This document shows, piece by piece, positions 1 through 64,000 of a stretch of 64,000 nucleotides of DNA. The stretch's first letter is position 1. Every line of letters starts with the position of its first letter. A program made the position numbers and the translations under genes. The DNA lies in NCBI GenBank assembly GCA_032768795.1, contig CP136491.1:1674001-1738000 (forward strand). Direction: 5' to 3'. Under the pieces are notes generated by a model, which was not told the origin of the DNA, searched no databases, and saw only the letters and a program-made list of their open reading frames with translations. The DNA comes from Tremella fuciformis (Eukaryota > Basidiomycota > Tremellomycetes > Tremellales > Tremellaceae).

Positions 1-970
1 GCTCTTGTTATAAATGGCCAAGCCGTAACGACTGATCTTTCGGTCTACGGGTCTCAGTTCCAGGTTGTCGAGATGCCTCACTAGGTCTGGCTTGAGACAA
101 GAATATGACCGCCAGCCAACACTCTGAGGCCGCAGTGTATGTACTAGCGAAGAGTCGGGAAGTACAGGAGTGAGAGTAGCCCTGTCAGGAAGTTGAGCCG
201 CTACCTGATCACCAAACTCTGCATCTCTGCCCTGTCGTGTCAGTTGCCCTCGCCCGGAAGGCGTGAGTTCCGTCGAACGCTGCTCTGTCAACACGTTCTT
301 GGCAAAGAAAGCTCGCTCTTGATGGAAGAATATGGAGCAATGAGACTGCTGGTCTTGGAAGGCTCTTGGCCATGTCGACAGTTCCGGCAACATCAGATCG
401 GGCTCAGCTCGTGTCACAGAGGGAAGTTTGTTTATCGTCCCCTGCTCATCCTCGCTGAAGGCGTAGTTCTGCCGTTGATTTGGCGGCATTTTGGGAAGTC
501 AGTGCTGAAAAGTCGATGCGGCAGGATATTCCTGTCGGTCCTCAGAGTGAAAGACCTCCCCTTCTCTTTGATACAGTAAGAAGGCGCTGGCAAAGGAGCT
601 TCGTCTTTTTGCATATTTCTAGCAACTTGCCGCAATGCGAACCTATATACAGAAGAGGGTTCTTTTGGCGCCCCCTTCCCCTCTCCCAAAAAAGAAAAGA
701 ACCCAGGCTCTGACTGCCGGAGATGCAAGCGTAGTTCCATGCTTCTGCTCCGCGCATCATCTCAGCAAGAATATGGAGGAGGAAAAAGAATCGGGTGATC
801 AGATCAAGGGGCAGGTGGGGAGGTATCGGCTTAGCTCGTGGTAGGTGGTGATTTAAGACATGACAATAGCGTGTATTTCTGTGCCCGAGAACGGCAATAT
901 CGACGCGCGGGAACAGCCAGACACCGGCGGCAACTCAGGGGTCCGTGCGCGCGTACTGGATTCAGTCGAT
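1..970. other. Intergenic stretch, decayed copy of the family A upstream flank
   Basis: I see no convincing gene here. Two short blocks match, in the same order, the region upstream of the family A gene at 971-2011. The segment near 85-120, containing GAATATGACCGCCAGCC, resembles 2635-2665. The segment near 570-605, containing AGTAAGAAGGCGC, resembles 3083-3110. The offsets are both close to 2.5 kb, so this looks like the degraded 5' flank of another tandem unit whose gene would lie to the left of the window. The short open frames inside show no protein-like composition. Confidence 0.4.
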
Positions 971-2011
971 TCACCCATCACTTTCGTGAGTAGAGTCGAC
1001 AAGAAGAAAGTAAAATACATGCCGATTGTACGAATTAGAGTGAGCACATCCACAACGGCGGTCAAGGGAGGATCCAGTGCTGAACAACCAACAAGAGGGA
1101 GGGGACGTTTGTGAACGAGTCTCAAATGGCTGATTGGACGCAAGCGGATTGGTTTTAGAGCGTTTCGCCCCCAGTTCAGCTTCGGTCCCCTCTCTCAACA
1201 TCAATATCTCGCATCTATCCGAGCTGTTAGGGTTCTTCTTGAACTGCTTCAACGCAAAAGCTTCTGTCAACATAGCCAGCTGCGAAACAGGCATCAGCGG
1301 TGTCTCGTTACCACTCATCCCCACTTGCAAGTCTTCTTGAAAGCTAACATAGATGCTGCTAGCAATGAGGCGCAGCCGACCTTGTGCCCCGTCACGCCTT
1401 TTGCTGCGGATGCCCATCAGAACCGACTTCTCCCAGAGATAATCCAAGCACTCCGTCTCATACGGTTTCCTGAGCCAGGCACCCCAGGTAGAGCCCCGAT
1501 GGATGCAGGAATCGCCTTTGTAGACTCTGTGCCTGTCGTCTATTGTCACTACCCAGCCAGTGATTGCGTTTGAGATCCCCCACAAGGTAATCGTCCCACT
1601 TTTTCTGTTTGTAGGACGGTCTATATCAGTGATCATTATCAGATCCAATGCTCTCAGTCTAGCGGCCATTCCTGAGCCTAGTCTGTGAGTCCATCGCTCT
1701 TCGTCGACCTCACGCGTTGTGAAACCTACTTCAGAGGCCGCCGCCAACAATAGAAGTGTGGTCCAGTAGGCGTGAGAGTATTGGGAGCTGGGAGCTTCAT
1801 CTCTGTGCAGGACAATCAGTTCAAGTGTATCGAAGTGATCGCTGACGTTGAGATCTGCGGGGAAATGAACTGAGTGATTTGCCCACTCAGCCGTTGCGGG
1901 AAGGCATGTCGCCTCTCGGTCAACAGTCGGATATGCGTCAGACTCACTGCCGCTGGCTTCGTTGCCCGTGGAGTAGATCGAGCTGCCCTGGTCGTCTGTG
2001 GGGACGCTCAA
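971..2011 (-). CDS. Family A orphan protein, copy A1 (start uncertain)
   Basis: An open frame of about 346 codons that I do not recognise. It is clearly a paralogue of the genes at 3545-4408 and 5033-5869. The shared core contains TLWGISNA, VTIDDRHRVY, a WGAWL segment, then RLRLIASSIYVSF and QLAMLTEAFALK. After the core comes a divergent basic, Ser/Thr-rich tail. No signal peptide or membrane segment is visible. No ATG lies near the N-terminus: the position aligned with the start of copy A2 reads GTC, and the frame opens with a TTG. It may therefore start in an upstream exon (an ATG at 2160 followed by a GTGAGG donor is possible), or it may be a decaying copy. Function unknown. Confidence 0.6.
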   Translation of the reverse strand: MSVPTDDQGSSIYSTGNEASGSESDAYPTVDREATCLPATAEWANHSVHFPADLNVSDHFDTLELIVLHRDEAPSSQYSHAYWTTLLLLAAASEVGFTTREVDEERWTHRLGSGMAARLRALDLIMITDIDRPTNRKSGTITLWGISNAITGWVVTIDDRHRVYKGDSCIHRGSTWGAWLRKPYETECLDYLWEKSVLMGIRSKRRDGAQGRLRLIASSIYVSFQEDLQVGMSGNETPLMPVSQLAMLTEAFALKQFKKNPNSSDRCEILMLREGTEAELGAKRSKTNPLASNQPFETRSQTSPPSCWLFSTGSSLDRRCGCAHSNSYNRHVFYFLLVDSTHESDG

Positions 2012-3544
2012 CCCCGCTTAGTCTCGAAAGGCTCGTCGATGCTCGAGGAAGCGATCAAGATGCACTCTTCGAGTGTTCTTGTGGCAAAATGGGGGGTAGA
2101 TGGGTCAGCGCCTCACGTCAGTCGTAAGGGAACTTTGGAAGGAAAGTATGTCTCTGCACATTGGCGTGGCCTTGAGGGTGGAGAAAAGCCCGCACTCTTC
2201 GAGGCTGCACAGTGGGGAGCGCTCAGCACAAGGCACAAAGGACGCAAGGCGAGGCCCTTTGTGCAAGAGCAAATAACAAAAAGAATTACGGTTTCGGGGT
2301 GCAGGGCAAGACTATCATTGTGTGATCTTCGGCCCACAGCGATCGCCCTGGCTGGCTGACGTTAGTCCTGGGCCTGGAGATCCGCCTGTACAGTGAAACG
2401 TGCATACTTCGCGACTGTACGGGTTGGATGACCTTGTCATGAACTGGAGCGAGCCGAACCCAACGAGAATGGGGTACTCAAGCGTTGAGCGAATCTTCTC
2501 GACGCACACGTGCTGATTCGCACGCGGTCCGTGATGCTGTCCATGTTCTCTATTTGTAGCATCTCTTGGAGGCCCGGGACTGGAACTTCCAGCCCAAATC
2601 TGTGGCATGTTGCTCTTTCTGGTTTGAGTGGCGACAGGTACGAATATGAACGCCAGCCGGTAGACTGGGGATTCCCTCGTGGTACCTCCCTCTTGGCGGT
2701 TGTAGCGGAATGCAGTGAGACAGGTGGGCGGGGTTTGTGCTCTGTTCTGTACCTTGTACTGACCTGCCCAGAGTTGTTTGAGTCGAAAGACAAGGCGTCG
2801 GCAGGTGATTGGCGAAAAACGCCCTCTCCTGCTCGTAAAATATTGATCTCGGATGTTGCTGATCGCTAATAATCGTCGGTCTTTCCATCAGTCTTGGGGC
2901 GACCAGACCGGGTCCGTCGCGTGTTGTGAAGGACCGTCTGCTTGGCATGTCCCGTTCTTTGACAGGCGTACTGAGGGTGTGGTTCTTCGGTTGACCTAGT
3001 TGCATTTTTGCAAGACTGGTCCTGGGAACGCAAAGTCGCTAGACACTTGTGCCCCTCCAGCGCGAAAGTTTCTTCTTCGCATATAGTGAGAAGGCGCATG
3101 AAAAAGAAGGTCGCCTTTGCTGCACATCTTCCAAATGGGCACTCACAGCGAATCCGGGCAGCAGTGTCTGTCAGGTTTGGCGTAGCGGAAAAGGGTATGC
3201 TCACTGAAAGAGCCACAGCGGGGTAGAGGACTTCCGATGCAAGCTGAGTACAGTTCAGCTCCCGCACATGTCTTAGTGCACTGCTGCGACGACGACGAGG
3301 GAAGTCCGTTGGGCCTGCAGATCAAGAGACGCGTGTGAAGGCAACGAGGCAAGCCCGCAGAAAGGCTGCTCAGCAAGACGACGATACCTACACAAATCAC
3401 GGTTCTAAGCGCTCGGCAGCCCAGGACCGCATGCATCCGCATGGAATAAAGCCTTCAATCCAGTTGAGCCAGTCACTTCGGGAGAGCAGTATTCATGGAG
3501 AATGAGTTACATCCTTTTGCAAGCTGAGAAAAATATATACTGTA
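2012..3544. other. Spacer between family A copies A1 and A2
   Basis: About 1.5 kb that forms the 5' flank of A1 and the 3' flank of A2. It holds a 22-bp element shared with the A2 upstream region (2205-2226) and the blocks near 2635-2665 and 3083-3110 that recur at 1-610. Minus-strand frames around 2437-3005 could be remnants of an older family A copy: they contain WRSY and a following basic region, as in copy A3. They are broken and I do not call a gene. Confidence 0.4.
2205..2226 (-). repeat. 22-bp element upstream of A1, repeated upstream of A2
   Basis: An exact 22-bp match (core CAGTGGGGAGCGCTC) to 4631-4652, with similar sequence just outside it (CTTCGA on the left of both). It lies about 195 bp upstream of the A1 frame. 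It is either a conserved promoter element or simply the best-preserved part of the tandem duplication. Confidence 0.6.
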
Positions 3545-4408
3545 TCATTCTAGTGTGAATTCATGCTCACGGCATGCGCAGGGGCTTTCAACATCGAGTG
3601 GGAAGCTGCGATTGACCGCACCTCGATCAAGACTTGAACTGCTTGCAGCTGCATTGCGTTGATTGAGCCTGCGATTTCTGCTCCGCGCAGACGCCCTTTT
3701 CAACCCCAGTGTCTCACATTTGTCCTCTCCTTCAGCCTCCTTATAGGCGAAAGCTTCTGACAACAAAGCGAGCTGTGAGGACGTCATCAGCGGCGCTTCA
3801 CCAGCCTTCATTCCCACTTGCGAGTCCTTTTGGTAGCTTACATATATGCTGTTAGCAATGGTGAAAAGCCGTGTCATCACCGGTTTGCGTCCAGTAACGC
3901 GAGACGACATCAGAGAGGACCCTTTCTCGAGATCTTTCAGGCAGTTGTGCTCATACGATTTGTCAAGCCAAGTGCCCCAGGCACGTGTCGGAAGTGCCGA
4001 AGAATCGGGGCCGTACACCCTATGCCTGCGGTCTATGGTGACTAGACGCTTAGTGCTTGCATTATAGACCCCCCACAATGTAATCTGCCGAGTTTTCCTG
4101 TTTTGAGTCAACTCATCAACGGTGATGGGTTTCAGGTCCAACTCTTGCAGCCTCTTGATTGCCTCCATTTTGTCAGACCATTCGGCTTGAACCAGTACGT
4201 CGCCAAGGAACAGGAGTGGATCGATTGTCGCGCGAAAATCGGTGACTTCGTCTTCTGGAAGGTCTTGGACGATAGCATTTGCCAATTCTGACTCAGATGG
4301 AAGGGTCTTTTCCTCCCGTGGCAGAGTCGAGGGCATGTCACACTCCACGCTTTCCGGTCCGTAAAGGGTGGGGTATCTGCTCGTCTGTTCATCTGTCGAC
4401 ATATCCAT
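3545..4408 (-). CDS. Family A orphan protein, copy A2
   Basis: About 287 codons from the ATG at 4408 (MDMSTDEQTS). An open extension to 4492 has only a TTG start. The domain order matches A1: an acidic Ser/Thr-rich N-terminus, then QITLWGVYNA, VTIDRRHRVYG, WGTWLDKSYE, MTRLFTIANSIYVSY and SSQLALLSEAFAYKEA. An Arg/Ser-rich tail follows. It is the best preserved of the three tandem copies. There are no cysteine clusters, signal peptide or membrane segments. Its leader contains a 17-nt guanine run on the + strand. The function is unknown to me; the soluble, charged composition suggests an intracellular protein. Confidence 0.7.
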   Translation of the reverse strand: MDMSTDEQTSRYPTLYGPESVECDMPSTLPREEKTLPSESELANAIVQDLPEDEVTDFRATIDPLLFLGDVLVQAEWSDKMEAIKRLQELDLKPITVDELTQNRKTRQITLWGVYNASTKRLVTIDRRHRVYGPDSSALPTRAWGTWLDKSYEHNCLKDLEKGSSLMSSRVTGRKPVMTRLFTIANSIYVSYQKDSQVGMKAGEAPLMTSSQLALLSEAFAYKEAEGEDKCETLGLKRASARSRNRRLNQRNAAASSSSLDRGAVNRSFPLDVESPCACREHEFTLE

Positions 4409-4509
4409 CTTTGGCTCTACGGTTCCCTCAATGTACTGTAGTTGGTGAAGGACAAGATGCAAGAAGTCAATGCCTCGATGCGTACTTCTCAATAGAGAAG
4501 GTGGGGCCC

Positions 4510-4558
4510 GGGGGGGGGGGGGGGGGAAGGTGGCGGTGGCGGGGTTTGGGGAGGGGTC
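4510..4558 (+). repeat. G17 homopolymer and G-rich tract in the A2 leader
   Basis: A run of 17 guanines (4510-4526) is followed by GGTGG, GGTGG, GGGG, GGGG and GGGG groups up to 4556. The tract lies about 100-150 bp upstream of the A2 ATG. On the + strand it fits the pattern of several possible G-quadruplexes; the A2 transcript would carry the complementary C-tract. The homopolymer length in the assembly may be inaccurate. Confidence 0.7.
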
Positions 4559-4630
4559 CGGCCAAGAAAGGAAATGCGATTCTTGCCTTCGAGTTGTTTA
4601 AAAGGTAAGGCTGTGTCCTCATACTTCGAA

Positions 4631-4652
4631 CTGCACAGTGGGGAGCGCTCAG
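4631..4652 (-). repeat. 22-bp element upstream of A2, repeated upstream of A1
   Basis: Second exact copy of the element at 2205-2226. It lies about 220 bp upstream of the A2 ATG. It is not seen upstream of A3, whose flank differs. Confidence 0.6.
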
Positions 4653-5032
4653 TAACAGGAGCAAGAGAGGGGCCTTCGAACGAGACGTCGAGACATCGTC
4701 CAAAAAGAAGCACGTTCTCCCGTGCAGCGGGGCGGCCGATTCACCTTCCGAAGGACGCCGCTTCAGAACCGATTCTGTCCCCGTATCCCTTGTCGTCGCG
4801 GGCCTTGAGGCAGGGAAGGCGTGCGGATCGCACGTATATGAATGGTCAGCGTGAGAGCGCTGGTCCGACGAGAAAAGGGTAGCCAAGGCTTTGAGCGAAT
4901 GTCTCAACCCCTGCGGCAGAATCCCTGGAGTACGTCTTACGTCTTTGTCGTGTTGAACAACTGCCCCGCTAAAGAGCCCACCCGAGCTCTAGGCCCCGGT
5001 GTCTGTGCCCCATTCTCTCGGTGCCACGCCAG

Positions 5033-5869
5033 TCAAAGAGGAGGGAAACAGCTCGCCTCTCCCGTTTGTATGGATAGGACAGCCCTTTGTGCGGTAGGTG
5101 CGGTCTGAATCGTGTTCGAGCCCCAGATCGAAATCTGAGGGGAACTGCCAATCTCACGAGACGCATGCCCGTGTTGCCATTCAGGTTGAGACTCTTCGAA
5201 GCGACTGCCCGGCGAACTGAGCTGCCCCACGCGACCGGGCGACACGACCTTCAGGCCCAGCTTGAAGGACTCGGAATTATCTCGTCCCATTTCGCGCCTG
5301 ACGAGACCTTCGGTCAGAATAGAAAGCTCTTTTGCTGTCAGGTAACCCGCAATGGATTTGTGGATTGCGCTGGCAATGACGAAGAGCCGAGTCCTGGCGG
5401 GCTTGACCCCCCCTCCCCACTTATATCTGAGGTATGTACGAGTCGCTAGCGTCTTGAGAGTAGAGTCGCGGATGCTGTCCGGTAGGGAGTGAGGCGTGCG
5501 GCCCTTATCCTTCGTGCCATAGCGATAGATTGCATGGTATCGATCAATCGTCACCGTGCGTCCAGTTGCTTCGTTACGAATCGCAATGGGGACTTCGTTC
5601 GCCGACGACGAAATGCCCGAGACCTCAACGAGCTTCAGTTGGTCGAGAACTGGTCGTAGATTGGGCGGCATTTCGCCGTACGAGCGCCACTCTGCCTCGG
5701 TCGGGTCACCCACAGGCAATGTAGACGGGGGTGGTCGACTTTGAGCTCGCTGTGACTGCTCAAGAGGCCGTCCGATCAATGTTGATGGGAATGGAACAGC
5801 ACGAACTGAAGGACGTGGAGCTGGGGCCTGGATGACGCAGCAACGGCACAGAGCATGCTCCTTGTGCAT
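5033..5869 (-). CDS. Family A orphan protein, copy A3
   Basis: About 278 codons from the ATG at 5869 (MHKEHALCRCC). An open extension to 5917 starts only with GTG. Compared with A1 and A2 it is shortened in the middle but keeps EWRSY, TGRTVTIDRYHAIYRYG, TRLFVIASAIHKS and AKELSILTEGLVRREMG. The spacing of these blocks shows it is the same family. Its N-terminus is Pro/Ser-rich and its C-terminal tail contains no recognisable motif. It sits 1.4 kb from A2 instead of the 2.5-kb spacing seen between A1 and A2, so the unit is truncated. Function unknown. Confidence 0.65.
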   Translation of the reverse strand: MHKEHALCRCCVIQAPAPRPSVRAVPFPSTLIGRPLEQSQRAQSRPPPSTLPVGDPTEAEWRSYGEMPPNLRPVLDQLKLVEVSGISSSANEVPIAIRNEATGRTVTIDRYHAIYRYGTKDKGRTPHSLPDSIRDSTLKTLATRTYLRYKWGGGVKPARTRLFVIASAIHKSIAGYLTAKELSILTEGLVRREMGRDNSESFKLGLKVVSPGRVGQLSSPGSRFEESQPEWQHGHASREIGSSPQISIWGSNTIQTAPTAQRAVLSIQTGEASCFPPL

Positions 5870-5917
5870 TGGCTCCAGAGGATGACATTGGACCAGACTG
5901 GCCGAGCTACTTGCCAC

Positions 5918-6641
5918 CCAACCGGGAGCTAGAGACGGCTGTGTGGAGCATGAATCCTTGACAACGTGTGATGTGCGTGCTGAGAAAAATGATAAATAGA
6001 GTGACTGGCTGATGGGCCTCAGTCTCAGTTAGCGCTATTTACTGCTGAAAGCGCTAGGAGAGGCTGAGGAAGAAGTATAGATCCTCAGAGAGCTTTCGGA
6101 ATGACCCCATTTGCCACCCAGCTCTGGCTTCTGTTTGGCCCCAATGCGGCTTACGACTCCAGGCGGGGCATGCCACAAATTGACCATCTACATTTATTGC
6201 GAATGCGCACTACACCTGATGGCCACCATCGCCATTGGGGTTTGGGCCCTCACATACAGACGGTCATTACGGGCGACTGAAATGGTCGGCCTAACACGGG
6301 GTGTCTTCATGAGCGAGTCCGTTAAACTTCGCTCGCCCGCTTTGCGCCTCGTATACACCCAGGACCCTACAGTATTAGATGGTTGTCTTAGGCAGTCCTC
6401 GAATCCAGATGAGGGCTTCCGTTCCCGCTGTTGCATGAGCTTCACGATGGGTGGGTGCGAAGCGCCTTCTGACGGGTTTCAGTTTCAAATCCTAAGCCGC
6501 AGTCTAAGCCCACTTCCTCTCTCAAGCAAAGCCTTCGCTGGCTCCAGGAGAGAGCGCCGAAGCTCAAGCCGGCTGTCGTTTTCGCCGGCCAGGACTCTAA
6601 CTCGGTCCATATGATCCCAGGTGCATTCACAATATCATGTG
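5918..6641. other. Spacer left of the retrotransposon
   Basis: I see no gene. The stretch ends in the CATGTG that borders the 5' LTR. The opposite side of the insertion resumes at 13,598, so before insertion 5918-6641 was joined directly to the 3' end of the family B gene at 13698-14678. Confidence 0.5.
6638..6641. repeat. Target-site duplication, left copy
   Basis: TGTG directly precedes the 5' LTR and recurs directly after the 3' LTR at 13598-13601. The match can be read as CATGTG because the LTR itself ends in CA. A 4-6 bp duplication is usual for Ty3-type integrases. Confidence 0.7.
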
Positions 6642-6660
6642 TGTAATGGAATACGTCATC

Positions 6661-6674
6661 ACGGACATGTCCGT
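6661..6674. promoter_or_regulatory. Perfect 14-bp palindrome with CGG-N6-CCG core in U3
   Basis: The palindrome ACGGACATGTCCGT contains CGG and CCG triplets six bases apart, the spacing recognised by Ppr1/UaY-like Zn2Cys6 activators. It lies about 30 bp upstream of a TATA-like CATATAC at 6702-6708. That box is in turn about 30 bp upstream of the predicted transcript start at 6737. The identical arrangement recurs in the 3' LTR. A role as an upstream activating site is inferred. Confidence 0.5.
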
Positions 6675-6736
6675 AGTAGCCGACTACCTGTGAGAACTCT
6701 ACATATACAGACTGAGAAGGAGAGGATACCTTCTTC

Positions 6737-6749
6737 GAAGAATGTATTA
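6737..6749 (+). promoter_or_regulatory. Predicted transcript 5' end / self-primer
   Basis: GAAGAATGTATTA here is exactly complementary over 13 nt to the primer-binding site at 6842-6854. In Tf1-type elements the first nucleotides of the mRNA fold back as primer for reverse transcription, so transcription should begin at or near 6737. The site sits in the middle of a 12-bp palindrome (TTCTTCGAAGAA, 6731-6742), about 30 bp after a TATA-like box. Confidence 0.7.
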
Positions 6750-6841
6750 TTCATCTGTCACCTGGTAACTCATCCTGGCATATCAGTCGACCAGCAAGGC
6801 AGTCACTCACATACCAACTCGCGTTCACCGACCCCGACAGT

Positions 6842-6854
6842 TAATACATTCTTC
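6842..6854 (+). other. Self-priming primer-binding site
   Basis: TAATACATTCTTC starts three bases after the 5' LTR, where a primer-binding site belongs. It pairs over 13 nt with the LTR segment at 6737-6749. I see no match to a tRNA 3' end: those would begin TGG, complementary to CCA. Confidence 0.7.
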
Positions 6855-6875
6855 CCATACTTGTGGACGACAGGT

Positions 6876-9800
6876 ATGTCAGGAAGACCTACGAGACAGA
6901 ATCCAACAGGAGGAGCGCCGGGAATCGACGCCCAGGTGGCCCTACCTGCCGATAACAGAGACACAAGCCTTCAGATACACCCTCAACCTTTGTCACCTAC
7001 TACTCGCTCGTCGCCGTTGTCCAACCTCGAGCAACCACTCGAAGAACAGCCGACGACTGGCAACAGCGACTCGAGAACCGCTCCACTCGAGGCTCCACCG
7101 ACTACGTACACGGTGGATACGAACGGAGTACATGGTTCGCACTATCTATCAACTCGACTAGCGGAGGAAGAAATTCCCCGAGTTACCCCTTTTGTGCGGG
7201 GCAATCCCCCGCACCTTAGCCAAGGTCCCACGTATCAAGAGCTACTCGACCAACGAACTAGGATCGAGATGCAGCTCCAACAGATGGAGCAGGCACGAAG
7301 ACAGCCTGTCCGAGAACCTACACAGCCGAGGACGTCGACTACAGAACCGTACATGACAACTACGGGGCTGAATCAACCCGTGGACATCAAAGTGGCCGCC
7401 GAGGCCGCCAAGAATATCAAGAAGCCGGATGTCTTTAGAGGCGATTTAGACCGACTGAAGCTGGATGCTTTTGTGCACCAAGTCGAAAGATACCTGCGAA
7501 TCGCAGCACCTATCTACCCGACCGAAGAGCTCAAAGTGATCTTTGCTTCTGGCTACCTACGCGACGAGGCGGAGCAGTGGTACACTGGCCTAGTCGACAA
7601 CAATCAAGAACCTACCACCCTGGTAGGGTTTATGACCGAGCTTCGACGAACCTTTGGCCGTCACCATGAGGAATTCTCGGCCTACTTCGAACTGGACCGA
7701 CTCAGACAAGGCAACATGTCGGCCTCTGAGTACGTAGTAAAGTTCCGTACTATCCTAGCACGGACCAATCAGTCACCGGATACGCAGTGCATGGCCTTTT
7801 ATAAGGGATTGCGTGAGTACCTGCAACGCGAACTCATGACGCAACGACCACGCCCTACATTCAGCGACTTCAACGACCTAGTCGAGCGTACCCTGTCTAT
7901 TGACGACGCAGACCGAGAAGTCCGTGCGTTGCACCCCAAGCACCCATTTCAGGGACCAAACCCGCCGGGCCGACACCAAGGAAATACCCGATTCAACACC
8001 CCTAGTCAACAAGTACGAGGGCATTTCCGCCCAAAAGCGGGATTGGACACTGCAAGTAACAGAGAGTCACCACCACGCACGACGAACAAGTCTACAACCC
8101 CTAAGCCTCAAAGTGGCAGGACGTTCACGCAACAGCCGAGAGGACCTCTCTCGGAGGAAGAACGTAAGGCCCGTATAGAGGCAGGGGCTTGCACCTATTG
8201 TGGGAAAATGGGCCACACGATCAACAACTGTTGGACTCGACCACAGAACAAGTTACCGCCACACCGGATCAACGTAGCCCAAACCGACACAACCGATCAG
8301 ACCACAGAGAACCACGTAACAGGCAATTACGCAGACGTCAACAGCCAAGAAGGTTCGATGGCGACAGAGAGAGTGAACGTCAGACTCACTCCACCAAGCG
8401 AGCCCCAGAAAAGAAACTTGAGAGACAGTTTCAACCGGGTAATGGCCAAATACAAAGGTCTACACAAGGTGATACCGGATCTAGGCTATCAAGAAATTCA
8501 AGGGGGGAACGAGAAGAATTTGACGCCTGAACAGGCGGAACAGAAGACGTATGTAGCTAAAACACAGAACGTAGTACGCAATTACATTAGGAAGGCGACG
8601 TGCAGGGCAGATCCGTCTGCCTTGTACTTAACCAAAACGGAACCCCTCGAAGGGTCCAAAAGAACATCAAAAGAGGACGGCGTACGCGCCAATTATGAAA
8701 CGCCTACAAGGCTGTTCAACGTCCCAATTGGCCTATCACAAATCCCTGGAGAGACCGCTAGGGCCCTCCTAGATACGGGAGCGACGTCCAACTTTGTCGA
8801 CGACGAGTATGTGGCTCGACATCACCTCCCCATGACAAAACTCAAACGACCAACGCCATTGGTAATGGCGGATGGCAGGGTATCCGAGTACGGACTCTTA
8901 ACCCACCGAGTACAGCTCACCGTCCTACTGGGAAGGGGATTCGAACCTTATCACGCCGACTTCATAGTCTCCCCGATACGCATAGCACACTTGATCTTAG
9001 GCATGCCCTTTCTGGACAAAGTGCAGCCTGTGGTAGACTGGAGCGCGAGAACTCTAGCACCACGGGACACAACAGACAAGACGTCAGACCAGGCCACTGC
9101 GTGGCTCTACACCGCCATTACGACGGCGGAACCGCCTACTGAGACAGAGCTACCTGCCGAATATGCACACTACAAGGACGTATTCGATAAAGGACAGGCC
9201 GATAAACTACCAGAACATCGGCAATTCGACCATGCCATCCAACTGAGCTCGGACAAGGTACCACCAGCTGGGCCTATCTACGCACTTAGCCCACGAGAAA
9301 GGGAAGAACTAATGGCGTACCTGCGAGAAAACCTGGATAAAGGCTTCATCAGAGAGTCACGATCCCCCGCAGGAGCACCAGTCCTATTCGTCAAAAAGAA
9401 GGACGGAAGTCTGCGATTATGCGTCGATTACCGCAAGCTCAACGCCATGACAATCAAGAACAAATACCCTTTGCCCCTGATAGGCGACGTAATCGACCAA
9501 ATACGTGGGTCGACCGTGTTTACCAAGTTAGACCTACGGGGAGCATACAACCTCGTCCGCATAGCGGAGGGGGATGAGTGGAAGACAGCCTTCCGGACAC
9601 CCTTCGGACAATACGAGTACCTGGTCATGCCCTTCGGGCTCTGCAACGCACCAGGCTCGTTCCAGCTATTTATCAACCACGTCTTCCACGACCTACTCGA
9701 CAAGTACGTGGCTGTATACCTCGACGATATATTGGTGTACTCCAAGGATCTGGAACACCATACCCGCCACGTACAGGAAGTCCTGCGACGACTACGAGAG

Positions 9801-12128
9801 TATAAGCTATTCGCCAAACTCTCGAAATGCCAATTCCACAGCAACGAGGTGGAGTTCCTGGGTTTCGTTCTTAACAAAAACGGCATCAAGATGGACCCAA
9901 AGAAGGTGGAGGCGGTACAAGACTGGCCCACGCCTACGAACTTGAAGGAGACACAGTCGTTTGTAGGGTTCGCCAACTTCTACCGCAGATTCATCAGGAA
10001 CTTTTCGGTAATAGCCAAATCCTTACACGACTTAACCAAGAAGGGAACGCCCTTCCAATGGGGACCCAAACAGCAGGACGCTTTCGATTCTCTCAAGCGA
10101 GCGATGACTACGGCTCCCGTACTCAGCCACTACGACCCAAATCTTCCCCTATTACTAGAAACGGACGCGTCGGACTACGCTCTGGGTGCGATCCTGTCAC
10201 ACACCTACCCAGATGGTACGACCAGACCCATCGCATATGCTTCTCGGAAGATGGATCCGGCAGAACTCAACTATCCAGTTCACGACAAGGAGTTCCTAGC
10301 CATCGTGTACGCATTCAAGAGTTGGCGACATTACCTCGAAGGTACCCGAGTACGAGTGGTCGTACTATCCGATCACAGAAGCCTAGAGTACTTCTTAACC
10401 ACCAAGCAATTGACAAGGAGGCAAGCTAGATGGAGCGAGTACATGGCCGATTTCGACTTTGTCATCCAATATAGGCCAGGCAAACAAGCTACCAAGCCGG
10501 ATGCCCTGTCCAGACGACCAGACTATCGACCTACGGACACCAAAGCAACCACCTTGTCACCAGAACTCAACGCGCACAACTTCAAGGCGTTGCTTTCTTC
10601 AGCACAGTACCTGGCAACTAGGGTCGAATACAAGGACCCTATGGCTCAAGAAGACTTTAAGGGCGCCATGGATGTGCACGAACAACAAAAATACGTGGCT
10701 CTTACGGAGAGCCATCCCGAAGAATACAAACACAAGGACGGCCTCTTCTACTACCACGACCTACCTATCGTGCCCGAGAAGCAACGAACCACGGTCCTCA
10801 TATGGGCTCATAACCTACCGACGGCTGGCCACCCGGGGGTGGCCAAGACCACATCCAGGCTACTTGCAAGATTCTGGTGGCCGAGGATGCGACGAGACGT
10901 CAAAACATGGGTAAAGCATTGCGGAACGTGCCAAAAGACCAAACATACCAACCAACTACAACCAGGATTACTGCTAGACATACCTGTGGCAGAACGACCC
11001 TGGTCAACTGTATCTACCGACTACATCACCAAACTACCGGACTCCAAGGGCTATACCAACATCAGTGTCTGGGTAGACCAGCTAACGAAGGCGGCGATCT
11101 TTATACCTATCGACAAGCTCGACGCCCCTACCCTGGCGGAGGCGTTTCTTACGAAAGTCTACCCAAGAACGGGGTTACCAGACCGTATCATCTCGGACAG
11201 AGGAGCACAGTACGTGTCAGCTTTCTGGCGCACAGTAACCAGTAAGCTTGGCTGTGACCTCAAGTTCTCTACCGCGTACCACCCACAAACGGATGGGCAA
11301 ACCGAGATAGTCAACAAGTGGCTGGGACAGTACCTACGCGTATATGCCAACTACGAACAGGATGACTGGTCCGTGCTGCTTCCTACAGCAGAATTCGTAT
11401 ACAACACCACGGTGCACGGAACCACCAGAATGACCCCCTACGATGCTTGGTACGGCTACACCCCTAGGCAGAATATGACAGACCCATTGGGAAGTTCCTC
11501 GCACGAAAGCGAGGAGGGGGTGACGTATACACGCAGGATATTTGAAAGATTCAAGTACCTTCAAGAACAGATCAAGCACGCACGGGCACAGAACAAGCGA
11601 CAATATGACCGTAAACGCCGGTTACAGACTTTCAAAGTGGGCGACCTAGTCTTACTTTCTGCTCGAAACTACAAAGGAGCTAGGACGTCAGCCAAACTAG
11701 ATAACCGGTGGTTAGGACCATTCAAGGTGGCAGCAAAGGTCAACGACAACGCGTACAAGCTGCACCTCCCCGAGTCCTACAGGATCCACGACGTGATCAA
11801 CGTGGAATACCTGAAGCCCTTCTACACCTCAGAGGAAGCAAGTACTAGCCAGTTACAACCTACGCAGTCGCCCGTCAGCGACATAGTGTTAGATGACAAC
11901 GGCTATACCTACGAGGCGATCCTTGACGAACGAATGGTCAAGGACAAACAGGGGATTACCTCCAAACACTACCGTATCAAGTGGATAGGATGGCCTATCA
12001 GTGACAGTACATGGGAACCAGCGGCAGAGGTGGAAAGCGACCCTGCCTTCACCACCATGTACGACGCCTACTCAAGCTCGGAGAGCCAGAGTAGGAGAAA
12101 GAGATTCGTACCTAACAGGTACGCGTGA
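6876..12128 (+). CDS. Gag-Pol polyprotein with chromodomain
   Basis: 1,750 codons from the first ATG after the primer-binding site (MSGRPTRQNP). The frame also happens to be open back through the LTR, but that part cannot be in the mRNA if it starts near 6737. Domains by residue: gag about 100-400; CX2CX4HX4C zinc knuckle near 439; aspartic protease LLDTGAT near 631; reverse transcriptase with YLDD near 947; RNase H with ETDASDYALGA near 1097; integrase HHCC finger near 1310-1350 and a D,D,E core after it; a GPF/Y-like segment (LGPFKVAAKV) near 1615; and a chromodomain with YRIKWIGW near 1700. All catalytic landmarks are present and there is no frameshift, so gag and pol are one frame as in Tf1. 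The stop codon TGA sits inside GTGAGC, a good 5' splice site. Confidence 0.97.
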   Translation: MSGRPTRQNPTGGAPGIDAQVALPADNRDTSLQIHPQPLSPTTRSSPLSNLEQPLEEQPTTGNSDSRTAPLEAPPTTYTVDTNGVHGSHYLSTRLAEEEIPRVTPFVRGNPPHLSQGPTYQELLDQRTRIEMQLQQMEQARRQPVREPTQPRTSTTEPYMTTTGLNQPVDIKVAAEAAKNIKKPDVFRGDLDRLKLDAFVHQVERYLRIAAPIYPTEELKVIFASGYLRDEAEQWYTGLVDNNQEPTTLVGFMTELRRTFGRHHEEFSAYFELDRLRQGNMSASEYVVKFRTILARTNQSPDTQCMAFYKGLREYLQRELMTQRPRPTFSDFNDLVERTLSIDDADREVRALHPKHPFQGPNPPGRHQGNTRFNTPSQQVRGHFRPKAGLDTASNRESPPRTTNKSTTPKPQSGRTFTQQPRGPLSEEERKARIEAGACTYCGKMGHTINNCWTRPQNKLPPHRINVAQTDTTDQTTENHVTGNYADVNSQEGSMATERVNVRLTPPSEPQKRNLRDSFNRVMAKYKGLHKVIPDLGYQEIQGGNEKNLTPEQAEQKTYVAKTQNVVRNYIRKATCRADPSALYLTKTEPLEGSKRTSKEDGVRANYETPTRLFNVPIGLSQIPGETARALLDTGATSNFVDDEYVARHHLPMTKLKRPTPLVMADGRVSEYGLLTHRVQLTVLLGRGFEPYHADFIVSPIRIAHLILGMPFLDKVQPVVDWSARTLAPRDTTDKTSDQATAWLYTAITTAEPPTETELPAEYAHYKDVFDKGQADKLPEHRQFDHAIQLSSDKVPPAGPIYALSPREREELMAYLRENLDKGFIRESRSPAGAPVLFVKKKDGSLRLCVDYRKLNAMTIKNKYPLPLIGDVIDQIRGSTVFTKLDLRGAYNLVRIAEGDEWKTAFRTPFGQYEYLVMPFGLCNAPGSFQLFINHVFHDLLDKYVAVYLDDILVYSKDLEHHTRHVQEVLRRLREYKLFAKLSKCQFHSNEVEFLGFVLNKNGIKMDPKKVEAVQDWPTPTNLKETQSFVGFANFYRRFIRNFSVIAKSLHDLTKKGTPFQWGPKQQDAFDSLKRAMTTAPVLSHYDPNLPLLLETDASDYALGAILSHTYPDGTTRPIAYASRKMDPAELNYPVHDKEFLAIVYAFKSWRHYLEGTRVRVVVLSDHRSLEYFLTTKQLTRRQARWSEYMADFDFVIQYRPGKQATKPDALSRRPDYRPTDTKATTLSPELNAHNFKALLSSAQYLATRVEYKDPMAQEDFKGAMDVHEQQKYVALTESHPEEYKHKDGLFYYHDLPIVPEKQRTTVLIWAHNLPTAGHPGVAKTTSRLLARFWWPRMRRDVKTWVKHCGTCQKTKHTNQLQPGLLLDIPVAERPWSTVSTDYITKLPDSKGYTNISVWVDQLTKAAIFIPIDKLDAPTLAEAFLTKVYPRTGLPDRIISDRGAQYVSAFWRTVTSKLGCDLKFSTAYHPQTDGQTEIVNKWLGQYLRVYANYEQDDWSVLLPTAEFVYNTTVHGTTRMTPYDAWYGYTPRQNMTDPLGSSSHESEEGVTYTRRIFERFKYLQEQIKHARAQNKRQYDRKRRLQTFKVGDLVLLSARNYKGARTSAKLDNRWLGPFKVAAKVNDNAYKLHLPESYRIHDVINVEYLKPFYTSEEASTSQLQPTQSPVSDIVLDDNGYTYEAILDERMVKDKQGITSKHYRIKWIGWPISDSTWEPAAEVESDPAFTTMYDAYSSSESQSRRKRFVPNRYA

Positions 12129-12536
12129 GCGTACCTGTTAATAACCCACACTCGTTGTTCCAACTACGCGACGGTCTTTACATGCAAGAGGACGCATAAT
12201 CATGTACAACACACCCCGGAAGAGGAAGGAAGCGCCAATCTACAACACCTACTACGCATCGTCATCGGCCTCTGCGTCCTCCTGATCGGTCGGCTCGTCG
12301 TCGGATGGGTCCGACTCCTGTGCATAGCCACCGCGGCCTCTATACTTGGAATAGTCAACTGGCCTTTTGGGAGACCTGTGCTCCGTCTTGACCTGGAATC
12401 CGTCGACTATCTACCAATTAGCAACCGTAAGGGACCGAATATGCTAACGTACAAACAAGGCTCGCCCGATGTACCCCTTCCATCGCTTCTTGTCATGGGC
12501 GGTCATGCGGTCAGTAGACGACAGCTCGCTTCGTAG
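12129..12536 (+). CDS. Hydrophobic open frame directly after the pol stop (no early ATG)
   Basis: The pol reading frame stays open for another 136 codons after its TGA. From about 12240 to 12365 it reads as two strongly hydrophobic stretches (RIVIGLCVLLIGRLVVGW and LLCIATAASILGIVNW), like a pair of membrane helices. The tail is polar and the frame ends TAG at 12534-12536. There is no ATG before codon 104, so expression would need stop-codon readthrough or splicing. The stop lies in GTGAGC (12125-12130). Joining 12124 to an AG at 12190 would keep the pol frame, although an earlier AG exists two bases before. An envelope-like or accessory role is possible but unproven. Confidence 0.35.
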   Translation, partial: AYLLITHTRCSNYATVFTCKRTHNHVQHTPEEEGSANLQHLLRIVIGLCVLLIGRLVVGWVRLLCIATAASILGIVNWPFGRPVLRLDLESVDYLPISNRKGPNMLTYKQGSPDVPLPSLLVMGGHAVSRRQLAS

Positions 12537-13179
12537 ATCCTGCAGAGTCGAGCCCAGTTCCTGCCAGGCACTTTCACGAACGGTGCCCCGAGGACGTTTG
12601 CCTAGGGCAAGACCGAGTTGGATGTCGCAAGAAACTCCATGCTGGGAGTGACAACGCACGCAGCTGAGGTAAGCGTAGCTGGCAGGAACGAAACAGTACT
12701 TGCGAGGAAACTGCGCGGGAACCGCCTCCCTGGAGTACAATAGCGGCTACGACACAAGGCTTGCCAGCCTTTTCGCAGGCATTACACTCTGGTAATAAGC
12801 TGTGTAATCGCGGAATAGACTTACTGTCGGCGGCCCTTACGATCCTCAGCCGACCGTCCCACGCTGCTATGAACGCCACGGCCGTGCGCATCACATGGGC
12901 TCGGTGCCGGCCAGCTTCATCAACCGACATCGCCGCTAAGGTTAAAGATAGCTGGTTGGAGAGATCCTGCTGGTCAGCGAATACCACTCAGTAGCTGCCA
13001 CGTACCGCCGCCCGATTCTTGGCTTGAGTGAGGGTCCCGTCAAAGCCGACATGTCGCGCTCGGTACGTTCTACCGTTGCCTATGCGGTATGTAGTCGAAT
13101 CGTCGTTGGCATCGACGATGGCGTACGAGGCAGGAGGGGATACAGACACGTCTGCGGCGGTGTAGATACGAGCAGGCAT
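12444..13179 (-). CDS. Antisense spliced gene inside the retrotransposon, Zn2Cys6-like
   Basis: A 218-aa protein results if two introns are removed on the minus strand: 12970-13005 (36 nt, GTACGT, GCTGACCAG) and 12711-12753 (43 nt, GTCGTA...GCGCAG). Exons are then 13006-13179, 12754-12969 and 12444-12710, all in phase, from the ATG at 13179 (MPARIYTAADV). Without splicing the frame is broken by a TGA and a phase change. The centre has CNACEKAGKPC (C-x2-C-x6-C) and CVRCHSQHGVSC (C-x2-C-x7-C) with 16 residues between, close to the Zn(II)2Cys6 cluster pattern but with a longer linker. A basic, Arg/Lys-rich tail follows. I do not recognise the family. The second intron lacks a clear branch site. 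Confidence 0.5.
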
Positions 13180-13384
13180 CGTTAACGTACTTGGCAAGTT
13201 GGGGTGTCGCTCGAGGATTCAAGAAAGAAGAGAGATGGACGAAGAACGGGCGCCCAACCTGGCTGGTTCATATATCACCGCGCCCGTCACTGCACGCCCT
13301 ACTCTGCAGTTCTCATGTCGACACCCTCACGACCGTCGTCAAGGAGACGCCCTGTCGCTAGGCTCGGTCGCGACGCCCGAGCAC

Positions 13385-13395
13385 AAAGGAGGAGG
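13385..13395 (+). other. Polypurine tract
   Basis: AAAGGAGGAGG ends five bases before the 3' LTR, the usual place for the primer of plus-strand DNA synthesis. Confidence 0.7.
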
Positions 13396-13399
13396 CGAC

Positions 13400-13597
13400 T
13401 GTAATGGAATACGTCATCACGGACATGTCCGTAGTAGCCGACTACCTGTGAGAACTCTACATATACAGACTGAGAAGGAGAGGATACCTTCTTCGAAGAA
13501 TGTATTATTCATCTGTCACCTGGTAACTCATCCTGGCATATCAGTCGACCAGCAAGGCAGTCACTCACATACCAACTCGCGTTCACCGACCCCGACA
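13400..13597 (+). repeat. 3' long terminal repeat
   Basis: 198 bp, identical to the 5' LTR at 6642-6839 over its full length. It is followed by the target-site duplication TGTG at 13598-13601. Confidence 0.97.
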
Positions 13598-13601
13598 TGT
13601 G
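13598..13601. repeat. Target-site duplication, right copy
   Basis: TGTG directly after the 3' LTR, matching 6638-6641. Confidence 0.7.
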
Positions 13602-13697
13602 TCGATTCTATGACTCCCGGGTATGGATAAGTGGGAGGTAGGGAAGGTGAAGGGACAAGACTTTAGATGAGCGAGCCAGGACCGAGGTGCAATGGTT

Positions 13698-14678
13698 TCA
13701 GTCGACAAAGTTCCGGTCCTCCTCATCTGCGTCAACGAGAGTCTCCGTGCTCCCGTCAAAGTCTGACTGCCAAAGGATTTCTGAGCTCCTCGTGATGGCA
13801 GACGACGAGCCTCGACGGTGCTCTGTCAATAATGGCAGGGAGACATCCTCAATGGGCAATCGCCCTGAAGGATGAAAATACCAGCCGTACCCATACAGTA
13901 GGTAGCTTGAGAGGTCTTCTCTGTCGTTCGCAGCCAGCGCCACGCCCACACAGAAGTTTTCGGGATCCGAAGCCCCCTGAGGTGAGCTCCACCAATTTAA
14001 AGGATCCCAGTATGTGCCCGGGAGCGCGTCAATGGAGTCCTTAACTTCCGCTGAGAAGGTGGGATCATCCCACAATCCGAGTTTGATTTCTGCAAGCGCG
14101 TCGCTCAGTGTATGGGGTTCAAAGAGCACCGCAGCAGTCAAGCACGCAGTCTTAGTCCCCGGCGATATACTGCCCTGGCTTTGCACGCTGACCAACAGTG
14201 ACAGCTGTCGCTCCCAGGGAAATTTGAGTGGCATATTACTATCGCTGTGTGCCCGCACGTTTTTGGCTGGCACATCCGGGTGCAGGTCAAGCTTGAAATT
14301 GATATGCTCGGGGCGGTTTAACTGACGTTCGGAAGAATAAATAGATTGGCCCGTGTACGCGGTCAACCAGTCGTTGCTGAGGCAGTCTTCGAGCCCGACT
14401 AGTCTGTGCACCTGATCGTATCTTCCCAAGAGGTGAGTCTTTACATCGGAAAGCACACGATGCGTAATTCGGACGATAAGAGCTTTGCGCAATTCAGCGT
14501 GACTTTTGCCCTCCTCTTCCCGAGGATCAAATGAGGAGATGCTTGTCGTATGCTCCTCTTTCGCCATATCTGATGCCCAGACTTTCACAGCGGACTCCCA
14601 CTTCTCTCTATATTTTTCCTTGGCCTCCACGCGTTTCTTCTCAAGTTCAGCTGAATTTACGGACCTCGTAGTCGGCAT
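13698..14678 (-). CDS. Family B orphan protein B1
   Basis: 326 aa, one exon, start MPTTRSVNSAE. The N-terminus is a charged helix (REKWESAVKVWASDMAK) that matches WENALRTWRSELSK in B2. Both then have an IHR/VHR-VGL region and INFKLDLH/INFKLDF. The middle has the family motif in the form EPHTLSDALAEI. Near the C-terminus a strand pair ends in YGYGWYFHPSG, followed by an acidic tail with TETLVDADEED. No signal peptide or membrane segment. The sequence does not resemble any domain I know. The gene ends 100 bp from the retrotransposon, which therefore inserted just downstream of it. Confidence 0.7.
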   Translation of the reverse strand: MPTTRSVNSAELEKKRVEAKEKYREKWESAVKVWASDMAKEEHTTSISSFDPREEEGKSHAELRKALIVRITHRVLSDVKTHLLGRYDQVHRLVGLEDCLSNDWLTAYTGQSIYSSERQLNRPEHINFKLDLHPDVPAKNVRAHSDSNMPLKFPWERQLSLLVSVQSQGSISPGTKTACLTAAVLFEPHTLSDALAEIKLGLWDDPTFSAEVKDSIDALPGTYWDPLNWWSSPQGASDPENFCVGVALAANDREDLSSYLLYGYGWYFHPSGRLPIEDVSLPLLTEHRRGSSSAITRSSEILWQSDFDGSTETLVDADEEDRNFVD

Positions 14679-14727
14679 GACGGTGTAGATGGAGGGTCGA
14701 ATGGTCCGATGCTAAAGTTCGAGTAGG

Positions 14728-14972
14728 AGAAAAGGCAAGAAGTGGCGAGATCTTCAGTAGAATTCCCTTTCATGGCGTTTCCTCAGGCGAGAATGTGCAT
14801 AGTTGGAGAGGGCAGAAAGGATCGCAGTCCCTTCAGCCATTGTCACGTCTCGTATTCCTGCCCCTCCGGTACTGTGCGACACAATTCGCTCGATTTGTGC
14901 TGCTGACGGTCGTGTCTGACGACGTTGCCAACAGGGGTGAATGGACGCACATTTGCAGAGTGCACCCTCAGT
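14728..14972 (-). repeat. Promoter-proximal duplicated block, copy 1
   Basis: Matches 15802-16073 at many points in the same order: AAGAAGTGGCGAGATCTT against AAGACGTGGCGAAATCTT, GAGAGGGCA-AAAGGA, ACGTCTCGTATTCC in both, then ATTCGCTC and TGCAGAGTGCA against TGCAAATGCCAAGTGCA. It covers the 50-290 bp upstream of the B1 start. Confidence 0.6.
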
Positions 14973-15801
14973 CTCTGGTCGGATTGGAAATATTTGACAC
15001 GCATTCTGCATTTCCAAACCTTCCCGAAATGGGTCGAACACCTCAGACCCCAAAGTTTATCGGCGCATGCCCGATGGTCTCGTACGAATGACTCAATAGG
15101 GCCTTGGTTTGTCGGACGAAGTCGACGTATACCAGGGACCTTCAATGAGGGCAGCAGAGGATGCAGCAGTCGGGGTCAAGGTGGAGTATCCTGCTACGAA
15201 ACGCACTGTGTCTCGGCAATCCGCGCTTTGAGGTCGACGGTCTTCTGAACAGAACAAGTCTCTCGGTGTCCTGGCAGGTATGTCCTTTGAGCAAAACGCC
15301 GAGAGAGAACGCCCGGCTGAAACTTGCCAGTCACAAAAAGTATGGCTGACCAGGTCTCCCTCCCCAGGGAAAGTTGTCGGTCGTGTAACTGTAAGATGCC
15401 CAGTCTGCGGTGATGAGTCCCACATCGCCTAGATCAGTTCTTTTGCTCGCCGATTTGTTTGAACTGCCCGGTCAATGGGCGGTCGGACCTCAATGAGCGG
15501 ATTGATACATACGTTGGTCTAGGCCGCACTAGTTGCGCTTTGCCAATCCGCCTGTGCTGCTCGTCTCCACTTCCGTTCTCTTCATATGCTAGAGCGTCAG
15601 AACCCCCTTTCATAGCATGTCAGCTGTCAATTTTGCAATTCTGCGCCCAAGGTGACAAAAAGGTGTGCTGCAGATACCCAGCTTTCCGAGATCGGAGGGA
15701 TGTCCGTCCATTCCTTGAGCGTCTCGCGCTTGGCTCCACAAAGCAGAGAGAGACTATGTGTGTACGGGAGGTCGAGGGATGCGCTGCTACGATAAGAGCA
15801 G

Positions 15802-16073
15802 AAGAAAAAACAAGACGTGGCGAAATCTTTTGTGGGACACCCGTTTCGTTACTTTGCCAGAGTATGCGGCGAGAATTGGCGAAGAATTTACAGAGAGGGC
15901 AAAAAGGACCACGCTCGCCGCGGTCGTCGTGACGTCTCGTATTCCCGCCTGCGTCGTGGACATGCAAGGTCGGAAGACACCATTCGCTCTTTTTGCAATG
16001 CTCACAGTTGTGTTTGATGCCCTTGGCAATCCTGGTGTGGCACTCTGCAAATGCCAAGTGCATCCTCTTCGGA
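15802..16073 (-). repeat. Promoter-proximal duplicated block, copy 2
   Basis: Second, diverged copy of 14728-14972, about 1.07 kb away in the same orientation. No family B frame follows it on the left, so the gene it once served appears to be lost. Confidence 0.6.
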
Positions 16074-16602
16074 CCTCGGTCATTCGCAGCTACTTTACCT
16101 GTCCCAGCTGCTCCCCTGCACGTATTGGATTTCTGACCCCGCCGTATATCGCAGCATGGCTGGTGAATGCGTATGAATCACATACTTGAATGGGACTCGT
16201 CAGACAAAGTCTGTCCATACCAATCCCGTGAACAGATCCGAAAGGAGACTCAAGAAATTCAGCAGCCAGATCCCACGAGCGCACAAGTCCTGAAGGGCGA
16301 CATTCTGCTGGACAGAAAGCTCGAAAGACAGCCGTACAAGCCCGCTGAAATGCTGTTGGGGAAGGGCAAGAGCTGGGGACATAGCCCAGACCACCGCGCG
16401 AAGCCTAGAGTGGGGCGATCCGGGCGAGTCATAGAGGCAAAAAATTCATACAGTGTAAATGAAAGAAGCTTACACAGCGGCTGATGACAGTAAGCCCGCG
16501 AGCTGAGGATGAAAGCTAGAGATCAGTCGCCCAAAAAGCCCTCTGAGCAAAGCGGGATATGATATGACTTCCAGTCGTCTTCCCATCGACTCAGCCGTGA
16601 TC

Positions 16603-17529
16603 TTAGAAGGAGATCAAATCCTCCCCGTCGTGCCCCGAAGGACCAGCCCAACTTCCGCCTGCTTCGGGAAAAGCCATGAGGTCTTCTGACTGACTCGGAA
16701 GCGGCTCAAGGAGATTACTACTCCCTTCCACTTTGAACGAATCAAGGAGCTCTGCGCTCGTACCGGTATAGCACCTGTAGAACGGAAAGCTCATTGCGGA
16801 AGGGTAGTGCCATGCCCAGCAATGTGCGGTCAAAGCTATTGTATATCCAGTATCCCCAGTTGGCTCAATGACATAGTCAAAATGGGTGAGGAAACCCCGG
16901 TGGGCCAATGTCTGACCCAAACCTTGCCACTGCCACTCATCGCCCGACGTAAACTCGTCAAAGCCCCCCATGATTGAGTCGTAACCCTTCTTTCCGTTGA
17001 GATCTTTGCTGATGTCCCCCCTAACCGAGGCTAGAGCATCTTCCACTCGATTAGTGGGCAATCTTGTCCAGACTGATGTCCGATAGACTGTAGAGCCTGA
17101 TAGGTGTTTGCCTCCTGTTCTTGCTGTTATGTCGAGGTATAACCCTATCTTTGACCCTGGAGGACAAGGGGGATTGTCTTTCTTGTTCTTATATGCCTTT
17201 TTCTTCTGGTCTGTGAAGTCCAATTTGAAGTTGATCGTCCCGGGCTTTATTTGCTGAGAATCAATAAGCCCCACGCGATGAATGACTTCAGGAAGTCTGC
17301 TGTAGAGCTCCGCTTTCCATCCATCTGCAACCCACGAGCGAACCGTTCTAGCAAATCGCTGCTCGATCACATTGGAGGACGCAGGTTCCGGAATGCACGT
17401 CAAATGCTCGCGGGGCACTTTGGACAGCTCACTTCTCCATGTACGCAGGGCATTTTCCCACTGGCCCCGATAAGACTCAACCAATTGCTCAAACGGTACT
17501 TCCGGGGTTGGGTTTGCTGACATCGACAT
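16603..17529 (-). CDS. Family B orphan protein B2
   Basis: 308 aa, one exon, start MSMSANPTPEVPFEQ. It aligns with B1 along most of its length: the N-terminal tryptophan-rich helix, PEVIHRVGLIDS, TINFKLDF, and the motif RLPTNRVEDALASV. The C-terminal strand pair YVIEPTGDTGYTIAL ends in HCWAWHYPS. The tail ends GHDGEDLISF and is acidic. It is soluble and not secreted by sequence. Function unknown. It lies on the same strand as B1, 1.9 kb away. A TATATG-type box lies near 17612, and an imperfect palindrome around TTCGATCGCAAAT lies about 200 bp upstream. Confidence 0.7.
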   Translation of the reverse strand: MSMSANPTPEVPFEQLVESYRGQWENALRTWRSELSKVPREHLTCIPEPASSNVIEQRFARTVRSWVADGWKAELYSRLPEVIHRVGLIDSQQIKPGTINFKLDFTDQKKKAYKNKKDNPPCPPGSKIGLYLDITARTGGKHLSGSTVYRTSVWTRLPTNRVEDALASVRGDISKDLNGKKGYDSIMGGFDEFTSGDEWQWQGLGQTLAHRGFLTHFDYVIEPTGDTGYTIALTAHCWAWHYPSAMSFPFYRCYTGTSAELLDSFKVEGSSNLLEPLPSQSEDLMAFPEAGGSWAGPSGHDGEDLISF

Positions 17530-17725
17530 GTTGGAGCGGGAGTATGTGGAACGGTACTATGGGTGCTGCACGTAAGAGGTCGAGCGGATGCAGGGTCTGT
17601 AAAGCGCCCCATATATCTTCCAACGAGCCTCTCGCGCTGACTCTGCCAGGCGCGCAAAGGATGCGATCCCATGAATGGTTCTTGTATGCTTCAATGATTC
17701 ACCGTTGAGATATTGTGATGGTCGA

Positions 17726-17746
17726 TTGCAAACTTCGATCGCAAAT
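17726..17746 (-). promoter_or_regulatory. TTGCAA / TTCGATCGCAAAT element upstream of B2
   Basis: TTGCAA followed within a few bases by TTCGATCGCAAAT (17734-17746). The same pair occurs at 59305-59324, upstream of another family B gene (B8). The distances to the ATG are similar, about 200 and 165 bp. The element is roughly palindromic (TTGC...GCAA around CGATCG), as expected for a dimeric activator, but only two copies were found. Confidence 0.35.
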
Positions 17747-18068
17747 CATCTCAACTCCTATGTGTTTGCTGAGCTGAGCAAAGCATTTGGCTCTGCTTTT
17801 AGTCACAGTCTTGACAGTATAGTCAACGTCACGGTTGGATCTTTGATACTTGCATTCGTCAAGCATTCAAGTCGTAGCATTCCAAAATGCTGATTCGTAA
17901 ATACTGACGACCGCTTAAGGGAGTTGCTCGAATGTTAGCCCGTAACAGTTCGCAGGAACAGCAGTGTTGGGCTTTGCACGCTGGTTCGGAGGCGAAAGGC
18001 CCACATCGCCAATTTCCTGAAACGGTCCAGCATGTATGCTGAGGTGGAGAAATCAGACCGAATTGCAC

Positions 18069-18156
18069 TGTACTCGTCGCCGACATTGGTATGAATGTGC
18101 TTATAAGCGGTCATCCCCGCCAATCCACATTCATACCAATGTCGGCGACGAGTACA
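18069..18156. repeat. Perfect 31-bp inverted repeat with 26-nt loop
   Basis: The arm 18069-18099 is the exact reverse complement of 18126-18156, with no mismatch over 31 bp. The loop is 18100-18125. The arms contain CGTCGCCGACATTGG and its complement. It lies in the gap between B2 and the gene at 18362-19438. A transcript from either strand would form a long stable hairpin. No flanking duplication or transposase suggests a classical element. Confidence 0.85.
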
Positions 18157-18361
18157 CCCCTGACTGCTTTGGATGTTACGATGAACGTGAAACGGACGCG
18201 GCTGCGCCAAGGACACCGGTGAATTGAGCTCGTGCAGCTTCGGTCACCTGGACTCAAGTGCGAGCCTATGAATGCATCAGAGTGCCTTGGCGCCATATTC
18301 ACATGAAATGCATAAAGAGCCCCTGAAGAGGAAGCGAAGCAACTGAGATGGGAGCCGGCGG

Positions 18362-19438
18362 TTAAGGCTCCGGAGGGGATTGCACTCCACTTGTCCTCCC
18401 CTCCCCTCGTACCGGCTGATCAGACCCAGTCAACCCGAGTTTTGCTAGAAACGATCCCGGTGCCGTCTTTATAAGCATTTCAGTTCCCGCCACAAGTTCA
18501 GGCGGTTGGAGTGAATCTTCGCACACCTGGTAGAGGGCATGGGCCACATGAGACGAGAGAGAGTGTAGTCGCTTTTTTGCATTTTTCCCACGACGCCCTT
18601 TCAGCCATGTAACGTCGGCCTTCCTGATCCTGGCTTCGATGCCGGAGATGATCTCTTCTGTGACTGCAGGGTTGCGGTGTCGGGCGTGAATGCGATGCAG
18701 TATAATACCAGTCGTTGGTGTTGGTGGATCGGACAAGACACTCACTCGTCCACTGGATAGTTCCTTCAAATAGACAGAGCGACTGGCCACTTGCACGAGA
18801 GGTCCGATTGACAAACCCTGCTCATCTCCGTAGGAGTTTCTGCATTCCTCACACCCGGCACGGCAACTGGTGCCTCTTGCTTGGCTTCCGCGAGTCTTCC
18901 CGCTCTTACGCGGTGTTTTGATACTATGAGCTCCCTCGGTCATTGCCGTGACGCACTTCGGCATCATAAGTTGCTTTGGGTTATTTACATCCTCAGGCGG
19001 GTGCAAAGGCGCGGCAAAGCTTGTTGACGGCTCTGCGGTGGGTCTAGTCCTAGGAGCAATAACGCGCCACGAATTGGCCATGTCACCGACGTGGTCACTA
19101 AGACCTCCCTTGTCTGCTTCAGAAGTCTCCCTTACTTGAGGACTCAACAGTAGACTGGGGTACATGTAGCCAGTGTCGTCCCTGTGCTCAGCACGGAAAC
19201 ACTGCCTAGAATCCGCGAAGGTTGCTTCTGCTTCAGGTTCCAACGATGGCCCCAAATCAGCGTGAGTGTTGTTGGAGATATACCGTGCACACTCGGGACA
19301 GGTGCAGGGACGCCATTCAACATTTCCAATGCTTTCGGTAGAGGCAGGCGCGCCGAACGGATTTGGGATCCCGTCGCCGTCGGACCGTTCCATGCTCTCT
19401 GGACCGACAGTACTCCAGCCAATCGACTGCCTATCCAT
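18362..19438 (-). CDS. Diverged family A member A4
   Basis: 358 aa, one exon, start MDRQSIGWSTVG. The N-terminal two thirds are low-complexity, with two cysteine groups: CTCPECARY near residue 48 and CRAGCEEC near 197. The last 140 residues recall the family A core. SSGRVSVLSD is the counterpart of TGRTVTIDR in A3. RKADVTWLKGRRGKNAKKRL corresponds to the segment before the RL motif. LHSLSSHVAHALYQ and LQPPELVAGTEMLI correspond to FVIASAIHKSI and LTAKELSILTEGLV. So I place it as a fourth, strongly diverged member. The cysteine groups could bind zinc but are not a known finger. Function unknown. Confidence 0.55.
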   Translation of the reverse strand: MDRQSIGWSTVGPESMERSDGDGIPNPFGAPASTESIGNVEWRPCTCPECARYISNNTHADLGPSLEPEAEATFADSRQCFRAEHRDDTGYMYPSLLLSPQVRETSEADKGGLSDHVGDMANSWRVIAPRTRPTAEPSTSFAAPLHPPEDVNNPKQLMMPKCVTAMTEGAHSIKTPRKSGKTRGSQARGTSCRAGCEECRNSYGDEQGLSIGPLVQVASRSVYLKELSSGRVSVLSDPPTPTTGIILHRIHARHRNPAVTEEIISGIEARIRKADVTWLKGRRGKNAKKRLHSLSSHVAHALYQVCEDSLQPPELVAGTEMLIKTAPGSFLAKLGLTGSDQPVRGEGRTSGVQSPPEP

Positions 19439-19560
19439 TCTAGCAAAGGCTTAGGGGGGTGATGTCGATGCTACTTGTAGAATAGAGCTGCGATGCGAAA
19501 CTGAAGCTCGACGGGCATCCTTTCATCCTCCGCCTAACACCTCAGCCCCCTTTCTTCCCC

Positions 19561-19848
19561 TCAACGAGGCAGAATTCGCCACATTCGCCACATTCGACCA
19601 AGTGCCACATTCATTCCGGTAAACGGCTCAGGCACGTCGCAGCGGTTGGCGATTATCATCCGGATGGTCGAGATCTGGTGACATACACAAACGACGACAA
19701 AGACCACTCCGGCGACGACGGCGAGACACAGATCAATCACGCCGACATCATGTCGGTAGTCCGCGGCGTGGATGTCACCTCGTGACACACCCCCTTTCCC
19801 CTCCCTGCTCAGCAACGGCTCCCGACCGTCAGCACACCACTTCGTCAT
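19561..19848 (-). CDS. Possible small single-pass membrane protein
   Basis: 95 aa from a true ATG (MTKWCADGREP). One strongly hydrophobic stretch near residues 36-58 (VIDLCLAVVAGVVFVVVCVC) looks like a membrane helix. The last residues (GRMWRMWRILPR) are encoded by a 9-bp tandem repeat (ATTCGCCAC units, 19574-19600). It is divergent from crtYB, whose ATG is 226 bp away, so the two could share a promoter. Nothing in the sequence proves it is expressed. Confidence 0.3.
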   Translation of the reverse strand: MTKWCADGREPLLSREGKGGVSRGDIHAADYRHDVGVIDLCLAVVAGVVFVVVCVCHQISTIRMIIANRCDVPEPFTGMNVALGRMWRMWRILPR

Positions 19849-20074
19849 AACGTCTCATTCTCCACCCTTCCTTCTCCTTGTTTGCCCAGGTCTGCGCGTG
19901 TGGATGCGGGCAAGCGGCGAGTGTTCGGGGTAGTGACACCCCTCCGGCAACTGCGACTTGCTTCTGAGAGGTTCTTGGGGCTGTACCCTGCAACTCGCGG
20001 CGGTACCCCCAAAACCTGACGCCCATTAAAGACGTCCTCACATTGTCTCTCTCGACCCAATCGCTGGCAACAAG

Positions 20075-22496
20075 ATGCTGACCTACCTGAAAGTGTGAGC
20101 TATCATGCTGAGAAACCGTCATCCTCGTCAACACACACTGACCAGCAGTCATTTGTACTTTCTGTTACCACCGATCTCGATCCTGACGGCCGTGCTTTGG
20201 CCCGTCTTAGGACGGAGGGATGTGCTCAAGGTCCTATGGCTAGGCTTTGTCGTGCGTAGCTCTGTCAACAATGCTTTCGATAGCGGCACTAATGCGTCGA
20301 TAGGCGACGCTGTACACGACGCCCTGGGACAACGTGAGCATCGACCGCGGCATCGATCGAGTCGAGTACGTCGACTGACTCACAGTGGATCCTTTCGCAG
20401 GATGGTTGGGGGTACCCGAACGGCTCAATCGTGGCCAACATCTTCTACGTTCCCCTCGAAGAGCATATGTTCTTCATCCTCCAGCCCATTCTGTTGGTCC
20501 TGCTTCATACGCTGCTTTCGCATTCGAGCCTGTTACCTTTTGACGTGCCGGCGGCGGCCCGTGTTGCTTCCGATGGAGGAGTCGTTGCCGGTGCCTATCG
20601 CAAGCAGACGGGCGACGACGTCAACGCCGATGCGCCAATGAGACACAAGACGATGGTCAACACTCTCGGTCGCCGTCCTATTGGGGCAGTCTTTTGGCTT
20701 GTGTTGACCGCTGTCGGAGCTCTCCTTGTCAACGAAGCACACCAGATTGTGCCTGAGGCGACACCTTCGGAGCTGCAAATCGGGATGAAAGCATTTTATC
20801 TGGGCTGGATTCTTGTCTGGATCTGCCCCGTTATTGCGTGGTTGACCTACCTCGGTGCCCAAGGCTTTGGGAGCAAGGCGGAGAGATGGACGTTTCTTAT
20901 CGGCAGCGGTTATCTGTGCATGGTCGACACGCGAGTTTCCCCATCGCTACGCAAACGTCACTGACGAGCTCAGTGTCGCTATACGCTCGGGCGCATGGCA
21001 CATATCCACAGAGACCTCACTGGGCTTGCAGGTCGTGCGGGGCCTGCCATTCGAGTGAGATTTATACAACAGGAAAGAGTATGAACTGAAGAGGCAGAGA
21101 ATTCCTCTTCTTCCTTCTCACTACCCACCTGATCATCTTGACTTCCAAGCTCATTTCCCACCTGCATGCTCTTCTTTTGCTTTCTCCCGAACTGCCCCCA
21201 TCGCCCCCTGCGAACTACTTCAAACACATGGTCCTCCTAGCTCGTGTTGCATTCCGCTTGCCGAGAATTGATGCCGACGTTCTGCTCGGTCTCGAATGGG
21301 CTGAACACACACTCCGTGTAGGCAGCAAGTCCTTTGAGACTGCCAAATTGGCTTTCGGGCGGGAGATGCGGATCGGGTTGATCGCCGTTTACGCGTGGTC
21401 TCGAGTCACCGTGAGTGATGACCACAACTGCAAATCCGGTTGCTAAGACCAGGACAACCTCATTGACGACTTGCCGACCTCAGGCGGCACGGACGATGAA
21501 ATTCGCAAGGCAAAACTGCAGACACTCGAAACCATCCGCCGCTTTCTCTACGCAGCTTACCGCTCTCCTGGCTCCGACCTGGTCGACACCCCCGCCGGCA
21601 GTCCTGAGTCAATTGTCAGAGACATTCCTCATTTGAGCTCAGAAGCGCTCTCTGCATTTCGCCTCTTCGCCGCCGTTGTCCCCCGCCTGGTGCCCATCTA
21701 CCCGTTGCTGGAGCTGTGTAGAGGTTATGAAGCCGACATGGCGTTCCTCGCTCTCCCGTCTACTCCCTCCGAGATACGCCAGGAGCTCTTCCGAAAAATG
21801 CAACAACCCGGCTTCAAGCTCAAGGACCACTTTCCGATCAAGACCAACGGGGATCTCATGGAGTATGCTGATTGCGTTGCCGGCTCAATCGCGTCAGCCA
21901 TCTGTTACCTGTCCTGGTCGGTTCTTGAAAACCCTGCTGAGGCCAAGTGGACAACTCGACCTGCCGAGGATGTGAGGCGCTGGTGCCATTCTATTCATCC
22001 ACTCGTCGCACCTGTGCCGTACAATGCTATCGAGAAGAAGCCCGAAGCAGAGCCGGACAACGGCTTGGTTCGTCGCAGGAAGTTAATCGTGAACGATGCC
22101 AGGGCGATGGGCCGGGCTTTACAGTTGGTGAACATCGCTCGGGACGTTTGCAAAGATGCCGCCATGGGTCGAGTATATGTCCCGCTCTCGGCCTTCCCGT
22201 CGGTCAGTGCAATGCTCGACGTTCTCCTTCCGCCTGCCACGGGCCCCGGACCTTCCTATGCGCCCTACTCGCTTCCTATCATCAAGCAGGCTTACGAACT
22301 TCGCCGTTCGTCCGAAAAGTCCATCGAGGCGCTGCCTGGCACAGCTCGAGGCGGAACCCGGGCGATGGTAGCGTCTTACTTTGAGATCGCTGCGGCCGTC
22401 ACGAAGCAATGCGGCGAAGTCGACGAGCGAGGTGTGAAAGTGAGCAAATGGCGCAGGGCCAGCTCGGCCGCAAAAGCCATGTGGGGTCTGGCCTAA
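20075..22496 (+). CDS. crtYB: Bifunctional lycopene cyclase / phytoene synthase
   Basis: 712 aa from seven exons: 20075-20094, 20146-20251, 20304-20333, 20386-20930, 20974-21054, 21098-21410 and 21453-22496; all phases agree. The N-terminal half is the membrane lycopene cyclase, with two related repeats: TTPWDNWILSQDGWGYP with PLEEHMFF, and AIRSGAWHIS with LPFEEFLFF. The C-terminal half is phytoene synthase, with the aspartate motifs DNLIDD and NIARDVCKDAAMGRVYVP. It joins two geranylgeranyl diphosphates into phytoene and later cyclises lycopene ends to beta-carotene. This fusion is typical of fungi. The fourth intron (20931-20973) is GC-AG. No phytoene desaturase gene is in the window. Introns are 42-52 nt. 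Confidence 0.95.
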
Positions 22497-22823
22497 CGCC
22501 ACCTGCCGAGGCAGACTGGTCACTTGCTGCAATAGACACGACTGTGATGACCTCTGATGACTGTTTATAGACCACATAGAATGCCTTCCTTGACCATAGA
22601 CAACCAGAATTTCTTGTTTGTAACATCTTGTGTGCATCTTTATACACGCCAGAGACGTCAAGACGCGTCGGCTTCGGCGTCGGCGATCGCCGCCTCTCCG
22701 CGCCGGATTGGGTGGCCAAAAAAGCTACGCGTCATCAGTTTGTTGCCTTCCATCGTCTCTTCATCATTCATATACCCTCGGCCAGAGCATCCAGTCACCC
22801 CTCGCCGCTGAGAAGCGGTCAGC
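22497..22823. other. Spacer between crtYB and the bZIP gene
   Basis: About 330 bp: the 3' region of crtYB and the promoter of the bZIP gene, both on the + strand. I see no gene or clear regulatory motif. Confidence 0.4.
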
Positions 22824-24714
22824 ATGGCCCATCATGGCCAGCTTGGGGGTCTCGAAGCGCTTGTGGCTGCTGCGCGCCTCCCGTTCGCCGGGTCCGGTCC
22901 ACCTGGTAACGCCGTCGATCATGGCTTTCTCCATACCAGCAACGGGCGGCAAAATGGGAGCTCGAGCTCTCAACTCGATATAGATCCTAGTCTTCGAGCT
23001 CTGAGCGAAGCGTACAAGGTGAGCTTCTTCATCTGGAGCATGGAATCGCTCCCGGTGCGAGCAAGAGATGAGACTGATCGCAGGGCTTGGAAGCGTCTCA
23101 ACTGCTCAATGTGCTTCTCGGGCAGACTCTACCCCAGGCGACTTACCCGGCCGCCAATACTGCTTCCGGGTCGTCAATCAACCAGAATCACGTCCTGCCG
23201 AACGGCTACGAGCAGCAGGTCAGCAGCACCGACCATCAGGCGACGCCGTTCCAGCAGACGCGCAGTGGACGGATATCTCGTCCGCCCGTACAAGACATGC
23301 TGCAAGCTTTGCTTGCTGCCGCTGCGACAACAGGCGGGCAGAGCCACAGTGCCCCGCCTGTTGCATCTATGGGACCCGATCTCCCTGCGCTGTTTCAAGC
23401 ATTCGGTGCTCTGCAGCAGGCGCAATCGAGTACTTCCCGTCCGCCACTCGCGGAAGTCGGCACTTCGCAGGGCAATGGCATCACGAATGGAGCAGTCATA
23501 AATGGGTTACGAACAGGCGAACCAGCCGCCATTCATGCAGGAGAGCCCGTTAAGCGGAAACGCGGACGAAGGCCTCTTAGCGAAGAGGACAAGCTCGCTC
23601 GTCGCAGAGCGAGAAACAAGGTCTCTGGTATATCGAAGTGTCACTTGTGTGCAAGTTGTGCTGATATGCGTAGCTCTGGAGTCTCGACAGAGAAAGAAAG
23701 AACACATGGACGAGATGGAAGATCAGCTCAACGCCAAGGAAGATGAGTGCACGGCTTTATCCGAGCGCGTTAGGCAGCTCGAACAGGAGTGAGCTGACTT
23801 TTTCTTATATCTGTGACTTAGCTCTGACCGACAGGGTGCAGATGCTGCGCGGGGTCATCCTTGGCGCCAATCTCGTCCTGCCTGGTCCTGGGACACCGCT
23901 TGCCATGCCGACGCCTCGGCAGACCCAATCCGCAATTCAACCTCAAGCGGCCACACCACAACTCGATGCCGCCATAGCTAACACCGCTCAAAGCTCAACA
24001 AAGTCAAACGACATCCCGCCGTCGACTGGAACGGCATCAACGCTTGCCCCTCGCTTCCCTATCCCTGCTTTGCCTTCACACCTTTCGCCAATGGTCTCGA
24101 CTACTCCAGCCTCAATGGCAGATACGCCTGTATCTGTAGTCACTGTTGCTGGCACGGAAGGGGCCTTTGACCCGACCGACCCGGCGTATAACACTGTATT
24201 CGACGCCGTGCCCATCCCTTCATTCGACATGTTTTTCAACCTCGACCCGTCCGATATGGACGGCGAAGAAGACGGGGATTTCCTGCCGGAATCGTCACCC
24301 AAGCTGTCAGAGTCGGAAGATTCAGGCGACGATGGCGAGCCGGAGACCACACCGCGAGCAGCAACAGATGGCATAGCGGCCAAAAGTCCTCGGAGCGCTT
24401 TGGGGAAGAAGAGACGCAAACACAAGCATAAGGCCAAAGGCAAGGTCAAGAATCAGGAAGACGACGACGACTGGGTCGACCCGGACCAAGAGGACGAAGA
24501 TCTCTTCTTGCCCATTGAAGATGTGCCGGTCCCGCCCCTGCCCGAGCTGGAGGATGCCAATGGGCTCATGAAGGAGATGGGCATCCAGAGTCAGGATCAG
24601 CTGGGGAATGTGGTCCGGCGGATCATCGAGGCCGCAGGGGAGAAGGAGATGAACCCGGATATACTGGGCAAACTCAAGGCGGTCCTAGCGTGGACGCAGA
24701 GAGATGCCGCATGA
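22824..24714 (+). CDS. bZIP transcription factor
   Basis: 577 aa from four exons: 22824-23018, 23084-23627, 23674-23788 and 23835-24714. The basic region is RRRARNKVSALESRQRKKEH, which fits the N-x2-(S/A)-A-x2-S-R-x-R-K signature. It is completed only when the intron 23628-23673 is removed. The zipper follows (heptads through MEDQLNAKE, LSERV, LEQEV, MLRGV). A KRKRGRRPL segment before the basic region may help nuclear import. The C-terminal half is Pro/Ser/Thr-rich and then acidic, with a Lys/His-rich cluster (KKRRKHKHKAKGK), as in activation regions. Its target genes are unknown. It lies just downstream of crtYB, which is suggestive only. It ends 86 bp from MCM6, tail to tail. Confidence 0.88.
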
Positions 24715-24800
24715 TGTCTTGCAGGGTCACCTGTGATTCGGCTGAACTATGCATGACATGATGATATCCCAAACCGACGCGAAATGATGTACATTGTATC

Positions 24801-28053
<3,253 letters not shown>

Positions 28054-29093
28054 GGCGATGGGTTGTGGCTGTTCTGAAGAGCTGCAGCAGCGGGAGAACG
28101 AGATGTATGCAAGTGAGAGGTCGAAGTTGAGAGGGTTGAAGTGCTCAGGACGCGTTTTGTCAGGCACCGCGCGACGCGTCCCATTTAAATGAGATTTCGA
28201 GGTATCTTACGTAAGACATCTCTGGAACCAGTTGAAACGACATCTCCTTTTGCATTATGCCCCGTCTGACGGAGACTCGGCGTCCCCTTCAGCGATTGGT
28301 GCTCACCCTCGTGCATGTTAGCTGCAGTTACGAGAGGCTCACGTCATGACACGCAGAATACCGCTGATTGAGACCCGCGTTGAGAGCAGCTTGGCCGGTG
28401 ATTCGGACGGACTCACAAGAAACACACGGACATGGCTGAGTGAGGACATGTCAAGTCGGGGCATACTTGTAACTGACGCAATCAGTAGCAGGCCTGTGCG
28501 CTGGCGCAGTAATGCTGACAATGCTGATCACCCTCCGTCTCGTCTTACAACACCATGTTCTTATGCAATGCGTAAAGCGCATGGACGATGCGCTCGGCGA
28601 TCTTCACAACAAGCTCGGCGGGCCAGCGAGCGGCGATCTGCATTCGGCTCCAATGATCACCATGATAGTCAACGAAGAGAGAGACACCTGGGGAGGGTGT
28701 AGGCGTGTACTACTCTGGAAGTGGAATTCGGAGCGGATAAAGCGACGAGTCCAGCGGACGTTGGCGGTACGGCAGGAGTCGAGATTGACACTCTGAAGCC
28801 GCATGAGTAGCAATTGATTGCAGTTATTGGCCCGACACCCTTAAATGCTAAGCTTGCCATCGTCTTCCAGTGAAGACGGTGTGCATACAAAGGTGCATTC
28901 GAGCGTTCGTCAAGACGATGTCTCCTTTCAAGTATCGATGTGTATAAAGGTACGGGCACCTCCCTTGTGAAATCGTTTTGCCTGGCCTCAAGAACCCACC
29001 AGCACATTTTGACGCATTGCAAGCTTTCTACCGTAACACCGTCAATATAGCTCTTCAACCCCTTGGTCCCAAACAGAGTCAGAGCTCTCTGCT
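28054..29093. other. Spacer between MCM6 and the family B run
   Basis: About 1 kb. It starts with the MCM6 promoter (the MCM6 ATG is at 28053). The frame at 28512-28796 (+) is open for 94 codons but shows no family B motif. A TATAAAG box lies near 28943, about 150 bp before B3. Otherwise I see nothing. Confidence 0.4.
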
Positions 29094-29882
29094 ATGGCCA
29101 GGAACTGGAGCGGGCTTTTGCATGATGCGGTAAGAACGGGGCTTGCGGATTGCGCTCCGTCGTCCCCCTATACCTCAACACTCACGCAAGAATGTATGCA
29201 AAAGATACAACAGAAATGTGGGGACCAGATTTGCGAATCCCTCAATAGTGCAAAGTCGCCCGTCGCCAGTTGTTCTTTCGTTTCTGGCTTTACGATCTCG
29301 TTTAAGATTAAGTCTGGTGATAGCTTTCGCTTTGTAACCGAACATGGCACTCTGGTTGAGTGGAGCTCGCACCCCAAGAATATGAAAGCTGGCTTCATTG
29401 GCGTGACAGCTGAGGCTACTGGGAAGGCTTACATTTACGTCGAAGAAACTATCGAACAGCCTTGGATTGGTGCATCGGATAGCTATCTGAGGAGCCAAAC
29501 GGTGGACATAGGTCCTCTGTCAATATCTGTCCTGATATCACCGCCATCGCGCACGCTGGATATGGCGATTGCGGATGCGATAGCTGAAGCCACGATCATG
29601 TTCAATAGCACGTACCCGGATCATGCCGCTGGATTCAGCACAACACATATTGCAAGCAAAGGCGCTGAGACTCTGATGAAGGGCGATGAAGTGAAGACAG
29701 CGCGAAAAGACGAGAAGGTGGCACACCCAGAGAGACATCGCTTCTGGTATGATGTTTCCTGCACTTTTGCGCCGCTTTCAGAACGCCTCTTTCTGATGAG
29801 AGGGTCTCTCGGAGGGTATCACTGGCAGGGGGGTCTAGAGACAAAGCTTGAAGGGAGGGATTTTCAATACGTTCTCCCGTAA
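29094..29882 (+). CDS. Family B orphan protein B3
   Basis: 262 aa, one exon, start MARNWSGLLHDAV. Family landmarks in order: an N-terminal helix with a tryptophan, TISFKIKSGDSF-type strands, then ISPPSRTLDMAIADAIAEA (the P-x-hydrophobic-acidic-A motif in variant form). After a charged spacer, FWYDVSCTFAPL pairs with LFLMRGSLGGYHWQGG. The two strands and the closing aromatic cluster are the family's most constant feature. No signal peptide, membrane segment or known catalytic pattern. It is the first of four genes on the same strand within 5.8 kb, so local tandem duplication is likely. Confidence 0.7.
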   Translation: MARNWSGLLHDAVRTGLADCAPSSPYTSTLTQECMQKIQQKCGDQICESLNSAKSPVASCSFVSGFTISFKIKSGDSFRFVTEHGTLVEWSSHPKNMKAGFIGVTAEATGKAYIYVEETIEQPWIGASDSYLRSQTVDIGPLSISVLISPPSRTLDMAIADAIAEATIMFNSTYPDHAAGFSTTHIASKGAETLMKGDEVKTARKDEKVAHPERHRFWYDVSCTFAPLSERLFLMRGSLGGYHWQGGLETKLEGRDFQYVLP

Positions 29883-30817
29883 GGAAGTTGTGCTCGTTTC
29901 TGCCAGAAGATTGAGACTGCGATAATCAAACATGGCTGCCATTTTGACTGGTTTATTATGGGGCTGCTTAATCATGCTTTTCTTCCATGCAGACATCACT
30001 TGTTGCAGAGTCCATGGCATAGACAAATCAATCTAGGTCTCAACAGCATATTCACATAGCACGACAGTTGCCATTTGTGCGTACATGTTCTTGTGGGGGG
30101 CTGAAGACAGTTGGGTTTCCGCCTTTTTTGCTTTCTTTCGCTTTTTGCCCATTGTACCCCTGCTTTGAAGACGAGTAGATCAAAATTTCACTTGGTTGAT
30201 GCACAAGTCATACACCTTCACATGATTTATGCACGATAAAGCGTCTCTCATTGGAACCACAAGTGGCTCAAAGCCCTGATCTTCGCAATATCGCTGAGTA
30301 AAGACGATCAAAATTTGTCCCAGCCAAAAAGGCTGCCACATTCGATTTTCGTACTCAAACTTTTGGCAGAAATCAGTATGAACGGCCTGGTCGATGGGTT
30401 TTCGGAACACGGTGAACGAGAACTCCCGTCCTGATCTCAGTGCCAGGTGAGACGACAGCTTCTTTGGATCAGACATCTGAATAGGATGGATCGACACGAC
30501 CCTAGACCGACGAGCTCCTCTCTTGCAGATCTCGTCATGTTGCCTTGATACAGCCTCAGCAGGCATCTAGCAGCCTCAGCACGCATCTAGGCATCTGCGC
30601 TGACCCCACTAGGTCTGGAACGACGCTGCTGTCCTTTCTGGAGCTTGAAAGGGTCGATCCTTTCCAGAGACGATGTGAACGATTCGACCCAGCGCCGCTC
30701 ATATATTCTGACGTCTAGTGCTTCGACTTTTGTCTTCGAACCTGCTCGAGGCAAAATTTGCCACCAAGACTAGCATCGATCACATCCGCCTCCCACCTAC
30801 GACCAGACCAATCTGCT
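29883..30817. other. Spacer B3-B4 with one doubtful frame
   Basis: A minus-strand frame at 30180-30566 (128 codons) has protein-like stretches such as FSFTVFRKPIDQ and MWQPFWLGQILIVF, and may be a family B fragment in opposite orientation. I cannot connect it to other exons. A TATATT near 30702 may serve B4. The rest is empty. Confidence 0.3.
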
Positions 30818-31672
30818 ATGGAACCGGAACGCCCCGACTGGGGCGCGGCAATCGCACCAGCTTTGGAGCTCATCAGGCGCAGTCAATCATTGGCGCCGTA
30901 TTGGGAGGACTGCATTCGGCAGGCGTTCCCTGACAATAGGATCTTCGGCAGGTACCATAGCGAAGCACTGCAGTCGCTCTTGCTTGAAAAGACTAAAGGC
31001 AATCTTCGATCCCAATTGCCGGAATACATCGCGAGATCCGACTTGATCACTTACGATCAGTCAAACATCACAGGGACAGCGCTGTGGGGCCGTAATACCT
31101 CTTCGAATGGGCCGTACTACGAGAATACTGCCGACGATCCACCGTCGGACATTGAGGGAATCATCAGTACTCCAAGACGTCGTGTCATTCGCATGGATTT
31201 CACAGTGAGCGGAATTGTCACCATCCGGAGGGTCAATCTGGTTTGGGCTCGAGGCCTCGGCCGCTGGCGCGAGGATTACACGACTTCTCCGCACGCATTA
31301 CGCAGCACGATACTGGACATGGCAATCGACCCGCCCTCTCAATCATACGAGGACGCGATCGAGAGGGGCATCAGCGCAGCTATAGAGACTCTTCAAGGCA
31401 CACAACGAGCGGTCGAACTGCCACCTGACCCATCCATAATCGTCGAGCTCGGAAGCGCGATGATGCAGCCAATGCAGTCTGAAGTCGACACAAACTGGGG
31501 GCTGCCGCGCCTTGAGGAGCGTACCTCTGTAGTGTGGTACGAAGCAGATTGTACTCTTGACCCACAAGACTCCAGAGAGTTCCACTTGACTGCCAGACTG
31601 AGAGGATGGTGGTGGGAGAAGACTGAGACGGAGCTCCCGCAGATAGAAATTACGGCTGTCATCACGGTCTGA
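30818..31672 (+). CDS. Family B orphan protein B4
   Basis: 284 aa, one exon, from MEPERPDWGAAIAP; an open extension upstream of this ATG is unlikely to be used. N-terminal helix with APYWEDCIRQAF, then RVIRMDFTVSG and the family motif AIDPPSQSYEDAIERG in its clearest form. The C-terminal strand pair is VVWYEADCTLDP with FHLTARLRGWWWEK. It ends soon after, without an acidic tail. Compared with B3 and B5 it shares the motif order but little overall identity, so the family evolves fast. Soluble by sequence. Function unknown. Confidence 0.72.
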   Translation: MEPERPDWGAAIAPALELIRRSQSLAPYWEDCIRQAFPDNRIFGRYHSEALQSLLLEKTKGNLRSQLPEYIARSDLITYDQSNITGTALWGRNTSSNGPYYENTADDPPSDIEGIISTPRRRVIRMDFTVSGIVTIRRVNLVWARGLGRWREDYTTSPHALRSTILDMAIDPPSQSYEDAIERGISAAIETLQGTQRAVELPPDPSIIVELGSAMMQPMQSEVDTNWGLPRLEERTSVVWYEADCTLDPQDSREFHLTARLRGWWWEKTETELPQIEITAVITV

Positions 31673-32467
31673 CCAGCTTATGTATGTTCTCGTTCCTCCT
31701 CCTCGTATGTATGTTATTGAGGACGAGGTTTCTGTGGGCTCCATAGTTCTACGTGGCTCATTTACCATAACGCCGCCAGTTCCGATGAGGGCGAGAGACA
31801 ACTTCGGCTCTGCCTATCCCACGGTCGACCTTCAGCATTGTGACCTATGGGAGAGCGTCTGATCATCACCCTGCTGCACAAGCTTCTCCAGTATGCCACG
31901 GCTCATCTGATTCACATCAGTGAGGATCCCGGACCAGTCCTCTCGTCCCATTTTACAGCGGGAAGCACTGCAGGGATACGTCATTGAGAGACGACAAAGC
32001 GACCACACGCAGTGTACAGTTCTTAGAGCCTTTCTGCCCGAGCTGTCCACTGAAAGAAGAAGGCGTGTGCGTCAGAATGTGCGTATGCGTCATCATTCTG
32101 ACGCACACGGTGACGTCGACGAAGAATCCAGGCTATTGACTGGGCCTCGCGAGGTCTGCCATTAGTAAACGAGCGGTTGCAAGGTTTTTCGTCACTATGA
32201 TCTCAGGGGATTGGCAAGGGTATCGACCGCATTTTGTGCAAAGGTTTTCGAGGTGGAGCAAGTCGCCACTCTTTTCTCTTGTTTTGAGACGAGGCGAGGT
32301 GAATTCGAATCTTCAAAATCACTCCTTCGACTCTCGCCTGACTCGACTCCGCCCTCGAAAGCGCATAAAGAAGCAGCAAAACACCGAGCTTGCCGCCGCC
32401 CGCCCGGTTTTTGAAGAATTTTTCTCGCTCTGATCACTGTTGGCCAAGCTACTTGGATCTCTGGGCC
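31673..32467. other. Spacer B4-B5
   Basis: About 800 bp without a gene I can support. It contains the hairpin at 32064-32109. The sequence before B5 includes CGCATAAAGAAG near 32360, a possible core promoter. Confidence 0.4.
32064..32109. repeat. 16-bp perfect inverted repeat, 14-nt loop
   Basis: CGTGTGCGTCAGAATG (32064-32079) and its exact reverse complement (32094-32109). It could form a hairpin in RNA from either strand. It lies midway between two family B genes. No mobile-element signs are present. Confidence 0.7.
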
Positions 32468-33319
32468 ATGGAAGCTGACTGGCGCTCTGCTATCGAGCGC
32501 TCATTCCCTGACGACACTCCCCTATACACTTTCAGCACGGCATTAAACACGGCATTGATGCGCGAGACTCGCGAAGCTCTCATGACCAAATATCGCACGT
32601 GGCTCAAGGAGTCGGGCTTCTCCTTCGACCCAACGAAGGAGATGCCTTTTCTTCGGCTACGCAATGCTACGCACATGGGCCCCGCTTATGACAGAAGGTC
32701 GGGGGGATTCACGTTCAACGTGCTGGTACAGGAGTTTGTCACCGACACGATGCCTCGAATCGTCGACGAGGACCCGATTGTAGGCACTGACGGCCTGCTC
32801 ACTTATACGAAGGAGAAAAGCGAGAAGCTTCCCGACGTTTCTTTCAGCGTTGTGGTTCCTCGACCGTGTCAGCATTTCGAGGACGCTGTCTGTGCAGGCC
32901 TCAAGGAAGCGATAAACTCACTTGTGCTAGCGGGCAAGGCACCCGGAAGACATCCAGGCGGAGCAAGCCTCCAGGACTGTGCGCAAACTGTATTGTTCAA
33001 TAAGTGGAAAGAGCTTCATCAGAAATTTGAACTCGAATTCTACCGCAGGGCCTCCTCAGGATACTGGCTCGAGGCGACGTGCACATTCGAGTGGGAGGCA
33101 ACGGGCAATTACACATTGAGTACGAAGTGGGAGGGTCGGGAATGGTACGACGACGAGGAGAGGGACGAGCGGGAGTTCTCTGTTCAAGTAACCAATGATA
33201 CTGTGCGTGGGCAATGGCCTGATCCTGCCAACCAGTATGTTTTCGGTCCGGTCCTTACAACTTCTTCGAAGAGTACTAGGTCCCAGGTGAAGCGTCCGGG
33301 CTCCCCGGTTTTCCTGTAG
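32468..33319 (+). CDS. Family B orphan protein B5
   Basis: 283 aa, one exon, from MEADWRSAIERSF. N-terminal helices with MTKYRTWLKESGF, a strand region (FTFNVLVQEF), then SFSVVVPRPCQHFEDAVCAG, the family motif. The C-terminal pair is YWLEATCTFEWEA with YTLSTKWEGREWYDDEE, followed by a charged region and a basic tail (RSQVKRPG). Third gene of the same-strand run. The conserved cysteine after the first C-terminal strand start (ATCTF) is also in B3 (SCTF) and B4 (DCTL). No known domain. Confidence 0.72.
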   Translation: MEADWRSAIERSFPDDTPLYTFSTALNTALMRETREALMTKYRTWLKESGFSFDPTKEMPFLRLRNATHMGPAYDRRSGGFTFNVLVQEFVTDTMPRIVDEDPIVGTDGLLTYTKEKSEKLPDVSFSVVVPRPCQHFEDAVCAGLKEAINSLVLAGKAPGRHPGGASLQDCAQTVLFNKWKELHQKFELEFYRRASSGYWLEATCTFEWEATGNYTLSTKWEGREWYDDEERDEREFSVQVTNDTVRGQWPDPANQYVFGPVLTTSSKSTRSQVKRPGSPVFL

Positions 33320-33934
33320 ACGACAAGCTCACACAGTTCAACAGCTTAGTACTTCTCGCAGCATGTTCATGCATTCATAATTATCTTGCGGTAGAGGTCC
33401 AGATGTTGTTTTCGAAAGTGGCACTTTCGAATTGTTAGGCCACTTTTGCCACTTTCTGGAGGCCACCTGTGATGAATGATTGTGCGCGACCAACCGGGCC
33501 GCGACTACCACGGGGACTCCCGTCGGGTCACTTGGACACGATGCTTCGACAAAGACCATACGGGCACTACTACAAGCCTTGCAGGGTCCTCGAAATCACC
33601 ACTTGACTGATTCGAGCGTTGACTCATGAGGTGATGACGCGAGCGCACGGAACAATGGCCCTGACTTAAGCATTCGCATCACAGGGTTTCATTGAGCGAC
33701 GGCTGTCGGCCAAGGCAAATGGCGTACGATACACAACTGCAAGACGCATCATCTGAGGCCCTGTAAGCAATGTATGCTTTGAATCTTCCACGAAGCCTCC
33801 CGACTCGTTGTTCCTTTGACTTCCTTTGACGCAGAAAAGTGCAAAAGAGCCATGAACTTCACCTTCTTACACGTTCGCTTCGCATGATTTACATGCCCTG
33901 ATATAGTCTCCGCCTTCGGTATTGAACAACACAG
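33320..33934. other. Spacer B5-B6
   Basis: About 600 bp without a gene. Three CACTTT repeats occur within 33417-33463, including a near-palindrome CGAAAGTGGCACTTTCG. I see nothing else. Confidence 0.35.
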
Positions 33935-34845
33935 GTGGAACGGCCCTTGCAGCTTGATCAAGACCAGACAGTAGAAGGATACATCGTGAGCGACATCCAC
34001 AATGGCCAGAGAAACCGTCTCTGGTCTCATATATCGCACTGGAAGGCCAGCGCTGCAAGTTACGCAAGGCACATGCGAGGGGCTTGGAGAGACCGCCAAG
34101 AGAGTTGTCAGCCCGATGCTGTGCCGTGCTCAATCTTTGAGGACACACTCGGAGCTTAGCTCGTCGAGAGCATCGACGCAGATCTCAGTGATCGCTATCA
34201 GGAGATGATGACAAAGACGGACTTCAACAGCGTCGTTACTCCAGGACCAGCCATGCCCAATTCCAGCTCCGGCTAGCTAGCCCAATCACGTACGCGTTCA
34301 ATTCTGTCATGGACCTAGAAAATGCCAGTGGAGGCTCAAGCGGCCCCACAATCAGCTTCAAGACGTCGGTGTTCGCTTTGAAAGGCAACAGCACCGCCGC
34401 ATGCACTTTGCACAGTGTCATTCCATTGCCTAGCCGAGATATCTCGAGCTGCCTGAAAGACTCTTCCGTCGTTGCCTACCAAGCTTTCAGCGAGTACTGG
34501 AGGGACAAACCTGATGTACGCGACGACTTCCTCGCAAAGTTTAAGCAGACCAACCTTCAATCTCTGCTACAGCCTTGGACGCAGGCCAACACGAGACTCG
34601 CTCGCAGTCCAATAAATGTATATTTCGACGACTGTGAGGCCGAGGCGAGTGTGACGGAATCCGGCTCATACGACGTGACCCTCACTTTCTCGGGACACTA
34701 CTGGGAGCAGGGACGTATCTCCACCATGTCGAGGACGACATTTACCGCCGCGGTAGAAGTGCCAGGCGAAAATACCTCATGGGTTATTGGTGAATGGACC
34801 AATCAGCCGAGCCCACCCAAGAAGGTCTGGGCATGGCTGGAGTGA
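33935..34845 (+). pseudogene. Family B copy B6, apparently broken
   Basis: The C-terminal part (34309-34845) is clear family B: VIPLPSRDISSCLKD for the motif, then VYFDDCEAEASV pairing with YDVTLTFSGHYWEQG. Upstream, the frame from 33935 runs into an in-frame TAG at 34157-34159 and continues as LVESIDADLSDRYQEMM. It then must change frame near 34240 to reach FQLRLASPITYAF, which leads into the C-terminal part. No normal-length intron with good splice sites explains both breaks. A 39-nt GTGCCG...CTTAG intron could remove the TAG, and a 35-nt one could fix the frame, but both donors are weak. I call it a pseudogene, with unusual splicing as the alternative. Confidence 0.55.
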
Positions 34846-35368
34846 GAGCGTCAGCGACTGACAAGCATCGCTGTCCGCCGACAGAGATCACTGTCCGGCC
34901 ATCTTGCCTGATTCCCAACGCTGTGCATGTGATCTCACATAGTTTCTCTGTAGACTTGGGCCGGTCAATTTCCTTTGGTATGTTATTGTTTACAATGATG
35001 GTTCTGAGACCTGCGCAAGGATGCATGAGCCCTGCACAGCAGGTGGCACAGCGGACATCAAGCTCAAACAAGTAGTCTCGATCCAGTCTCCGCGCCCAAA
35101 CGGAGACCCAAATCTGATACAAAATGATCGGCCGATGTTTGCCTGAAGACTCCACAATCACTGACGATCCAGCTTAACTTCAGATTGATGCTCTCATATG
35201 CTAGCTTGCATGCATGTAATCCTTGGCCGAGTGACGCTTGCACCTCGTACGTGCCTCGGCGGCAGAGTCTCGGAGCACGAGAAGTGATGCGTCATTATGG
35301 TTCCCAAAGACAGGTCACTCTCATGTATATGCGGTCGGTGGAGGCGACGGAGTGTTTGCAGCCAGTCC
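34846..35368. other. Spacer between B6 and PPP4R2
   Basis: About 520 bp: the tail of the family B run and the 3' region of the minus-strand PPP4R2 gene. I see no gene. Confidence 0.4.
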
Positions 35369-37026
35369 TCATGGACTTGTCTGCTCTGTCATCGAGGGAC
35401 TGCTCCGTCCCACGTTCGCTCTCGACGGCGACGTCTGGCCTGTGTGTCGCGGTAGAGGCGCCACTCTCCTCTCCTCTGTGTTTCCAAGAGTCGTAGTGCT
35501 GCTGATCGGCACTGGCCTCTCACTCATCCCATGAGGCGTCATGTTCCCTCCTTCTCCCTGACCTTCCTCTTCACTAGCGGAGCCATTAGCAGGAGTGGCT
35601 GAAATCGGCCCCGTGTCAAGTTCGTCCACCCGCCCTAGATAAGGCTGATGCCCGGGATCACGCGACTCGGAGCCGCTCAGGTGGCCTTCGGGCAATATCG
35701 TGGACGCCGGAGCGTTATTGGCCGCGTTCGCTATCGCCTCGTTCGTGCCCGTTGAGGGTGTGCGAGTCCGGATGGACGGCCCGGCATCCTCTTCGGGTTC
35801 CGGTGTTGGGCTACGAGGATTGACAGCTGGTGTATCGGCAAACCGAAAGTCGCCATTGGCGTTGGTCTCGCCTAGCATGAGTGGCGACATGAGACCTTCC
35901 ATCTTGGACGAATCGGGTCCGCCATTGATGCCCTGATGTCCATCGAGAGGCTCATCGGGATGATCACGAACGAGGAAGGGTATAGGGGAGAACATGGGTG
36001 TCGCAGAACCGGGTGGCATTGTTGATGCCTCGGAATCGGAATTGTACCCCGCGTCGGAAGATGTGTCTGCCCCAAAGAAAGCCCGGGCAGCACCCTGAGT
36101 GGCATGCGGCACGTATGTGTAAGATGGCGGCTCCCAGGGAGTGGTGACCAGTAGACTCTTCTCGATGGCTCGCAGGAATTTGCCTATAGATCCGTGCTGC
36201 TCTGTGGGCGATAGCAGCAATTCCGCCAGGCGCTGGATAGTGAAGGGTGGGCTGAGCATCAGCGAGAACAAGAATGAACAGATAGGGCGAGTCTCACTAG
36301 TCGAGCTCGTCGAGCATCTTCGTTACCCTTTCCACCTCCTTCTTGCTGTCGTCCTGCTCCATCCACCCAGGAAGCTTTTTGCCCCCGATCACCACGTCCT
36401 CGTCCCATTCGTCATCAAATACATTGATGCTGATCGCTGCGCGAGACGGGCCGGCTCCTGGGCTGGTGTGCATACCATTGGGTCGGGCCGGAGCTATCGG
36501 CAGGGGAGACGCGCTGAATGACCGGCGCCTGCGGTTCGGATCAAGGGGCGGGAAAGGAGCAATGACCAGACCACCGGGAGTGGACGGTTGCAGACCAGGA
36601 GCAGAGGTCATCTCGACGTCTCCGGACGTGGACGCGACCATCCCTCCAGGAGATGGAGCGGGGTTGAGAGAACTCGCCGGTCGCGAGGGTGATAGGAGGA
36701 GAGATTCTTCGGGCGGGGCTTCACCTTTCACTTCTACTGCTGGAGTGGCCGATGGCCCCGCTCCGGGTGTAATATGCGGTGTGGCATGAGTGGGAGGTTC
36801 GGAAGGAGGTCCTTGCGCGAGGAAGATGGGCAAGGCGGCGAGAAGCGCCAAGTGAAGATGATGTCGTAGCGTCGGCCAGTCTGAACTGACAAGTGAGCTG
36901 TGAGCATTCCCTCGTGCAACTGACAGCTCACTCAAACGTGTTTGTTCGGGCCAGCTTTTCCAACACCGGGTCGTAGCTAGCCGCGGGTGGAGATGGTCGC
37001 CGTCTGATGATGGGCGTGATGGCCAT
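35369..37026 (-). CDS. PSY4: Protein phosphatase 4 regulatory subunit 2 (PPP4R2/Psy4)
   Basis: 521 aa from three exons: 37026-36932, 36885-36298 and 36251-35369; introns are 46 nt each and phases agree. The hallmark is split over the exons. SDWPTLRHHLHLAL follows the short first exon. YPPFTIQRLAELLL and GSIGKFLRAIEKSLLV are formed by joining exons 2 and 3. The family's subunit binds the PP4 catalytic subunit and targets it in DNA-damage recovery. A long Pro/Ser-rich insert with VFDDEWDEDVVIGG separates the two halves, and the C-terminal half is disordered and acidic. It is divergent from the DnaJ gene across 497 bp. Confidence 0.88.
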
Positions 37027-37523
37027 GATGCGCTCGTTGACAGCTGCCTATCTATCTATCGAGAACGTCTTTGACACTGCACAAGAAACACCAATGCTCG
37101 TCAGATCGCTTCGGGCCCGAGTGGCGATTACGTAAATCATCGCTTCCTTTGCGAGCGGGATCAAATGGTATCTCAGGGATCGGTGGGTGGAAAAAACGTG
37201 ACCAAAGAAAGTGCGAGAATTGGACCCCTTGGCCCATTGCTATATCGTCTTCATCATCACCGAGACCGAGGTTGACCATTACTGGTTTGATACAACGCTG
37301 ATTCCTCCTTCTCATAACGCTTCCTCAGCTCCGTCTCCATACACGCTGCACACCTCGCATCTGTACAGCTCGGTCTATTCTCTGCTCTTCAATCGATCGT
37401 CATATCCCACCCTCGCACCGACAAAGCAACTCGGACCTTTGAAATTCTGACCGATCAACCCACGACTGGGCGCGCGAAGCAGCTCATCCCACATCCACCT
37501 CTCAGCGACGACACGCATTCACG
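37027..37523. other. Divergent promoter region PPP4R2 / DnaJ
   Basis: 497 bp between two start codons pointing away from each other. No other gene. I looked for inverted GAA/TTC heat-shock elements for the DnaJ gene and saw no convincing array. Confidence 0.5.
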
Positions 37524-39232
37524 ATGGTAAAGGAAACGTAAGTCCACACTTGCTCTTCTGCAAGCTGCACGCAGCTCTGCAGTTGCACTCCGCGACGAAC
37601 ACGCGCTGACGCCGTGTTCTGCATCCTTTTCGCCTCCACATTGTTCTGCTTCTTTGTCGCTTCGCACAACCCTGCCATTGCACCCGTTCCAATGTCCTCA
37701 TTTTGGTGTGCGCACGCAGCGAGTACTAGTGAGTCCGAACCTGATGGTGACGTGTCCCATGCTTACCCATCAGCGACCTTTTGGGTGTAAAGCCAGAGGC
37801 ATCAGACGATGAGATCAAAAAGGCATACCGAAAGAGGTGGGTCGCCAAATGCACATTCACATGACCCGAGCTGATTCTCAGTGCCCTCAAACACCACCCC
37901 GACAAGGGTATGCGTGTCTCGTACATCATCTTCGCGCATTGCTGACGGTGTAGGCGGTGATCCCGAGCTTTTCAAAGACCTGACTCACGCGTACGTGTCA
38001 TTCGCAGGATACTCTAAGCTGGCATGCTGACAACTCAGCTATGAAGTACTTTCCGACTCCAACAAACGATCCATCTATGACCAAGCCGGCAAGGCCGGTC
38101 TGGAAAGCGGTGGCGGCATGGGCGGTGGCATGGACCCTCAGGACCTTTTCAGCCAGTTGTTCGGCGGCGGCGGTGGCTTCTTCGGAGGTGGTGGTCAGTG
38201 ATCAAAACTGAGTCCTGCAAGTCAAGCTGACTATCAGGTGGCGGTAGAAGCCAAGGGCCTCGGCGAGGAAAGGATCTCGTTCACCGCATCGGCGTCTCGC
38301 TCGAAGACCTATACAAGGGCAAAGTTCAAAAGCTCGCCCTCTCAAAATCTGTCATCTGCAAAGGCTGTGAAGGCCGAGGCGGCAAGAAGGGCGCAGTGCA
38401 GACCTGCACCAGCTGCCGTGGTCAGGGTATCAAGATCACCTTGCGTCAACTTGGTCCGATGATGCAGCAAATACAGCAGCCTTGTAACGAGTGTGAGGGT
38501 ACCGGCGAGATGATGAACCCGAAAGATCGGTGCAAGACCTGCCACGGCAAGAAGACCATCTCGGAGCGAAAGGTGCTGGAGGTGCACATCGACAAAGGCA
38601 TGAAGAGTGGACAACAGATCAAGTTTGCCGGCGAGAGCGATCAGTCACCTGGCGTCGTCCCCGGAGACGTTGTCATTGTGATCGAGGAGAAGCCGCACCA
38701 TTATTACCAACGCAAGGGCGACGACCTGTACTGCGAGGCCGAGATCGACTTGTTGACTGCATTGGGCGGCGGCGAGTTCTCGATCGAGCACCTGGACGAG
38801 CGAGCACTGCATGTGACTATTGTTCCCGGAGAGATCATCAAGCCTGGTGAGTGTCGATTCTTCATGCGGTGACTTGGCTGACAGACAGGCGCTTTGAAGG
38901 TCATCTCGGGCCAGGGCATGCCATCGTACCGCCACCACGAACCCGGAGATCTCTACGTCAAGATCTCCGTCAACTTCCCTCAGAACATTGACCCTGCCGT
39001 CATTCCCTTGCTCGAGCAGGCACTGCCGCCCCGTAACCCCATGCAGAAGTTCAACAAGAAACTCCACGTCGATGAGGTCACCCTGGAGGAGCCAAACGAC
39101 AGGCAGAGGCGCAGTGCGGCCAATGGCGAGGACATGGACGAGGACGACGACGAGAGGCCGGGCGTCCAGTGCGCGCAACGTGAGCCGATCTCGCTCGACT
39201 GCTATTGCATCTCGCTGACGTGAACAGAGTAA
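37524..39232 (+). CDS. YDJ1: Type I (DnaJA) Hsp40 co-chaperone, Ydj1-like, farnesylated
   Basis: 402 aa from nine exons: 37524-37537, 37720-37728, 37774-37836, 37882-37907, 37954-37990, 38039-38193, 38238-38847, 38890-39179 and 39228-39232. J domain from MVKETEYYDLLGV with HPD in HHPDKG; a Gly/Phe-rich linker; four zinc repeats ([32 protein letters not shown]); two client-binding domains; C-terminal CAQQ, a CaaX box for farnesylation like CASQ of yeast Ydj1. The protein stimulates Hsp70 at the ER and mitochondrial surface and in the cytosol. Exon 2 has only 9 nt. The last exon has 5 nt and supplies the final Q codon end and stop. Confidence 0.96.
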
Positions 39233-39772
39233 AACCCCCATCACCGTCCTCTGATCACGTCTCCCACTCATGTCGGTGTGCTGGCACAGAGCAAAGGCGC
39301 GCGGTCATCCTCCATCAGCATGCACTATACCCCTCGCCCATCCTCGCGTATAGAGTCGTCCCAAGAGCATTAGTTGTGATTTACGATGCACGCATTTCCA
39401 GTAACTGTATCTCCAAGAGACGCGGGGTTCTTGGCTTTCAGGGTGACGCACGTGCCTTACTCCGTCTGCTATCTCCCATCTCCATCCCCCCTCTTTTGTC
39501 GTTTCTCTCTCTCCTTGTAGACACGTTTCCCATGTAATGTTTGCAGATACATCTAGACATCTAGACAATCCCCCTTGACATCTGACGCTCCTCCTGCTTG
39601 CTCCCCGCGCGTCTCCTTTCAGGCCCCCGACTACGACGGCGGTCCTTTGTCTGTCGACCCGACGCGTCCACGTTCGCACCCTTGTGCTAGATTGCCACTC
39701 GCCTTCCCACCGTCCTGGCGCGGCCACCACCATCGTCCAACTCAGCTCGAGTTGTGATCTAGCACACCCAAC
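39233..39772. other. Spacer DnaJ - TLC gene
   Basis: 540 bp of 3' region and promoter, rich in C/T tracts (39470-39510) as in many fungal promoters. I see no gene. Confidence 0.4.
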
Positions 39773-41198
39773 ATGTCTCTGGAGCCGCCACTATCGTCTC
39801 CGACCTCGGATGTGCTCCTCAACATGGTCGGCCATGTCGATACCCGACTTGTGCTGCCCCAAATCATATTCGCCCTTTTCGCAGGGGTGTACTGGAAGTT
39901 CGCCCCCTACTTGAGGACAGAACGGCAGAGGGCATACGTCCTGTCGACGCTGAGCTCAGGGACGATGACCCTGCTCTCGCTGCCGTTTGTCTGGGGCTAC
40001 GTGGCGCACGGCCTGCACGAGACGTACTGGGCGAGTCAGGAGGGGTGGCGGGCGGCGGTCACGCAGTTTGGCGTGCTCTTTTTTGGAACGTACCTCTTTG
40101 GTGAGTCCGCTGACATTTCCGGTTTCTGGTGTATGCCGCTGACGCTCAGCCGATGTGAGTTGCAGATTGATTAAGAGGGTGCGGAACGACAGCTGATGGT
40201 AGCTTGCAATTGGGCAACTGTGCTATCCGTCCCAAATTGGCCTTCTCACCGGCTGGGTCCATCACACGTGAGCTGTCTAGACGGTTCGGTGTATCAGCTC
40301 ATCAGTCAGGGTGTATATTGGTATCTGCCTGTACTTGCAAACCAACAGGACCGGCCCTTTACTCCTCATCGCCGCTATTCTCGAAGCGAGTCAGCTTTGG
40401 AACGGCAGGACTCAAGCTGACGCTCAGCTGCCAACGTTTGACTTGGCCATCTCCAACCTCTTCCCTGCTGTCCGCAGCGACGTGCGCTTCTTGACGAGCT
40501 TCTTCCTCGTCCGTATCGTCTTCAACATCGTCCTTGCGCTCGACTGTGTCCGCCCGTCCTCCCGCGCCATGGCGGACGACTCGTGGATCCCATTCGGCGT
40601 ACTCTCGCTCGCCCTTGCGCTTCACATCTCTTGGTTCCGCGGCGGATTGATGGGCTACCTGAAGCGCCGGGCCGCCTCTCGAGCGAAGACTGCAACGCCG
40701 GTCACCGAGGAGAGCGAGCCGGTTTCTGCTGCTGCTGCTACTGAGGCGATGTCCGAGCTGGTGGTCGACACTGCCACCGCCATCGACCCGACTGTCTCGC
40801 AGACGACACTCCCACCAACATCGCCGGGCACGCCAGAAGACTCGCCGCTCGTCACGCCGCGCACGCCGAGCATGGGGCCGCTGTCGCTCCGTGACAGCTA
40901 CATCATCCAGTCTCTGCCCAACCTGCCGACCATCACCATCCCCACGCTCGCCGACCTGCCCACCGTGTCCATCCCCAGTCTTTCGGAACTCACGGCCGCC
41001 CTGCCCAAAGGGATCGGCCGGGACAACTTGCATTTCGGCTTCAAAGATGCCGTCCGAAGCAAGTGGGACGAGCAGCGGGAACGGTTCGGCGCGATGGGTC
41101 TTGATCTCGGCGCGATGGGCATGCGGAGGAGACAGAAGGGCCATGGGGTGGAACAGCCAGAGATATCTGTGTCGATCGAGGAGGTGGACATTTTCTGA
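39773..41198 (+). CDS. TLC (TRAM-LAG1-CLN8) domain membrane protein
   Basis: 428 aa from four exons: 39773-40100, 40150-40154, 40203-40267 and 40310-41198. The second exon has just 5 nt. With it the reading runs YLFADLAIGQLCYPSQIG and on to GWVHHTVYIG, matching the Y-x3-D ... HH pattern of TLC proteins. Without it the frame is lost. Several membrane helices follow the usual layout: residues near 20-45, 55-80 and 95-115, then ones around LLLIAAILEAS, FFLVRIVFNIVLAL and FGVLSLALALHISW. The C-terminal 190 residues are cytosolic-looking and Pro/Ser/Thr-rich. TLC proteins act in membrane lipid composition or ceramide synthesis. This one lacks the ceramide-synthase Lag motif, so it belongs to the wider TLCD group. 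Confidence 0.85.
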
Positions 41199-41529
41199 TA
41201 ATCATAATGTCTTCCGGGTCAGTAAGGGTTGTGGTCGGCTGTGTTGTTGTTTTCCGACGTATATCTCTGACGCATCAACTGCGTTCTCATGCCATGTATC
41301 CGTTGCTGCTGCTCCTCTATGCCCCCTTTGTTATGATGAGAGGAAGAAGTTATGGACGAATGGGAGGTGAGTGCTCGGTCATCGGGCATATCCTAAGGGC
41401 AATCAAAATCAACTTTGCCCGTCTTCTTTCCGTGCACGAGGTGACGTCGCCGAAGGTAGTCGTTCGTTGTCATTTGTTTCATCTGTACACTACGAGTACT
41501 CGACGCTACCGTTGGTCGTGAGGGACACG
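41199..41529. other. Spacer TLC - YTP1-like gene
   Basis: About 330 bp, both genes on the + strand. I see no gene or clear motif. Confidence 0.4.
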
Positions 41530-43447
41530 ATGCGCCGCTTGGGCCTGCTACTGCTGCTGTCTGCCCTGATGGGCAAGGGTGCGTCCTGCTCCCTTGTCAT
41601 CGCTTTGCCACCCACCCACCGGCTCGACCCAGCAAGCTGAGAGCAGCAATGGCGCATGCGCACCATAACATCACGGAAATCGACACGAGCGTCCCGTTCG
41701 ACGGTATAATATGGACACATGTGCGTCTGCCCTCCCCGTCGCTGCAAGGCGGGGGAGGTGCTGATGGATAGATGAGCTTGCAGACGTTTCTATGGAGCAT
41801 CTCGTTTCCTATTGGCATGGTCCTCGGCCTGTCCAAATCGAGGTATCACGTCCCCCTGCAGAGCGTCAACGTCGTCTTGAACTATGCGGGCGCGTGGATG
41901 GGGCATCATCACCACGGTCGCTTGTTCCCCGCTACGGTACGCCGCCGCCCAGCGGTCCGCAAGAAGACTAATAGCAGGTACACGGGATCATGGCCAAAAT
42001 CCTCTTCTGGGTCGTCCTCATCGTGTGTCCACCCCTCGTACCGCGAGAAGTGGAGGGCGGCTGACGGGCAGCAAGCGGCATGCGGGATATTCCTCAAGCT
42101 GCACATCATGGAGAAGAGCGTCAGGCGGTTCGTCGTCCCCGTACATAGCGTCATCGGCAAGGCGTTCCCACTACTGGGCTGGACGCGTGCGTCCTCTCTC
42201 CATTCATGCGCAGCGGCGCACACCCCGCCGGGCGCGGTGCTGACCGCAGAAATGCTCTTTGGGGTCGCGACGGCGCTCGGGTTCTGCCGCGGCGGCGAGC
42301 TGGGGCAGTGTCTCGCGCACTACATCATGGGCTCGGCGTTCATCGCGTACGCGGCGATACTGGTCATCATGCTCAACTTGGGCGGGCGGTGGCTGGCACG
42401 CACGGGGTGCAGCCAGGAGATGCTAGACAGCTCGGTCATCACTGCCTGGGTGCGCTCCCTGCTCCCGTGCCACATCCTTGGGATGGTGAGGCTGACGGGC
42501 AGGGCATCGTCAATACGTTCACGGAACACCACGGCGGCCCGTGGTCGCACAAAGATATGCAGCATACCATGATGGTCAGCTGAAGTTCCGCCGATTGAAC
42601 AGAGCTGATGAGCAGGGCGTGCTCTGGTGGGCGGGCGGCATGCTCGGCATCTTCCTCAGCCGCAAGGCCCGACGGTCATTTGTCCCAGCCGTCATGTCAG
42701 CTCGCCGATAGGCGTCTCGTCGCAAGCTGACGCTGCAGCATCATCATGACCGGATGGGGCATGAGCGCGCACGAGCAAGCACTCATGATCTCCTCAAAGG
42801 TACGCACGGCACCCCGCAAAATACTGTACTTGGGCTGAGGACAGATCCACGCGCTGTTCGGCTACGCCCTCATCGCCGCTGGCGCGCTCAGAATCGTAGA
42901 AGTGTGCTTTGTGCTTGCCGACGGCCCGACGCCGCCGGGGGCCGTGCGCGTCTTCCAGCACCTACCACCCTACGTGCGTCAGCTGGCAGCGCTGGAAGTG
43001 GAAGCTGACGCCAAGCTGCTCGTGTTGGGCGGGACGCTCTTCATGTCTGCTACAGACGAGGAGATGCACAATGCCGACGGGCTCGGGATCGACCATGTCA
43101 CCTATGCGCTCTTCGACTTTTCCCTCTCGTTCCTCATCTACCTCGTCATCACCTTCCTCGTGCACCTCTACTCGTCCACCGGGCTCAACGCCACTACCGC
43201 CGCCGCAGGCGGCTCGCCAGACGACGCCGAACAGGCTGGGTACAGCAAGCTGCCCAGCTCTGCACGGACAAATGGGCATGCGCGCCCGAGGATGTCGGAC
43301 GAGGATGGCGCCGAGGCGTACGAGTTGACAGAGCAGGACGACGATGAGGACGCCACGAAGATTGGGGGCGAGGACGAGGTAGACTGGATCGACCGGCCAG
43401 GGGTCGGGCATGGCAGCGGCGGCAATGGAGGGGGAGTGAGGATATAG
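41530..43447 (+). CDS. YTP1-like multi-pass membrane protein
   Basis: 473 aa from eleven exons: 41530-41578, 41647-41720, 41772-41936, 41978-42022, 42072-42186, 42250-42449, 42503-42574, 42616-42695, 42739-42799, 42845-42973 and 43016-43447. Signal peptide (MRRLGLLLLLSALMG); a His-rich lumenal start (AHAHHN); the DUF2427-type part with PIGMVLGLSKSRYHVPLQ and GHHHHGRLF; then the Ytp1 C-terminal part with GQCLAHYIMGSAFIAY, IVNTFTEHHGG, WWAGGMLGIFLSRKARRSFVPA and GWGMSAHEQ. The tail is acidic. It resembles cytochrome-b561-like membrane proteins. The biochemical role of Ytp1 is unknown. The intron at 42974-43015 is exactly 14 codons and has no stop, so retention would still give an open frame. 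Confidence 0.9.
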
Positions 43448-43522
43448 AGTGTGTGATCAATCTGCCAGTCGTATCGAATACATCTGTTGTGCTATGCATG
43501 TTTGCTGTTGCTATCATCCTCC

Positions 43523-46500
43523 CTACCACAACTCGCAGAGGTCCTCCTTCTTCGGCCGCATCCCACTACCGACTTTACACCCGAACGCTTCTGAGAACTT
43601 TGCAAAGTTTCTCAGCGTCCCGATGGTGCGCCACTGGTTGGGCGAGTGAGGGTCGGTGCGCACCCTGCTCACTGCCGACGCGGGCCGGATGAGCTGGGCC
43701 CACACGCGCGCAAAAGCGATGAAGAACAGCTGGTCGTCGGAGTACTCCTCGAGGCCAGGCAGCTTGAGCGATTCGGTGACAGAGGCCGAAGACTTCCAGG
43801 CCTGGTAGGCCTGAGCGAGACCAGAGTCGGCGATATCTGTTCGAGGTCAGCTACGTCCTACAGTGACTCGCATGTCTCTGCTCACCCTCGCCATTGGTCA
43901 GCTGCATGTCAGCTCAGACTTTGGGTCATGAAGCTGATGTGGGACTCACGTTGCCATTCACATACACCTTCTTGTCTTCCGCATCGATGACCCAGTACTT
44001 GCTATACTGCTTGGCCACGCATTGCGCGCGCTCTTCGAAAGCCTCGACGGTCGAGTTGGTCCACCAATCTCGGAGCCGGCCGTGCTCGTCGTACTGACTG
44101 CCCGAGTTGTCAAAGGCATGCGTGAGCTCGTGAGCGGCCACAGCGCCAAAGGCGCCATACTTCAGGTGCGCAGGCCAGTCGTGCGAGTAGAAGGGAGGTT
44201 GGAGGATGCCTGCCGGGAAGACGATCTCCCCATCAGGCGGAGCTGGATGTCAGTGCCACTCGCCTCCAGCCCCAGCCAGATAGGGATCCGCCGTCTCACA
44301 GTAATACGCGTTGACTGTCTGAGGGTACATCTCCCAACTGCCACGATCTCTCGTACGGCCGAGCATGAGCCACTCCTTGGCAGTAGTGGTCAAGATGGAG
44401 CTCTGGACAGACCCAAAGAAGTCATCCTGTGAGACTTTTGTCCCAGCATACCACCTCTCAAGGCTAGCTGGGTCGGTCGTGTTAGGCGAAGTAGGGTAGC
44501 CGACTTTGGGAAGGATACTCTTCGCTTTGAGCTGAGCGGCTTTGGCAGACTCCGCGTCCATCCACTTGATATGTGGCAGCTTGTCGTAGAACGCATCGAC
44601 AATGGCTGGATCCGTCACCTCCGACTAACGAGCGAAAGAAGCCAGTACTCACACGAGATAATCTGCGTGCCTTCTTCCTTTGCCTCTGGCGAGAAAGTCT
44701 GGTCGACAAACTCTTTGCCAGCAATGAAGCCGACAAGGTTATCGACCCAGCCCAGGCAGACATCCTGCCTGTTCTCCTCGGTACCCTTCTTGATGCCCCG
44801 CAAGACTTCCTCGAGCCGACGCGTCTCCTGCCTAACACCGACTTTTGGTCCGAGAGCGCTCGCATAGGTCATGGCGAGACGCGTGGCAAAGTAGCCAGAA
44901 AGCACATAATCAGGAACCTCACTGACAAGTTTGGTAACGGCTTTGAGGTAGGGCGGGTACGTGACGGTGATGTTTGCCGGGAATGTACGAGGTGCAAAGG
45001 TCGACAAGTAGGTCGGGAGGTCGATGAACGGAAGACTCTTCTCGACCTTCTTCGTAGTGTACGGGTTGTAGGCGTAGTGCGGGTTGAAGATGTATTCGAG
45101 GTCCGCGCCAGCACGAACTAGTTCCCGCTCAAAAGTCACCACTTTCGCCGCGAGCTTCTCCATGCGGTCTTCGACGGACTCCTTTCGACCGGGAGCAGGC
45201 GAGGACGGGGCGTGAGACTTGTCGTCGTCTCCCGGCCAGGGCCAGGGCCACGCGGACTCTTCTGCCTCGATGATCGTCTCGATCGCCTCATCAACGAGAC
45301 CGCGTGTTTCTGGTTTGGTGCGAGCAGCCTTCGAATCCTTGGCGAGGAGAACGAGGATATTGGTGATGACCGACTGGTACAGGTCCAGAATAGGCTTTTC
45401 TTCATAGTACTCCTTGGACGGCAGGCCGCCCATTTCCTGATACAGCCACAGGCTCTGGACCTGGGAGTCGGGACCTCCTGCATCACCTTCGATGGCGAAG
45501 TTGAGCAAGCCCTCCACACCACGAGAATGGAGCCAGGCCAGCGCTTTAGTGATCTTTGCTCGACGTTCGGCGGGGAAGCCACCCTTTGTGTTTGCAGCCT
45601 CCAGGTCATCGGTCTCATCTGAGGTGGAGTGGCGAACATCATTGATCGATTTGCCCTTGGTCAGCCGCCGAGTCTTGCGAAGTTGATCGGCCTCATAAGC
45701 AGCCTCGACAAGATCATCAGGCATCTCGTAGTCGTCCGACCAGGCGCCGCTCCACTCGGGCAGAGCAGTGACCTCCGGAGCATCAGAGGCAGGAGCAGGA
45801 ATAGGGTCGAACGTCCCGAACGTTTCCACGAGGTGGTCGACCAGCTTGATCAGAGGTGTGGAGCCGATGTCATTCAGAGCGCCCTGGAGTCAGCTCAGCT
45901 CCTTGGGGTCGCGCAAGAGGGAGACGCACCGTGTCCAAGCAGCTCGAGTATACCGTCTTGAGCTTGTGCAGGTTCCTCTCGTTGGGTCCAGCATCTTTCG
46001 ACAACTTATCAGGAATCCCGTTGATGACTCGCAGCAAGACCTTCTTGTTCCCATCCGCCACCTCGTTGAACGAGCCAAAGACGCCTTTGTCGGCAGGGAT
46101 GTCGTGCGAGGCGTCCCATCCTTGAGCTGCACCGTTAGCACCCTCCATTCGACGTGTCACCGCTCTTCTGACCACGTATGACAGGGAGGAACAGATGACA
46201 AGGGAAGAGGAAGGAAGGAATAGGAGAGCGTGCTCACTGGCAAACTTGTAAAAGTCGTCGCAGGGATCCACACTGACGTTCAAGCTCGCCAGTATCCCCG
46301 CACTGAGCAAGACGCAATCCCGGCTCGTGCACACCTGCGCGGGTGGCGAGCCCGTCGGCGCCGGCGCAGCAGGGACAGTCGTCGTGCCCAGCACGGTCGT
46401 CGTAGCAGTAGCAGTAGGCAGCTCCGTCACCGTGACTGTCTCGCCCGGCCCATGCCCGGCCTTGCGCTCTCGCTTGAGGGTCGACTCTGCCCCGGCGAAA

Positions 46501-46739
46501 AGACCGATGAATGTGGATGTGAGCAGCAGGAGGATGACCGCCCCGAGTGCGAGCAGCTTTTCGAGGTTGGTGAGCTGGCGCGGTGGGTGGCGGAGGGAGT
46601 CGAGGAATGATTGGGAGCGAGAGTGGGGGCGGTTGTCCAGCAGCGGCGCGGACTCTGGTCGATCAGCCCGGCCGACGACTCGACGGGCCCAGCAACGGAA
46701 CGACATACCTTCGTCCGTTGATGCTCGCGGCTGCGACAT
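43523..46739 (-). CDS. M13 (neprilysin/endothelin-converting enzyme) zinc metallopeptidase
   Basis: Type II membrane protein on the minus strand, with exon 1 at 46739-46709, exon 2 from 46654, and several further 45-55 nt introns. A cytosolic N-terminus is followed by one membrane helix (KLLALGAVILLLLTSTFIGLF). Next come a Pro/Thr-rich stem and the M13_N domain, beginning at DPCDDFYKFATQGWDASH with the conserved PADKGVFGSF and SSCLDT. Catalytic site: HELTHAFDNSG (HExxH) and, after two introns, GEDIADSG, which supplies the third zinc ligand Glu and the Asp. The C-terminus is CELW, the conserved Cys-x2-Trp ending. It cleaves peptides outside the cell or in the secretory lumen. It converges tail to tail with the YTP1-like gene 75 bp away. 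Confidence 0.92.
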
Positions 46740-46985
46740 GGTGCTCTGCTTCCTCTGTCTCTCCTCGGTAGCGGTAGAGAAAGAAGTAAAGAGACAGCGG
46801 ACAAGTCTGTCCAACGTGCTCGTCACGCCTTTGGTAGCCGATGATGACGCGCCGCCCGGGCCGCGCGGAAAGGGTCACTCTCCCGGTCCGGCCCACATCC
46901 GAAGTGGCTACATGGCCTTGGTGCATATGAGGAGCTACATGCTGTGTCCTGGGAGGCTGGACAGTCACCAACCTCTCAGGAATGC

Positions 46986-49814
46986 TCAGTCAAAGTCCTC
47001 GATGGCATCCTCATCCGCTTCTGCATCCTCCTCTTCTTCTGGAAGCTCTTCATCCCAACCCAGCATCGGTCCAACCTCGCCAAAGCCATCCTCTCCAGCC
47101 GCCAATCCATCCGTGTCGTCCTCGTCCGGTATGTCCTTCTCGCTCAGCTCTTGAATACGAGGCACACCTAAGCCCCATGATCGCATCGCCAAGGACTGAG
47201 TAGAGGCAGGCAGCAACGGCTCTGCTGGGTCAGCTAGTTCTGACCGGCCGAACATATGTGTACTCGCGTCTCCTCAAGTGCTGTATCTTGATCATGGTCG
47301 GTATCAGTTCGGTAGTCAGGCTTGTACGACCAGGTAGACCGCCCCAAGCACTGATGCCCTCTGGTAATACACTGTCGAGCGCAAACTCCGAGGCGATGTT
47401 GGCGGATTTCACTGCTTTCGAAACGATGTAGCCCAAGGCGAGATCAAGCTTGCCCACATTGTCTCTCTCGGTCCGATACGACTCAAAGAACTGAGGTTTG
47501 ATGATCTTCTGCTGGCGTCTGGACAATGAGCTAAGGATGTGAAAACTAAGGGCCTCTCACCTTGGCACGGGAGAAGGTAGCGCAAGTAGGCAGCCTCGTG
47601 TCGAGATATGCAAAGCGTATGCTATTGCTTGCTGACTCGACTGCCACTAATGGTCAGCCAAGTCGAAGCGGGTCCCCTGTGGCACTGACAATATCATCAT
47701 CAGTCCGCATGACATCGGCCCAACCGAGATGTTCGTACGCATCCCCGACCTGCTCAATAGACGAGCAGAAGGAAGGTAGCGACTCATGCAGCCAAAGTGC
47801 AAACGATGAGGCGTCGATAGGAATGGTTGGAAGGAAAGACTGCTCTTTTGAGCTTGCGCAGCTCGCATGGCGACGGACACGCACTTCCATCTGCACCAAA
47901 GACTTGTCCCGGTCGAATGGCTTGAGATGTGAAGGTAGCGGATCCGGATCGGGGAGAGCCTTGACAACGTCCAACAACTCCTGATCCTCCTCATCAATTC
48001 GAGGGTCTCCCAGTCCTTCTCATGAGCCGCCGCCTGGCATTGTACCTTGCAAACTCACGCTTGTTGTACAGCACCTTTCCGAGAGCGTGAAAGAGGTTGA
48101 GAGACTGTTCTCGGCGCGTGACCGCATCAAGCCTGCAGCGTCAATCTGTGTCAATTGGGGCTGAGAGGGCTCACACGGCTCGAAGGTCTTGAGGTATATC
48201 GACTTTGGCTCCTTTGCCACCGCGGCTGCCCTGACCAGTCTTCTTGCTGGACGAGGAAGTCTCGTCGTCCCGTTTCTTCCGCTTCTTGCCAGTCGCACGT
48301 GCCGGCTGACTGCACAGCATCTGCAACGAGTTTACAGCAGAGCGTAGGTCTCCATTCGAGGTGAGAGCGATGAGCTGTAAAGCTGATTGGGGTGGGCGTG
48401 ACTTTGGCTCCGGGATCGCCTGCTCAAGAACCCTCTTAAGGGCTTTGGTGATGAAGGTAGGGGCAAGGGGAATGAAGCTGAAGATCAGCAGGGGTCTGCT
48501 TGACCCAAGTGAGCTCCGTACTCTACCTGTAGGCAATAGGGCGAGTTGAGCACTTCTTTGCCCACGACCTCCACAGCACCCTCCCTACCACCGCGCTCTC
48601 TGTCCATCCAGCTTTCTTCGGCCCTGCCTCCTGCACCAGAATCACTATGGATAATGACCAGTGGACTGCCAGATGGCGAATAGGTCCGGGTGAAGTCGAG
48701 AAGGGCGGCGTGGAACGCTTGCCGCGTTGGCAGATGCGAAAGGTTTGGCAGACCGGTCAGAAGCAGAAGTCTCGGGCGCTTTTGCTTGGCAGGCGTCGAA
48801 GACAAGTCGAGCGGCGCGTATATGTGTCGAGAGAGAAAGGAGACCAGCTTGGTCGTTGCGGATTCCCGGTCTGAACGCTCAGTAAACGGAACAGCTAAAC
48901 AGCCCGAGACATACCAAACCCGCCACCGAGCGCGGACTCGTCCACGCCTTCACCCCACTCCACGAGGTCCACTCCCATCTGCCGAGCAAGTACGCGCACT
49001 GTCGTTGTTTTCCCTGTCCCAGCGGGTCCAGTGAGGAGTAGAATCCGCTGTCGCTTCAACACAATTGCATGGCGCATATAAACTTACCTTGTACTTGCGG
49101 ACTCTATCTCGTGCCGCATCACCTAAGAAGCCATTCTGAGGTGTGCTGTCTGCCGGGAACCCATACAAAGAATCGTGTAGCCAATTCTTGACTTTGGCTA
49201 TTCGTGCTTTGCCAGGCGCGAGTTCGGACTGCGCGTCAGCTGTTGCTCGCAGATTTGGACAGCTCACCTCTGCGTATGGAGCAAAGCGATCCGCCCATAG
49301 GTCATGCTCGGAGCCTTTGATGAACTCCATCACCTCGGCAGATCATTCCACTCACTTAATGACCCCCGAGGTGTCAAGTCATCATCTTTATCAGTGAAGT
49401 CGATTATGGCGTGCCCATTCACGGCCTTGCCCTTCCCTTTGACCGAGGAAGAAGAAGAGGCTGGGGCACTCTTCCATCTTCCAGCAGTTCCGTCAGGCGG
49501 AGGGGGCATCCTGAGTCGGTCCTCTTCGGCTTTCGACATGCCCATGGAGGCTGACGAGCCACTCGTACGGTGCGCTGGCGCGAATGCAGAGGCGCTGGGC
49601 TTGGTCGTAATGAAGCTGAGCATGGGTTGGAGCTATACAGAGTCAGCTCTGCGTCCCGCAGCCGATAGGATTAGCTGACCGAGCTCAACGAGCTCAGCTT
49701 CCTGCCCTGTGTCCCATTTGCCGCAGAAGATGTCGAGGCCGAGCCTTTCCGGGATGGGGAGCTCTTGGAGCCTTTGCCCGCGGCTTTTGGGCCGTCTTTG
49801 GCCTTTGCAGGCAT
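46986..49814 (-). CDS. RAD17: Checkpoint clamp loader subunit Rad17
   Basis: Starts MPAKAKDGPKAAGKG at 49814 and ends in an acidic tail (DEDAIEDFD) at 46986. Several introns of about 40-50 nt interrupt it; one of 41 nt restores GSLSSEHDLWADRFAP, the Rad17 entry motif DLW-x-D-x-(Y/F)AP. Then KVKNWLHDSLYG, Walker A GPAGTGKTTTVRVLARQMG, and the downstream FIPLAPTFITKALKRVLE and SNGDLRSAVNSLQMLC, which match the AAA+ lid and sensor region of Rad17. With Rfc2-5 it loads the 9-1-1 clamp at damaged DNA in the nucleus. The acidic C-terminal tail is a conserved, phosphorylatable contact for 9-1-1. It is divergent from the Kish gene across 328 bp. Confidence 0.9.
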
Positions 49815-50142
49815 CTTGACCGTCGAGCTATCTCCTCTTGGGCATGCTGAAGTGCTGCCAACAGCTGCCGGCTAGGGGGAAAGGTGAATGAGAAAGATGG
49901 TTGTGAAAGAAGTCGGTCGCGGTGAGTCCCGACCTCCACATCATCAATCCGACCAGCAAGGCGTGTCTTTGCCTTCATCTCTTCGCCTCTCTCATCTGCT
50001 TGGCCACGCACGCATTCGAGAAATCGATTCTTCCCGACTGAACTCGAGGTCACGAGAAGAGGACGAGCTCCCCATCGCGCAGAAGAGGCGGAGCGCAGTC
50101 GGCGTCCCCTCAGGTTCGTTGGAGCGACACTGACCATTTACC
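49815..50142. promoter_or_regulatory. Bidirectional promoter RAD17 / KSH1
   Basis: 328 bp between divergent start codons. No other gene and no TATA box. It is the only space available for both promoters. Confidence 0.5.
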
Positions 50143-50543
50143 ATGGTGAGCTATCCAAGTGACTAAGGGAAGATCATCAGCTCATGGGCAGTCCGCACTC
50201 TTCAACTTCCAGTCTCTCCTCCTCGTCTTCCTCCTGCTCATCTGCACTTCGACATATGTACGAGGGGCTGCACCAGGCCTGATAGACCGGAATAAGTCTG
50301 GGTGAGTGCGCTTTCGTCTCGAGGGGTTACTGGTCCGTAAACGGACTCCGTAGTGTTCTCAGCGATGCTTTCCGTCGTGTCGGAGTCGCAGATCATGAAA
50401 TGGAAGGGGGCATAGGATGTCAGCGACTGACGCCTAGATTTCTCGGCGTCTTCTTCAAATGCGCTCGGATAGGGGAGAGACTATCGCCATATGTCTCGCT
50501 GGCGTGCATAGCGATGGCTTTGACGATCTTGATGGGCTCATGA
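50143..50543 (+). CDS. KSH1: Kish / TMEM167 secretory-pathway membrane protein
   Basis: 72 aa from three exons: 50143-50145 (only the ATG), 50192-50301 and 50438-50543. The protein matches the Kish family along its full and invariant length: [20 protein letters not shown], then LIDRNKSG, then [20 protein letters not shown] and a second membrane helix ([12 protein letters not shown]). It acts at the Golgi in constitutive secretion. The first intron follows the start codon directly (46 nt). The second intron is longer (136 nt) than usual here. Such genes are easily missed because each exon is tiny. Confidence 0.95.
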
Positions 50544-50771
50544 GGCGACATACGATGCACCAACGATAGTATACACGAAGAGGAGCATCAACCATAGCGC
50601 CGACGTAGAACCTGGGGTGATACAGTATCCATAACGAGCAGCGGAATGAGGTCGAGTCGCGCATCGTACGCTTGGGGAACGGCCATTTCACACCTGTCTG
50701 TATGCAACAATCATAATGTCATATGGTGGCCATTGTCATGCTCCGAGTGATGCTGTATGCGAAAGCCAATG

Positions 50772-51560
50772 CTATGCTGATGCCTCTCCCTGCTCCTCCT
50801 TCAGGCTCAGCTCCAAACCTTGCAGCGTCCGCACCAAGCCGCCGCCGCCTCCCTGCCCCAGTACACCGATGAGCTCCCTGCCGCGCATCTCCAGCAACCC
50901 AACAACCTGTGCCCGAAGAACATCCAGCTCGTCCAACTTGCCCACCCGCTCGATGCCGTGGACAGGCATGACCGTCCCCTCCAGCACGCCGGCGATCAAA
51001 GACAGCTGGGGCTGCTTGACGACCTGGCCTTTCTGCTCTTCTCTCTGACTCGTCTTGATTGCGCGCTGGATGCCGGCCAGCAGTCGTGAGAGGTACGCAG
51101 GCGACAGCGATGGGCAAGTGAGGAGCGCGACGGGTCCAGAGAGGTGTTGCAGATGCGGGGAGTTGGGCGACTGATTCCGCGACAGTGCTGAGAGAATACC
51201 TGTTCGTGCGATCGTCAAGGTCGCTGGTTCTGCCGGGTCTGCTGACGGCAATTGCGGGGTCGACTTGATTGCTTTTCGTATTTTCGACAGATCGCGGACG
51301 GTGAGGTTCGCATGCGAGAAGAGGAGTACGAGGTCGGATCGGTGCAGAAGGTGCGAGTAGTAGGAGTAGAGGAATGTCTTTCGGGGTGTATATGTACGCG
51401 CTGTACTCGATGGTCCGGGTACGGCTTTCGAGGACGATGCGAATGGAGACGGTGTGGAGGAGAAATGCCGTGCAAAAGCGACTGCCGGTACGGAAGCCGC
51501 AGGTGTTGCTGATCGAGCAGCAGCTTGAGCTCCGCAGGTGATTGCGCGTCTGCTGTACAT
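50772..51560 (-). CDS. Mitochondrial ribosomal protein uL10m
   Basis: 262 aa, one exon, from MYSRRAITCG at 51560; an open upstream extension to 51629 would put the targeting region too far inside. The N-terminus is Arg/Ser/Ala-rich, with RHFSSTPSPFAS as a typical mitochondrial targeting and cleavage region. The L10 fold follows: KTFLYSYYSHLLHRSDLVLLF, LTVRDLSKIRKAI, a central GPVALLTC strand, and the C-terminal helix region ending SLKEEQGEASA. It builds the stalk base of the mitochondrial large subunit. It is divergent from RPN9 (290 bp) and convergent with the Kish gene. Confidence 0.82.
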   Translation of the reverse strand: MYSRRAITCGAQAAARSATPAASVPAVAFARHFSSTPSPFASSSKAVPGPSSTARTYTPRKTFLYSYYSHLLHRSDLVLLFSHANLTVRDLSKIRKAIKSTPQLPSADPAEPATLTIARTGILSALSRNQSPNSPHLQHLSGPVALLTCPSLSPAYLSRLLAGIQRAIKTSQREEQKGQVVKQPQLSLIAGVLEGTVMPVHGIERVGKLDELDVLRAQVVGLLEMRGRELIGVLGQGGGGGLVRTLQGLELSLKEEQGEASA

Positions 51561-51849
51561 CGTGCAACTGTTGAATCCCAAGACAGAGCTAATCTCTACC
51601 AGAACAACGAATCCGACTTTTGGAAGCACAGATAGGCCATGACGTTAGCATTTCCCACGTGCGTTTTGATCGTTATCACTCTCCGGTGACGAGCGTCGAA
51701 GGCATCGGCTTACGCGTTGAGCGAGCACCTTCATACAGTTCAGCATCTCCATTCTCCCGGCTCTCGAATACCTACTTAGACCGAGGTATCGACAAAGGTC
51801 ACGCCTGAGTCTGACTCTTGAACAATCGGCCAGCAGCATTCCTCTCGAA

Positions 51850-53342
51850 ATGGACGTCGACGCCCCAGCAGCCTCTTCCTCGACATCGGCTCTGGCATAC
51901 CTCGAGCACGCCGAAGCAGGCGCAACCGCAGACTTGAAGCCAGTATGGACGAGGATACGGACATCATACGAGAAGAAGTGAGTGGCTGAGTCCAATCATA
52001 CATTCTCAATAGCTCGAACGAAGGCATCGTTGGCTCGAGCTGACATACAGACTATGGCACAACCTCACCGTTGTCTTGACCGAGTTCGTCTTCTTGCCTG
52101 GAACAGGACCATATCAAATAGACTTATATGAGAAGTCAGCTGTCAGATTGTTCGCCTGTGTCTCATAAGCTGACAGTCCAGATTCATCTCGTCCATTGCG
52201 AGCAAGATCAATCAGCTCAAGCTCGTGGAGATCGCACGTCGGGTCGGACGAGAATACACAGAGCCGGATCTCACCCTCAAATTCCTGCAATCTGTTCATG
52301 CAAAACTCCCCTCGCCATATCCTGTAGCAGCGACACCCGACGCTCCGGGCACACCTGCCCCTCCCCGCCCGATCCCCGAAGCATACGCCCTGTCTCTCTC
52401 CTCTATCGCCTACGCCCAGCTTCTCCTTGGTGACCTCCCGGCCTGCAAGAAATCACTAGACGAGTGCGAGTCCCTGTTGAATGAGCAAGACTCGGTGGAG
52501 CCGGTCGTGTATGCGGGCTTCTATGGGGCTGCAGGGGACTATCACAAGGTCAAGGCGGAGTACGGGCCGTATTACAAGAATGCCCTCCTCTATCTGGCTT
52601 GCGTGGATGTGGACAAGGAGTTGAGCACGGCAGACAAGGTTGGAAGAGCACATGATCTGTGTATTGCCGCTCTTCTCGGAGAGACTATTTACAACTTTGG
52701 AGAGCTCGTGCGTTCCTTCCCATTCCCAAGAGACTATTTTGACGAACTCAGCTGCAACATCCCATCCTGCAGACGTTGAGCGATACGGAGCATGCGTGGA
52801 TCAAAGACCTGATATCTGCGTTCAACTCGGGGGCGATCGGCAAGTTCGAGACGTTGGCCGTCAATTTCTCGCGCGAAGTCAGTATACATACATCCTCTCG
52901 CGCGTCCAGCTGATCCACAGCCGATCCTCGAGTCGTCGCTTGCCTTCCTTCGCCAGAAGATCTGCTTGATGGCTTTGATTCAGACTGCTTTCGCGCGCCC
53001 TCGGGATGGCTCATCACGATTAATGACATTCCAAGCCATCGGAGAATCTGCACGTCTGCCTGTGCATGAGGTCGAGCATCTGATCATGAAGGCCTTGTCG
53101 TCAGTTCAGCTCCTTTACCATATCGCCACAGCTGACATTCCAGGCTGGGTTTGATCCGCGGTACCCTTGACCAGGTGGACTCTACGGTTGACATCACCTG
53201 GATCCAGCCTAGAGTGCTGGAAGGCGCACAGCTTGACACTCTCGCCCAACAGATCGACGCTTGGTGCGATTCGGTCGGCCAGACAGCTGGAGAGGTGGAA
53301 GCGCAAAGGCTCATCGCGAGGGAAGCTGTTCTCGTGGAGTGA
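51850..53342 (+). CDS. RPN9: 26S proteasome lid subunit Rpn9 (PSMD13)
   Basis: 413 aa from six exons: 51850-51977, 52051-52134, 52182-52707, 52752-52877, 52921-53099 and 53144-53342; all phases agree. Helical-repeat N-terminal part (LWHNLTVVLTEFV, KFISSIASKINQLKLVEI), then YKNALLYLACVD and the GELLQHPILQTL segment. The C-terminal PCI domain contains LRQKICLMALIQTAFARP, the winged-helix ARLPVHEVEHLIMKALSLGLIRGTLDQV, and VLEGAQLDTLAQQI. It is a structural lid subunit of the 26S proteasome. The gene lies tail to tail with the Pab2 gene, 114 bp apart. Confidence 0.94.
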
Positions 53343-53456
53343 TTGAGGGTGGTGCAAGGCGAAGTCGGCATGGTATGACATTATGCATCGCATCGTGCAT
53401 TGTAATATGCTTAAGTGTTACATTTTTCTCTCTACATCCAATCATGATGTGCCGCG

Positions 53457-54334
53457 CTACCAGCCTCTGCCCCGTCCACTGGCTGTCAGCTTCTGTCACT
53501 ATTTCGAGTTTGGCTAGCTGACCGTCCTCGTCCCCGATATGGCCTGTACCCTCTGTATCCCCGCCCTCGTCCTCGTCCGCGGTTGGTCATGTTCATCCCC
53601 GGCAGATTTGTCCGCTTTTCCTTCACGGTGATCAGGCGCCCTCGGAACATCGAGTCGTTCAATACCAATGCGTTTTGTACGATGGACGGTTCGGCGAATT
53701 CAACATATGCGTAGCTGCGCCGTCAGCCGTTGTGCTGAGAAGTTCAACCCGTCTGACCCTTTTGGATGTCCTGTGAATTTGTCGCAGAGGATCGTCACTC
53801 TGTTGATCGTCCCACAAGCTTGGAAATGTGCTTGAATCTCTTCTGGTGTAGCTCCGTAGTCGACCTATCCGTCAGAACCCCTTCCATGACTATGAGTCTC
53901 CAACGAGCTCGTCGGCGGCAGCCAAGTCGGTTTGGCGGTACCGAGGAATGTGATCGGCTCCCCACCACTCACGTTCCCGATATACACGCTCCGCGCGTCC
54001 ACAGCACCCGGCGCGTCCTCGTCGTCCATCCCCACGTCCGCCTCGCCCTCGCCGTCGGCGCCATCCGCAGGCTTGTCGCCATTCTTTGCTGTGGAGCTAC
54101 CAGCCGCAAGCTGCCCGCTCGTAAGTGACGCCTTTTCACCTCCAAAATGACCCACGGCGTTCTTCTCAGCTTCCATCTCTGCCAGTCGCGCTTGCATCAA
54201 CCTCAATTCCTGAATTCATCAGCACCGACCCCTGTCTACCTAGCCAGGCCTGCATGGGCGAGGCTCACATCGTCCACGTTGACATCGTCGTCCCCGTCCA
54301 CTATTCTCGGCGAGGATTCTCGCAGCTCGGCCAT
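53457..54334 (-). CDS. PAB2: Nuclear poly(A)-binding protein, PABPN1/Pab2 type
   Basis: 207 aa from five exons: 54334-54269, 54209-53973, 53864-53758, 53714-53523 and 53478-53457. Layout: an acidic N-terminus ([11 protein letters not shown]), a coiled-coil helix ([16 protein letters not shown]), one RRM with RNP2 (SVYIGNVDYG) and RNP1 (KGYAYVEF), and an RGG-rich tail ([19 protein letters not shown]). The last intron (53479-53522, CTGAC branch) makes the tail end GRGRGW; if it stayed in, the tail would end [11 protein letters not shown]. The RRM residues and length fit Pab2, which binds poly(A) in the nucleus and takes part in polyadenylation and RNA turnover. Confidence 0.92.
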
Positions 54335-54612
54335 CTTGCGAGGCGTCTCACAGGCGACGTACAGGATACAAAGAGGTGAAAGACGACTTTTGCGACTGAA
54401 CTCGAGACTGAAACATGGTCACGAGAGGCTGGTGGAGGGCGAGACACGAGGTGCCACACTCGGAAATAGCCGGTGTTATCTCGCTGGGCGGGACTCTTCG
54501 CCGGCCGGGGGTTGTCTCCTACGCATTCCGAGCTTGGAGTTACCTCGTATTGCATACAGTTCTCGTGAGTTGCCGCGCTTGAGCTGGTTGGGAGACGCTG
54601 ATAGCGCAGCAA
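54335..54612. promoter_or_regulatory. Bidirectional promoter PAB2 / ATP7
   Basis: 278 bp between divergent start codons, with no other gene. A housekeeping pair sharing one promoter. Confidence 0.45.
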
Positions 54613-55451
54613 AATGGCCGCTCGTGCTGCCGCTTCGTCGGTCGTGAGTCTCTGTCGGTTGTTTGGCGATAATCGGATCGAAGATCGGGAGAAAAGTGAC
54701 TGTTTCGGGACGGAGCAAACGGAATGAAGCATGATCAGGAGGAGGGCTGGATGTGGCCCATGAGCAGAACAGTGGAGGCGTTGCGGCAGAGAAAGTGGGC
54801 GAGATAGCGGTGCTGACTTGGCAGGACTGGACCAAAATCTACACCCAGCTCGGACTAGGCAAGGAGACCCTCACCTCGCTCCAGGCCTTCCGCGCACGAC
54901 ACTCGTCGGCCTCGAACCGCAATGCCGCTCTCAAGTCGACTGCCCCCCAGCTCGACCTGTCGCAGTACAAGTCGGTCCTGCGGGATCAGCGCGCCGTCGA
55001 GGAGGCCGAGAAGGTGTTGAGCGGCTTCAAGCCCGTCACCTACGATGTCAAGAGGTGGGACGACGTCGTGGACGCGTTCGAGGGCAAGGCGGTGCGTGCT
55101 GTTGCGACATGTTGGAGGATGGGGCTCTGACGCGCAGGTCGAGGCTGCCAAGCAGACTGTGGAGAAGATCTCGACTGAGGAGAGCTCGCTCAAGGCGACT
55201 CTGTCGAACATCCAGGAGGCCCGGCCGTTCGAGGACCTCACCGTCAGTCAAGCTCTAGGACGGGGTTGGACCATATTGATCAGACAGGTCGACGAGGTGG
55301 CCAAGGCTCGCCCCGAAGTCAGCAAGGCCGTCGAGACGATGATCAAGAAGGGCAAATGGACCGTACCGGGTTACAGGGTCAGTCGCATCATGTCCGGGCT
55401 AAGTGTCGCTGACAGTGGCAGGAGAAGTTCGGAGAGTTCTCATTGCTGTAG
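54613..55451 (+). CDS. ATP7: Mitochondrial ATP synthase subunit d
   Basis: 173 aa from five exons: 54613-54642, 54825-55091, 55138-55242, 55288-55377 and 55422-55451. The start is MAARAAASSVDWTKIYTQLGLGKETLTSLQAFR, reached only when the 182-nt first intron is removed. The family features follow: LDLSQYKSVL, a long helical part (AEKVLSGFKPVTYDV), and the C-terminal YREKFGEFSLL. It is part of the peripheral stalk of F1Fo ATP synthase in the inner mitochondrial membrane. Length is almost the same as yeast Atp7 (174 aa). The first intron is long for this genome and is open in one frame, which could mislead automatic gene callers. Confidence 0.93.
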
Positions 55452-55546
55452 ATGGAAAGCAATGCATGGCAGAATCGAACAGATATGTTGAAACTGATTC
55501 ACATGATGAATAAAATAAAAAGCAAAACGAGCAGAACGGCTGGGGA

Positions 55547-56455
55547 TTACGCCTCTTCTTCCTCCTCCTCGCCGCCACTTCCCGATGTCACCTCAGTGTC
55601 AGCGGCCTCGATGGTATGGTTGAATACACCCCATTCTCCGTTCGACGTTTTCTTGACGGAGAAGCAGATCTCCGCGCTTTGCGGCAGCACTGAAGTGCGG
55701 TGGCTGGCCTTGTCAAGACGATAAACGTCACACACGCAGTAAATGTTCAAGTCGTTGTCGTTGTAATCGACATCGATCACTGGATCGAACGACCTTAACT
55801 CGTGGGGGATGTCGGCGATTTCAGCATTGAGCAATCCTTCTACGCAACTCTGATCTTCCAACAGCTGTTTGAGAGCTCGCCCGGTAAGGTCCTCCGCCAC
55901 TTCTTCCGGGCAAGCCTGCAGTGCCTTCCCGCAAACAGATCGCAGGTTCATCTCGGTGATCTCTTCGTAGCTGAGCATCCTTGCCGGGATGGCAGGGTGC
56001 ATGACCACTTCTTCATAATCGGAATCCAGATGCTCACCTTTGGCTTTGTCCACGATTGAAGCTTTGATCGTGGTCTTGAAGTTCAGCATTGTCTTTTGCG
56101 TAAAACTGTCTGTTTCCATAAAGTTCGCCTGAGACCTAACGTTGACGAGCCATTTGACTTCATGGGTCTTATCGTCGAACTCCCTTTCAGACAAGCCGGA
56201 ATCTTTGACCACCGTATCGAATCGGTTGGAGAGATCTTTGCGCAGGTCCTTGAGAGCCGCCCTATTGTAGACGGTATGATCAATACTGTAGGCCGCAGCC
56301 TCTAGCGCGGTTTCGAATGCAGACTGTGACTGCGCGCCAAAGCCGGGATGCTTACACACCGTGTCCGACGTGGCCGCAGCTTCAGCACCGCAGACATCCT
56401 CAGTGGCGGGCTGCGTGGCAGTCTTGACGTCAAATGTCTTGGTGGGTGCACTCAT
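55547..56455 (-). CDS. Family B orphan protein B7
   Basis: 302 aa, one exon, from MSAPTKTFDVK at 56455; the open extension to 56557 is upstream of the likely transcript start. Closest relative is B8. Both have AFETALEAA/AFEIALERA, a helical LRKDLSNRFDTVV region, LSEREFDDKTHEVKW, then FTQKTMLNFKTTIKAS against VTQKMMLRCETSIWAS. The family motif appears as IPARMLSYEEITEMN. The C-terminal part has DYNDNDLNIYCVCDVYR and a Glu-rich tail. A TATATAA box lies 64 bp upstream (56519-56526). Start context ACCCA-CAATGAGTG is nearly identical to B8. Function unknown. Confidence 0.72.
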   Translation of the reverse strand: MSAPTKTFDVKTATQPATEDVCGAEAAATSDTVCKHPGFGAQSQSAFETALEAAAYSIDHTVYNRAALKDLRKDLSNRFDTVVKDSGLSEREFDDKTHEVKWLVNVRSQANFMETDSFTQKTMLNFKTTIKASIVDKAKGEHLDSDYEEVVMHPAIPARMLSYEEITEMNLRSVCGKALQACPEEVAEDLTGRALKQLLEDQSCVEGLLNAEIADIPHELRSFDPVIDVDYNDNDLNIYCVCDVYRLDKASHRTSVLPQSAEICFSVKKTSNGEWGVFNHTIEAADTEVTSGSGGEEEEEEA

Positions 56456-57175
56456 TGTTGGGTGGCAAAAGTGTTCGGGTTCGAGGAGATGAAGAAGAAG
56501 TAGCGAGGGGATGATGCACTTATATATTACAGCTTGCAGGACGCCTTTCAAATGCACAGTGCCGACCCTTCTTTGTAGTCACGCAGACAGATATCGTAAT
56601 GGCCCCAACTGGAAGAACGATTTTGCCAATTAACATTTCAAAATCTTGCGCCCTCTAGAGCATTCCAAGCAGCCATTCTTTTGACACGCCCCACCCTAGG
56701 AAGCCCGTCAATGTCGAAATCCACCGTAGGATTTGATGCGAATCAATGCGCAGAGAAGAGTCTGAGTGGAAATTTGTTCTGGAATTTGGTCCGCCCGTTG
56801 TTGTGCTTGGACGCAGATTTTGGTCATTGTGGAGCCGAGCCATACTCGCACTCAGGTAGACTGAGAAGAGCTGTCGTCAAGCGCAGAAGAAGGCAATGCT
56901 GCCATGGATCTAGACGCTCTGCCTTGCTCCCTCTCAAACTGATTGATGACAAGATGTTCCCGATGGCGGCCACGGTTTCCAGTGATCGCTTCATGCAGAA
57001 ATCTTCCAAATTGTCCCAGCTGAACGAGCGTCACCTCGTCGCCGTGCAGACACGGCTTACTTTAGCTGCATGTCTTGAACGCACGGCGGTGCCTTTGGAG
57101 CTTCGACGAGACCTGTCATATCGAAAGAGCGCACGGAGCCCTTTTTGGCGCCCTCGGCTTGGTCTCGATCGTCCG
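56456..57175. other. Promoter of B7 and spacer
   Basis: Contains the TATATAA box of B7 (56519-56526). The rest has open frames on both strands, but none shows a family A or B motif or any known domain. Confidence 0.35.
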
Positions 57176-57991
57176 CTATGAGGTCTTATCAGTGTCGACG
57201 TCCATTGGCAGTGACATGATATTCTGGTCCAGAGAGGGCCCCCCACTCGCAGGCTCGGTACGGGCATCAATTTCCGCTCTCATTCCGGCCCCGTACCAAT
57301 TGACCTTGGCACGGGTGATGGGTGTGGGCATTGTTGGAGGTCCGCTTTGGCAGTGGTTCAGTGCACTTAGGACAATGTCGATGAGGTTCTTTGACCTCTT
57401 GTGAATCCAAAGCCGCAATATCGGCCGCCCGATACCCAATGTCCGTCCTCGAGAGATGGATGGCTCCAGCCTAAATTCCAGCAGGATTCGTGGCATGGCT
57501 TCTGTGTTACGACATGGAAATGAATGCGGTGGATACTGAACTGCCCGGTCGCTCTCCAACAGGAGTCCCCTCTCGGCGAAACTGGGCACTTCGAAGAGTT
57601 CTCCCTGCTGGCAATGGGAAATAATGAACGCCGAATCGAAATGGACATGTTCCGACTTGCTGGCGTGCGCATAAGTCTCAACCTGGAGCATTCCCCGTCC
57701 CCTGCACTCCTCACCCCCGACCCGGCTGACCAGCAACCGCACCTGCAGGCCTCTTCGGCACCCTGCAAGGGCAATAACCAATTCGAGTCGGTAAACATAG
57801 AGAAGAGGAGCGCGCTGGAGGACACTTCTTTTGGTCAAGTGACGTGACAGAAACCGGTGAGCGAGAAACCTGTTGCTACATAGGGAAGACTCAGAGCATT
57901 GGGACGCTGTCGTTATAAGCAAGCTCGAAATAAAAGAGAGCCTGACAATGAGGCTACATGCAAGCTTCTTGAGCGAACGAGATATCTGCAT
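57176..57991 (-). CDS. Doubtful open frame, perhaps a decayed family B member
   Basis: 271 codons from an ATG at 57991. The N-terminal 130 residues have odd composition (Leu/Arg/Cys-rich) and look non-coding. The C-terminal 100 residues are more protein-like: AMPRILLEFRLEP, a helix NLIDIVLSALNHCQS, ITRAKVNWYGAGMRAEI, and an acidic end MDVDTDK as in other family B tails. It may be the last part of a copy whose front is frameshifted. It lies between B7 and B8 in the same orientation, which supports a family B origin. Confidence 0.35.
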   Translation of the reverse strand: MQISRSLKKLACSLIVRLSFISSLLITTASQCSESSLCSNRFLAHRFLSRHLTKRSVLQRAPLLYVYRLELVIALAGCRRGLQVRLLVSRVGGEECRGRGMLQVETYAHASKSEHVHFDSAFIISHCQQGELFEVPSFAERGLLLESDRAVQYPPHSFPCRNTEAMPRILLEFRLEPSISRGRTLGIGRPILRLWIHKRSKNLIDIVLSALNHCQSGPPTMPTPITRAKVNWYGAGMRAEIDARTEPASGGPSLDQNIMSLPMDVDTDKTS

Positions 57992-58034
57992 GGAGGAGTA
58001 CAGGATATGTCATTGAGGACATCGTTGCGGGTCC

Positions 58035-59147
58035 TTATTCAAGGTCTAATCCAACAAGAGTGATAGTCTCTTCGTCACCAAAATTGGTGTCATCTCCAAC
58101 AAGCGTGAGGGCGTCGGGGTCAACATCAAGGTGATTCGCCTCTTCAGCAGTCTCTTCTTCCACAGCAGCCGCTCTTCTGATGGGGTTCGTACTGATTATG
58201 GGCCCCAGTTCACCCGTGTACTTCTTGATATCATCGTAACACCAATAGAAGCCTCCATCTGGCTTCGGCTTGGCATCCAGAAAGATTTTTACACTTCTTA
58301 AGAGCGCAGCGAAGCCGTTGTGCAGATGGTAGCCTCTGTATGTGCTCTCGATTCGAGTAACGTCTTCAAGCGGATAGTAAGTCACCCCAGTTGTTAGAAC
58401 GTGCGATCTTGACTCTTGAGGTATTTCCGCATTGGGGGACCAAAGAAATGTCTGAACCTCTTCACTCTTACTCAGCAGCTTGTCGACAACCATCTCGATG
58501 AGTGGTTCTAACTGATCAGGGGGTGGAGGATAGGCTGTGTAGCCAAATCCCTGTGGCACCTGCGTCATGGTGGCGTCCTCGTAGCTCTGCGACTTTGCGG
58601 GAACGAGGGCCTCAAACTTCGTACTTAGGTTGGGAAGCAGGCTTCGAGAAGAACCTTTGTTGCAGACAGAGGCCCAGATGGACGTCTCACAGCGCAGCAT
58701 CATCTTTTGTGTTACACTGTCGGTGTACAAATAAGGCTCCCGGGCTTTGAATTTGATATACCATCCGATATCTTGGGTCACCTCATCGAAGCTTTGCTCA
58801 GATAATCTCGTTCGTCTGACGAAGACCTCGAAATTCTTAGAGACATATTCGAATAGGTCGCTTGCCACCGCTCTGGCTATGCAGCCGGGTACCGGAGGTC
58901 TTCGATCAAGCGGACTCGACGGCAAAGATTGGCCGTCTGACGGACTCCATACTGGAGATCTGAGCATTGGAGGTATATCGATATACGCTCTCTCGAGAGC
59001 TATCTCGAAGGCAGCCTTGGACCTTTCCCCAAAGACTGTGCCTTCTGTCTCTCGGCTCGATGAGGGAGCAGGTCCAGAGCCGTTGGCATCCTGCTCGAAT
59101 GTCACGGTGAGCTCGTGGGGGTGTACCACCTCGGCAGCTTGACTCAT
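58035..59147 (-). CDS. Family B orphan protein B8
   Basis: 370 aa, one exon, start MSQAAEVVHPHEL. Sister of B7 through AFEIALERAYIDI, LSEQSFDEVTQDIGWYI, VTQKMMLRCETSIWAS and the motif VPAKSQSYEDATMT. It is longer because of an inserted Pro-rich loop after the first helix (RSPVWSPSDGQSLPSS) and a longer acidic tail that carries two TLVG repeats (ALTLVGDD and TITLVGLD). The tail resembles TETLVDADEED in B1, 44 kb away. The C-terminal strand region is GVTYYPLEDVTRIES with YRGYHLHNG. No signal peptide. A TTGCAA/TTCGATCGCAAAT element is about 165 bp upstream, and a TTATAAG box is near 59245. Confidence 0.72.
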   Translation of the reverse strand: MSQAAEVVHPHELTVTFEQDANGSGPAPSSSRETEGTVFGERSKAAFEIALERAYIDIPPMLRSPVWSPSDGQSLPSSPLDRRPPVPGCIARAVASDLFEYVSKNFEVFVRRTRLSEQSFDEVTQDIGWYIKFKAREPYLYTDSVTQKMMLRCETSIWASVCNKGSSRSLLPNLSTKFEALVPAKSQSYEDATMTQVPQGFGYTAYPPPPDQLEPLIEMVVDKLLSKSEEVQTFLWSPNAEIPQESRSHVLTTGVTYYPLEDVTRIESTYRGYHLHNGFAALLRSVKIFLDAKPKPDGGFYWCYDDIKKYTGELGPIISTNPIRRAAAVEEETAEEANHLDVDPDALTLVGDDTNFGDEETITLVGLDLE

Positions 59148-59304
59148 TGCTGGGTATAGCCGTATCGTAGAGGCAGAACAGGGCGGAGGCCTGCCGGTGT
59201 TCGACAGGGGGATGTACTGTCTCTTTGGGCCCTGCTCGAAGGCTTATAAGGCTTTTCGTGTTGCTGCGCCCAGATATTGGCCATGATTCGGAAAGGAGCG
59301 ACCT

Positions 59305-59324
59305 TTGCAATTTCGATCGCAAAT
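59305..59324 (-). promoter_or_regulatory. TTGCAA / TTCGATCGCAAAT element upstream of B8
   Basis: TTGCAA, then TTCGATCGCAAAT at 59312-59324, as at 17726-17746 upstream of B2. It lies in the same orientation relative to the gene and at a similar distance from the start codon. Confidence 0.35.
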
Positions 59325-59424
59325 TCGGCTCGTTTTGACATTTGACTAGAGTCCTGTATCAAATGCTGTGATTTCAGAAACATCCCTTCTACCTTTGAGA
59401 ACAAAGGGCTGCACAGTCCTGCTC

Positions 59425-60240
59425 TCATGGATTGCCACAAATTGACCTCGTTTGGGAATATGATTCAGCCTTTACCGTCGACCTGCTGATCCTCAAGATT
59501 GAGTCACCAGATGGCGTAATGCGGGTGGGGTCTCCAGACGGGCAATCTCTTCCTCCTGCAAGCTCACGGACCGCTGGCTCCGCACGGTTCTCGGATGATC
59601 GGATGATGAGCCTCAGCGTAGGTTCTCCCCCTTGCAGCGCTGACTCACAGTCGGTGGCTAGACTATCTTCAGTTTTCAAGACCCAGACTCTCAGCGGAGG
59701 CAGCCCTCGATATGCAAAAAGAAAGCTTCGCGTTACTTGTCAACCCCGCTGATTGGTGTGAGAGGTTAATCCAGTTTCCTGAGGACAAGACGAAGCCCGT
59801 GAATTGGCTTTTCACCTCTTTGAACGCCCTGTTCATCACAGCCGCACAGAAGCTTTCGGACTCCTCATCATCGGTGCCGAAATCTCCTGTCAAGGTCGCG
59901 CGGTCCCAGGCTTCTTTCACGCGTGGATCCAAGTTCCGTACTTTGCGACGGTTTCTAAGTGGCGCTTCATGTACCACCAGACAGCATTGGTGTCACTCAC
60001 TGAGAGGGCGCAGACACCGGAGCGGCTGATGACCTCGTTGAAGGAGTTGAGCACTTGTGAGCGGACATTTCTGATTACCCAGCGATCTATCTCACGCCCG
60101 AGATCAAACAGTTCAGTACGATCCGGCAAGCATGTCTGGACATCGTGCGTCCACTCGGAGCGGAAAGAGGGCGCGAGAGCGGAAGCCGTAGCAGCATTCC
60201 GAAGCGGGACACGCGGATCCCACTCACCATTAGCAGACAT
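59425..60240 (-). pseudogene. Family B-like locus B9 in three frames
   Basis: A start MSANGEWDPRVPL at 60240 leads into helical sequence (LFDLGREIDRWVI, VLNSFNEVISRSG, NAVWWYMKRHLETV) like the N-terminal half of B7 and B8. The frame stops near 59918. A second frame continues with NLDPRVKEAWDRATL, SFCAAVMNRAFKEVKSQF and SSGNWINLSHQ, and a third with PTLRLIIRSSENRAE and ITPSGDSILRISRS. I could not find introns of normal length with good sites that join them. It is therefore either broken or has unusual splicing. The order of the pieces matches a family B protein. Confidence 0.4.
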
Positions 60241-61138
60241 TGTGTGAGGTGCAACACATGAGGGGATGAAAGATCCCGGGACTGAGCTGCCATATCTCCG
60301 GTTGAAACCGAAGGCACCGCATCAGACAGCAAATGATCGGAGTTGTCACCCTGCGCAATTTGTGGCATCACGGCATCTGGACGCACGGAGCACCATGACC
60401 CGCCCACCCACTGTTGCAGCTACTTGGGTGTTTGAGAAGAGGCCGGAGTGATACAGCAGCATACACTTCCCTTTGTGCATCTGACCCATTCTAGGGGCTG
60501 GAGAGCATTTCGTTTTCCAGGTGCAATGCTCGTCGGTCTCACTTGACGATCCGCGGAAGAGGTGGGAGGGACTATCGCGCAGACCGTAAGACCCCGCATC
60601 TCGCCTACCTCTCGACCTCCATGTAGGCCGTCTCTCCTCTTGGGTATCAAGGTGAGCTGGCGCAAAGGCCGAGACAGCGACAACAGTAAGAGACGACGCA
60701 GAATAATCCAGACACAAAGGATTGCCCACACGCGTAGGGCAGACTCGTAGATGCATCTTCCCTCATGTTCGGACCTCACGCTCTCCGATGCTACTGACAC
60801 ACCGCGTCCGGATGTACACGCTCAGAGCTGACGAGACATCAAGGCCTGCTACATACACAGCTTGATCTGCACAGCTGCGTGTGGCCTGCTTGCTAATACT
60901 TGAAACGTGTCTGAACTGTATTTTCCTCACACCTACCCCTATTGGCAGCAAGCGTCGAGGAATAGCTGTTATCAAATGAGACGGCACAGGATGACTGGCA
61001 TCCTTTGTCAGCGAAAAGCATCGCCTCCTAGCCTGAAAGCTATAAGTAAGGGAAGTGGCGACTGCGAATGTCTCTCAATCATACCATCAAGTCTGACCGA
61101 AACCTTGATCTCGGACATACCCACCTTTCGCGTGCGAC
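60241..61138. other. Spacer B9 - Ser-rich gene
   Basis: About 900 bp with no gene I can support. It is the upstream region of both the minus-strand B9 locus and the plus-strand gene after it. Confidence 0.4.
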
Positions 61139-62573
61139 ATGCCTATCGGAGATGATTGGTCCACCTGGATGGAGGATGGAGTGGCTGTCTCCGTCCCCGC
61201 AACAGCTCCTCGAAGTGAATTTGAGGCAGCTGCGAATCGCGCTTCGTCCAAGGCCGCTTTGTCTTCGCAGGCCACGTCCAAGCCGTCGCTGGAAGCCGAC
61301 TCCGGTGACACAGGAGCGCAAGGCGCAAATGCAGACGCTGCCATGGTACGTGAGGTTTTTACTCGCGCGGCAGCAAAGACTGCGATGCCGTTCTCTGGCC
61401 CATCTGCTAAGGCGCCTTCCCGTGACAAAAAGCTTGGAAGTGTAGCTCAGCCACGCAGAGCTCCAAACACGTCTTCCTCGAGTGGTAGCGGATGGCCCTC
61501 CCAAAAATCTCTTTCTCAGTCGAGGAGACCTTCGACCGGCGCATCGTCCGTCTCTGCCCGGCGGTCATCTCCCCCCCTTTCTGACAGATACCGATTCATC
61601 AGGACGCCGAGCTCTTCCGACGATTCTATTGAACAGCCTAGAAGAGAGCCTCTTCGAAGAAAGAAGAGGGGTGCCGAAAAAGTCTCCTGTCAACTCCAGC
61701 AACGCTCGTGATAAGGACCCGTGGGATAATACCGGGTGGGATTCGGACGTCATGTTCGGCTCGGCCCAAAGGGATCCTTCGAGTACCACTGGCAATCGCA
61801 CTCGTACCAGACAGTCCGGCATGTTATCTGTATCCTCCCCAACAGACGGCGAGGATCTCGCCAGGCCGCAAGCAGCCCGTACGAAAACAAATCGAACAAC
61901 GAGGCGTCCGTCCAATGGGGTCGGCCTTCCCAAGGACGACCTCCGAGCCAAAAGCAACACAAACACCAGGACCAAGACCGGATCTGTTCCTGGCGGTTCG
62001 CCGCATCAACTCAGCGACAGAGACGGCTACTCTCGTACTTCCACACGTAACGACACAGCCACCCTCGATGACCAGATTATACAGTCATATCCGAATGGTG
62101 TACGCCAGCCGACGGTCGGGCAAAAGTTTTCGCCAACAAGATCGGCGACGTCTTCATATGTCCCGTCGAGCTCGCTGAAGCGCAAGCTGCCTTTTGCGCA
62201 GAGCTCTCCAGACAGCAAGCGCATCGCTAAACCTGACTCGCTGGTAGCAACTGGCAGTGGCCTAGGTCGGGGCGTGGATGATGCTGACTCCGACTCGAGC
62301 GCCGCAAGTGGTCGGGCCTCTTTCGTGGAGACTCCGACATTTCATTCTGGGATCGCAAAGGCCCCCTTGAAGAGCGTGAGCTCCAGATTGGACAGAGGTG
62401 ATACCAGGACGTCCGCACCACGAGACGACGCCACTCACATGTGGTTGGAGAGGCGCCTGCTGCAGCAAGCGCTCGGTAAGGCAACCCGTATGTATCAGAA
62501 CAACGCCACTGCCTATGAAAATGCCGCACGGACTGGCGCTTGTGAATTCTGCAGCATACCGACCCGGGATTGA
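61139..62573 (+). CDS. Ser/Arg-rich disordered protein, frame change inside
   Basis: Starts MPIGDDWSTWMEDGV. The first frame (to about 61640) is Ala/Ser-rich and then Ser/Arg-rich (SGSGWPSQKSLSQSRRPS). The coding quality then moves to the next frame, which runs to 62573 with DKDPWDNTGWDSDVMFG, TRTRQSGMLSVSSPTDGEDL and a final helical part (HMWLERRLLQQALGKATR) ending CEFCSIPTRD. I found no GT-AG intron of the right length modulo three between the two, so either an unusual intron or a 1-nt indel separates them. No known domain. The tail overlaps the start of the family B gene B10 in another frame. Confidence 0.45.
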
Positions 62574-63180
62574 ATGGTGGGTCCAAGACCGCGTTCAGGA
62601 AATCATGGCCTCAGACGTGTTTTCCAGAGTATGGGGGGATGATTGTGCAACACTCCGCGTTTCTGTCAATCCGCCTAGCTTCACGATCGACGAAGACCAC
62701 CTCCATTCGGCCTTGGATGTCACCTTCTCGACCAGCATACCCGGAGTGTTAGGGCAAAAACACGTGGGCGCGCTGAAGTTGACAGACTGCGAAGTTCTGC
62801 GCACGGTTGACATGACTCTCATCAAATCCCAGACAGCGGCGGCACTCGGCAAGCAGCTGGTACGCGAGTGGGGAAAGTACCATGAAGACGGGGCCTCGGC
62901 TTCCACAGCGACACAGCATATCAAGGACGACTTCATGAGGGTCATAGAGTCCACAGATCACAACTTTAGCTTGTCTAAATGGGATGAACGGCTGCCAAGC
63001 GCCCTCGCCAAACATTATGAGGTCGATGTAAACGTCACCTCAAAGGCGCGTACTACCGGAGTCACTGCAGAATTCACATACCACCGATACTCCATGAACC
63101 GGGTGAACGGCACCTGCGTGTGGTCGAAAGACCCAGATTTCAAATTCCAACTCGAGGGCGAGTCCACGAGGCACAAGTGA
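62515..63180 (+). CDS. Family B orphan protein B10
   Basis: 221 aa, one exon, from the ATG at 62515 (MKMPHGLALVNSA); the frame is open further upstream but only with a non-ATG start. N-terminal helix with WWVQDRVQEIMASDVF, strands FTIDEDHLHSALDVTF and ALKLTDCEVLRTVDMTLIK, a helix TAAALGKQLVREWGKY, FMRVIESTDHNFSLSKW, then the C-terminal pair HYEVDVNVTSKA with VTAEFTYHRYSMN. The motif order is that of family B, though the P-x-SYEDA motif is not obvious. It overlaps the end of the preceding Ser-rich frame by 59 nt, which suggests one of the two is mis-started or they are parts of one spliced gene. Confidence 0.55.
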   Translation: MKMPHGLALVNSAAYRPGIEWWVQDRVQEIMASDVFSRVWGDDCATLRVSVNPPSFTIDEDHLHSALDVTFSTSIPGVLGQKHVGALKLTDCEVLRTVDMTLIKSQTAAALGKQLVREWGKYHEDGASASTATQHIKDDFMRVIESTDHNFSLSKWDERLPSALAKHYEVDVNVTSKARTTGVTAEFTYHRYSMNRVNGTCVWSKDPDFKFQLEGESTRHK

Positions 63181-63476
63181 GAGCTGAGGTGCTACAGTGG
63201 CGTTCCCTCGGAACATGTTGCTCAGACCAAGCTCACGGTGACCAGGGGATGTATAATATTTGATCGTATGCATGTCACAATGTGATACGAATGCAACGGG
63301 AAACTGAAAAGTTGCTATAAGACGTGGCGTCTTCCGCACGGATCACGCACGTTGATGCACGCCGCAATGCCCGCGTTTCATCTAGCTCCTCGGCATTGCC
63401 TTGAGAGGCTGGCCCTATCCAGTTCCCAGCTTCTAACACACCTAGGCAAGCGCTGTAACCAGCCCCACAAGCCGAG
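63181..63476. other. Convergent spacer B10 - B11
   Basis: About 300 bp between two family B genes that end facing each other. I see no gene. Confidence 0.4.
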
Positions 63477-64000
63477 TCAAGTAGTACTCGGCAACACTAC
63501 AGTGACAGAATGGGTCTTCAGAGGGTGGAAAATATCATTCCCCCATATCCATCCAGAATATTCAGCTTCCACTTCGACGGATCGGCCTACGTGTGCCTTG
63601 GCCGTGATGACCGTCGAAATCCACATGCGGTCTTCCTCCAAGCTCACTGGCACTTCAGTAGCCCATTGCTCAAAAGCGTTGAGCTTGCTGTTGAGCAGCA
63701 TAGCAGCGACATCCGATTCTCGTTCGCTGGAAAGGAGGGGAAGGTCGAGCTCCAGTGATGTGGCATCTTCCCAGCTCTGTACGGGCGCCAGGACGTGAAT
63801 GGGGAGCCGGACGGGCTTGAGGGCGGTCCCGCAGACCGTTGCGATACACCCGAAGCGGCCTCTACGCGGCTGGGGAAACCAATCGTACGATTCGGGTTGG
63901 CAGCTTACTACCCACGTCAGATTGCCCGAATCACCGTTGTAGACTGCGGCAAGCCCAGAGCAGGTGATGACGACTTCGAGCGAATTCAGAACTTGGGATC
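63477..64000 (-). CDS. Family B orphan protein B11, C-terminal part (cut by window edge)
   Basis: An open frame without a start runs from the right edge of the window to a stop at 63477, 174 codons. It has the family layout: strands (NSLEVVITCSGLAAVY, NLTWVVSCQPESYDWF), the motif VLAPVQSWEDATSLEL, a helix (VAAMLLNSKLNAFEQWATEV), then MWISTVITAKAHV pairing with VEVEAEYSGWIWGND. The N-terminal part must lie beyond 64,000. It is the second clearest example of the SWEDA/SYEDA motif in the window. Confidence 0.75.
   Translation of the reverse strand, partial: SQVLNSLEVVITCSGLAAVYNGDSGNLTWVVSCQPESYDWFPQPRRGRFGCIATVCGTALKPVRLPIHVLAPVQSWEDATSLELDLPLLSSERESDVAAMLLNSKLNAFEQWATEVPVSLEEDRMWISTVITAKAHVGRSVEVEAEYSGWIWGNDIFHPLKTHSVTVVLPSTT

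What the first reader, a model, noticed from the sequence alone, without database searches (positions are those of the whole stretch)
13698..64000. Family B: an expanded, fast-evolving orphan protein family with a definable signature
At least ten loci share the order: N-terminal tryptophan-bearing helix; beta strands; a proline then [YFWLV]-[ED]-[DE]-A motif (SYEDAIE in B4, SYEDATM in B8, HFEDAVC in B5, SWEDATS in B11, SYEEITE in B7, RVEDALA in B2, LSDALAE in B1, LDMAIAD in B3); and a C-terminal strand pair closing with clustered aromatics (GGYHW, GWWWE, GREWY, GHYWE, GWIWG, HCWAWHY). Overall identity is otherwise very low. Several have acidic tails with TLV repeats. I recognise no known domain. 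Such fast-diversifying, locally clustered families are typical of genes in conflict or recognition roles (allorecognition, effector-like, element silencing).
Basis: partly seen in the sequence, partly recalled or inferred. Interest (0 to 1): 0.75.

Follow-up and report, generated by a model that had tools for sequence, protein, structure and literature searches.

The report
Fast-diverging orphan gene cluster in Tremella
A fungus, very probably the edible silver ear Tremella fuciformis, carries a local cluster of about ten related genes of unknown function that match no family in the databases searched, appear to share one predicted shape, and have multiplied, diverged and partly decayed side by side.

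Summary
Family B is a real homologous family: eight uninterrupted frames (B1-B5, B7, B8, B11) plus two interrupted copies (B6, B9) from window 13698 to the right edge, which B11 crosses. A frame that I tested as B10 (62515-63180) is not supported. Leave-one-out profiles recover eight of the ten frames tested above background. AlphaFold2 models of two members (B4, B8) give the same order: helices, three to four strands, two to three helices, three to four strands. The "SYEDA" motif caps the helix after the first sheet; the "G-aromatic-W" motif closes a C-terminal strand. Conserved columns look structural, not catalytic. No Pfam match above cut-off, no relative in a 5.8-billion-protein word-based search, and no copies elsewhere in the genome were found at the sensitivity used. 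Each member's closest relative is its chromosomal neighbour: tandem duplication with fast divergence and decay. No signal peptide or membrane segment is evident by hydropathy. A recognition-type binding role is my best inference, untested; no fold could be assigned. Ordinary as a kind of thing (fast-evolving orphan tandem family), new as a member.

The parts
13698..14678 (-). B1, 326 aa, uninterrupted; signature LSDALA, GYGW; acidic tail with ETLVDADEED
   Evidence: 0 of 300 shuffles; nearest relative B2
16603..17529 (-). B2, 308 aa, uninterrupted; RVEDALA, HCWAWHY; acidic tail
   Evidence: B1 E 1.4e-4, B4 0.02; by profile alone not above noise
29094..29882 (+). B3, 262 aa, uninterrupted; LDMAIAD, GGYHW
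30818..31672 (+). B4, 284 aa, uninterrupted; SYEDAIE, GWWWE; modelled
   Evidence: (pLDDT 65.7, pTM 0.60)
32468..33319 (+). B5, 283 aa, uninterrupted; HFEDAVC, GREWY
33926..34845 (+). B6, interrupted copy: the open C-terminal frame 34309-34845 (GHYWE) plus N-terminal pieces at 33926-34156 and 34160-34273, colinear with the profile; decay or splicing not resolved
   Evidence: C-terminal frame; three pieces hit profile 23-50, 56-77, 152-254 in order; each weak alone, E 7.4, 0.61, 1.2
55547..56455 (-). B7, 302 aa, uninterrupted; SYEEITE; acidic EEEEEEA tail
   Evidence: B8 E 1e-19
58035..59147 (-). B8, 370 aa, uninterrupted; SYEDATM; acidic tail with LTLV and ITLV; modelled
   Evidence: (ten-residue pLDDT means 71-92 from 91 to 310)
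59920..60321 (-). B9, frame that keeps the N-terminal third only; relative of B11; decay or splicing not resolved
   Evidence: E 7.6e-20 to B11; E 6e-11 to a profile that holds B11
63480..64000 (-). B11, C-terminal part inside the window; SWEDATS, GWIWG; the whole frame is C2:1737480-1738226 (233 aa from its ATG) and crosses the window end

Best explanation
Family B is a lineage-restricted family of soluble intracellular proteins with one two-part alpha+beta fold (helices, 3-4 strands, 2-3 helices, 3-4 strands). Shown: homology, local tandem arrangement, two interrupted copies, no database relatives at the sensitivity used. Supported by models of two members: the common fold, with the SYEDA motif as cap of the helix after the first sheet and the G-aromatic-W motif at the end of a C-terminal strand. 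Inferred: it grows by local duplication, diverges fast and is lost often (birth and death); it acts as a binding scaffold rather than an enzyme, with surfaces that change under selection to recognise changing partners inside the cell, such as products of non-self nuclei, mycoviruses or mobile elements.
For: Homology and profile recovery. Same element order in the models of B4 and B8, with the motif at the same strand-helix junction: B4 helix from 177, SYEDA at 176-180; B8 helix from 189, SYEDA at 188-192. Columns kept in at least 6 of 8 members are the start M, W, L, E, D, A, W, T, G, W and a C-terminal P; no H, C, K, R or S, so no obvious active site. Nearest relative is the chromosomal neighbour for 9 of 9 members counted (B6 and B10 left out; B10 lies between B9 and B11), in runs of one strand: B1-B2 minus, B3-B5 plus, B7-B8-B9-B11 minus; under random gene order this has a chance of about 0.001 (384/9!, arithmetic). 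B6 and B9 interrupted. No hydrophobic segment (highest 19-residue Kyte-Doolittle mean 1.31). No relatives in the protein collection (in one search only the 7997 candidates sharing most words were scored, 6665), although a neighbouring ribosomal protein finds 58 proteins, with Tremella mesenterica, Cryptococcus, Kwoniella and other tremellomycetes (grouping recalled) among the named ones.
Against: No functional evidence of any kind. Fast divergence may be relaxed constraint. The models are of middling confidence (mean pLDDT 65.7 and 63.4; five-model means down to 38.2 for B4) and share four alignment rows, so they are not fully independent; the other members were not modelled. The word-based protein search would miss relatives as distant as the members are from each other. 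Between subgroups several profile comparisons do not exceed shuffles.
Confidence: 0.35

Rival explanations
1. The family diverges fast because it is nearly dispensable: tandem duplicates under weak constraint, with no recognition or conflict role.
For: Interrupted copies B6 and B9; accessory gene content of the species is high (27 T. fuciformis haplotypes: 3549 core of 14,567 families, PMC13066641, passages).
Against: Eight frames of 233-370 aa remain open and the structural signature is kept at about 20% identity, which suggests purifying selection at least on the fold.
Confidence: 0.3
2. The proteins are effectors exported by an unconventional route for the interaction with the partner fungus Annulohypoxylon.
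For: Orphan, clustered and fast-evolving, as effectors often are (recalled); T. fuciformis is found in association with A. stygium (PMC13288022, abstract start in the search listing).
Against: No clear N-terminal hydrophobic signal by hydropathy (no trained predictor available, and this would not exclude an unconventional route).
Confidence: 0.1
3. The family derives from a mobile element or virus gene that was domesticated.
For: A Ty3-type element, young by its end repeats, lies beside B1 (6642-13597, 198-base repeats 100% alike); eight members are single open frames.
Against: No Pfam element domain in the ten frames tested; the viral structure library gives only poor matches for B8 (best E 7e-4 with TM 0.15 by query); the element is separate from the B genes.
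Confidence: 0.08
4. The resemblance is compositional chance among long open frames.
For: Pairwise identities in the alignments are 9-31% and the motif was chosen after seeing the sequences.
Against: Leave-one-out recovery, pairwise E down to 6e-20, 0 of 391 background frames with the strict motif pair, adjacency of nearest relatives.
Confidence: 0.02

Closest known systems
NTF2-like / VirB8-like half-barrels (structure only)
   Different: Two such parts in one chain, poor superposition, no sequence match, Z in the range that may be a common arrangement only
Hot-dog thioesterases (structure only)
   Different: None among the 50 rows shown for B8; no candidate catalytic residue among the conserved columns
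Gasdermin-like RCD-1 of Neurospora, a fungal allorecognition protein (role recalled)
   Different: Rank and Z are in the noise; only 67 residues covered
Very divergent orphan families such as the aphid bicycle genes (PMC9168663, seen only in the search listing)
   Same: Rapidly evolving family whose relatives are hard to find by sequence
   Different: Bicycle proteins are described there as putative gall effectors; here no signal peptide and no known biological setting

Membership tests
One homologous family B | Profile without a member recovers it above background | tested here: met
   8 of 10 frames tested (B1, B3-B8, B11); B2 and B10 not; B9 not in that test
One homologous family B | Common predicted fold | tested here: met
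   B4 and B8 only, same order of elements; others not modelled; models not fully independent
One homologous family B | Lineage-restricted | tested here: inconclusive
   No relatives at E<=1 (A1) or E<=10 (B8); a control finds tremellomycetes, but the search needs shared 5-residue words
NTF2-like fold | Cone-shaped helix-wrapped curved sheet | tested here: inconclusive
Gasdermin-like (RCD-1) | Gasdermin N-terminal fold | tested here: inconclusive
HET-domain or NLR-type incompatibility proteins | HET, NACHT or NB-ARC domain | tested here: not met
   No such Pfam match at E<=1 in ten frames: B1-B8 and B10, C-terminal part of B11
Classically secreted effectors | N-terminal signal peptide | tested here: inconclusive
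   No clear hydrophobic N-terminal stretch by Kyte-Doolittle; highest 8-residue mean in the first 30 residues of an uninterrupted frame is 1.89, in B4; no trained predictor available
Conflict or recognition gene | Positive selection or strain polymorphism | not testable with these tools
   One haplotype only

The most novel reading that the evidence does not exclude
Family B is an undescribed two-part alpha+beta fold that serves as an intracellular non-self recognition system in Tremella, with copy set and sequence differing between the nuclei of a dikaryon.
Probability: 0.08. Interest if true: 0.75.

Novelty: new member of a known kind. Interest (0 to 1): 0.4.

Why it matters
Orphan tandem families make up part of what is unexplained in fungal accessory gene content. 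This one has a signature, a predicted fold and a defined cluster in what is very probably a species with 27 complete haplotypes in print (PMC13066641, abstract passage), so selection and presence/absence can be tested directly.

Tried and rejected
Tried: Pfam on B1-B8 and B10 and the B11 part: nothing above cut-off; below it at E<=1 only His_Phos_1 0.14 (B1), LRR_ComC 0.37 (B4) and fn3_6 0.17 (B10), taken as chance. PDB by sequence with two profiles: A3 has 2 matches at E<=10, best 0.89; A4 none. Foldseek PDB for both models: none at E<=0.001; viral library for B8. Absence of a family from those lists shows nothing, so the fold is unassigned, not called new. A sigma-70 promoter scan says nothing for a fungus.

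Rejected: B10 as a member. Against that rejection: its comparison with the B3-B5 profile beats 20 of 20 shuffles, over 13 columns only; with B6 2 of 20 shuffles reach it, with the other B groups 12 to 18 of 20. The D cluster (C2:1762170-1767668, three paralogs) as part of the family: hints only (hhalign over 51 columns P 0.032; 0 of 20 shuffles higher against B1-B2 and against B3-B5, but 3 of 20 against B7-B8, 15 of 20 B11/B9, 17 of 20 B6, 1 of 20 B10; whole profile: 4, 13 and 41 of 379 background frames at least as high; not among the 23 best of an N-terminal profile). The frame C2:1738822-1739700 next to B11 tops the background in three of the four profiles rechecked (B1, B2 and B10 left out in turn) but has no support from single members or from a profile without B10. 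Weak genome hits C2:3096173 and C6:1619705 look unrelated by eye (no family search made). Internal duplication of the two parts: 0 of 40 shuffles higher but over 13 columns, not claimed. Subgroup profile tests (20 shuffles each): B3-B5 with B11/B9, B7-B8 with B11/B9 and B1-B2 with B7-B8 beat all shuffles; B1-B2 with B11/B9 is reached by 1 of 20, B3-B5 with B6 by 2, B3-B5 with B7-B8 by 3, B1-B2 with B3-B5 by 5; B6 with B1-B2, B7-B8 and B11/B9 by 16, 19 and 10. The family is held together by a chain of links, not all-to-all. Organism check by 5.8S rRNA gave only a sub-threshold match on C1, although the paper puts rDNA of a derived strain on Chr02; this neither confirms nor refutes. Paper searches for this or a like family listed none. 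Of papers I saw: outline with abstract, sections 5 and 8 and passages of PMC10696834, passages of PMC13066641 and PMC13288022, and search listings otherwise.

Full report
Where it is. The window is C2:1674001-1738000 of a 28,140,229-base genome in 11 contigs; C2 has 3,633,012 bases. A mitochondrial-type ribosomal protein of the window (50772-51560) finds 58 proteins; those whose names give an organism are tremellomycetes such as Tremella mesenterica, Vanrija and Kwoniella (grouping recalled), none near 100% identical (best 58%). Tremella fuciformis Tr01 haplotype A is published with 11 chromosomes, 28.15 Mb, Chr02 of 3.63 Mb (PMC10696834, passages). The species is therefore inferred, strongly, from sizes; a check by 5.8S rRNA was inconclusive.

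Is the family real. Eight uninterrupted frames (B1-B5, B7, B8, and B11, which crosses the right edge) of 233-370 aa, plus B6 and B9 in pieces. Pairwise and leave-one-out tests are in the observation check. Three pieces of B6 hit the profile in the right order within 1 kb, each weak alone. B9 keeps only the N-terminal third in its frame and is close to B11. B10 fails. Left of the window, C2:1672426-1673201 on the minus strand shows a W-bearing start, an LPTN sequence like that of B2, and in another frame an SGWIW end; its scores are weak (E 0.28 and 0.25; 15 and 1.9), so it is a candidate only. No other supported member was found in 294 kb around the window, nor by six single-member searches of the whole genome (B1, B2, B4, B5, B8 and the B11 part). 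Those searches also missed known members, such as B1 from B2 and B9 from the B11 part, so dispersed copies are not excluded.

Architecture. The B4 model (7 rows; mean pLDDT 65.7, pTM 0.60) gives helices 8-24, 26-36, 49-74, strands 84-93, 124-140, 153-160, 164-170, helices 177-194, 205-227, strands 239-249, 254-265, 272-283. The B8 model (6 rows; 63.4, 0.55; under 50 at 1-36, 59-76, 78-87 and 314-370) gives helices 37-53, 79-82, 88-104, 106-112, a short strand 55-57, strands 125-142, 149-163, 174-183, helices 189-202, 210-226, 228-235, strands 247-258, 263-276, 279-294, 300-311. GWWWE of B4 (263-267) lies at the end of strand 254-265. So the signature marks structure. Columns kept in at least 6 of 8 members are the start M, W29, L76, E178, D179, A180, W240, T246, G263, W266 (B4 numbering) and a C-terminal P absent from B4 (at W29 the B8 letter probably comes from its insert, as B8 and B7 have F there in the N-terminal alignment).

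Evolution. Closest relatives are neighbours on the chromosome and on the same strand, with interrupted copies among them: local duplication, divergence, decay. The cluster is interrupted by conserved genes (MCM helicase, squalene/phytoene synthase, DnaJ, Ytp1-like, M13 peptidase, PPP4R2). The same region holds other tandem clusters of orphan-looking genes, so family B may be one case of a more general pattern in this genome.

Function. The best guess is a soluble binding protein in a fast-changing recognition process; relaxed constraint is nearly as likely. Neither is tested. Verdict: a genuine new orphan family, with a useful structural signature, of a known kind.

Noticed in passing
window 6642-13597: Ty3-type LTR retrotransposon with a chromodomain: one 1750-aa frame, 198-base end repeats 100% identical, so probably young; a related copy lies at C2:1862452-1867093.
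   Followed up: partly
window 1-6028 and C2:1667821-1680028: Separate tandem cluster on the minus strand (seven frames linked by phmmer) with long N-terminal parts and a C-terminal stretch holding an N-x-x-TG sequence in several members; no Pfam match at E<=0.01 in the three tested.
   Followed up: partly
C2:1620008-1631321: Another tandem cluster on the plus strand (seven frames linked), with a Cys-bearing N-terminal motif in several members and a similar N-x-x-TG stretch; profiles do not link it to the cluster at 1667821-1680028.
   Followed up: partly
C2:1762170-1767668: Tandem trio, the second and third 34% and 38% identical to the first, with a W-bearing first helix and an AGL stretch, possibly distantly related to family B; evidence inconclusive.
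   Followed up: partly
C2:1672426-1673201: Candidate further B member in two frames, lying inside the neighbouring orphan cluster.
   Followed up: partly
C2:1738822-1739700: 293-aa frame next to B11 that heads the true background in three of four leave-one-out profiles rechecked; unsupported by single members or by a profile without B10.
   Followed up: partly
window 18362-19438: Orphan 358-aa frame with a CTCPEC motif, no Pfam match at E<=0.01.
   Followed up: no
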